The notes under the pieces are model-generated. The model made no database searches. It was given only the letters and a program-made list of their open reading frames with translations, and had not been told where the DNA came from. From Mitosporidium daphniae (lineage: Eukaryota; Microsporidia): DNA of 43,940 nt. Made by a program: the position numbers and the translations under genes. The stretch covers positions 1 through 43,940 of the forward strand of contig NW_013546467.1 in the NCBI RefSeq assembly GCF_000760515.2. Direction: 5' to 3'. Numbering within the stretch: position 1 is the first letter of the stretch; every line of letters starts with the position of its first letter. Positions 1 through 43,940 of this stretch are shown in pieces.

Positions 1-93
1 GAATTTCTGTGTAACTATACGGCTGCAGTTAAAGTTGCTCCGAATCTGGATGAAATCTTCGAGATCCATAACCCGAGATATGTGATTTATTGA
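1..93 (+). CDS. 3' end of an unknown protein-coding gene (5' truncated by window)
   Basis: Frame 1 is open from the first base and ends at TGA 91-93, giving 30 residues that finish in NPRYVIY. Nothing in them identifies a family. The composition (hydrophobic and acidic residues, no low complexity) looks like a real protein tail and not chance, but a 30-residue open stretch is weak evidence. The gene would run off the left edge, and its exon structure is unknown. Confidence 0.4.
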   Translation, partial: EFLCNYTAAVKVAPNLDEIFEIHNPRYVIY

Positions 94-759
94 ATGGTTT
101 TCGCATCTTGTTTCCCTCTCGTATATGATGGCGGGGTTTATTAAAATAAGATCACACAAGAAAATATCTTTGTTTCAATCTTATTTTTGGATAAAGGGTC
201 TATATAATTGGCATATGGTCAGTAATATTACTTTGATTTGCAATCCAAAAGCTATGCCTCAGTTCTGGCTCCCCGTGATAGTCTTATTTGGGGAGAGTTA
301 ATTGAGAGAACATCAACCTCTGTTTCTATGATATTTCAAATATATCTTGATTCGATCTGGCTAAGGAATTCTTTTGAAGCGAAAAAAATACTGCAAAGAG
401 CCCTCAGTTTAAAACTTGCATAAGGTTGTTTATAACGTTAAGAATTGACGCTTTTTTAAAGCATTTCATTTCCATGCTACATCAGAAATGAAAAGAATCA
501 ACACCGATGGTGTTTTAGCAGATCATCAAAAGATTTTCAATTCACTGTCGGATTTCAAATTGGACATCCAAAGATGGACAGTTTTATATGGGCCTGGAGA
601 CTCTTTTGAACAAAAGATCCCAATTATTTGCAAAAAATTGTACATAAGCAATGTAGAATGAAAAAGTCTTTATTTAACATTTTAGTGCCCCTAAATTGGG
701 GGCCGTCAATGAACAAGTGATGAGAAAAAGAAAGCTTTTGCTGGAATAGCAGGAGCCGG
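94..759. other. Intergenic, no supported gene
   Basis: This 666-nt AT-rich stretch holds no ORF starting with ATG that looks coding; the 61-codon frame at 238-423 begins with TTG. There is a TATA-like CTATATAA near 200 and a short inverted repeat CTCCCC/GGGGAG at about 270-295, but I could not match the region to any snRNA or other known RNA. It may hold the 3' UTRs of the flanking genes or an unrecognised RNA. Confidence 0.4.
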
Positions 760-1068
760 TCAATTTTTCAACAAATTGGAAAAAGAGGAAATAAATTCAG
801 AGGATTTTAAAGGATCTGGTCTGACAAAGTTCCGCCTCAATTCTTGAGCGGAACGATTTTTACGAGTAACGACCGCCAAAGAAAGAGGCACTTGTTCTTT
901 TCTTGCAGACACTTTTTTCTTGGAAATTCTATCGGCCCTTTTACTGGGGATAGCACACTCTTTTGCATTTTGTTCATATATTAAGGAGGCGTCATTGGTT
1001 ACAGAAATCAGTGATTCAAGGGCACTTCCTTTTGAAAATGGGCACCGTTGCTTTCTGGACTTTCGCAT
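760..1068 (-). CDS. Small basic hypothetical protein (102 aa)
   Basis: I chose the ATG at 1066-1068 because an AT-rich AAATTT-type block (1075-1090) lies immediately upstream on the coding strand, as at other genes here; the frame extends further upstream but the added residues look like untranslated sequence. The protein begins MRKSRKQR and is rich in Lys and Arg in its N-terminal two thirds, which would suit a nucleolar or RNA-associated protein. No domain is recognised. Its size and basic character recall small ribosome-biogenesis factors, but I see no diagnostic motif, so no function is assigned. Confidence 0.5.
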   Translation of the reverse strand: MRKSRKQRCPFSKGSALESLISVTNDASLIYEQNAKECAIPSKRADRISKKKVSARKEQVPLSLAVVTRKNRSAQELRRNFVRPDPLKSSEFISSFSNLLKN

Positions 1069-1345
1069 AATAAAATAATTAATTAAAATTAAACAAATGG
1101 ACTGGCATCTTGAAACCATCAAAGCTAATCACAAAGTCGATGGGCAGTAAATCCCATCAGGCACGCTCAAAACAGAAAATCCCAACACGCACCATCTGAA
1201 AGATTAAACCATAAAATAAAATGACCCCCCTAAAGCCAAACGTTGCATGTGTTGTTACATATTTATGGAGTCATAGTCTATGGCATATTGTTGTAAGATG
1301 GCTTTAAAAGCCGTTTGGATGTGTTGAGCACGTGCCATTGATCAG

Positions 1346-1723
1346 TTATTTCTGGCCTGTGTATTTTGAGACCGATTTGGTGGCCTCAGAAACAGCGTGC
1401 TTTGAAAGCTCGCCTGGAAGAATCAGACGAACTGCAGTTTGAACCTCTCTGGAGGTTATAGTGGATCGCTTGTTGTAAGCAGAGAGCTTGGAAGCCTCGG
1501 CAGCAATGCGCTCAAAGATATCATTTACAAAGGAATTCATAATCGACATGGCCTTTTTGGAAATGTTGACATCGGGGTGACACTGGCGCAAGACCTTGAG
1601 GATATAGGTGGAGTAAGTTTCATGACGAGACTTTTTGCGCTTCAAATCTGAGGTGGCATCAGACTTCTTAATAGCTGCCTTGGCGGGGGCCTTACCGGCG
1701 GGTTTCTTTTCAGCTTTATTCAT
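1346..1723 (-). CDS. HTB1: Histone H2B (125 aa)
   Basis: Core histone H2B, partner of H2A in the nucleosome. A Lys/Ala/Pro-rich N-terminal tail (about residues 1-35) is followed by the histone fold, with [11 protein letters not shown] (alpha1), the [17 protein letters not shown] stretch (alpha2), [18 protein letters not shown] (alpha3) and the C-terminal helix ending SKYTGQK. The lysine used for H2B ubiquitination in other species (the K of SKYT) is present. The frame is open for 49 codons upstream, but the ATG at 1721-1723 gives the normal family length and start. The gene is intronless. E2F/MBF-like boxes upstream (1803-1864) suggest S-phase control. H2A is not adjacent, unlike the usual fungal divergent pair. 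Confidence 0.96.
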
Positions 1724-1801
1724 TTGGGAAAGTTGGTTTGATAATGGTGTCGAAAAACTCGATGTCAAAGTTGTCGATTTTCGCTTTATAACCACTTGGA
1801 A

Positions 1802-1864
1802 TGGCGCGCTTTTAAAAAATTGACGCGCCTTTTCTTGCGGATTCCAATCTTCAATTTTCCCGCC
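1802..1864. promoter_or_regulatory. E2F/MBF-like G1/S boxes upstream of H2B
   Basis: The gap between H2B and the Nudix gene contains TGGCGCGC (1802-1809), GACGCGCC (1822-1829) and a full TTTTCCCGCC (1855-1864). The last matches the classical E2F site TTTSSCGC; the others resemble MCB (ACGCGN) elements. They lie 80-140 nt upstream of the H2B ATG. Such sites drive S-phase transcription in fungi (MBF) and animals (E2F); their role here is inferred from sequence and from the histone gene downstream. Confidence 0.55.
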
Positions 1865-1903
1865 CTCCACACTTTAAGTTTAATTTTAACATTTATGTGG
1901 TTT

Positions 1904-2500
1904 CTATGGACTGGAGCCTTGGTTGCGCTTCTTCTTTTCCCTTTTGAGCCAAAGTTTTAATACTCTTCTGGAAAAGCTTTTGGTGTGTAGCTTCTTTATA
2001 GAGGAAGAGTCCAAATTTGTCGTGTCAAGCCAGACTCGTCTTCTCTGGTCCCTTTCAGGCCAAGATTTGTGGATTTTGGCTACATCCATTTCGAAACACC
2101 AAAATTTAGTGTCGCCGCCGTGTTCACTTGGCTCCAAGATGGCTGTGGAGCAAATTCCGGTCACTCCCGCCTCTTCCCATGTTTCGCGTAAAGCGCCTGC
2201 AATGGCATCTTCTCGCTTGTGTAGACCGCCTTTGGGAAATATTAGTTTGGTTGGATCTGATCTTGCAGTTACCATTAGAAGAAGCGGCGAGAATGTCATT
2301 AAATCGGTGCTTTCAGATCCTGTTTCATGATCGGCTTCGTTTTCAATGGAAAGCTCTTCCCACTCCGTGAGCTTCATTGCCAGCTGGGCTTGCGAGGTAG
2401 CGGCGTCGATCACTATGGATTCACTGTTTTTTATGACTGATATCAATTTTGGATTTCTTATCACCGGAATCGATCCAACGACTCTTTTGTGTTTTCCCAT
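1904..2500 (-). CDS. Nudix hydrolase, diphosphoinositol-polyphosphate phosphohydrolase type (198 aa)
   Basis: The Nudix box is perfect: GX5EX7REUXEEXGU is met by GGLHKRE, seven residues, then RETWEEAGV (about residues 91-113). It follows LIFPKGG, the element typical of the DIPP/Aps1 subgroup that cleaves diphosphoinositol polyphosphates and dinucleoside polyphosphates. The N-terminal 40 residues and a basic C-terminal tail (KREKKKRN) lie outside the domain. The first ATG is 2498-2500; the frame upstream has only a TTG. The gene points the same way as H2B. Substrate choice is inferred from family resemblance only. Confidence 0.88.
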   Translation of the reverse strand: MGKHKRVVGSIPVIRNPKLISVIKNSESIVIDAATSQAQLAMKLTEWEELSIENEADHETGSESTDLMTFSPLLLMVTARSDPTKLIFPKGGLHKREDAIAGALRETWEEAGVTGICSTAILEPSEHGGDTKFWCFEMDVAKIHKSWPERDQRRRVWLDTTNLDSSSIKKLHTKSFSRRVLKLWLKREKKKRNQGSSP

Positions 2501-2574
2501 TGAAAACAAAACTTCTTAATCATGTTGGTATGTCGGTTGTTAAGTTGAAGTTGAACTTTAACTTTAAAACGCTA

Positions 2575-2584
2575 AAATTTAAAT
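2575..2584 (+). promoter_or_regulatory. AAATTTAAAT start-proximal signal
   Basis: AAATTTAAAT ends 13 nt before the ATG of the RRM gene at 2598. Similar AAATTT-type elements sit just upstream of many starts in this window; AAATTT-like signals at this position are described for Microsporidia. Confidence 0.5.
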
Positions 2585-2597
2585 CTTAATCATTTTT

Positions 2598-3155
2598 ATG
2601 GGCACTAGTAATTCCCTCCGCCAAAATAATACACAGACCCTTTCAACAGAGCCCCAGGGCCCGCAAAACACGGTCTTGGGGTTCAATAGTGGCGAGGAAG
2701 TCGGCTTACAAATAAAGGGCGACGACGAAGCAGAGTCAATGCTTCTGAAAGCGCGCAGAAAAAGGAAAAAAAAACAACCCCAGCGAAAGATTACCTCTGT
2801 GTATATCACAGGTCTTCCGCAAGACGTAACGCTTGATGAATTAAACGAGCATTTCAAGCCTTGCGGAATAATATTACCTGATTTGGAGACAAACCTGCCG
2901 AAGATCAAAATTTACGAAGGCCTTGATGGCCGGCCAAAGGGAGATGCTCTTGTTATATATTTGAAGGAGGAGTCTGTTCACCTTGCAGAAACGTTATTAG
3001 ATGAATCTATGCTTAGACCTGGGGTGAAGATCAGAGTGCAAAAGGCGACATTTGCAGGGAAAGAAACTCCCGAAGACTCTGGGACCAATACAGATTTGGA
3101 TTTCCAAACAAAACGGAAACTTAGGAGTATCCACAAAAAGCTCGAATGGTATTAA
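2598..3155 (+). CDS. CUS2: Single-RRM protein like Cus2/HTATSF1 N-terminal half (185 aa)
   Basis: Residues about 66-152 form an RRM: VYITGLP (RNP2 position), then GDALVIYL (RNP1 position), ending KIRVQKATF. This pattern, followed by a basic linker ending KLEW, matches Tat-SF1/Cus2, where the linker leads into a second RRM of the UHM type that binds SF3b1/Hsh155. Here the frame stops one codon after KLEW (TAA at 3153-3155), and only the AT-rich promoter of LHS1 follows, so the UHM is missing and not hidden behind an intron. Cus2 assists U2 snRNA folding and prespliceosome assembly. The Cus2 identity is probable, not certain. Confidence 0.75.
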   Translation: MGTSNSLRQNNTQTLSTEPQGPQNTVLGFNSGEEVGLQIKGDDEAESMLLKARRKRKKKQPQRKITSVYITGLPQDVTLDELNEHFKPCGIILPDLETNLPKIKIYEGLDGRPKGDALVIYLKEESVHLAETLLDESMLRPGVKIRVQKATFAGKETPEDSGTNTDLDFQTKRKLRSIHKKLEWY

Positions 3156-3183
3156 ATTGTTGCCAAAAAGGCTCCATTCAAGT

Positions 3184-3220
3184 AAATTTAAATTTAATTA
3201 AAATTTCATTTATTAAAATT
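3184..3220 (+). promoter_or_regulatory. AAATTT-rich block upstream of LHS1
   Basis: Four AAATTT-type cores lie within 37 nt, ending 20 nt before the LHS1 ATG (3241) and starting 29 nt after the stop of the preceding gene. It could serve as promoter and as 3'-end signal for the upstream gene. Confidence 0.5.
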
Positions 3221-3240
3221 TCTTCTTGCACTGGTTCATA

Positions 3241-6112
3241 ATGTTGCTATTTTCGTTTTCATCATTTCGACACGTCTCAAAGGCGATCTTGTGCTGCGTG
3301 ATACTATTGCAATTGACCAATCTAAGTCATTGCAATGTCATCGCCATCAATATAGGATCATCTGTTAAAGTTGCGCTTTTTGATAAGACATCAAGAACTT
3401 TTGATGTCATTCTGAATCAGGAGTCTGCTCGAAAGACACCCTTTTGTGTTGCCGTTTCTAACTCAGGAAAAGAGCTCCAATTTGGATCTTCTGCAAAAGC
3501 ATCGGTAATTTGGGTGCACTTTGTTTATTTTAGGCATCAAAAAAGGACATGTCTGTTTTTTGTGATTTCCAAATACTCTTGGGATGCTCATTGGATGAAG
3601 AGCGTGAGCAAGTGGAGTTTTTTAAAAACCTGAATCCTCGAACTGTTTTTGAAAAAAACAAAGGCCATGAAGCCGGCATTTCTTTTGTAATGAAGAATGA
3701 CAAAATACCTTCATTTCCTGTCGAAGAGCTCACGGCACTGTTTTTTGCCCACATCAAGGGCCTAGCTAATGCGACAGATTGTATCATTGCGGTAGGTTTA
3801 GGGATGAAATTTTAAATTCTAGGTCCCTCCCCACTTTTCCCTTGCGGCGCGTCAGGCCGTGTTGGACGCGGCCGAGCTTGCTGGCCTTAATGTGATAGAA
3901 ATCATCCACGACATTACTGCCGCTGCTCTTCAATATTCGCTTACCGTTCCTTTTGATGTCTCGTCCCTTGTTCCTGGCGCAGCGATGCTGGAGAATCAAG
4001 TTTTGTTTATGGATTTTGGCCATACACACACAAGTGTCTCGTTGATTTTATATCAAAGAAATGGAGCCCCATCCACAAAAGGAGCTTCTCGGATCACCCT
4101 TTTGAAGACCAAATCACACTTTGGCATTGGAGGTGCCTCGATTGATTTGGCGATAAGGGATTTTTTCTATGATAATTTTTGCAAGCAAAACGCGCTTAAT
4201 CTTATCTTTGAGGAGGGGAATGTCGAATTGGTTAGAATCCGCAATATTTTGCTTGAAGAAGCCTCTTTGGCCAAGTTTAAACTGACAGCAGCGAATTCTG
4301 TCGTTATCTTTATCGATTCGCTATATGAAGGCCGATCTTTTCGATTTAACTTCACAAAGTCTGATCTTGAGGCCATTACAAAGGATTCCTTGGTACCCAG
4401 ATTCATGAAGCCCCTGGAACAGCTGCTTAACGAACTAGGATATAAGCCTGCAGCGAAAGAGAATGATGACGCTCGTTCTTTTTCCACTGCTAGCTTTTCA
4501 ACTTTGATGCTTATTGGTGGCACAAGCCGTGTACCTTTCATCCAAGAGACGCTAAAGACGACGTTGGAGTCATATTTTGGAAAGGACAAAGTTAAGCTTG
4601 GCTATTCCGTAAATTCTGACGAGGGTCCAGTGCTTGGTGCCGCATTGAAGGCTCTACTTTCCGATATCAAATTCAATGTGAATACCATCAAGCTGTTTGA
4701 GCGACCAACACTTGATACCTCTGTCGTGCGTATTGATAGCAGCGATCAAGAGCCTATCCTCTTGTGGGGAGAAGCATCCAACACACAAACTAGTTCAAAT
4801 CAACTCACCAAAAAGCTTCTGATATACAAAAACGAGTCTTTCTCGCTGGGATTGCTTACAGGCTCTACTCCAAGAAAACCTTGGGCCACCATCAATGTGC
4901 TCAATGTTTCTGAAAGTTTTAATATGCTTTTGCAGACTCCGCTCAAAGATGGTCAAATTTTTGTTGGAAATCCCCTTGCTTCTATAAGCTTTTCGCTTCC
5001 ACTCGCAGGTGCCCGCAACGGAATGGTTCAAATTGCCTCGTGCAATGCTATTCAGAAGACCAATTCAACCGTTTCCGCCAACTCTACGACATCAACAGCC
5101 ACATCTTCGTCGGATCCAAAAAAGACCTCTGCCACGGACACATCGATTTCTGTCCCTCTTTCTTTTGAACTCTTATTTGCTCGACCTCCATTATCAGAAT
5201 TTATAAAGAAAGAAATTTCCGATCGCATGCTTGCATTCGATACTTTTTCCCTTCTTAAGCGTGCTCACAACAGCGCTCGCAACACGCTCGAATCCAATAT
5301 TTTTGCACTGCGACCTCTATTGAGAGAATGGAAAGAAGCAGGGTCTCCCAACCCAGGGGAATACTTTCCAGTGGATGGTAAATTTTTTCTTTAAACCTTT
5401 AGGTTTTCTTGCATATTCTGCACCCGAGTCATTGTCCCATTTGAAAGATTTGCTTGAAGAACTTTATGAAAAGCTCGATTATGGATATGAAGTTGATGAA
5501 TCCCAACACGAATCGATCGAGAATGTCATGAATGTTCAAATCAAAGCGTTCAATGTCGACAGTGCTCGAATTGAATCTTTTTTAGCAGATGGAAAAGCCG
5601 CCTTTTCCGAATACTTGAAGAAAAAAGAGGAAGAAGAGCGTGCCATTCGTGAAAAGCTTGCGGCAGAAGCTGCTGCTCGCGAGGCTGAAGAGAAGAAAAA
5701 GCGAGAGGAAGCGGCTGCGGAGCTTTTAAAAAACCTAAAAGAGCAGCTCGAGAAGATGAATTCTTCGGCTAGGAATTCAGGAGCCCAAACCCCAACTGAT
5801 GATGCCCTTCCATTTGATTTATCTGATTTTCATGGCATGATCCCTGAAAATGATCTTGGACATCCACAAAAAAATGATTCAAATGCCGAGTCAGTTACGG
5901 AAGAGGCTCCACTGTATGAGGCCCCTTCGATGGAAGAGGCTCCGCTGTACGAGGCCCCTTCGATGCAAGAACCTCCACTGTACGAGGCCCCTTCGATGGA
6001 AGAGGCTCCGCTGTACGAGGCCCCTTCAATGCAAGAACCTTCACTATACGAGACCCCTTCTTCGGAAACACATGAGGATGCCACTGGCCAGCCTATGCAC
6101 GACGAAATGTAG
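3241..6112 (+). CDS. LHS1: ER Hsp70-family chaperone LHS1/HYOU1 (GRP170), 4 exons, 928 aa
   Basis: Exons 3241-3504, 3534-3791, 3823-5377 and 5403-6112, with introns of 29, 31 and 25 nt; each junction restores Hsp70 homology. The first ATG is 3241. Residues 1-31 are a hydrophobic signal peptide. The Hsp70 nucleotide-binding domain covers roughly residues 33-440, with INIGSSVKVALFD (phosphate 1), PPHFS...RQAVLDAAELAGL and LIGGTSRVPF. A long substrate-binding half with a Ser/Thr-rich loop (about 600-640) and a Glu/Ala/Lys coiled region follow, as in the Hsp110/GRP170 branch. The C-terminus has five 11-residue repeats and ends MHDEM, close to the HDEL/KDEL retrieval signal. In yeast Lhs1 is the nucleotide-exchange factor for Kar2 in ER import. 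Confidence 0.9.
5900..6061 (+). repeat. 33-nt tandem repeat, about 5 copies, inside LHS1
   Basis: Copies begin at 5900, 5933, 5966, 5999 and 6032. The in-frame unit encodes an 11-residue acidic motif of the form (E/Q)E(A/P)PLYEAPSM, with EEA- and QEP-type copies intermixed. The unit is 3n, so copy-number change would keep the frame. It lies between the coiled region and the C-terminal tetrapeptide. Confidence 0.95.
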
Positions 6113-6250
6113 GCATAATAAAGTTCACGTGCGAGCTTTGCAGTTCAATAGAGAGGATTCACTTTTGTGTTTTCCCAGGTACTTTTAACAAGTCAAACAA
6201 GTAAGAAGATGGAACCAGACCATATTTATTGATGGGCAAAATTATGAAAA

Positions 6251-7645
6251 CTAGACAAAGTTCCAACCTTTGCAGTCAAAGCAATCGGACTGAACACGAC
6301 AGGGAGGGGGCGAATGGCCTGCCATGATGATATTTTGAATCAAATATTTCAATTTGTGCTTCTGGAGGTCAAATGGCAAGCCCGAGCCAATGTCGTATTC
6401 GCAGACCTGGCCAAGATGGCATTTAGTCTCCATGGCATATCCTGCAATATAACAAAGCGACCAGATGCCGGTGCATTTTCCATACGGAATTGGGTCGGCT
6501 GTATTATAGATGTGGAAGATGGGAAGACTCTGCATCAATTTATCAAGCATTTCAGTGTTATTTTTTCTTCGCTCGGGAAGGAGGCCAAGGCGCTCTGCAA
6601 AGAGGCGCTCTCCAGGCGCAGAAAATGCCACAGCAGCCGTACCCGGGTATGTAATTGCCAGAAGAGAGGCTAGAGATCCGCCCAACGAGTGCCCAGTCAA
6701 CCAAATCGTGGCATTGGGATAGTCTTTTTTTAGTTGCTCATAAATTTTAATTGCCTGGTAGTAGTAGACGGGATAAATATTGGTGACTTCTAAGGTCCTA
6801 GTTCTGTTTTCATTCAAACTATCGCTCAGAAGGGTTATATTCTTTTTGAATGGAAACGATCTTGTCTTTCTGGAATATTCGACCAGACACTCCTGCTTGC
6901 AAGTGGAATTATTTTGGAAGCAAGGACAGACGGTATCCCATGAGAAATCGACGCGTGCACAGCAACAAGAAAACATCAAGTTGTCGTTAAATTTATCTGC
7001 CCCGGCAGTGTGGCCAGAGCGATCAAAGATCATTGTAGAGGTGCCTTTTATGGCCATGATGACTAGCGTTTTTTCTGGGTTTGTATATACATAGCCACGA
7101 ATTGCAGATTCGTCCCATCCGAATCCATCCTCCTTGAGAAAGGGGTCAACGGAATACCAGCTGGCGGAAGAAAGTTCTGGATCTTCAACATATGCATTTG
7201 CAGATATTTTTGCTAAAGAAAGAACGGTATCGTAATTGTCGACGGCGGGTATATCAATAACCGAGTTATCCAAGCTACGATGGGTCTTCACTTTGACGGT
7301 GATTTTTCCTAAATCGAAATCTGAAATTCCTTCTACTTCGGACGACTCTTGGTCCTCCATTTCTTCATCCACAATGTCAATAATAGATTGAAGCGGCTCG
7401 GCCGAAAAAGCAGCCGGATCTTCTGTGGGTGTTAACAGTACTTTGGTGTTAAGTACCGAGGATTGGAGCTGTGTGATAACTTGGGGACTCAAAGTCCCAG
7501 AATTAAATCCATATGCACGTGAGAGGCAAAGATTACTGCTAAAAGAATCTTTTTTAGGGTCTACCTGAAGCAAATTGACATCTAGTCCTGATTGGAAGAA
7601 GCTGGTGATAAAAAAAGATATCCATAGGAAAAAGGACACCAACAT
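6251..7645 (-). CDS. ATG15: ATG15-type vacuolar lipase (464 aa)
   Basis: Class 3 lipase that degrades membranes of autophagic bodies in the fungal vacuole. The N-terminal hydrophobic stretch (about residues 1-19) fits the membrane anchor that carries Atg15 through the ER and multivesicular pathway. The nucleophile elbow GHSLGG places Ser320; the likely acid is Asp384 in NTADPIP and the base His430 or His443. The family signature GYAMETKCHLGQVCEYD (402-418) and the final CFDCKGW motif are specific to Atg15 and absent from other lipases. Many cysteines and Asn-X-Ser/Thr sites agree with a lumenal domain. The gene is intronless and convergent with LHS1, 138 bp apart. Confidence 0.93.
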   Translation of the reverse strand: MLVSFFLWISFFITSFFQSGLDVNLLQVDPKKDSFSSNLCLSRAYGFNSGTLSPQVITQLQSSVLNTKVLLTPTEDPAAFSAEPLQSIIDIVDEEMEDQESSEVEGISDFDLGKITVKVKTHRSLDNSVIDIPAVDNYDTVLSLAKISANAYVEDPELSSASWYSVDPFLKEDGFGWDESAIRGYVYTNPEKTLVIMAIKGTSTMIFDRSGHTAGADKFNDNLMFSCCCARVDFSWDTVCPCFQNNSTCKQECLVEYSRKTRSFPFKKNITLLSDSLNENRTRTLEVTNIYPVYYYQAIKIYEQLKKDYPNATIWLTGHSLGGSLASLLAITYPGTAAVAFSAPGERLFAERLGLLPERRKNNTEMLDKLMQSLPIFHIYNTADPIPYGKCTGIWSLCYIAGYAMETKCHLGQVCEYDIGSGLPFDLQKHKLKYLIQNIIMAGHSPPPCRVQSDCFDCKGWNFV

Positions 7646-8661
7646 TGAATGATAAATAAAGTTGAGCTACATCACATTATGGCAAGAGTGCTGATTTAAT
7701 TTAATGTCATTCAAAAGTGATTGGATCAATAGTAGTTATCCTTCGATCTCTAAAATCAGTGAGCTGACAAATGTATTTTGTGTAAATTTGACAACCGATT
7801 GAACCCTACACTTGATTTTCGGTTTTGCCTGCAGCTTTAAAAAGCAACCCACACGGACCGAATGTGCCATAGATCACCCCTGCCTTTAAACAAGCAATGA
7901 TGCGATTATTTTTAAAATCATGGAGTGCATACAACGTATCTGAACGGAAAATTCGATTGCACCTGATGTTATTTTGACGAATTTGTTTTGTATGCGAAAA
8001 TTGCATCTTTTTTCTGGTCTTTTCGGAGCCAACGATTGAGGAACAACCGGACCATCTGCTCAAAAAAATGTCTTCAAGAAGCATGTTTTTAGTGCCGAAA
8101 ATTGCGGCAAGATCGATTGTAGCATCATGATACTCAAAAGTGCTGAATAGTGTATACACGATGTTATCCACCCACAGAGTTTAGCAATATACAAGGAACC
8201 CACTACCTGTATGGGGCTTTACTGAGATATTTTCGGGCATAGCCATTGACACTGCCCCTTCCTTAGCACGAAGGTACTGATATTATGGAAACGGGATTAT
8301 TTGAACTCCTAACAAGACATCAGGTTTGTATTATGCATTGCATAAAAGAATTAAGGCAACAGATGTGTTATCGGGTACCCTCCTCCCTCTTGATAAGTCA
8401 GGGTTTGCATTAAAATAGCCCCCTTGTGCCAGAAAAATCCAACACTTGTAGAGGGGCGGCAGGCGCATCAAATGGCCCCAATAAATTGTTATGCAATCTA
8501 ATTCGGGTGTCCATCGACACGCTTTACAAAGCAAAAGGACAAGGTTACTGTGTGTAAACATGCTGGCCATCGATTATGTCTATCGTGGCTCAAGCAAAAA
8601 GAAAATCGGCCTAAACGAAAAGCTGGCAGTGTTAAGTTAATATATTTTGTCTAAAGATTTT
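7646..8661. other. About 1 kb without a convincing intact gene
   Basis: The region lies between the divergent ATG15 start and the 3' end of the R-SNARE gene. Apart from the ORF relic at 7806-8171 it shows no ATG-initiated frame that looks coding; the 79-codon frame at 8331-8570 has Cys/Trp-rich, unstructured composition and is probably chance. No tRNA, snRNA or repeat was recognised. It is the longest empty stretch of the window and so may contain an unrecognised RNA or a decayed gene. Confidence 0.5.
7806..8171 (-). pseudogene. ORF fragment without an upstream ATG; possible gene relic
   Basis: A 121-codon open frame of plausible protein composition ends at 7806. It opens with a GTG codon just after an in-frame TAA; the first ATG is at 8079-8081, leaving 91 residues. 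The middle part (LYALHDFKNNRIIACLKAGV) faintly resembles the start of the GNAT fold of alpha-tubulin N-acetyltransferase, but the conserved continuation (acetyl-CoA binding and catalytic part) does not follow in any frame. It may be a decayed gene, an exon of an unresolved gene, or chance. Confidence 0.25.
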
Positions 8662-9318
8662 CTAACTGCCGTCGGGATTGGGGTTTGGCTGCATCTGAGG
8701 TGAAGAGCCGAGTCCGGCATCAGGTGCAAGTGCAGGTACATTTAAAGTGGGGGCAATTTTTGTGCTTGTGTGTGAATTGGTTGCAACGGGAAATGGCTCT
8801 TGAGATAGAGATTTTTGCACATTATTCGGTGAGTGCGACGAGGTGGATGTGGTTCCCCTAACCAAGACAGAAATGACTATCCCAATCGCAATCATTGACA
8901 ACAGGGCAATTGCAATGTTCATTCTAATGTTTCGCCACCACAGGCGTCTTTCTGTCCTTTGAGTATGCACACGAAATCGGTATGCCTGTGCTTGAAGTTG
9001 CTCCATTTTCTCGGATAGCCTGGTAACAGAGTCACCACGTTCAAGCATCGTGGTAATGTTAGCCCGCATCAAGGCAGCAACTTGGTCAGCCTCCGACGCG
9101 ACCATTTGAGGTGTAATTGAGTTTGCCTTGGGGGCCGAGGTTTTGGAAACCAAAGGCCCTTCTGAGGTTTGGGAGAAATTTGGGGATCCCTTGAGAATGG
9201 TCCCAATCGGAAGGCGAGATGTAGGCGGTGGCTCTGGCGAATTTTCTTTGATTACGGACATTGAAACGGCAAACGATTCTTCCGCAAATGGCTGTCTGCC
9301 TTGTTTATTTAAAAGCAT
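8662..9318 (-). CDS. R-SNARE of the synaptobrevin/VAMP (brevin) type with a long C-terminal tail (218 aa)
   Basis: Vesicle-membrane SNARE for fusion at the plasma membrane or endosome. Residues 76-129 form the SNARE coiled coil, with the zero-layer Arg94 in MLERGDSV, and end in the juxtamembrane RRLWWRN typical of synaptobrevin. The membrane anchor is about residues 131-153. There is no longin domain; the first 70 residues are Ser/Pro-rich. Brevins normally end a few residues after the anchor, but here 65 more residues rich in Ser, Thr, Pro and Asn follow, which would lie in the vesicle lumen or outside the cell. The start ATG is 9316-9318, preceded at 9360-9383 by AAATTT elements. Confidence 0.88.
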   Translation of the reverse strand: MLLNKQGRQPFAEESFAVSMSVIKENSPEPPPTSRLPIGTILKGSPNFSQTSEGPLVSKTSAPKANSITPQMVASEADQVAALMRANITTMLERGDSVTRLSEKMEQLQAQAYRFRVHTQRTERRLWWRNIRMNIAIALLSMIAIGIVISVLVRGTTSTSSHSPNNVQKSLSQEPFPVATNSHTSTKIAPTLNVPALAPDAGLGSSPQMQPNPNPDGS

Positions 9319-9631
9319 CTATGGTAGTATAAGGAAGCTTCCAAATCAGCTAAATCAGATAAATTTTAAATTTATCAAATTTGAAACCAAGTGAAATCCA
9401 TATGCAAGGAACGGGTTTAATTGGCTGATCGGACATACTCGCTGATCAGCTGCCATTTGCGCATTTGAAGGGCTGATGCTCTCCCAGATGCTTGATGCAT
9501 GTAATGCATCAAACTTTGCCTTTAGGTCTTTTGGACAAAAAAGTGCATTTCAAAAGTTAGCATCCTGGCAACGCGGGACTTTAAACTTTGTAACAGCTAT
9601 CGTTTAAATTGAGCTTTAAATTTTTAATTTT
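9319..9631. promoter_or_regulatory. Shared upstream region of the R-SNARE and IMP4 genes
   Basis: This 313-nt gap separates two divergent starts. AAATTT-type elements lie on the R-SNARE side (9360-9383) and directly before the IMP4 ATG (9602-9630). In the middle is a perfect 9-bp inverted repeat TTGATGCAT/ATGCATCAA (9492-9500 and 9504-9512) with a 3-nt loop. No RNA gene was recognised. Confidence 0.5.
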
Positions 9632-10495
9632 ATGATTAGAAGAGAAGCTCGCCTTCGTAGAGAATACCTGTATCGCAAGTCGCTGGAAGAGCGGGAGCGC
9701 CAGCTTTATGAAAAAAGACAGGCCGTAAAACAAGCCTTGGATGAAGGCAAGCCAATCCCTCGTGAACTCCGCGAAGAAGCTACCGAGCTAGGCAAATCTG
9801 TCATCTTTGACCCATCTTATTCGATGCCTGTTAACCATGTTGACGATGAATATGCAAATGCAACCCTTGTCGATCCCAAGATAGTAATCACTACATCTAG
9901 AGACCCTTCGAGCAGACTATTGCAGTTTACAAAGGAAATGAAGCTCTTGTTTCCAAATTCCCAGAGAATCAACCGCGGAGCCATGGTGATTCCTCAATTG
10001 GTAGAGAGCTGTAAAAGCTCTGGGGTCACCGACTTGATATGCATCCATGAGCATAGAGGCATTCCAGATGGTCTGATCGTTAGTCATTTTCCACACGGCC
10101 CAACGGTCTATTTTTCTCTTTTCAATGTGGTCCTTCGACATGACATTCCAGAATGCTCTGGCACAACGGTGTCCGAAGCAGCCCCTCATCTCATTTTCGA
10201 AAAGTTTACCACTTCCCTTGGAAATAGAGTTGTCTCCGTTCTGAAGCATTTGTTCCCCATTCCAAAATCAGATTCTCGAAGGGTAATGACCTTTGTAAAT
10301 AACTCTGATTTCATATCCTTCCGACACCACAATTATAAGAAAGAGGGTTCTAAGGTGGCCCTTTCAGAAATCGGCCCTATATTTGAAATGAGGCTTTACG
10401 AAATCAAGCTCGGGACTGTTGATATTAGCGAGGCCGACACAGAATGGGTCCTCAGGCCATACCAAAATACCTCGCACAAAAGAGATGTCCTTTAA
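9632..10495 (+). CDS. IMP4: U3 snoRNP protein IMP4 (287 aa)
   Basis: Nucleolar Brix-domain protein of the small-subunit processome; with Imp3 and Mpp10 it supports U3 snoRNA pairing to pre-rRNA. The N-terminal basic helix (MIRREARLRREYLYRKSLEE) and the Brix domain from about residue 83 (ITTSRDPSSRLLQFTKE) are both present, with HGPTVYFSL and FVNNSDFISFRHH, and EMRLYEIKLGT near the C-terminus. The length agrees with yeast and human Imp4 (about 290 aa). No intron is present. The ATG sits directly after an AAATTT-rich block. The stop lies 40 nt before the preferred start of the next gene. Confidence 0.96.
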   Translation: MIRREARLRREYLYRKSLEERERQLYEKRQAVKQALDEGKPIPRELREEATELGKSVIFDPSYSMPVNHVDDEYANATLVDPKIVITTSRDPSSRLLQFTKEMKLLFPNSQRINRGAMVIPQLVESCKSSGVTDLICIHEHRGIPDGLIVSHFPHGPTVYFSLFNVVLRHDIPECSGTTVSEAAPHLIFEKFTTSLGNRVVSVLKHLFPIPKSDSRRVMTFVNNSDFISFRHHNYKKEGSKVALSEIGPIFEMRLYEIKLGTVDISEADTEWVLRPYQNTSHKRDVL

Positions 10496-10515
10496 TTTAT
10501 TAAAATTTATTAAAA
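10491..10515 (+). promoter_or_regulatory. AAATTT-type block at the IMP4 end / PheRS start
   Basis: TTTAATTTATTAAAATTTAT and following As overlap the IMP4 stop codon and end 21 nt before the ATG at 10536. The position supports 10536 as the PheRS start, in preference to the ATG at 10485 inside IMP4. Confidence 0.45.
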
Positions 10516-10535
10516 ACGCCATTTTTCATTATCCG

Positions 10536-11962
10536 ATGGGCCACATCAGAGCCTTCCAGCGGAAATCCCAGCTTTTCCGTAGGCTTTTTTCCCAGCTTGG
10601 GTATCAAAAAAAACAGTCAATAAGGGAGCAGATTTTATCGGCAACCGACGGCCATTCAAACATAACTCCGACAATTTTGGATCTTGTTGATAGGGAGTTG
10701 ATACATTCCCCTTGCCACCCTCTTAATCTGATTGCATTGAAAATAAAAGAGTATTTCTCGAGGCCCAGACCGCTATTTAAGTCTTTTGAACAAATCCGAC
10801 AACGATTTTTTGCTAGCAATCCCATGTGCGCAACTTTTCAGGATGCAAATATATGTTTCTCAACTTACGATTCGATTTCACCGATAGTGTCTACGTATGA
10901 AAATTTTGATGCGTTGGGGATCGGTTCTGATCATCCAGCCCGTGCTCCATCGGATACGTACTACATTAATCAGAACACGGTATTAAGAACCCACATGACT
11001 ACCCACGAACGCCGCTTTCTATCTCAATCTCCCCCAAGTGCGCCCATGGCGTTTATTTTACTTGGCGATGTGTATAGAAGAGACCAAGTAGATTCGCTCC
11101 ATTATCCCGCATTCCACCAGCTCGAAATGGTAAGAAGATTTGGGGTTGAAGAGTCCACAAATTTCAAGCTATTTTCACACTCGCTTTCTTCAGCAGAGAG
11201 GGCCCATATTTACAATAAGATTTCTCACATAGAAAAAAGTAAACATCTGCCCCTTCCACAAACGCTAGCCATTTTAGACATGCAATTGGAGCTTGAGGGA
11301 TTGATTTCGTTTGTGCTTCAACGTGATTTGCCTATGCGATGGCAGGAAACCGAATTTCCATTTACGAAGCCATCACAGGAGCTTGAAATTGGCAAAAAAA
11401 ACGAGTACATTGAAATCCTGGGCTCAGGATTGCTTACTGATCACATTTTAGGGCCATCTTTATCTTCAAACGAAGGCCTTCCATTGGCTTGGGCGGCAGG
11501 GTTGGGCATTGAAAGAATTGCAATGTTTCTGTATGAGATACCCGATATTCGGCTGTTCTGGTCGAAAGACGAAAAGTTTTTATCGCAATTCAGGGAAAAT
11601 GGCGGTGCATGCAAATTTAGGCCCATTTCGAAGCATCCGCCGATTTCGAGAGACATTTCGTTTTGGCTCCCGCAAACCTATGCAGCCGACGATGGTTCTT
11701 TCCACTTTAACAGCATATCTGAGCTGATACGAGAAAAAGCGGGCGCATTGGTAGAAAAAGTCTCCTTGATAGACCAGTATTTGGACACGAAGAAAGGACG
11801 TAAAAGCCAATGCTACAGAATTATTTTCAGATCGCTCGAAAGGTTTGCATTGTGTGGATTTATATAACTGTACATAGGTCTTTGTGCGACAGTGAAGTCA
11901 ATCAAATACTGACTGCCATTAAGCAAGACCTTGCCGAAAGGCTCAAAGTTGATGTTAGGTGA
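10536..11962 (+). CDS. MSF1: Mitochondrial phenylalanyl-tRNA synthetase, 2 exons (463 aa)
   Basis: Monomeric mitochondrial PheRS (yeast Msf1, human FARS2). Exons 10536-11842 and 11878-11962; the 35-nt intron removes an in-frame stop and restores the conserved C-terminal end. The basic, acid-free N-terminus (MGHIRAFQRKSQLFRRLFSQ) suits a mitochondrial presequence. The class II core includes FDALGIGSDHPAR, TYYINQNTVLRTH and GDVYRRDQVDSLHYPAFHQLE (motif 2 region), with motif 3 near WAAGLGIERIAM. The anticodon-binding FDX-ACB domain includes PPISRDISFWLP and GRKSQCYRI. An alternative ATG at 10485 would overlap IMP4 by 11 nt. The gene implies a translated mitochondrial genome. Confidence 0.95.
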
Positions 11963-12468
11963 ACAATAAACTTGAAATGTAAATACATTTAACAAAGGTG
12001 AAATTCGAAACTACCAATGATGGTGCGTGGTTTGGGATTGTGGTGGATATCAATAGACGTCCACATTAGAAAAGGACAATACCTTTGCTCGTATTGAATT
12101 GAACTTTTTGTTTGAAGGATGGCCGAAAGCGGTCCTAGCTCCAGCTAAAATCCCAGAGTGTCATTATAATTCTATAAAAAGCGGCACCAAACTCCAAAGT
12201 GGTACCACTGCATGTAATAGGAGGGTATTCAAATGGTTTTTATTAAAAGGCCAATTGATAGGTGTCTTTTGATTGGCCCGACCCGCCATTTTGACCCCAG
12301 CCTGGCATCAAATCAACACCAGGTGACCCCGCATTTAACGACTGAGGCAGATCTATACAATCTGTCATCTTAATTCCAACTTAGGATCAATGATGCGTGA
12401 ATGATGCCTCAATGATTGCAGTACCGAATCACGTCTCGCATGAAAACTTGATTAGGTGGTTTAATGTT
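11963..12468. other. Convergent intergenic region, about 500 nt
   Basis: The region lies between the 3' ends of the PheRS and P4-ATPase genes. It holds one short open frame (12243-12368, minus) and no other clear signal. Short stretches recall SRP RNA (GGCATCAA, AGGTGACC), but the helix 8 signature is absent. Confidence 0.4.
12243..12368 (-). CDS. Possible 41-aa small protein
   Basis: ATG 12366-12368 to TAA 12243-12245 encodes MTDCIDLPQ... with a Gly-rich centre (GWGQNGGSG) and ends TYQLAF. The composition looks protein-like and stop-free for 41 codons, but the length alone does not prove coding. It could also be the last exon of an unresolved gene. No family is recognised. Confidence 0.25.
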   Translation of the reverse strand: MTDCIDLPQSLNAGSPGVDLMPGWGQNGGSGQSKDTYQLAF

Positions 12469-15400
12469 TTATATTGTACAGCTCTGTTGATTGGAGTCGC
12501 TCGCAGGCGAAGGTTTGGAATGTTCTCTATGAAGCGCCTTCTTTTTCAACAACACAAGTGCCCTGTTTAAAACATGCATCGAGGTTGGGTAGAAGATGCT
12601 CTTAATAAATCCAAATATAATCCTAGGCGAGATGCATAGTAGTATGCAACAAAACATGCAAAGATAAAAGGCAGGCTGAAAGAAAAGAATCCACGGAGTT
12701 CCATACAAAGTGGACGTGGTCCAGCTTGCCATGATAAAAAATGTCACCAGAAGGATCACCAGAGATATCATGACGGAAAAAAGAGTCAGAAGCGTCCATG
12801 AGTAGTGGCATAAAAGAATGGTTAGATTTACAGTGGTTATTATACAAAAGGCCATAGCCGAGCCAACTACCGTTCGATCCTCAGGCACTGGAATCCAATC
12901 TAGCGTCCAAGACGAATGCATAAATAGCGTATTTAGCGGGCCGCCCGAGTAGACAAAACGCGGAATCAAGTAACACACCAGCGACTGGTAGACCCCCTCG
13001 GAGACGGCAATCAAAAACCTCTCTATCGAATAGTAGGATACAGGCTGGAAAATAGGGTCAAACGCTAGCTCTGATTTTCCGGTCGAAAAATGAGAGTGAG
13101 GATGGGATTGAACACATTTTGGCACCTTATTTCCCCCGGTATACATGCAGGGGAAAAGCATTGCAATATTACTTTCGATATCTCTGTCAAAGATACCCAG
13201 CGACAGCACAGGAAGAATAGAAAACAGAAAATTATAAAACAGAAGAAAGGCATAGTCATAAATAAATTGGGACGAAAAGGCACAATCAAATTGGTACCAG
13301 AAAAGAACAAACACAAATGCAATGTTTTTGTAAAAACAGCTTAGGGTTGCCGAGGAAATACGATGATACGACCACCTCCCATGAACAAGTAACAACCGCT
13401 TAAGGTGAGAAAACTGTGAAATAGAATAATCTGCAGCCATTACGGCTTGACAGCCCTCTTTTCCCGTGGAGATGCCAATACCAATGTCGGCTTTACGAAG
13501 CATTGATACATCATTTGCCCCATCTCCAATGGATAAGCACACCGCTGTGGATAGATATTCCTTGACCAACCCCACAATCATGGCCTTTTGCAGAGGGGCC
13601 ACTCTACTGCAGATAACTGAGGAACATCTTAAGGCAACAGATAAAAACAGCAGCTTGAGTGTGTCATCTGGAGAGTCAAGGATATATTTCAGCGTCATCC
13701 CATCGACTACCAAAGCAGCACCTTGGTAATGTGTTGAAAGAATCGATTTCGGGCTGTTAGGTAGCAATGAGTTGGGGCTTTTCATGTTTTGCATCGGGCT
13801 GGCTATGTTAGAAAAATACGAGAAAGGGCTTGTAGTATGTGACTGAATTAACGGCGAAACCGGAGTGGCTGTAACGGGATTTGGAGAAAAAAGAGTTCCC
13901 TCCGCCATTGACATGTTCTCTTTGGAATTGGAATAAAAATCCTCAAGAGTCCTCAAAAGCGAAAATCTTACGGCACACCCAGATTTATTACATGAAGAAG
14001 AAGAAGATGATGATGATGATGAACGAGACAACTGGAGTTCATGTTGGTCCTTGTCTTCTTGTAAAGATACGCACTTTTCTTCCAAGGGCTGTTCCAAATT
14101 TNAGAACAAAATCTCAATGAGCTTCATTGAAGAAGTAATCAGGCCAGCAGACGTGGAAACATTGACTGCAGTTTCGGCCTTATCGCCGGTAAGAACCCAA
14201 GTACAAATACGAGCCTCCCGGAATGATTCAATTGCATCCGCAACACCATCTTGCAACGAATCTTCAACGGCAGTAATACCGAGAAAACATAGGCCGCTCT
14301 CAAGATTGGAATAAAACTCTTCCGAACGACAGGCAGAGTTTTTAGCACTTACATTCTTGACTTCTTCATATTTTATCATTAGACTCTTCCACTCATCGGA
14401 AAGGACATCGTACTCTTTCATTGCAAAACACAAAATCCTCAATCCTTGTGAAGCCCAATGGGCAAGGTTGCTTGATGAATTTTGCACGGAAGCATCATCT
14501 TTACGGCACAAGGCAATAATGGCCGAGTCAGATCCTTTGCAGAAAAAATAGGCTTTTTCTTTGAGCCTCACAAGAACACCCATGCGTTGACGCTCTGAAG
14601 AAAATGGAATCGTCAAGATAACTTCATAGTTTTCAACGAAACTTTGTTGCTCCCCAACTTTGGGCGATGAAGCAGAAGGCTGCTCCTTGAAAAGATCTTC
14701 TAACCCATCGACAATGGCAACCGAGGCCGTTTTAGAGACTGCTCCACAATAAGGTGAAGATACACCCGATGTCCCTTTGAACTGGTAGCCCATCTCTGCA
14801 CATGCAGTAACCAACGCAACTTCGTCAGGAGATTCTCCGGAATAGATGAAAACATCTTCTACAGTCTGGCCCAAGGCAGTCGACGCAGGATTGGAAGCTT
14901 TTTTCTGCTCAATGCGAGTTGGATGAAGAGCGATGGTATCTGAGGACGAATGGGGGGAAAATTGCACCTCATTTGCCGATGGCAACACAGAATGGCACAG
15001 CGCAATGCACAGCATGATGAGCCGATAATGCGGCGAATCAGAAGGCATCGCAGATTCTTTCGATGCTAAAGGAGCATTCTTTAAAAAAAGCAAGCCATCG
15101 CCGTTTGACGAATAAATTTGGCCTCCTGCCCACAGATATTTAAATCGCATGATGTTTTTTGTTAGGGTTCCCGTTTTGTCTGAAAAAATAAATTGAACAC
15201 GCCCGAGATCGTCAGATAAATTCCACGCCCTCGCATTACACTGCTTTCCAGAAATGGGGTCCTTCATCGCCAAATCAGAATGGATTAAAAATGCATGGAT
15301 TGTCTTGCATATTTCAACGGTGATGTATAGGGCGATTGGGACGACGGTTTGGAACAGGATCAAAGACGAAAAAAAAGAAACCACTACTGAAGAAAGAGTT

Positions 15401-16929
15401 GTCGTCTCCAGTAGCAACTTTGTCGATGTAATTGAAAACGATTCAACAGACATGCACACAAGGCACAAAATTAGCAAAAGCAGAAAATTTAGCAAAATTT
15501 GTCTATTTAGCTGTCTCTCAATGGTAGATCTTTTAGAGGGCGAACCTTCTGCTGAGCTGGTGGGCGAATTCACCTTTTGATGCGCTATCGAGTTCAACAT
15601 GATTTTTGTCTCATATCCTGTGTACAAGACGACCCCAATAACCCAATCCGTGTTTTTGGTAATACAACCTCGAAGAAGGATATGCTCTTGAGTCAAGAGC
15701 ACCTCCTCATTGGTGTTGCACTCGTTTTCAAAAAATACCTTCCCACTGAAGGAATATAAATGCGGGCTTGGAGGGTCGATTTCGATCCGTAGGGATTTTA
15801 ATGAAAAGCTATCATGAATAGGGATTGCTCTCTTTATCTTCAAATTGGTTTCGCCATCTAAGCTCATGGTGTCAAGGTATATTTCAGAACGGGACGAAGA
15901 CGAAAGGGCAACGCAATCTGCCGGAATGGAATCTCCGGATCGAAGATAAATTACGTCACCCACTTTGATGTCTTTCCAGGCAACTTTCCTTTTTTTAAAG
16001 TGATCACTTTGATCTGCAGATGAAATTGGCTCCAAAATTGTGGCCCATGACTCGTTGATTAGCCTATCAGCCTTATGCCGCCGGTAGTCCTCGACTGCAT
16101 CCTTAATACCGGTGGCCATTAAAATAAATAAAAGCGGTCCTGCTGACAAAAGTGGATTGTAGGACGAAATAGCAGGGATAAATTGAAGAACAACAAGCAG
16201 CAAAAAATAAACGTTAGCAAGCCGATGGAACTGTTCATACAGGTTTTTGGGGATAAACGTAAATAGGTTGTATTTCGTTGAGTGCACCTCGTTAGAGCAA
16301 AACTTGCTATCGCTCGAATTGCCACCAATACAATCGATACATCTACGGTCAGCGATTTCCTGTTCAACAGAGTTTAAAGAGCTTTGATCGGGTTCCCCTT
16401 GCACCGAAAACGAGGCAGACGTTAGCTTATGGGAGCAAGTAGAAGACCCCGCCATGGTGCTGAGGTCTGATAGCTGCTGAAAAGAAAGCGTGGACGAAAG
16501 AACATATGCGTTAAAATTGGCTGGGCGGTTTAATTTTTCCGTTGGAACGCCGTCGAACCAATTTCTTGTCTTTGTTACCAATCTCATCATTTTTTTTGTT
16601 TGCTTGTCTTTGAGCCTAATTAGGGACCGTTTCGCTTTTGGAGTCCCCGAAGCTTTGTCCTTTTCCGCTGGATATGCCGTGTGATCTTGATGCAAAGAGG
16701 TTTCTTGTATTTTTCCCGCTAAACGTAAAATAAATAACATACAATTTCTAATTGGACTGTGTGATCCCGACGCAGAATTGTCCGCATCAAAATTGTTTGA
16801 AGCACAGGAAGGAATTTCGGCAACTCCCTCTTCGTCTGTGGAAGTATCATAGTCGGCCTCGCTGGTGCTGTATATCTCATTACTGTCAGTATAGCTAACG
16901 GAAGAAGATGAAATGCTATGGGATGGCAT
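12469..16929 (-). CDS. P4-ATPase (phospholipid flippase), 1486 aa
   Basis: P-type ATPase that moves phospholipids to the cytosolic leaflet. The phosphorylation motif DKTGTLTKN places the aspartate at residue 584. The A-domain loop SLDGETNLK, the P4-specific PIALYITVEI helix, and the hinge GDGANDVSMLRKADIGIG are present, followed by LLLVHGRWSYHRIS and six C-terminal membrane segments. The N-terminal 180 residues are Ser/Asp-rich, and a poorly conserved insert with a polyserine run (GAT-type microsatellite near 13990-14025) splits the region after the P domain. The subfamily (Dnf- or Drs2-like) is not settled. One ambiguous base (N, 14102) falls in this insert. No intron is evident. Confidence 0.93.
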   Translation of the reverse strand: MPSHSISSSSVSYTDSNEIYSTSEADYDTSTDEEGVAEIPSCASNNFDADNSASGSHSPIRNCMLFILRLAGKIQETSLHQDHTAYPAEKDKASGTPKAKRSLIRLKDKQTKKMMRLVTKTRNWFDGVPTEKLNRPANFNAYVLSSTLSFQQLSDLSTMAGSSTCSHKLTSASFSVQGEPDQSSLNSVEQEIADRRCIDCIGGNSSDSKFCSNEVHSTKYNLFTFIPKNLYEQFHRLANVYFLLLVVLQFIPAISSYNPLLSAGPLLFILMATGIKDAVEDYRRHKADRLINESWATILEPISSADQSDHFKKRKVAWKDIKVGDVIYLRSGDSIPADCVALSSSSRSEIYLDTMSLDGETNLKIKRAIPIHDSFSLKSLRIEIDPPSPHLYSFSGKVFFENECNTNEEVLLTQEHILLRGCITKNTDWVIGVVLYTGYETKIMLNSIAHQKVNSPTSSAEGSPSKRSTIERQLNRQILLNFLLLLILCLVCMSVESFSITSTKLLLETTTLSSVVVSFFSSLILFQTVVPIALYITVEICKTIHAFLIHSDLAMKDPISGKQCNARAWNLSDDLGRVQFIFSDKTGTLTKNIMRFKYLWAGGQIYSSNGDGLLFLKNAPLASKESAMPSDSPHYRLIMLCIALCHSVLPSANEVQFSPHSSSDTIALHPTRIEQKKASNPASTALGQTVEDVFIYSGESPDEVALVTACAEMGYQFKGTSGVSSPYCGAVSKTASVAIVDGLEDLFKEQPSASSPKVGEQQSFVENYEVILTIPFSSERQRMGVLVRLKEKAYFFCKGSDSAIIALCRKDDASVQNSSSNLAHWASQGLRILCFAMKEYDVLSDEWKSLMIKYEEVKNVSAKNSACRSEEFYSNLESGLCFLGITAVEDSLQDGVADAIESFREARICTWVLTGDKAETAVNVSTSAGLITSSMKLIEILFXNLEQPLEEKCVSLQEDKDQHELQLSRSSSSSSSSSSCNKSGCAVRFSLLRTLEDFYSNSKENMSMAEGTLFSPNPVTATPVSPLIQSHTTSPFSYFSNIASPMQNMKSPNSLLPNSPKSILSTHYQGAALVVDGMTLKYILDSPDDTLKLLFLSVALRCSSVICSRVAPLQKAMIVGLVKEYLSTAVCLSIGDGANDVSMLRKADIGIGISTGKEGCQAVMAADYSISQFSHLKRLLLVHGRWSYHRISSATLSCFYKNIAFVFVLFWYQFDCAFSSQFIYDYAFLLFYNFLFSILPVLSLGIFDRDIESNIAMLFPCMYTGGNKVPKCVQSHPHSHFSTGKSELAFDPIFQPVSYYSIERFLIAVSEGVYQSLVCYLIPRFVYSGGPLNTLFMHSSWTLDWIPVPEDRTVVGSAMAFCIITTVNLTILLCHYSWTLLTLFSVMISLVILLVTFFIMASWTTSTLYGTPWILFFQPAFYLCMFCCILLCISPRIIFGFIKSIFYPTSMHVLNRALVLLKKKALHREHSKPSPASDSNQQSCTI

Positions 16930-17007
16930 TTCGAATTGTGATAAACATTTTGCTACAAGTGCATTGATTAAATAAGAGTCCCATAATTAAAAAAATTTCC
17001 AAGCTAG

Positions 17008-17016
17008 TATATAAAT
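17008..17016 (+). promoter_or_regulatory. TATA box of the U2 snRNA gene
   Basis: TATATAAAT lies about 25 nt upstream of the inferred U2 5' end, the expected position for a Pol II TATA element. Confidence 0.7.
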
Positions 17017-17033
17017 GAAGCTTTTTCTGCAAC

Positions 17034-17222
17034 CTTATCCTCTCAAGCCTATTGGCTTAGATCAAGTGTAGTATCTGTTCTTATCAGTTTGAAAACTGGT
17101 ATTCTTCCACCGGAAGAGTATTATTTTCATTCTAATTTTTTGCGCAGGGGGTTGTTGATGGCTTGCCTAGACACCTCGTGGGTGTCCCTGGTATTGTACT
17201 GCATCCGGGTGACGTCCAGCCT
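17034..17222 (+). ncRNA. U2 spliceosomal snRNA
   Basis: The highly conserved 5' half reads GGCTTAGATCAAGTGTAGTA and continues TCTGTTCTTATCAG, essentially identical to U2 from yeast to human. The branch-point recognition sequence GTAGTA is 17068-17073. Stem IIa (CAGTTT...AAACTG) and stem IIb (CTTCC/GGAAG, 17104-17117) follow. The Sm site AATTTTTTG is 17134-17142. A perfect GACACC/GGTGTC hairpin forms stem III, and CCTGG-TATTGTACTGCAT-CCGGG forms stem IV, with the U2B''-type loop. The 5' and 3' ends are estimated. The canonical GUAGUA shows that this genome's spliceosome uses standard branch-point pairing although most introns here are under 35 nt. Confidence 0.95.
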
Positions 17223-17405
17223 CCTTCATCAATAATGTTTCCATAGTTTTATTTTACTTTCAATGATGGTGGTGATCAGTGGTGCACTTTTGGCATCTTC
17301 CACTGGCCTCACAATTGAGCTGTGTGTTACGGCGGTATCCGATTTCCGTTGTGCGAATTGATCCGGCTTCTGGCCAAGTGGGTGGGGGTTTTACTTTTTG
17401 TTCAT

Positions 17406-19112
17406 TTAATTTTGGCGACAACATGCCACGCTGTGTTCATAGAATTGATTGGGATATGTGATGACGCCGTCTGAAGCGCCGGTTTTTGCTGTTGCCGAAC
17501 AAATCGATCCACCTCTCACGGATTCCAAAAGACGAGTGCAGGCCAGCTGATAATGACCGGATGTTGAAATACTCATAACTTCCTTTAATGTTTCTGTGGA
17601 TAGTGGCTTGAACGCGGAGGAGGAGGACACCGAGCTGCTTCCATAGGCCTGTGAAAGCCACGAAGCTAGCAAATCTGGGCTTTGATGTCGAAACGGACAC
17701 CCATGCGTATCTCCTGCCGCTGGGGAGGTTCCTGTAATAATTCTATGACATGAATATGGAGGGTAGTTGGTTCTTTTCCCTTCTTGGCCATAATTATGCC
17801 TGATATTGTAGAGATAGTTTTTCTGGAACGAATCGTCGGTGGTTTTTTTAGAAAAAGCCTTCTTCCAAAAAACGATTGCATCATCCAGGTTCAAACCAAT
17901 GGACTGGAAATAAAGGGCATTCAAACTAACCTTCAAAAAAAGACCAAATTGCATGCGTCCTCCGTGCTTAAGATGGCTTTCCTTCCTGAGCTTGCCATTG
18001 ATTTGGAGCATGCATGGAGGAAAGTGGATGGCAACCTAGCATTGGGTTAATGCCGATCATAAGTGACGAAATAAACAAATAAAACACACAAAAAGCGCTA
18101 CATACCCGGTCCACATCAGAGGCAGAGAGCCTTTCCATCTTGGACGTAAGCATGGCAGCAGAGCTGTCAATGGTGTCATCCAACCCGGCCGAAATGGCAT
18201 CAAGGAGCGAAAATATCCTTTCGTCATTTTCAATAAAAGGGAGCGAAGATGACATCTCAATAAGATCACGCTCGAGCATAGCCTTAAAGGCAGAGTTGAT
18301 GATGGAAAGAACCTCACTTCGGTGCACAAATGCCCAACCATTGTTCAAGAAAACAGATCTACGACCAACCAAGTCAGGGACATTTTCCCAAGGCACCTAG
18401 GGTAAGCAAAACAGGTGAGAAACCTTGTAATACTGCTGCTGACGGTGCTCGGAAGAATCGCTAGCAATCAACGGTGTGGTGGCCATCAAATTGTTCGTAA
18501 CAGAAGCGATTTCATCGTCCGAAATGTACTGCAGCTGAGGGAAATGTTTTTCAATGAATTTGGATTTTTCCTCACTGCCCAGCAAATGCTGAAATCTCCA
18601 GCGCAACATGGCTGCCTCTTGATTGACAAACCAGCGACGGCTCTCTTCCCTTCTGCAATAAGCGAGCCTAGAAATGAGTTGACAACGACGGCGACCTTAA
18701 AATAAAGTGCGAGGTTATATCGTTAAGGCGCTCCTCATCAAGAGGATAGCCCTTATGTGCAGCATTTGAATGTAATGGCATCAAACGCTCCTCGGCAGAA
18801 GAAATAAAATGGGCATCAGAGACTCCACCATGCTGAATTCGGGCATAGTAATTTTCAATTGCCTTCAGCACTATAGATAAGGGTTAGGGTTCTTTCACAT
18901 TTAAGACGCGAAATGGCCAGCCTTTCCAAAATTTCCAGTCGAATTTCGTGCACCGGAAATTCGTCATAAAACGAAAGTCGAAGAGGGTAACGCAGCAAAA
19001 CATCATGCCCAACCCCACTAGCAGACGAAGAGCCTCTCCCCGCAACAAGATGGTCAAACATAGCGTCCTCATATGAAATCGTACCGGTGGGAGCACGGAT
19101 AATCCGCTTCAT
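17406..19112 (-). CDS. PRI2: DNA primase large subunit PRI2/PRIM2, 6 exons (508 aa)
   Basis: Regulatory subunit of primase in the DNA polymerase alpha complex. Exons (minus): 19112-18899, 18870-18696, 18667-18424, 18396-18106, 18035-17931 and 17903-17406, with introns of 28, 28, 27, 70 and 27 nt. Landmarks: RLKLLKAIENYY, SHFILRLAYC, RRWFVNQE, KVPWENVPDLVGRR, HGGRMQFGLFLK, NIRHNYGQEGKRTNYPPYSC, HGCPFRH and YQLAC. The four cysteines of the 4Fe-4S centre are Cys316, 395, 412 and 465. The last intron (17904-17930) has no in-frame stop; if retained it adds nine residues inside a conserved helix. The spliced length matches human PRIM2 (509 aa). AAATTT-type sequence lies upstream (19125-19145). Confidence 0.95.
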
Positions 19113-19215
19113 TTTCCGTTGGCTATGAAAATTTTACAATTTAATTGTGTGTTTATGCATTTTGGGGGGAAACGAAAATGCTGGGATCATGTTTTGATTG
19201 CTGAGCGGCCGGCGA

Positions 19216-19644
19216 TCACAAATAAAACATCCAGAGCGTCCTGACCATTGCTACAGATGCTAAAATGGCAAGGGAGTATCCCAAGTTTACCAACATCAAG
19301 GAAACGTTTCGCTGGTCAAGTACAAAATGGATGCAAATTGACGGGACATAGAAGAACTGCCAAAGGATATACACAGCCAGTAAAGAATCCAAAATTGTTT
19401 TTGCTCCGATCGCATGCAACAGCAAAAGAACTCCGATCACTTCGAGCATTCCAAAAAAAATAATCAACATAAATGTGAGGGCAGGATTGCTGTCGCAGTC
19501 GCTCTTATCCTTATTATTTGCTTTCAAAAAGATTGACTGGAACATACTTTCGGAATACCAGAATCCCCCAATCATCATATACGTAAGTATGCCAAATAGC
19601 AGGGGCAAAGCATGCTGGTGTAAGAAAGTGCACATTGATATCAT
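19216..19644 (-). CDS. DUF1761-family membrane protein (142 aa)
   Basis: Four predicted membrane segments (about residues 10-30, 55-80, 85-105 and 120-140). The first contains GGFWYSESMF, close to the GGLWYSPxLF signature of DUF1761, a small integral membrane family in bacteria and fungi whose function is unknown. The length is normal for the family. The gene is divergent from eIF4G, and the 145-bp gap contains TTTAGGGTTAG and an AT-rich block that may serve both. Confidence 0.75.
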   Translation of the reverse strand: MISMCTFLHQHALPLLFGILTYMMIGGFWYSESMFQSIFLKANNKDKSDCDSNPALTFMLIIFFGMLEVIGVLLLLHAIGAKTILDSLLAVYILWQFFYVPSICIHFVLDQRNVSLMLVNLGYSLAILASVAMVRTLWMFYL

Positions 19645-19789
19645 TTACGAATTAAAGTTGTGATTTGTAAATGCCATTTAGATTTTAATTTAGGGTTAGA
19701 CTAACTTGTTGTCCACCTAATAATCGTCTTGACGTGCGGTAATCATTACCTGACCGTTGCTGCTGATTTAATCCATTGTTTTCTGTTTT

Positions 19790-22700
19790 ATGATGGCTTC
19801 ATCTACCCCGAATACAATTCATACTCCATCCCCACCGCCTGCACAGCAACATTCTGTTGATCATAGAGCTTCAAAGCATGCCCTTAACCCCGATCCTACG
19901 TTTAACGCAACCAAGCAGACTCGACCAAACCAGCGTAGCAGTCCAGCTCATGGAAACAACATCACACAGCACACAAAGCGCAATGGGCGCCCAGTTGTTC
20001 CTTCTTTTACACAAGAGCCTGCTCTTGGTTCCTCTACGTCGACTGGACGAACGACGTCCCCAAGGCCCACCTATTCCAGTGCAGCGTCTGCATCTATAGT
20101 TTCTGCCAGCGGAGCTACAGAACCCCATGAGCAGCGCCGGACTTCTCGCCATACACATTCTGGAACGCTTAACCTCGACCTCCTTCCACAAAGGACACAA
20201 TCTGCCCCACCAGAGCTTCATGAGGAGATCCCGTCGTCCGCTTCTACCTTTACTCAAGTAAAGGTCGAAACAAAAGATAATGCGGAAAAGAAAACGGAAA
20301 TTCTGCCCGAAATTCTGCCCGAAATTCTGCCCGAAATTCTTCCTGCCTTTGTCCCTATGCCTTCGAGTATGGTTGATCCCTCAATCGAGTCTGCCCAAAG
20401 GCCTTCTCATGATGGAAGAGATTTCATTCCAAATTACTATAAGCCACCTGCTGCAAGCTACACGTCCTCATCCACTCTTCTTTACCCAACAATGCCCTAT
20501 CCAAACTCTCCTTATACCCTTACAGGTTATACGCCTCATGGAATAGCCTTATATTCGATGAACTACATGCCTTCGCCTATTGCTTCCGTTTCTTCCCCTC
20601 TTGTTACTTCGTTTGCCCCGCCATCTTCCTCATCATCTTCTTCTTCGGCCACACTTTTTGTTAAACCCCCGACGTCGCGAAAGACTATCAGCATTAAGCA
20701 TCCAGATACAAAAGAAGAAATTGTAATTTCTAAACCCACGGTTTTACCAGATAAAGTGACACCAAATGCCGTAGAAGTTCAATCTGAAATCGACCCCAAA
20801 AAGGATGATGTTGAGCCTGTTTGTCAACTCGAAACAACCCCGTGTTGCGAAATGATATTGCCCACAATTGTGCTCTCTAAAGTAGAGCCGCTTGAAAAGG
20901 AAGAATTAGCTGAGAAGAATACTCTCGAAGAATTGCTTGAGGGTATGTCAATTGAAGAACCAGCTGCAAAGGTTTCACAAGCAGAAGCCGTGCCTCTTGG
21001 TGAGGAAAAGATTGAAAATCTGAGCTCAAGGATTTATGACAAAAAAATGCTGTACGCACTTCTTCAATCGCAGAAGTTTGAATGTCCCTCTATGGAAGAC
21101 ACCTTTAGGACTTTTCTAGACTTACTTGAACGGGCTTCTTCTTACTCCTTACAAGGTGCTTCACGCGGTGGTGAAAAGCGTCACCATCACTCTGGGGCAT
21201 CTGGTCAAAAGATGGGTGCACCTCCTGGATACGAAGCATCTGGGCCTCCTGGATTTTCTAGGCGCCAAGATGGTGGTGCAAGTCGCTCTTCACGTGGTGA
21301 CTCTTCTCCTAGTCATGGTGCAATTCAGCGAGGACGTGTTTCCTCCACTCCACTGATTGCAAGGCGAGCAGCCTCACCGCAGCCAGTGCTTCTTCCTACG
21401 GAGGGTCGTTGGGTACGTCCTACGCTGGTTAAGGATGAATCCACAAAAACAGATATAGTGCTGCGTCTCGTTAATGGATCCCTCAACAAACTCACGCCAG
21501 ACAACTTTGAACGTCTTTCGATGACTGTAATCCAGACGCTGGTGGGTCCCCTAGGCGTTCTCGTCTCTGCATATCCAAAGCTTTCAAAAGCAGTGATGGC
21601 AAATGAAGAACCAGTGTGGAGTGAAGATGAAGATGAGGCAAGATCGCTTCTTGCCCAGGTTATTGGAGCTTTTTTTGACAAGGCTGTGGATGAGCCGCAC
21701 TTTGCTCCCCTATATGCTGGTCTATGTCGTGTAATTGCAGATAATCCCCAACTTCCAGAGTATCCGGCGCGAAAATCGACCACCGACTCTACATTGGCTC
21801 CGGTCTCCATGTTCCGTATGGCTCTGTTGCATCGCTGCCGCGCAGAATATGAAAAAAAAATTGCTTGGAGTAACAACTCGGCTAGTTCTACTTCATTATC
21901 AGGATCTATTTCTTGCGATACCACAGCTACCACGGATAAAAGCTCTGCTTGCGTATCTTCCGGTACGGAGGTTTTGGACGAGGCCGAAATAGAGTTTACC
22001 AGGCTGAAGACAAAGCGCCGAGTTTTGGGAAATATCGCCTTCATTGGCCATCTGTACAAGCATGGCTTGCTGCGTGAAGAAATCATTCTTTCATTGGTGC
22101 AGGAGACACTCAATGCCTCTTCGTCCGATGAGGACGATCTTGAATGCTGTATCCAAATGCTGAACTCGACAGGCTCCAAACTTGAGGCTTCCTCGGCTGC
22201 CCGACTCGATGTCTTCTTTACCAAGTTGCATACATTGACTACGTCCGAATCAAAGCTTTCCAATCGCATTAAGTTTGCCATTATGGACCTTATTGATTTG
22301 CGCAAGGCCGCATGGCACAAAGATCTCATTTCTAAAGTTAGTCAGCAACAACAGCAACATACAGGAAGAGGCCCGATAGGCATAGCATCGGCGCCTGCAC
22401 TTCTTCGTAGCACATCTTCATCCTTGGGAACTCCCGGACGCAGGAGAGGAGATTTCACAGAGGTCAGGTCAATTGCTACAAGATTGCCAACCGGAAAACC
22501 ATCCGTAAATTCAAGCTCCGTATCCACGTCTGCTGGTTTCTCTTCAAATAAGCTTTCAACGACGTCAGCTAGCAAAAACAAATTTGGACTCCTTAATGAT
22601 ATAGGTGTTGCCAGTGATGATTCTGGAAATCAAAATAGCCTTGGCAGTCTGTCAGAAAAGAGTGATGACGAGATGGACGTTGATGTGAATGAGCATCTGA

Positions 22701-23254
22701 CCCAAGAACGCACGGTCCTAATTTCGATCTTAAAATCGGCTATGAATGAGGACCCTTCGCAGAATGACCTCACACAGATGGCGCAACGGGCACGAGCTCT
22801 TATGGAAGCTGAACCGTCACTTGCCGCGCTCCTTTTATCGGAGACCTTTGATGCAAGCGAGACAAAGCAACTAAAGCTTTGTTCATTTTGCCAATTGATG
22901 ACAACAACAGCCCCGATTCCAGATACTCTGTTTGAGGTGCTCTCTGAGACCATAAGGCTTAATTTTGAGTCCTGGGTCGAAGATATGCCGTTGCTTGGTG
23001 TCAATCTTGGGCGTCTTCTGGCAAATTTGCTTGGCGGCCATCATGAGACCTTTAACGGGGGCACTGCTTTTGTGCCTCTCAAAATCTCGCCAGAAATTGG
23101 GCATAGTTATGCCATTGCACTCGCAGGGTCTTTGTTGCGCCACCTTAAAATTCCCCTTTCCCTTGAACAGGTCAAGGCGTGCACCGAATCCTTGGGCGTT
23201 GCACCTGGCGATCTGGACCTCTTTTGTGAGACGCACAAAATTCCTCGTATCTAA
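19790..23254 (+). CDS. TIF4631: Translation initiation factor eIF4G (1154 aa)
   Basis: Scaffold of the eIF4F cap-binding complex. The N-terminal 400 residues are low-complexity, rich in Ser, Pro and Thr, and include four EILP repeats. The eIF4E-binding motif YxxxxL(phi) is YDKKMLY at residues 416-422. A Gly/Arg/His-rich linker precedes the MIF4G HEAT domain (about 560-845), with VNGSLNKLTPDNFERL, FAPLYAGLCRVIADNPQLPE and RRVLGNIAFIGHLYKHGLL. A further helical region (about 985-1150) may be MA3-like. There are no introns over 3.4 kb. Two ATGs are adjacent at the start. The stop codon lies in the first copy of a 31-nt tandem repeat. Confidence 0.93.
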   Translation: MMASSTPNTIHTPSPPPAQQHSVDHRASKHALNPDPTFNATKQTRPNQRSSPAHGNNITQHTKRNGRPVVPSFTQEPALGSSTSTGRTTSPRPTYSSAASASIVSASGATEPHEQRRTSRHTHSGTLNLDLLPQRTQSAPPELHEEIPSSASTFTQVKVETKDNAEKKTEILPEILPEILPEILPAFVPMPSSMVDPSIESAQRPSHDGRDFIPNYYKPPAASYTSSSTLLYPTMPYPNSPYTLTGYTPHGIALYSMNYMPSPIASVSSPLVTSFAPPSSSSSSSSATLFVKPPTSRKTISIKHPDTKEEIVISKPTVLPDKVTPNAVEVQSEIDPKKDDVEPVCQLETTPCCEMILPTIVLSKVEPLEKEELAEKNTLEELLEGMSIEEPAAKVSQAEAVPLGEEKIENLSSRIYDKKMLYALLQSQKFECPSMEDTFRTFLDLLERASSYSLQGASRGGEKRHHHSGASGQKMGAPPGYEASGPPGFSRRQDGGASRSSRGDSSPSHGAIQRGRVSSTPLIARRAASPQPVLLPTEGRWVRPTLVKDESTKTDIVLRLVNGSLNKLTPDNFERLSMTVIQTLVGPLGVLVSAYPKLSKAVMANEEPVWSEDEDEARSLLAQVIGAFFDKAVDEPHFAPLYAGLCRVIADNPQLPEYPARKSTTDSTLAPVSMFRMALLHRCRAEYEKKIAWSNNSASSTSLSGSISCDTTATTDKSSACVSSGTEVLDEAEIEFTRLKTKRRVLGNIAFIGHLYKHGLLREEIILSLVQETLNASSSDEDDLECCIQMLNSTGSKLEASSAARLDVFFTKLHTLTTSESKLSNRIKFAIMDLIDLRKAAWHKDLISKVSQQQQQHTGRGPIGIASAPALLRSTSSSLGTPGRRRGDFTEVRSIATRLPTGKPSVNSSSVSTSAGFSSNKLSTTSASKNKFGLLNDIGVASDDSGNQNSLGSLSEKSDDEMDVDVNEHLTQERTVLISILKSAMNEDPSQNDLTQMAQRARALMEAEPSLAALLLSETFDASETKQLKLCSFCQLMTTTAPIPDTLFEVLSETIRLNFESWVEDMPLLGVNLGRLLANLLGGHHETFNGGTAFVPLKISPEIGHSYAIALAGSLLRHLKIPLSLEQVKACTESLGVAPGDLDLFCETHKIPRI
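20297..20344 (+). repeat. 12-nt tandem repeat, 4 copies, in eIF4G
   Basis: GAAATTCTGCCC is repeated three times, and a fourth copy ends TTCCT. It encodes EILP x4 in the disordered N-terminal region. Confidence 0.9.
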
Positions 23255-23369
23255 TAAACTATGTATCATAGGAGGCCGTATCTAATAAGCCGTGTGTCTC
23301 GGGAGGCCGTATCTAATAAGCCGTGTGTCTCGGGAGGCCGTATCTAATAAGCCGTGTGTCTTGGAAGGC
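23246..23369 (+). repeat. 31-nt tandem repeat, 4 copies, spanning the eIF4G stop codon
   Basis: Copies at 23246, 23277, 23308 and 23339. The unit begins CGTATCTAATAA and ends GGAGGC. Copy 1 contains the eIF4G stop (ATC TAA TAA) and differs most (AATAAACTATGTATCAT); copies 2 and 3 are identical; copy 4 has two changes. Each copy offers an AATAAA or AATAAG poly(A)-like signal. A partial CGTACTA follows. Confidence 0.95.
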
Positions 23370-23422
23370 CGTACTACCAACCTTAGTCCCAAATATCTGC
23401 ACAATTAATTTCTCTGGTTTTA

Positions 23423-26237
<2,815 letters not shown>

Positions 26238-26240
26238 TTG

Positions 26241-26255
26241 TAAAATTTTAAATTG
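26241..26255 (-). promoter_or_regulatory. AAATTTTA block upstream of CDC48
   Basis: TAAAATTTTAAATT begins 4 nt upstream of the CDC48 ATG (26235-26237) on the minus strand, the same placement as at IMP4 and UTP4. Confidence 0.5.
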
Positions 26256-26410
26256 CCAGTCAAACATCAATTCTCAAACTTTCGATTTGCGTAGCGCATA
26301 TAATTTAAATGAACAATTTTTTGCAATTCAAGCAGTGGCGTGGTAGACACCATCGTGATGGCAATTCCCACATTTTACTTTTGATCGGTAAAGTTTACAT
26401 CCTGCATTGC

Positions 26411-26503
26411 CCAATTGGCTGCATTCCGACTTTTCCAATTGGCTGCATTCCGACCTTTCCAATTGGCTGCATTCCGACCTTTCCAATTGTGTGCATTTGC
26501 ATT
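26411..26503. repeat. 24-nt tandem repeat (3 full copies and a partial) carrying CCAATTGG
   Basis: Full copies begin at 26411, 26435 and 26459, and a degenerate one at 26483. The unit is CCAATTGGCTGCATTCCGAC plus four pyrimidines. Each full copy starts with the palindrome CCAATTGG, a CCAAT box on both strands. The array lies between the CDC48 start (26237, minus) and the start of the small coiled-coil gene (26508, plus). The short frames through it (for example from ATG 26309) merely encode the 8-residue translation of the repeat and are probably not genes. Confidence 0.9.
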
Positions 26504-26507
26504 TTTT

Positions 26508-26837
26508 ATGGAAAGTGAGGTTGGACTGGACAAAAGGAAAGCGATAAGCACAATTTCGGGCATGTTTTATCGGCACTCACATTAGACACTGCCAAGGAGA
26601 TATCCGCTCTTTTTGAAGTGTTGAAGGAATCGATATGGTATAAATATTTTGACCCTGAAAATGGATAGTGAGGTTTCGCAATTGAAAGAAAAAATTGCAG
26701 GTGAACTTGAGGAGGAATATTCAAGTGCAGAAAAAACCCTGCATTCGCTCTCAGAACGCAGGAAAAATATGCTTCTAAAATTTGAGCAATTTATTGCTTG
26801 GTCTATGGAGGAAAAAACGTCGTCCATAAGAAAATAA
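26508..26837 (+). CDS. Small coiled-coil protein, 3 exons (75 aa)
   Basis: Proposed exons 26508-26514, 26586-26637 and 26669-26837, with introns of 71 nt (GTGAGG...TTAG) and 31 nt (GTATAA...ATAG). The product starts MENTAKEISALFEVLKESI and continues as an uninterrupted amphipathic helix with heptads of Leu and Ile and many Glu/Lys residues. Such short helical proteins occur in the DASH, BLOC-1, Mediator and kinetochore complexes, but no signature decides between them. Without splicing, translation could start at ATG 26661 and give only the last 58 residues. The stop is 3 bp from the end of the convergent LEA2-like gene. Confidence 0.5.
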
Positions 26838-26840
26838 ATG

Positions 26841-27680
26841 CTACGATGGAAACGTTAATCCATCTGGACACTTCACTTCGGTTTTCATGCCAAATTTTGG
26901 GTCATATCCAAGCGGATGCAGTGGAAATATATTTACCGCAAGCTCCAGCGATATGGGAAATGAAGAGTCCGGGCCCGAGTTGCAATGATCGAGGATATCC
27001 GATAAAATTGGATTGGAAGAGCCTTTGGAAAGCAAATCTAAAACATGTGCGAAAAGAATGCAAACCTTGTCGTGAAACAGGAAAGTTTTTTTTAATAGAA
27101 AAGGGGATCTCCAAAGAAGTATTGCTCTTTGCGGCGAGGTCAAAGTCCGATAGGCGGCCAGACCCCAATACGGTGGAGGCCGACTTTACCTTGTACATTC
27201 CCTATGGATGGTCAGCGAATCGCCATACTGTCAATGAAAGCAGTGAGATCCTCCAAGGGATATAGTTTGGACTGTAAACCGTTGCATCAATCAAATAGTT
27301 GATGTGAAGCGAGAAAATACCGCCATTGTCCCCATTTTCTGCAAACGAGACAGAATCGCCAGGATCGGTCAAATGCTTGAGGTTGGTTGAAACAATCTGG
27401 AGAAAAGTTGCCAAAATCTGACCTGGGGGACTCTTGGAAATAAGAAAAAAGATGCGATTCCAAGTGCAGCCAGCAGAACCAACAGAATGGACATGCACAG
27501 CCTAAGTCCACAGCACCTACAGCATGGCCTTTTGTTGCTCTTCTTTATTATGCTTCTCGCGGGAGAAATGCCTATGCCAGAACCATTTTCCATATTTCCG
27601 TCTATAGGGGCGGGTGGGGCCCATTGATGCGCTGCATTTTTCCTATTTTTGAAACACCGAAAAGGGCCCCATTCTTTCAT
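26841..27680 (-). CDS. LEA2-like single-span membrane protein, 4 exons (252 aa)
   Basis: Exons (minus): 27680-27423, 27396-27229, 27201-27066 and 27037-26841, with introns of 26, 27 and 28 nt. The cytosolic N-terminus (basic, with PCCRCCGLRLC) precedes one membrane segment (LLVLLAALGIASFFLFPRVP) and a lumenal beta-sandwich of the LEA-2 type: ATVYSPNYIPWRIS, VLGSGRLSDFDLAAKSNTSLEIPFSI and ISLELAVNIFPLHPLGYDP. Fungal homologues are vacuolar or secretory-pathway membrane proteins of poorly known function. Plus-strand frames across this locus are shadows. The start ATG 27678-27680 was chosen because upstream in-frame codons lead only to a TTG. Confidence 0.8.
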
Positions 27681-27870
27681 CGTGCTAAATCGATAAGAAA
27701 ACAAAGAAACGCCCAACAAGAGCCATCACGATCACAATAGATTCCAAATCAATGGAAAAATTGGCCAATTGTAGAATTCCATGGTTGGGGGATTCTGATT
27801 GGCCAAAATTTCAAACGGGTCGGATGTGTTTCCTAAATGAAGAAAGCTTATCACCAGCACTCGTACTTCG

Positions 27871-28852
27871 ATGGTATATTTTGCTTTAAGAATGGGAATT
27901 TCAAAGAACACATTTATGATGAAAATGATGACAGCAATAACGTGTTTCCTTTTATTTCTTCAAGTGTTGACCCCCGCCATGGCCGAGGCATCCACTGATG
28001 GCTCGCCTGGCGTCAGCAATTCTGAAGTTATTCAAGAAGAGACGAGCAAGGTATTGCCAGATCTTAGCAATGGTAGGATCATTCATCACCTAATGTGCAG
28101 TTTCGCTTCCACCGCTTCCAATCGACATTGATAATGGGAGTGTCTTTCCACAAATACTCGGCGGAATCGTTTTGGCATTGATCGGCGTGCTCTTTCTTTT
28201 TTTCGGATACAAATATTTTAAAAAGATTCTTTTTGTGATCGGAGCGTCAGCTGGAGCACTTTCTGCATACACCATTTTGCTTAACATCGAAAAGTCGATG
28301 ACAGACACTCCGCTTTTTGGAGATGCAAGGACGTTGGCGTTCGCCGGGATCTGTTTGGGATGTGCTCTTCTCTTCGGAGCGCTAGCCTTGGCCCTCTGGA
28401 AACTCGGGCTTCTCATTTCGGGTGGTCTTGGTGGTTTGGCATTGGGAATGTTTCTGCTATCTCTCCCACCAATAAACTCTTTCTTAATAGGCGAGAGCGG
28501 CTCCTCCATTGTCCGTCCAATTTTGCTGGCCGTCACGGTCTGTATAGGCGGTTTGATGTCCATTTTCTACGAATCTGTCGTAATAATGGCGTCCACAGCT
28601 CTCTTTGGCGCAGGATGTATATGTACCTGCATCGACATTTATGCAAAAACAGGCTTTGACGAAGCTATTCGAACCATTTTGCAGAACAAGGGGTCGGTAG
28701 ATATGAATAGCAGCTTTGCAGGCCTCCTAATATCATACGGTGTGCTCTTCCTGATCGGATTTTACTTGCAATATAAGGGCCAATTCCCATCATCCTCCAG
28801 ACGCAGACATGCGCTTGTGGCCGATGATCGCGCACCGGTTTACAAAGTATAA
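27871..28852 (+). CDS. TMEM198/DUF4203-like multi-span membrane protein, 2 exons (317 aa)
   Basis: Exons 27871-28072 and 28101-28852 with a 28-nt intron. A signal-peptide-like segment (MMTAITCFLLFLQVLTPAMA) is followed by an acidic lumenal stretch and about seven hydrophobic segments. The first of these carries GGIVLALIGVLFLFFGYKYFK and Gly-rich helices follow, the pattern of the TMEM198/DUF4203 family. Human TMEM198 acts as a Wnt scaffold, but the role of fungal members is unknown. An alternative start is ATG 27892. The C-terminus is short, basic and cytosolic-looking. Confidence 0.75.
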
Positions 28853-29047
28853 CCAATAAAAAGGGCTTCAAATTGTAAACTTTGCAGGTGCAAATTGAAA
28901 GGACTGCATTTGAAGCCAATGCAACCCTAATTGCAATCCAATCAAATCGATATCACGAAATTGGCGCATTCATGGAAAAGTTTTTCCCAACAGCTTTTTC
29001 GCCACTGGCCCTTTTTTCAGCAGACAAAACCTCTCTATCCGCCTGAA

Positions 29048-31198
29048 ATGACATCATCTTCGGATTCGACAAATTCCGGCTACTCACTTGCTGAAATCCT
29101 TGCTCCAGATTTTATCCCATCAAAGTTAACAAAGCCACAATTACGCTCACTTCTTCTTGAGCACGGGAATATCTCGATGGATGACTTTCCCTCGATAAGC
29201 GCAAAAAAAGATACCCTTATTGAGATATTTGAAGAACGCATCTTGCGACGCGCTCCGGAAATATTGTCAACCCACCGTGCGGCCTATGCATCCTCATCGG
29301 GAATCATTTCTGTTGCCTCTGATGGCAGTGAGCGCAGATTGTCAAGTGGAAGTGCAAACTTTTCGTCTGAAAATCCGTTTCAAAGTCCTGTTCGTTCTGT
29401 AGCCCGTGGAAGAACGACCACACCGGTAAAGGAAAAGGCTAGCAAAAGTGACGGTAAAGTCAGAAGCCGATCAAGGGCCTCTTCGACAGCCAGAAAACGC
29501 TCATCAAACCCGCGCTCGTCCACCTCTTCTGATAAGAAAAAAGAAGTTGGCACAAAAAGACGCTCATCATCCGTGGTTGTTGAAGTAATCGAGGAACCAT
29601 TTTCCGAGAATGTGATAAGCCCTCTTTTTAAGGCCACGGCAAGCAGAAAGAAATATTCTGCAGCATCCTTCAAAGAATCTGAATCTTTGCCTCAAAAATC
29701 AAATCCGTCGCCCAGAAAGCCTAGCCCGTCTCCCCGAAAGCCTAGCCCGTCGCGTATGTCGAGTTTATCCCCGAATGGACATAGACTGAAAAAAACACTG
29801 GAGTCGCCTACGGCTACGCGACGTACTGGACAACCCGCGCCAACGTACTCCTTTATGATGGCGCCCGGTGCTCTTCCCTCAATTTCAAAAGAGTGCTTTG
29901 AAAAGAAAAAAAGCCCCTCCCCGTTTTTGGCAATTCGTCGATTATTTCTGATCCTTTTTTTTGGGTCTGTAAGTGCTGCGGCGTATTTTCTGTTGTCGAT
30001 TTTTGTCTCCTATTATTCAGCAATCCCTTTCTGCAGATCTCCAATTGCAAGGATGGTGGCGGATACATTTTACGAGGCTTCATCCCATTCGTCCAATTGT
30101 GTTCTTTCTTCAACTCCTGTCGGTGAATCATCATGGAAGGATCTTGTCTTTTCGCCGATTCATAACTTTTTCAATTGCAAAGAAGAAGTTTCGATTTGCT
30201 GGGAATGCCCATCGCAGGCTTCATGTATCCCGGGGACTTCTTCCTGGAGTTGTGAGCCTGGGTATGCGCCGGGGAGATCTTGGGTTTTTTACCGCCCCGT
30301 TTGCTATATTGATTACAAACAGCAAGGAGCAGTGGATGCACTTGTGCTTGCCATTGAAGAGCTTCTTCGCAGGGTCCTTGGCGAGCATCTTTGTGCAGGC
30401 GGCGATTTAGACTCTGCTCCCTTCATCTCATCGATGATGTTGGCTGATCGCTTCAAGGCTCTTGATGGCCCATGGAGTGTTAATCTGACGACCCCAACAA
30501 ATCCGAATATCCCTCCCGTCATAAACTCGCATCGCTTTGAAGCGTTTCTTGCTGCAGCTCTTTCCAGAATCGCTGGCCGCCCAGAAAGCTTTGAAGTTAA
30601 AACTCTTCCTGTGGACCAGGAGCAGGAACATCCAAATCAGACCTGGTTCAGAGCACATACGCCATCTTTTTCGTTTGAATGTCGTTTTAGGCTTTTCTGC
30701 ATGCGCCATCGGCCATTGATTGCAATTTTCACTGTGATCGTCGCCATTGCAATTTGGATCAAGCGAACCGTTTCCAGTAGTTCTTTTTTCTGAGTTTTAG
30801 GAATGCGATCTTTGAGCAAAGACGCCAAGCTGCTCATGGAGACCGTGCTTGACAAGCTCATACAACAGGACTTTCTAAACCGCCAAGACTCGACCATGTT
30901 CCCTTCGTGCATCCCGGTGGCCCAATTGCGTGATGCCCTCATATCTGGACCTACATTTTCGCCCTCTTGTAACACAGAATCATATAGGCGACAACTTTGG
31001 AAGGAGGTAAGCTTTGGTTTTTAAGCCCAGGTATCGCGTCTCATTCATTCCAATAGCAATGTCCGCGAATCGACAACTCTTATCAGAGGCGAGCAGCACC
31101 GGGTATGGGAATGGATTGGACCGGAGGTCCTCAAGGCCTCTGCTTCATCTGGAGATATTTCGATGTTTCGAAGAAGCCTCTCTTCTCCTGTCCGATAA
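29048..31198 (+). CDS. SRC1: Inner nuclear membrane protein SRC1/HEH (MAN1 family), 3 exons (700 aa)
   Basis: Exons 29048-30776, 30801-31006 and 31031-31198, with two 24-nt introns that each contain an in-frame stop. Residues about 17-75 form the LEM-like HeH domain (FIPSKLTKPQLRSLLLEHG, KKDTLIEIFEERI). A basic Ser/Pro/Lys linker with nuclear-localisation character follows, then a membrane segment near residue 310, a Cys-rich lumenal MSC region, and a second membrane segment near 565. The last exons encode the nucleoplasmic winged-helix part, with VAQLRDALI, NSNVRESTTLIRGEQHRVWEWIG. The family tethers chromatin at the inner nuclear membrane and helps nuclear-pore quality control. Frames upstream of 29048 lack an ATG. 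Confidence 0.9.
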
Positions 31199-31647
31199 TA
31201 AAAGTTGACGCGTTTCCCGCACCCGGGTTTTCAACGATCCATGTGCGCAAATAAGATCACCAAATATGATCAGCTGGGCTATAAACGATTTGAAGAGGGA
31301 GGCCACTGGCATCGTTACATGTGACCGGCAATGCAGCACAGATTGATTTGCCAAAGAGGCATATCAAGGACGCTGCTAATGGATCAAAGTTGGCGAAAAG
31401 GACAAAACTGTATGCGAGTCGAAAGCAAGACGGGGTTATTTGTCGACGTTGACTTGGGCTGTTTTGCTTTTCAAATGCTGGATGATGTTCCCCACATTTG
31501 GAACAATAGAGCGATGCAAACACTAGACACCCACAACCCAGCCCAACTCTGTATGGTTTTGCGCCAGTGTCTCCATAATGTGCATGGTGTAAAGTGCAGG
31601 CAAATGCTTGTACGGCTATTGAAAGGATTAGATAGTTTAATAAATAA
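31199..31647. other. Gap between SRC1 and UTP4 ends; possible hidden small gene
   Basis: Both flanking genes end here, so no promoter is expected, yet a strong MCB/E2F-like element sits at 31208-31220. It is followed 21 nt later by ATG 31241. That frame runs 27 codons with protein-like composition (ITKYDQLGYKRFEEGGHWHR), and other plus frames further on also look coding (IDLPKRHIKDAANGSKLAKR). A 23-nt GT...AG intron at 31312-31334 would join the two, but downstream exons could not be settled and no family was recognised. Confidence 0.4.
31208..31220 (+). promoter_or_regulatory. Composite MCB/E2F site ACGCGTTTCCCGC
   Basis: A perfect MluI cell-cycle box ACGCGT (31208-31213) overlaps a perfect TTTCCCGC (31213-31220). 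This is the canonical binding sequence of MBF/E2F-type G1/S regulators. It lies in a gap between two 3' ends, 21 nt before an ATG. Confidence 0.6.
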
Positions 31648-33969
31648 CTAGGAACGCTGAAAGGGAAGGGCCTTGCGGAAAGCTGGTGGAAGTTGAGCAT
31701 AGATGTCCTCAAGTGATCGTTCGATAACAACAATGTCGGACGCATTTGGAAACACGGCAATGATGGACGAGATCGGGTCATTTTCAGTACCTCGAGGCGT
31801 AGAAAGAATCAAAGGCAAAGCCAGAGAAACTTGTGCACCAACGTCTGCAGCAGTTGTGGCCACCTTGGGACCACAAGTCAAATTCGACATACCTAGAAGG
31901 CAGATATTTTCATTGGTGCGGAGATACTCCATATTCAAGCGATAGATGCGATCAGAATGCAAAATTAAATCGCCCTCAAGCATAAAGGCACCCTTCAGCA
32001 GAGACGAGCTTCTCGATGAAAGAGCCGGGGCAAGCGGGACAAGACTATACCGCAACAAGTGATTGCTCTTGAGATCCCAAATAGAAACAAGTGCATAAGC
32101 GAGAACCGGTGAGCCTGAAAAAGACAGGCTCTGGGAAAGATTAGAGATCCCCACAAGAATATCCTTGTAGACGACAGCATCGACAAAAAATGATCCTATC
32201 ATAAGGGAAGGAGGAGAGAGCCATCTTTGCTGAGAAGAAGCTCTCTCTACTATCAAAAGAGATGAAGACGAGCCAAGAATGGCGAATGTAGAAGTAGCTC
32301 TAATAAAATCGGGCGAAAAGACCGTCTTGGAACTGATATTCCAATCCTCCAGCTGGGTGACACTGTCACCCAGCTGGACAAGGGATACTTTCTTGGGCTG
32401 TACAATCCACAACAGAGGTGCCGGAAAATCTCCATCATCTCCACCGCTGGCCAAGGCCAAAAGATGGGGAGGCTTAGAAAGGGCGATAGAGCCGCCATCT
32501 TTCCAGGTCCCATCATCACTTCGCCTCCACAGCCTAATAGAGGGATGATGCTGTATACCAAGTGCCATCCAGTGCTCATCGAAAGCCTGTGTAAAAATAT
32601 GGTCATTGAGAGTGAACTGAAACTCTAAACTGGGCTCGCCGCCATTTTGCGGCAAAATACTCCAAATCTGACCGGAAATATTAGAAGTACCCCCCACACT
32701 GGTAACAAGAAACTTTCCAGAACCGTTCGTCGAGATAAACGAGCCTGGGATTTGGTCGAAATATGGGAAAATTTCATATCTTCCAAGGGCTTCCAATTTG
32801 AGGTCATGCAGGAGAAAATCTGGATCAAGGCCCGCACTTATTAGGTATGACCCGTTTGGTGAGACCGTCATCACGCGAACATCAAGACGGTGTATGGTAA
32901 TGGGGGCCATTCCGACACCCGTGGTCCATGTCCACACATCGACCCCACCTTCATCCCCGCTTGATGCCAACTTTTTAAAGCAATGCAGAGTAGGGTCAAC
33001 ACCAGCAGCAATAACCAGCTCCGAACCGGGGACAGATGCCAGAGATAACACCTCGCCTTCGTGAACACGATGTGTAGAAAGAAGACTCCCCGTAGACACG
33101 TTCCAAAACGAAATTTGGCCCCTTGAATCTCCAGCAACAACAACATGGCCTTTGGAGAGCACAGACAATGACCAGATCATTCCAGTATATCGATTGCCCA
33201 GATTCAGGATTTGCACAGATCGCAGTAAAGATCCAGCAACGATATCCCAAATAACGATATCTCCAAGCGACGATCCAGTTACCAATTGGTTTGTGCATGA
33301 ATTCCAAATCATTGACAGAATCCGAGTATCCTGCTTGCTATCGGTAAAAAGATGGCCTGGGAAAGCAAAACTCCTTGAAGTGGGTATGAAAAGCGGAACC
33401 TCTTCTTCTTTGCCGTTTGATACAAGCCTGAAAAGCCGAATGTGACAATCTTCAGACGCCACCGCCAACATCGAGCCATTATCCACCAAAGTGAGTGCCC
33501 AAATACCGCCTCCAGGCACATCAATGATCGAAGACTTTGGAAGACGCATGGCAATGTCCCACTCTGTAATCATGGACGAAAATGGGCCTGCCGTGAAAAT
33601 GCGACCAGAAGAAGTCCATAAAATGGAATCGATTGCAAAGCCCCGTGGGTCTCTCATCGAAGCACAAAGACGCCAGCTTACGACACGCTCGTATATTTGC
33701 AGAGAGCCATTTGCACGTCCAATGGCGAATTTTTTGCTCGAATTGTGCCAAGCAGCACTGTTTATCGCCGAGGGCATCCACTGAACAAAGCGGCATCGAT
33801 GCACACCCATGCGCTCCCCAGTTCCTGGAACGGACAGCTTTGTCTTTTCTTCTTCCCGAAGCATGTTAATTTTTCCATGTTTCCGGCGCCTTCGAGCACT
33901 CCTGGAAATTTTGGTCTGATTGAGGAGTACCGGAGAAAGTGCATCGCGGCCGCAGCATGAATCCCCCAT
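31648..33969 (-). CDS. UTP4: SSU processome WD40 protein UTP4/cirhin (773 aa)
   Basis: Component of t-UTP/UTP-A, which starts assembly of the small-subunit processome on nascent pre-rRNA. The signature opening VHRCRFVQWMPSAINSAAW is followed by LAVGR-type blades (FAIGRANGSLQIYE), ITEWD, GGGIWALTLV and WSLSVLSKGHVVVAGDSRG, giving two WD40 propellers as in yeast Utp4 (776 aa). A basic N-terminal 50 residues precede it. The ATG at 33967-33969 lies 4 nt from an AAATTT block (33974-33999), which supports this start. The gene is intronless and lies in tandem with Argonaute, 147 bp downstream of it. IMP4 is a processome partner encoded in the same window. Confidence 0.9.
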   Translation of the reverse strand: MGDSCCGRDALSPVLLNQTKISRSARRRRKHGKINMLREEEKTKLSVPGTGERMGVHRCRFVQWMPSAINSAAWHNSSKKFAIGRANGSLQIYERVVSWRLCASMRDPRGFAIDSILWTSSGRIFTAGPFSSMITEWDIAMRLPKSSIIDVPGGGIWALTLVDNGSMLAVASEDCHIRLFRLVSNGKEEEVPLFIPTSRSFAFPGHLFTDSKQDTRILSMIWNSCTNQLVTGSSLGDIVIWDIVAGSLLRSVQILNLGNRYTGMIWSLSVLSKGHVVVAGDSRGQISFWNVSTGSLLSTHRVHEGEVLSLASVPGSELVIAAGVDPTLHCFKKLASSGDEGGVDVWTWTTGVGMAPITIHRLDVRVMTVSPNGSYLISAGLDPDFLLHDLKLEALGRYEIFPYFDQIPGSFISTNGSGKFLVTSVGGTSNISGQIWSILPQNGGEPSLEFQFTLNDHIFTQAFDEHWMALGIQHHPSIRLWRRSDDGTWKDGGSIALSKPPHLLALASGGDDGDFPAPLLWIVQPKKVSLVQLGDSVTQLEDWNISSKTVFSPDFIRATSTFAILGSSSSLLIVERASSQQRWLSPPSLMIGSFFVDAVVYKDILVGISNLSQSLSFSGSPVLAYALVSIWDLKSNHLLRYSLVPLAPALSSRSSSLLKGAFMLEGDLILHSDRIYRLNMEYLRTNENICLLGMSNLTCGPKVATTAADVGAQVSLALPLILSTPRGTENDPISSIIAVFPNASDIVVIERSLEDIYAQLPPAFRKALPFQRS

Positions 33970-33973
33970 GCAG

Positions 33974-33999
33974 AATTTTAAATTTTATTGAAAATTAAA
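33974..33999 (-). promoter_or_regulatory. AAATTT-type block upstream of UTP4
   Basis: AATTTTAAATTTTATTGAAA begins 5 nt upstream of the UTP4 ATG, the same arrangement as at CDC48 and IMP4. Confidence 0.5.
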
Positions 34000-34116
34000 C
34001 ATTCTGTTTTAAAGGTTTACAAATTTACATTGCCACGTTTGTGGGCTGGTAAAAAATATTAATCATCACCGGTGGTGATGCAGCGGCATTCATTCTTTAT
34101 TAAGATGGCCGTACAT

Positions 34117-36958
34117 TTAGCAAAAGTACATGGTATGTTCCATTTCCGGAACAACGCCTGTAAACATGCCCTGCAATGGATCTGAAGAAACAGATGAGAT
34201 GCTGAGCGTATCGTCGCTCTTAAAATGGAATCTTGAACGAAAAGCGACCAAATGAGCATAGTATGCCGGGGACGAAATGCTTACAGAACGCGTGCATCTT
34301 GCGTATGTATAGCAAAGCCTGTAACTTAGCGCTTGCAAATCATCCGAGCTCATATTATTTTCATCGATAAGGACATGATAGTGCGCGGGACGAGAGGTGC
34401 CTTGAATGCCGCTATGCGACAGCAGGTAAAAGTCTCGATAGATGGGGTGCGTAATTTTTGTGTCAACGACAGTCCCGGGCATGCAATTTCCAGAGCGATC
34501 GGCATTAGAGCGATCAATGGGGAAGAAACGAACATGGTGACGCTTCTGCACCACAATGTATGTAAGCTTTGGGGAATAGTTGGCCTCCAGTTCGGCATAC
34601 GCCTTTTTGATTGCAGTCACCTCGACGTTAAGCACGTGGGAGAACTGCCCCTCACCCACTCCATCTCGATAGAACAACAAGCGTTGAGGTTTAACAGAGC
34701 GATTGGACTTGTAAAAAGTTATCAGATGGCTTTTCACTATCTCCTGCAGGTCGGAAATGACCTCCTGCCGTCCAGACTGAACACGTGCGTGCGACACATA
34801 TCTACAAAAGACACAAAAACGCTACCTGGAAAGTGCAATGTCCAAAGAAGCCACCACCGATGCAACTGAGCGCATAGAGGAAGATCCCGGGCCAGGATGT
34901 GTCACATCTGCCCCAAACACAATGGTCGGCACGTCGCTAACATACGGCAACTGGTTTCCCAACGTAGAGTTGATGCCCCCTAGCTTCGCATTGATTTTGA
35001 GTATCACGTTAGCACAATATTGTTTGTTGGGGCGTGCCACGTTTTTGCCCACAATACACTGCGAAGGACGGCCAATGATGCAATCTGTGATGCGCTTGAT
35101 TTCGCCATACAGCATGGTGTCCTTTGTTGGCAAAATGACGATTACCAAATCTGCGGTACCGCCTTTATCGCCTGCGCCTGCAGAATAGGCTTGTCGCAAC
35201 AGCCTTTCGATTCCTGGAAGGTCTGGATGTCCCGACATAATCGGCGGGTTCCGATTGGTTACCTCCAATCCCATGTCGCAGGCTGTGCTCACAATCTCGC
35301 AGATAAAGCCCTCCACTTCTCCTTTCTGAATGCGAGAAGAAAGCACAAGAACAGCCCAAGACTTGAGCTTGGCCCCTACATACATTTTCTTGTCCCGCAA
35401 GTTCCATGCTCCTTCTTCCGGGTGGACTTCAGAAACCCTGCTGCTTTTTGCATAGAAAATTTTTGGCGGCGCAAGTTGGCGTGCATCTGCCTTGACAAAA
35501 TCGGTCGAAATGGCAAAGCTAAAATCATCCAAGATCGGGTTTTGTGTAAGCCTCATTTCCTTGATGCCTGCAGCGCACTTTTCTAGACGAAGATGCGGCT
35601 TTTGACATGTTATCTTGATCATATCCGCCGTTTGCTCTTCACTTAGCTTTTTCATATACCGCTGTGCCGGCGCTATTTCGCACACCTCGAGCGGCAGGTA
35701 AAGCTGCCTCTCGTTGCTTCCGGACTTGACACAGGGAAGTCCCGGATGCCGTAGGCGAAGGCTGTATTGGGAAGAAAAGTAGTCTGCGACGCTTAGCGTG
35801 CGGCCATCTGAACCTTCAAACCGGATTCGGTCTGCAGATTCTTTGGAAATGCCCAGAACGCGGTATTTGCGGCGCAGCTTGGGATTGTGATTCGTTTGTA
35901 CACGAAGTCCTTTGAGAGCCTTTTCAAATTTTGATCTTTCGCCTTCTGAAAGCGATGGTGGAATTCTTATTCCGACTCCTTGTGAAAGGGGTGCTGCTCG
36001 ATGGTGAGGCTGAGGGCCGCCCTGACCCGATAGCACGCTTGATAGCAGTTCTAAAAGCGAGCCGGGGCGGTAAAAGCACGTGGCCGACGTATCGATGTTC
36101 AATAGTAGGCGACCTGGGGTTGGTTTGAGCGCCTGATAGTACCCAAGCCATGCATCGACGGGACCCGAAAGTTGGCAAGTATTTGTGGGCGAGTAGAATG
36201 AACGCCCGATGTTGACCAAATTTGTGACAGATGGAGCATGTCTAATAACCACCTCTAGGACCTGCAGAGCCTCATATGGTGTGTAAGAAAGCTGTCCGTC
36301 CAAAAAAGAGCGCAGTAGATCCATAGATATGGCGGCTACTTTTCTCATTTTCACCGTAAACACACGAGGTTGTCTCTGTTTGCGCTCAGAGCCTGCTCCC
36401 TCCTCCCCAAGTGTCACATCGAAAGTATATGCATTTTTGGAGAGCTTCTTTGCGGCAAATACGTTTGCGCGGCCATCGAAAACCATTCTGACGCCCTCAA
36501 ACTCAGCATGCCCGTGCTTCAACTCTAGTGCGCTGAAAATATCTCTAGCTAATTAGAAATTGTCAAAGATAATTAACAAGCAAAGCGAAATAAAATGCAC
36601 GTTGAACAGAACAAATGGTGCACAAGCCAATTGGAGATGCAAGGGAAGTTGACGGGAATTAATGGGGTTTAAAAGTGGGGCTACAGGCCATGCTTGCACC
36701 GTCCAAATCGCCAAAAACATGCATCGACATCAAACTGTTATACCTATTAAGACGCGGAGGGACAGTGGGACTGATATCAATGTCATAGTGGTAGACCATG
36801 CCACTTGGCATCTTTTTGACCTCGACAAAGTTTGTCTTGATGGTAATGGGGTTTCCTTGCCTTCCAGGCTGGCATTTTTGTGCACTGGCCACGCTAATTT
36901 CCAGCTCCTCGCGCTCCTTCAGTGTTAGGCGCTTAATGTCTGTTTGCACAGCCTCCAT
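34117..36958 (-). CDS. AGO1: Argonaute (Ago clade), 3 exons, slicer-competent (872 aa)
   Basis: Guide-RNA-binding effector of RNA interference. Exons (minus): 36958-36744, 36544-34826 and 34801-34117, with introns of 199 and 24 nt. The N domain has [17 protein letters not shown], followed by the DUF1785 linker, a PAZ region (about 250-370), and Mid and PIWI domains. The catalytic tetrad is complete: Asp618 (GADVTHPG), Glu658 (GRQEV), Asp691 ([11 protein letters not shown]) and His828 ([11 protein letters not shown]), spaced +40, +73 and +210, as in human AGO2. The C-terminus MYFC fits the guide-binding carboxylate. The first intron is the longest in the window. Dicer and RdRP are not in this window. 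Confidence 0.96.
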
Positions 36959-37192
36959 GTATCGGGATGGAAAGTAGGACTACGAAATGTAATTGTATTT
37001 GGAAGATTGTAAAGTTTATCAAGGTTTACGCCACACGCTTGTGCAGCCTGGGTATGAGTTTAAAATGTGTTCAAATTTGTTTTAAATTGTAGCCATTTGG
37101 AGTACAATGTATGAGCAAATGCCGTAGAACGTCACCAATGGTCAAAGATGGCACTCTTTCCTTAAATAAGGAGCGATAAATGACCATCCAAT
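36959..37192. promoter_or_regulatory. Divergent promoter region of Argonaute and the secreted-protein gene
   Basis: This 234-nt gap separates two starts. It contains AT-rich stretches (AATTGTATTTGG, GTTTAAAATGTG, TTTTAAATTG) but no single strong box. No RNA gene was seen. Confidence 0.4.
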
Positions 37193-37879
37193 ATGCGGAA
37201 GGGCTCGCTTGCTATTATCCTGCTCACACTCTATTCATGCGCTTTTGCCAAGCTCGACAAAAGCGTGTATATGGATGCCGAAGAATACGCCTTCCCTGAA
37301 TTCAAAGAACTTCCAAGGGAAGAGTTTAAAGCACAGCCAGAATATTTTGGGTGCAGGCTTCCCAAATCAGAGCTTCAAACCACATTGCGCCAACCCTCGA
37401 TTTGCGGAAATGTTGGGTGTCTTCCGGCACCAAAAAAAATATGCCCAGCTTCTCCTCTTCTCCCTCCTGCATGTGTGAACAAAACTACCACAACCACTAA
37501 TCCACCTCTCCTTGTTTGTCTTTTGCCTTCGCAACCGCTACCCCCAAAGCCCTCCATTTGCACAATGACAAGCATTTTCACCGGACCCTGCTCGCCTAAT
37601 GCAACCAAATCAAACAATACAACCCCGGAAAAGGCAATAACGCCAACTTCCACAACGACAACGGCCGATCAAAAGGGCATCATTCCACTAGTAAAGGCTC
37701 TTTTCCTACCCAAGCCAACCACCACCAATATCACCACGTCGTCCACGTCGAGCGTCATTGCGGACGAAAAGAAAAACAGTATGGCCTTCAAATGCCCCAC
37801 CAGTATATATGCAGAGCCGGCCTCCATTCCTCCTGCTGTATATGAAATCCTTTCCAGAATTGCAAAGGAGCGTACCTGA
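37193..37879 (+). CDS. Secreted Cys/Thr/Pro-rich protein (228 aa)
   Basis: Residues 1-19 are a clear signal peptide (LAIILLTLYSCAFA then KL). The mature part has nine cysteines, three of them spaced within about 20 residues (ICGNVGCLPAPKKIC), and long Thr/Pro-rich runs (KTTTTTNPP, TPTSTTTTAD) with several Asn-X-Thr sites, suited to heavy glycosylation. No membrane anchor follows. Such architecture is usual for cell-wall, spore-wall or polar-tube proteins and for secreted effectors, but no family is recognised. The gene is divergent from Argonaute. Confidence 0.7.
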   Translation: MRKGSLAIILLTLYSCAFAKLDKSVYMDAEEYAFPEFKELPREEFKAQPEYFGCRLPKSELQTTLRQPSICGNVGCLPAPKKICPASPLLPPACVNKTTTTTNPPLLVCLLPSQPLPPKPSICTMTSIFTGPCSPNATKSNNTTPEKAITPTSTTTTADQKGIIPLVKALFLPKPTTTNITTSSTSSVIADEKKNSMAFKCPTSIYAEPASIPPAVYEILSRIAKERT

Positions 37880-37890
37880 TACTCTTGAAT

Positions 37891-37914
37891 TATTAAAATT
37901 TCATTTAAATTTTA
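37891..37914 (+). promoter_or_regulatory. AAATTT-type block between the secreted-protein gene and SPC2
   Basis: TATTAAAATTTCATTTAAAT and following Ts lie 12 nt after one stop codon and 40 nt before the SPC2 ATG (37954). Confidence 0.45.
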
Positions 37915-37953
37915 CGGATTGATAAGGGCATCAGCCAACCTTTTAATTAATTG

Positions 37954-38680
37954 ATGAAGGCATCGACAAATTCCTCCTGCTCTCCCTCTTCCTCCTCTGT
38001 TCGACAGAGAAAATCGGAACACAAAACTGTGGATACCAGCAGCCAAGAGCCTTCATCGTCTCCATTTTTATCTGACCTATGTATGCAAAAATTTTAATTC
38101 CTAGCTGCCTTTCCAATTCAATGTAACATTCTGTCTCTCCAGGATATTCGTATTGCATTAGATGATATCTTGATCAAGGTCGTTCTTTCACTTTTATTCT
38201 AGTTCTTTACCGTTGAGTTGGGATGGAAGGAAGACAACCGACGCACGGATCTGAATTTGCTTTCGCAATTTGTGGCAAATGTTATTGCCCTTGTTGTGGT
38301 ACTCTATTCGTACTTTTTTGGGTTTGAGGCATCTCGCACGTTGGGGCAGCCTCTTTGCATTTTGTATGTCCATTTCTTACTTTAGATATTTTTTCGTTGT
38401 CCTTCTCAGTACGGTGGTAAATTGGCAGCTTGGCCCTATGCCAAAATTCTCGGGAATGTCATCAAGTAGTCCCAAGGAGACCGTCAAAGTTGAAACGAAC
38501 ATCGAGGCTCCATCGACGCTTTACTCTATTATCGCCGTATATCAGAGCGAAAGCGAAGCAAATAAGCCTAGAACAATTCATCTCAAGAAACCGGTGGAAA
38601 CTTGGTTCCATGCAGATGGCAGCTTGGCCGCAGAGGCCATATATAAGGACCTCCTACTTTTGGCGTCCCCCGGAAAGTAG
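37954..38680 (+). CDS. SPC2: Signal peptidase complex subunit 2 (SPC2/SPCS2), 4 exons (218 aa)
   Basis: Exons 37954-38080, 38105-38178, 38203-38363 and 38386-38680, with introns of 24, 24 and 22 nt; each contains a stop or shifts the frame, so splicing is required. After a Ser-rich start, LSLQDIRIALDDILIKFFT gives the conserved N-terminal helix. Two membrane segments with a short loop follow (LLSQFVANVIALVVVLYSYF, and CILYFFVVLLSTVV formed across a junction), then a cytosolic C-terminal domain (TLYSIIAVY, TIHLKKPVETWF). Spc2 is a non-catalytic subunit that links signal peptidase to the Sec61 channel. The 22-nt intron is the shortest in the window. Confidence 0.85.
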
Positions 38681-38735
38681 AACTCACCGTATCCATTCAA
38701 AATAAACTACACACCCCATATGGTAGACCATCGAT

Positions 38736-39510
38736 ATGGCCAATAATCGCAACTGGCATTGCTGGAAAATTGCAAATCGTAAACAACAAAAGTGCTCATT
38801 TCTTTAATATTTTAGCAAAAATCTTCTTGATCGCTCCACTTTCGGGTCGCCTCTTCTCTGGGGATGTCTCCTCTTGTGTCGTGATAGCACATTTAGAAGA
38901 TTCTTCCAAAACAGTCTGTGAATATTCTATAATGAAATACTATTGAATTTCTACTCCAATTTGAAATCTCTACAATAAGAAGCGTTGCCGGATAAAGCTC
39001 CAAATCAAATAGGCTCTTGTCGAAAGGAATATACTTTACCGGCCGAGAAGTCCCTATCAATTAGTGTGGGAAGCTACGAAGCTTGAAGGGAAACCCATCG
39101 CTCTTTTCTTCAGAAGCAACGATAATGTTATCCCGTATGAAGCGATAGAGAATCGATCCTACAAGAAATAAGTGGAACAACGACCTTGGTCTGTAGCCAT
39201 AAAACTACATTCTATCATCAAATCATCTGGGAACTTGAATTTGATTTTGATCTACAAAAAGAGACGACTATTTACGTTGGCGTATTTAGAGAGAAGTGCC
39301 TCCTTGGCGGAGGTCTTCATTTTTGCCGTCTGCAATGGCATATTTCTCATGCGAGAGCTTTCGTCGGAATATACACTGACAATAGAAGATGAAGTTAAAG
39401 CTACGCTGATCAATAAATCGACATACATTCGCCCTTCTGGCTGCCTCGCAATGGGGCGCGTCCAGAGGATGGATATACAACAAAATTCAGACCATCTTGG
39501 CTTGCCATAA
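38736..39510 (+). CDS. Candidate six-exon gene of unknown function (182 aa if correct)
   Basis: The gap between SPC2 and EPL1 holds overlapping coding-like segments in all three plus frames. They join under the local intron style: 38736-38778, 38816-38913, 39013-39126, 39149-39171, 39197-39312 and 39356-39510, with introns of 37, 99, 22, 25 and 43 nt. The product includes KIFLIAPLSGRLFSGDVSSC, SPYQLVWEATKLEGKPIALF, TFYHQIIWELEFDFDLQKE and YTLTIEDEVKATLINKSTYI, suggesting a beta-rich fold. No family was recognised. The individual segments look real; the joins, especially the 99-nt intron and the 23-nt exon, are tentative. Confidence 0.35.
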
Positions 39511-39526
39511 ATTCAAAATAAAAACC

Positions 39527-39553
39527 AATTTGGGTTAGGGTTGGGCCCAAATT
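39527..39553. repeat. Inverted repeat with TTAGGG in the loop
   Basis: AATTTGGG (39527-39534) and CCCAAATT (39546-39553) can form an 8-bp stem around TTAGGGTTGGG. It lies between two converging genes and could act as a shared 3'-end structure. Confidence 0.5.
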
Positions 39554-39665
39554 TTAAACGCACACCGTCATCTCCTGCTATTCAGACGACCCGTCCCAAG
39601 TTGAATGAAATGTCGTTATATTTTCGTTAATTGCAGAAGGGTGATAAAATAGTTTAATTTTAAAT

Positions 39666-41518
39666 TTACATGTCCCGTCGGAGTGCCACAATTCGACCGC
39701 CGCGTCCCAAGCGGTAGGCTAGCGGACGACTGGGATTTCCTCCATTGCTTTTCAAGGTGGAGCCGAGGGCCATCTCGAACCGTTCCCGTGCGGGTAGGGC
39801 CTCTTTTTGAAGATTCTGAAAAAGCATATGTTCTTCTTTGTGATATGAATTCAACTCCTCCTCAAACTCTTTAAGCCTCGAGGAAATGTCATTACATATC
39901 TTTACGGGATTCGCGATTGACTTCCATGGTGATATATTTTCAAAAGGAAGAGAACATTGCACCCCTGAATCGTTAGCATTCGCCATGTTCATGAAAAAGG
40001 CAACTTTGGCATATGAATGCGAAGAGATATCCATAAACATTGCTGGTGGTCCTTCTAAATCGGCTCTTGTGAGAATATTGGCATAAGACACGCTTGTACG
40101 CGGCACCTTCTAAAATTTAGATCGGAAATATGTATTACCGCTCGTCCATGAGAGCTTATCAAAGAGCCCTGTCCATGATGATGGCCAATATGCCGATGAT
40201 TCGATGATTCTGAAGCTGAGATCTGAATAGGCGGTACGTGGATTCCATACTTTGACTTGAGACTTTCTAGCGTGAACGTATTTCCAAAAACTAGCGTTCC
40301 CTCAAGAAGCAAACTTTTTTTCAACTGATCACGTTGCAGGGATATCCGCAAAAGAAGAAGAAGGTCCTCAAATTGCTCCTGTAAACGCGAAAGCTTTGTT
40401 AAAGCTTCCAAATCGGCGCGTCTCGTTTTCCGAGGCTGCCTGATTTCTCGCCTACGAAAGCAGACGTATGGATCAATATTGCTATTGGCGGATCCTGACG
40501 AGGACGAGTTGCCTATTTTTCCTTGTTGATCCTCAAGCTTCAACGTAGGCAGAAGCGGCACAACCAAGGACGGCGAAATAGCCGCCCTGGTCTTTTTCCA
40601 ATGTTCAAAAATGGCCGATTGGTAAGAAAGGGCAATTTTCAGCTCAGAAGGGTCCAGCCATCTGTCAATAAAGACAACAGCCTGTTTTGTTGTCAGAAAA
40701 TTGCTGTTGACGACCCCATCGTGACCAAAGACCAGAGCAATAGACTCGATCACCCACATCACCTTCTCAAAAGTGGAAATGTCAAGTCGAGGCGTTAATT
40801 TGGTAAGGAAAATAAGATCATCTCCGGTAGCCCAATATGGGACGTATGGAAGAGTTCTCCCTTTAATTGTTTCCCCTTCACATGGTAGCAGGGTCATGGG
40901 TGCCCTTGTGCCGTACCCAAAGCCGAGAAGATTATTCTGACAATAGAGTCCTGCTGGACCGTGGTTGCTGTAAAATGGGTTATGAAGGGCATCCAATATC
41001 CGTGGTTGTGGTGGCGTTTTCCACCGTTCATCCTTCTTGAAGGCTTCTCCGGTGGGTGGATATAATTGCTCATAGATCTCTCCAGATATAGAGTGGCCTA
41101 CATCTGTAGAATCTGGTACAGGTATTCGCGCCCCTTCACCGCCGCCCATTCGAGAAAATGTCGGTGCACTGGAAAGAATGGCCTTCAAATGGGCCTCATC
41201 CTCTTCCTCCTTTTCAACACCGGTCGACAGGAGAGGGACAGATCGCATTTGAAGAAGATGCTCCTCTGGCTCTGCCGATTCCAGCAATACCGTGATCTCC
41301 TTATTGAAGTCAATCTTGCGCGAACGAAAGGTTTTGCCCCCGCCAACTATGTGATGTTTACCCAGGTCTCCCCGCCTCATCATTGGTTGCGAGGTCGAAA
41401 GAAGTGAAGGTGTGTGAGGGCTAGTCGCATTTGCAACTGCAGAAGGTGGCGGAGAAGACTTGTCACTCCTACCAACGTTTTTGTGCGCGTCGTCTTGTAA
41501 ATATGATACACCTACCAT
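39666..41518 (-). CDS. EPL1: Enhancer of polycomb-like protein EPL1, 2 exons (607 aa)
   Basis: Scaffold of the NuA4/piccolo histone acetyltransferase, joining Esa1, Yng2 and Eaf6. Exons (minus): 41518-40139 and 40109-39666 with a 29-nt intron. The EPcA region is recognised by KTFRSRKIDFNKEITVL, STGVEKEEEDEAHL and IPVPDST. A central part shares YVPYW and DRWLDPSELKIALSYQ-type sequence, and DPYVCFRRREIRQPRKTRRA followed by LRISLQRDQLKKSLLLEG is diagnostic. Low-complexity Ser/Pro regions flank the N-terminus. An E2F-like site lies 35 nt upstream of the ATG. The C-terminal exon (SYANILTRADLEG) has no recognised motif. Confidence 0.92.
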
Positions 41519-41552
41519 CTACGCTTATCATTAGTAAATTTCAAAAATAAAA

Positions 41553-41563
41553 TTGGCGCGAAA
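41553..41563. promoter_or_regulatory. E2F/MBF-like palindrome TTGGCGCGAAA upstream of EPL1
   Basis: TTGGCGCGAAA matches the palindromic E2F site on both strands and lies 35 nt upstream of the EPL1 ATG. The rest of the 275-nt gap to TRM9 (41519-41793) shows no gene. Confidence 0.5.
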
Positions 41564-41793
41564 TCATCAGGATGCAACCCTAGAACCTTTCGGATCCAAA
41601 TGGGGAAATTTGACAAAGGGATCATAGAGACTATTTACCTTTTACTGATGATGTGAATATAATCCTTTTTATAAAAATCACCCACTGCAACAGGGAGGAA
41701 GATGCAAGCAGACTATCTTGATGGTGTAATGGGAATCTAATTCAGCAAGTGCGAATCCAAAGTGCACGTCAAATTTTAGTTTACAAATTAAAT

Positions 41794-42570
41794 TTATTTA
41801 AATTCAACTTTCTCAATAATGGCGAACCAATTTCCAGCATCGCGGCCTGTCAGCCGAATAACCAACGATGGGATGCACGCTATCAACTGTTCAAGCTCCC
41901 CCTCTTTAAATAGATGATAGTATCTACAATAAGCCGGTTTGCATACCTCTGATGCACAGCCCCCGTCGCTGTATTCCAGTTGATCATTGTTTCTGTTCCT
42001 TCGATGGTCACAAATTTCTATGATTAACATGATTGCAAGTACAGAGCTCTTGGTGGCATCTTGATTGTCAAAGGCCCAAACGAAAACTAGGGCCGTGCCT
42101 CCTGTTCGAAGAACACGAGAAATCTCGCTCAATGCCTCCAGTCGCCTTTCCCGAGATGCGAGATGGTGGATGGTGGCAATGGAGAGGGCAAAATCCTATC
42201 ATTTCATTACAAAGGTTAAAAACCATTGAACATTGTCTGAGAATTGTTGAAAGCATGCAGGCACAAACAAGATCGCCAGAAACGGTCCGGCTCCCTGCCT
42301 GCGCATGTCGCAACAGAGAAACGCATCGATCGGTGCCGATAGTAAATGAATTCTTGGTGACATAAATATTTTTCCCATTTCCGCAGCCCAAATCAATTCC
42401 GATAGACCCAAAAGGCAAGGATTGAAGATATTTCAGCACCTGTGGCCATTGCTAGGAATTCAAAATTGTCGTTCTACCTTGTACCTAGTAGCGGAAAAAT
42501 GTTCCGCAATCTGGTCGTAGACATCATGAACATGGACCTGCTCAAAGGCCAAGCATCCTGTGTGATCCAT
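41794..42570 (-). CDS. TRM9: tRNA wobble-uridine carboxymethyl methyltransferase TRM9, 5 exons (224 aa)
   Basis: SAM-dependent enzyme forming mcm5U/mcm5s2U at the tRNA wobble position, with Trm112. Exons (minus): 42570-42478, 42451-42224, 42195-42043, 42017-41947 and 41923-41794; introns 26, 28, 25 and 23 nt. The family opening is FEQVHVHDVYDQIAEHFSATRYK, then the SAM motif IDLGCGNGKN, SIATIHHLASRERRLEALSE, LRTGGTALVFVWA and RYYHLFKEGELEQL. The last two introns together are 3n and the unspliced frame stays open, so they are easily missed. Unspliced, the fourth exon would read as a hydrophobic VLAIMLII stretch odd for this cytosolic family. The start is fixed by ACAAAATTTC just before ATG 42570. 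Confidence 0.88.
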
Positions 42571-42634
42571 GAAATTTTGTAATAATGAAATTTTGCAATA
42601 ATAAAATTGTAAATTTAACCGAATTTCTAATTTG
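42571..42634. promoter_or_regulatory. 64-bp head-to-head promoter of TRM9 and SEC66
   Basis: The two ATGs are separated by 64 bp of AT-rich sequence with four AAATTT/AAATTG-type cores, facing both ways. Any promoter for both genes must fit within it or reach into the coding sequences. Confidence 0.6.
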
Positions 42635-43149
42635 ATGGCTTCAGTGCTTCCCATTTTCGTTGCTGTAGGTATGATGGCCGCGCTCATCTGGCTCTTGTTT
42701 GTCCGATCCAAAGGTAGGCTGGCTTTGCTTTCTTAAGGTGACAAAATCACGCCTTACTTTCCACCTAATGAGGCCCGTGAAAAATATATTCAACAATGCT
42801 CTCAAGAGGAAACGCCGGATTTGCGCTCTGCACTTATCCATAGAGCAATTGAAGCGATTCGCCGCACGCAAATAATCAACGAGGAGAAGCCTTCATTGGT
42901 CAATCTAAACCATGTTGGTGCCCTTTCCGAAGAATTTCTTTGCTCACTGCTTGAAGCCGAGCGGGAAACTAGCGCCGAATTATTTGATATACAATGCGAG
43001 GCAGAGCTCATCAAAGAGGGTATTGAATGAGCGAACAACTTTTTATAGGTTGGAGCAAATCCATTTTGCAAGAGTCGGCCGCACTCATCAAGCATGCCAT
43101 ATCTGCCGGCGCCCAGGCCAATAGCCAGCAAGTACGGAAGCGGGCGTAG
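42635..43149 (+). CDS. SEC66: SEC66 (Sec71) subunit of the Sec63 translocation complex, 3 exons (153 aa)
   Basis: Fungal-type partner of Sec63/Sec62 in post-translational protein import into the ER. Exons 42635-42713, 42738-43019 and 43049-43149, with introns of 24 and 29 nt. One N-terminal membrane anchor (LPIFVAVGMMAALIWLLFV) precedes the cytosolic domain, with PYFPPNEAREKYI, DLRSALIHRAIEAIRRTQ, HVGALSEEFLCSLLEAE and, across the second junction, KEGGWSKSILQESAALI. The C-terminus ends QQVRKRA. The length is shorter than yeast Sec66 (206 aa) because the tail is reduced. It fits with LHS1 and SPC2 in the same window. Confidence 0.88.
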
Positions 43150-43445
43150 CATGTAGCGCTTTAATTAAAGATCGCAGCTGTATGTATCTGATATCTATTA
43201 TTGCCGATATTTGTGTCGCATATTTATAACACATAACTAACTAAATTCCCCGGTGGCATATTCGCATGTGTTTATATACATGGTTCGCGTTCAATACACG
43301 GGCGTGCATGGTTTCGTTGAACTGGATATATCTCGTAACAATCAGGTGCATCCGTGATTCGAAATTTGATATTAATCTCCATGAACAATATTTTAAAATC
43401 GTTGTTTATTACAAAATTGTCATCAATCAGTTTCTTTCGTTGACT
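43150..43445. other. Intergenic, nothing recognised
   Basis: This 296-nt AT-rich gap between the convergent ends of SEC66 and the following gene contains no ORF or RNA that I can support. Confidence 0.5.
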
Positions 43446-43940
43446 TTAGTTTATCAATGTGGGAGGGGGGTCTTTCGATTTGCGCAAAGATCCTCCCCGT
43501 CGAAAGGCTTCAAGATGGGAATCGGTGTTAAAGTCCATTTCATCAGAATTATTGGAGCTAGACGTGTGTGTACAGGAATGCTTTTCGATTGCTTGAAGTA
43601 ATCTGTTCCTTAAATATTCCAGCTTCTGCTTTACTTCTGGGTTTCGCTTAGGCGTGACAACCGTCGCGCTAAATTTTGTCTCTTCTTTTAGTTTACATTT
43701 GGATAATTCATAAATTTTCATTATTTCCGACGAAGGCACCAACGAAGCAAATGCGGATAGTGAAACAGCCGTTGCATCCTCTGGCTTTATTTCTTCATTT
43801 AAGCTCTCTTCTGAGATTGATTTAGAATTTTCTTCTAAAATCGCTTTTTTATCTTGCTGCTCCTCAGAAATAATGAACATCACCTGAGTGGCCAGTTGAG
43901 ACAAATTGTTTCGACTGATTGGTGGAGGATTGGGTCTTCC
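43446..43940 (-). CDS. Unknown protein, 5' end beyond the window
   Basis: The minus-strand frame is open from the right edge (43940) to TAA/TGA-type termination at 43446, giving 164 residues. The sequence is hydrophilic with many Glu, Lys and Ser residues, a probable coiled or disordered segment (ISEEQQDKKAILEENSKS), and NPEVKQKLEYLRNRLLQAIE near its middle. There is no ATG near the edge, so the gene continues outside. No family is recognised. Confidence 0.6.
   Translation of the reverse strand, partial: GRPNPPPISRNNLSQLATQVMFIISEEQQDKKAILEENSKSISEESLNEEIKPEDATAVSLSAFASLVPSSEIMKIYELSKCKLKEETKFSATVVTPKRNPEVKQKLEYLRNRLLQAIEKHSCTHTSSSNNSDEMDFNTDSHLEAFRRGGSLRKSKDPPPTLIN

Follow-up and report, generated by a model that had tools for sequence, protein, structure and literature searches.

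Short introns that directly abut one another raise two questions, namely how they arise and how neighbours are removed. Mitosporidium daphniae is a parasite of water fleas and belongs to the short-branch Microsporidia. We examined one contig of its genome (the window; the whole stretch of 43,940 nt) together with further sequence, and found tandem arrays of complete mini-introns. Tiny introns are of a known kind, and among the literature searched the tandem arrays are the new element. They offer a natural test of the smallest autonomous splicing unit, of whether the spliceosome clears neighbours with no exon between them, and of how introns are gained.

Short introns predominate in the window

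Genome statistics were drawn from 200 kb plus the window and small loci, about 5–6% of the genome, and the gene model was trained on 259 kb, on its own calls. In these 259 kb it called 113 introns with a length peak at 24–28 nt; the coding sequence there amounts to 175 kb, which gives a density of about 0.65 introns per kb.

The gene model made 25 intron calls in the window, including a wrong one of 20 nt in CDC48 (24292–24311), for which homology to p97 gives a 56-nt intron instead. We rebuilt the window set from the gene-model calls, p97 homology and by-eye reading of the methyltransferase gene, obtaining 29 introns in 12 genes (Table 1). Homology extends across the junction for 16 of them, the other 13 being derived from the gene model or reading frames. 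Introns of 35 nt or less account for 24 of the 29, in agreement with the first-pass annotation, which had counted 29 of 35 in 13 genes. Its description of a genome built on introns of 22–35 nt holds for roughly nine tenths of homology-spanned introns (46 of 51), but not for five window introns of 53, 56, 70, 90 and 136 nt, two of which are double introns.

Table 1. Introns of the window and the U2 snRNA gene. Positions are those of the window; Pfam stretches are in residues of the spliced protein.
Feature	Positions	Strand	Basis and remarks
Hsp70-like intron 1, 29 nt	3505..3533	+	in PF00012 stretch 44-466; longer in public model
Hsp70-like intron 2, 31 nt	3792..3822	+	in PF00012 stretch; restores VPPHFSLAARQ, absent from public protein
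Hsp70-like intron 3, 25 nt	5378..5402	+	gene model; outside Pfam stretch; donor shared with public-model intron
Lipid flippase intron call, 24 nt, doubtful	16719..16742	-	gene model alone; frame open through segment
U2 snRNA	17035..17224	+	Rfam RF00004, 137.2 bits
DNA primase large subunit intron, 70 nt, unitary	18036..18105	-	within PF04104 stretch 207-505
DNA primase large subunit intron, 27 nt	18397..18423	-	gene model; junction 2 residues inside PF04104 edge, left out of supported count
DNA primase large subunit intron, 34 nt	18653..18686	-	gene model
DNA primase large subunit intron, 28 nt	18871..18898	-	gene model; 37 nt in earlier round
CDC48 intron 1, 33 nt	26122..26154	-	p97 alignment starts 2 residues upstream, continues through
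CDC48 intron 2, double, 29 + 24 nt	25839..25891	-	AG/GT, zero-length exon; p97 alignment gapless
CDC48 intron 3, 26 nt	25354..25379	-	gapless junction in p97 alignment
CDC48 intron 4, 90 nt, unitary	25037..25126	-	p97 alignment gapless; no internal AG/GT
CDC48 intron 5, 34 nt	24589..24622	-	gapless junction in p97 alignment
CDC48 intron 6, double, 27 + 29 nt	24263..24318	-	AG/GT, zero-length exon; p97 alignment
Intron call, 28 nt	27038..27065	-	gene model
Membrane-protein-like gene, intron call, 28 nt	28073..28100	+	gene model
Man1/Src1-like intron, 24 nt	30777..30800	+	within MSC stretch 367-676
Man1/Src1-like intron, 24 nt	31007..31030	+	within MSC stretch 367-676
Argonaute intron, 24 nt	34802..34825	-	within Piwi stretch 559-859
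Argonaute intron, 136 nt, unitary	36549..36684	-	within ArgoN stretch 37-193; ends less certain, length 142 nt in earlier round
SPC2 intron 1, 24 nt	38081..38104	+	gene model; outside Pfam stretch
SPC2 intron 2, 24 nt	38179..38202	+	PF06703 stretch 56-211; donor ambiguous, alternatively 21 nt from 38182 (gene-model call), frame unchanged
SPC2 intron 3, 22 nt, shortest supported	38364..38385	+	within one PF06703 (SPC25) match, residues 56-211
Intron call, 29 nt	40110..40138	-	gene model
Methyltransferase intron 1, 26 nt	42452..42477	-	by eye; frame joins
Methyltransferase intron 2, 28 nt	42196..42223	-	frame joins; within PF08241 stretch 51-143
Methyltransferase intron 3, 25 nt	42018..42042	-	by eye; frame joins
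Methyltransferase intron 4, 23 nt	41924..41946	-	by eye; frame joins
Intron call, 24 nt	42714..42737	+	gene model

Complete mini-introns abut in tandem arrays

At 14 sites, two to five complete mini-introns (35 units in all) follow each other directly, AG/GT, separated by zero-length exons. Arrays of three units occur in the genes for CPSF73, TPI and a Polo-like kinase, an array of five (139 nt) in that for Mis18, and the two arrays of the window are doubles, both in CDC48. The homology match continues across 11 of the 14 arrays: CPSF73 and TPI align gapless at the array with PDB chains, and matches also run across those of Mis18, a CSTF77-like protein (two arrays), CDK, Polo-like kinase, SAR1, CCT and CDC48 (twice). 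The remaining three, two in an AAA gene and one in an SNM1-like gene, show an open frame with no homology across. In a pattern search, all nine distinct non-satellite sites sit between exons that join in frame, and five further arrays lie outside the search patterns. Raw pattern counts were not above those of the reversed control (14 versus 23 and 8 versus 22), and it is consequently the frames and the homology that carry the claim for arrays.

When the priors were permissive, AG/GT gave 3–4 array-like calls, versus 0–3 for alternative dinucleotides or spacings at the junction, and in a second run 2 versus 0–1. If the 113 introns were placed independently, 0.037 coincident pairs would be expected (P of three or more, 8 × 10−6), versus three arrays observed in the same 259 kb. 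Three candidates were discarded: a fourth array in GCP2 (L013), whose second half is coding; a 50-nt call in the UDPGP gene (L017), which sits in a repeat tail and was trimmed before the Pfam test; and a 20-bp satellite with GT..AG units (on C50, four pattern rows), which has no coding flank upstream.

We consider it highly probable, judging from sequence, that one joint explanation covers these observations, combining shrunken U2-type introns, abutting arrays, intron definition, unit-wise removal and gain at AG/G. The introns would be ordinary U2-type GT-AG introns, shrunk until they are no larger than a minimal splicing unit, in which room is so small that U1 and U2 would pair within the single unit. 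Each unit of an array would then be recognised separately, and several excisions, in any order, would yield the same mRNA; the internal AG/GT points would act like zero-nucleotide recursive-splicing sites, at a scale of 27 nt. Arrays may have originated by repeated intron gain at AG/G beside an existing acceptor, rather than by recent duplication. In a test of tandem duplication as their origin, units were not significantly more alike within an array than between arrays (p = 0.13). Only tentatively, as a fairly balanced possibility, do we propose for Mitosporidium in particular that arrays are excised unit by unit, as a micro-scale recursive splicing, that they grew by repeated gain at AG/G, and that shrinkage in this lineage preceded the massive intron loss of later Microsporidia.

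A somewhat doubtful alternative is that each array is a single intron of 50–139 nt, spliced out at once between its first GT and its last AG, the inner AG/GT points being chance or relics of former insertions of introns. The resulting mRNA would be identical, and single-step removal has to be reckoned with because the unitary introns (70, 90 and 136 nt) show that longer introns occur without an internal AG/GT. Some doubles could also be chance, as single doubles were split in 1.5–8% of shuffles each. However, the triples and the quintuple are seldom divided in this way: for each of four triples and the quintuple, no more than 0.25% of the shuffles of interior bases could be cut completely into GT..AG segments. 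Moreover, units beyond those fixed by the pattern retain GT starts, AG ends and the length of single introns, the 35 units having a median of 27 nt and a length distribution like that of single introns (KS p = 0.46), whereas relic AG/GT points should decay.

The public model of the Hsp70-like gene omits coding sequence

The public model of the Hsp70-like gene loses coding sequence at all three short introns; its protein implies introns of 41, 64 and 70 nt (arithmetic from the sequence), ending at later AGs. It is very improbable that this annotation is correct, since the short-intron protein scores above the public one in 39 of 39 homologues, with a mean gain of 18.3 bits, and the public protein shows an 11-residue gap against P0003 at the 31-nt intron. 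This comparison covers one gene; public M. daphniae models may nevertheless lack coding sequence at short introns, and claims of gene loss thus deserve to be rechecked.

Homology and composition support the mini-introns

Among 79 junctions in 25 proteins, 51 lie within one homology match (46 of 35 nt or less; median 27 nt), two are contradicted by homology and 26 fall outside coverage. The alignment of CDC48 with human p97 is gapless at all six introns, that of Rpt5 has no gap at all across introns of 32 and 25 nt, and Pfam stretches run through intron junctions in further proteins. Splicing raised the score of the MSC domain in the Man1/Src1-like protein from 54.6 bits (first exon ORF) to 137.3 bits, and that of the Piwi domain in Argonaute from 79.0 bits (one exon ORF) to 345.2 bits.

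When decoder and training were kept constant, GT-AG yielded 75 introns no longer than 40 nt, as compared with 6–24 for 11 other dinucleotide pairs, the highest of which, TT..AG and GT..AT, are probably shadows of real introns. Among 100 introns, 63% have G as the last exon base (−1), versus 22.9% of 7,171 coding GT, and the gene model contains no donor term for this base. That the short segments are coding sequence or assembly frameshifts is hardly credible: a frame problem at the second intron of Pelota (L009), which no GT-AG choice seen by eye repairs, speaks for it, but it is opposed by the GT-AG excess, by the spanning homology, by the enrichment in G, and by the public protein, which also skips sequence at three such sites.

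The 22-nt SPC2 intron, already singled out in the first-pass annotation, lies inside a continuous Pfam match and is the shortest supported one, because calls of 20–21 nt were wrong, ambiguous or left the frame in doubt. Besides the CDC48 call, a 21-nt call in Pelota gave way, by eye, to one of 26 nt, a frame problem persists with a 20-nt Pelota call, and the 21-nt SPC2 call is ambiguous and may be 24 nt.

Splice signals are weak and spliceosomal snRNAs are predicted

Most donors begin with GTA or GTT, the signal being otherwise weak (1.2 bits over +3 to +6), and the 3' end of the introns is T-rich. Eight nucleotides from the intron end there is an excess of A, with this base at −8 in 50% of 100 introns. 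YTNAY was present in 69 of 100 introns and, in another set, in 54 of 76 versus 35.2 ± 3.9 in shuffles; CTRAY/TTAAY was found in 19 of 100 versus 13.1 ± 3.3 in shuffles, indicating a weak branch motif.

The U2 snRNA noted at first reading is canonical, and predicted U1 (83.6 bits), U4 (97), U5 (89.8) and U6 (90.8) also exceed the Rfam cut-offs. Together with homology across junctions, they bear out the earlier view of U2-type introns near the known lower limit. Candidates for protein factors fared less well. The best UHM candidate for U2AF65 (C78) is nearer to SF-CC1 (RBM39-like; 147.6 versus 61.6 bits), with both scores below cut-off. Searching with the SF1-HH profile for SF1/BBP gave no match, in a search where no control gave one either, and a KH-domain match was rejected as SF1, the protein looking more like KHDC4. 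A U1C-type zinc finger scored 67.9 bits, and carries little weight because E. coli, used as a control, also gave a match above the cut-off of this family.

Comparison with other minimal and composite introns

The introns of Encephalitozoon cuniculi, a canonical microsporidian, are GT-AG and 22–76 nt (PMC3629993), and M. daphniae resembles it in both splice sites and tiny size. Unlike canonical Microsporidia, with strict donor and branch motifs and few introns, M. daphniae has weak motifs (1.2 bits), about 0.65 introns per kb (113 in 175 kb) and a predicted U1. Minimal spliceosomal introns also occur in Paramecium, heterotrich ciliates, chlorarachniophyte nucleomorphs and mikrocytids (PMC10245619, PMC9505925). 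As described there, they are uniform and ultra-short in nucleomorphs (18–21 nt), mikrocytids (16–17 nt) and Stentor (15–16 nt), whereas in this analysis of M. daphniae they range from 22 to 136 nt, with the peak at 24–28 nt; the nearest in length is Paramecium (20–33 nt, as given in a reference title).

A reconstruction with 263 species, whose main text does not mention Mitosporidium, puts the present mean of 15 Microsporidia at 0.01 introns per kb, with 0.22 in their ancestor and 2.53 in Rozella, and places intron loss in the microsporidian ancestor (PMC8476143). A density of about 0.65 per kb in the early-branching M. daphniae would shift this loss to a later point, with shrinkage coming first.

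Among the open-licence papers searched, to which neither the genome paper of M. daphniae nor Whelan 2019 belongs, no report of head-to-tail intron arrays and no intron lengths for this species were found. Recursive splicing in Drosophila shares AG/GT points inside the intervening sequence (PMC5126111), such as are found in all 14 arrays; however, the Drosophila sites lie in very long introns, whereas in M. daphniae each unit, judged by its sequence, forms an entire intron of some 27 nt. Stwintrons are likewise complex intervening sequences made of two introns, but one of these lies within, and disrupts, a splice signal of the other (PMC9024468), whereas in M. daphniae intact introns abut, all 35 units of the 14 arrays retaining their GT..AG.

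Short introns and their splice signals

The M. daphniae assembly examined comprises 4.66 Mb in 147 contigs, including the window (C74), and presumably represents the larger contigs of the published genome (612 scaffolds, 5.64 Mb, 43% GC; PMC5701793). To call introns, we wrote a hidden Markov gene finder that reads both strands; its training set was the window plus 25 further loci, totalling 259 kb. For this sequence, the model contains 162 coding sequences (174,773 nt) with 113 introns, of which 104 are 35 nt or shorter (median 27, commonest length 25, peak at 24–28 nt). Per kb of coding sequence this gives 0.65 introns, likely an underestimate, because the model missed the methyltransferase gene of the window and its four introns, one of which was regained with a raised prior; false calls are also present (e.g. 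in Pelota, and one of 20 nt in CDC48). With the same procedure, GT-AG yielded 75 introns of 40 nt or shorter, as compared with 6–24 for each of 11 other dinucleotide pairs, all with total scores below that of GT-AG.

Among 100 introns of 22–36 nt, exon positions −3, −2 and −1 were A (46%), A (49%) and G (63%), the last as compared with 22.9% for G directly before coding GT in general. Intron position +3 was A (75%) or T (18%), and the acceptor side showed T at −5 (70%) and −3 (81%), and A at −8 (50%). The motif YTNAY occurred in 54 of 76 introns from an earlier model round (35.2 in shuffles), and the stronger branch motif CTRAY/TTAAY in 19 of the 100 (13.1 in shuffles). The predicted U1 snRNA starts with ACTTACCTGG, the predicted U2 and U6 contain GTAGTA and ACAGAGA, respectively, and U4 and U5 were also predicted. 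Their size and ends, together with these snRNAs, indicate that the short introns are U2-type; we judge them to be of an already known kind, in a lineage that has unusually many of them.

Homology across splice junctions

Homology was assessed at 79 junctions from 25 proteins; the gene model had supplied 75 of them and reading by eye four. Of these junctions, 51 lay inside one continuous homology match: six in CDC48; five each in ValRS, GCP2 and RPC34; three in a KH protein; two each in Rpt5, SPC2, UDPGP, DDX, DBP5-like, porin, proteasome alpha, Hsp70-like, Argonaute and Man1/Src1; and one each in BOP1, PIG-N, primase, ORC4, E2F, RBM39-like and the methyltransferase. Residue-by-residue alignments were viewed for CDC48, Rpt5, ValRS and GCP2, and a Pfam stretch leaves the position of a junction uncertain by a few residues. 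Forty-six of the 51 spanned introns (44 lengths computed, seven added by hand) are 35 nt or shorter, the remainder being 53, 56, 70, 90 and 136 nt (median 27, shortest 22). They include 16 of the 29 introns resolved in the window, for which the first-pass annotation had described 35 introns, 29 of them 35 nt or shorter, the shortest being the 22-nt SPC2 intron. Two Pelota calls (20 and 21 nt) were contradicted, and the 20-nt CDC48 call was replaced, its junction being counted as 56 nt. The remaining 26 junctions fell beyond or at the edge of matched stretches, or were removed before scanning (UDPGP, 50 nt).

The second intron of Pelota/Dom34 (locus L009, 6201–6460) has a frame problem that no GT-AG choice seen by eye mends, reflecting either a sequence error or a non-canonical site. 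In this reduced genome, the window also contains an Argonaute gene (34120–36958, minus strand) whose product matches ArgoN, PAZ, Mid and Piwi.

Tandem arrays of abutting introns

Homology to p97 revealed the first arrays, two CDC48 introns each composed of two complete introns abutting as AG|GT. A genome search with the pattern AGGTA..TAGGTA..TAG returned 14 rows (four from one satellite and two overlapping others), corresponding to eight distinct sites, and a second pattern returned eight rows, corresponding to five sites, one of them new. Reversed patterns returned 23 and 22 rows, respectively, more than the real ones, so raw pattern counts are by themselves no proof of arrays. The flanking exons joined in frame at all nine distinct sites. 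The catalogue contains 14 arrays of two to five units, 35 units altogether, with homology continuous over 11 arrays.

Tandem intron arrays. Names CDK, Polo, SAR1, CCT, CSTF77, SNM1 and AAA combine Pfam class and our reading.
Array	Unit lengths (nt)	Pattern site	Support
CPSF73	27+26+32	yes	frame, homology
Mis18	27+27+30+27+28	yes	frame, homology
CSTF77-like 1	25+29	yes	frame, homology
CDK	24+26	yes	frame, homology
Polo-like kinase	27+30+33	yes	frame, homology
TPI	27+26+24	yes	frame, homology
Clamp-loader-like AAA 1	30+27+25	yes	open frame only
SNM1-like	27+29	yes	open frame only; no Pfam match at 0.001
CCT subunit	31+27	yes	frame, homology
CDC48 1	29+24	no	p97 homology
CDC48 2	27+29	no	p97 homology
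SAR1	25+28	no	homology
CSTF77-like 2	27+28	no	homology
AAA 2	20+35	no	open frame only; least typical array

The Mis18 match was also found against PDB chains, beginning two residues upstream of the junction. The decoder called the 27+29 CDC48 array with a raised prior and missed it in another run, its recognition resting on homology. A 20-bp satellite with a GT..AG unit (locus L038, 1503–1607; contig C50, 10179–10280) was rejected, as no upstream coding flank was seen. Between CDC48 and the MIF4G gene, a sequence of roughly 30 bp (ggccgtatctaataagccgtgtgtctcgg...) was seen by eye to be repeated in tandem (window 23253–23380).

Independent placement of the 113 introns predicts 0.037 coincident pairs, as compared with three arrays observed in those 259 kb (two in CDC48, one in SAR1). 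When interior bases were shuffled, at most 0.25% of the shuffled sequences could be divided into units for each of the four triples and for the quintuple, and 1.5–8% for the nine doubles. Unit lengths were like those of single introns (KS p 0.46), and kinship among units within an array was not clear (p 0.13). Retaining any unit or set of units left an open, in-frame sequence in none of 80 forms from 12 arrays, a count that omits CDK (three forms, wrong frame used) and CCT (absent from the script).

Each unit of an array looks viable by itself, a point in favour of removal by stepwise excision. Unitary introns of 70–136 nt exist, so that an array may instead be removed in one step. As to origin, the exon consensus AAG|R suggests that introns may be gained at AG|G sites; where an intron is already present, its end would provide such a site. 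We judge the arrays to be a new variation on known introns. CDC48, the CSTF77-like gene and the AAA gene (loci L036 and L044 for the last two) carry two arrays each, and arrays may cluster.

Public annotation

Evidence on the database annotation is direct for one gene (Hsp70-like) and indirect for two (GCP2 and CDC48). Our spliced Hsp70-like protein is 97% identical, over 97%, to the public M. daphniae protein, in which all three short introns are stretched into coding sequence, with 4, 11 and 15 residues lost, and whose model fuses the upstream gene. The short-intron version outscored the public one in all 39 other homologues tested. In a relative's Hsp70-like protein (P0002, 71% identical), homology breaks off where the 25-nt intron sits, and the read-through residues would, by eye, suit a 28-nt intron at that site.

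No near-identical M. daphniae entry appeared among 30 hits for GCP2 (best identity at most 29%) or the best 120 of 7,994 for CDC48 (at most 78%); since the search scored only proteins 0.55–1.75 times the query length that shared most words, this means only that a well-scoring, near-full-length model was not among the matches. The CDC48 homologue P0075 (802 aa) covers 99% of the query, with an identity of 78%.
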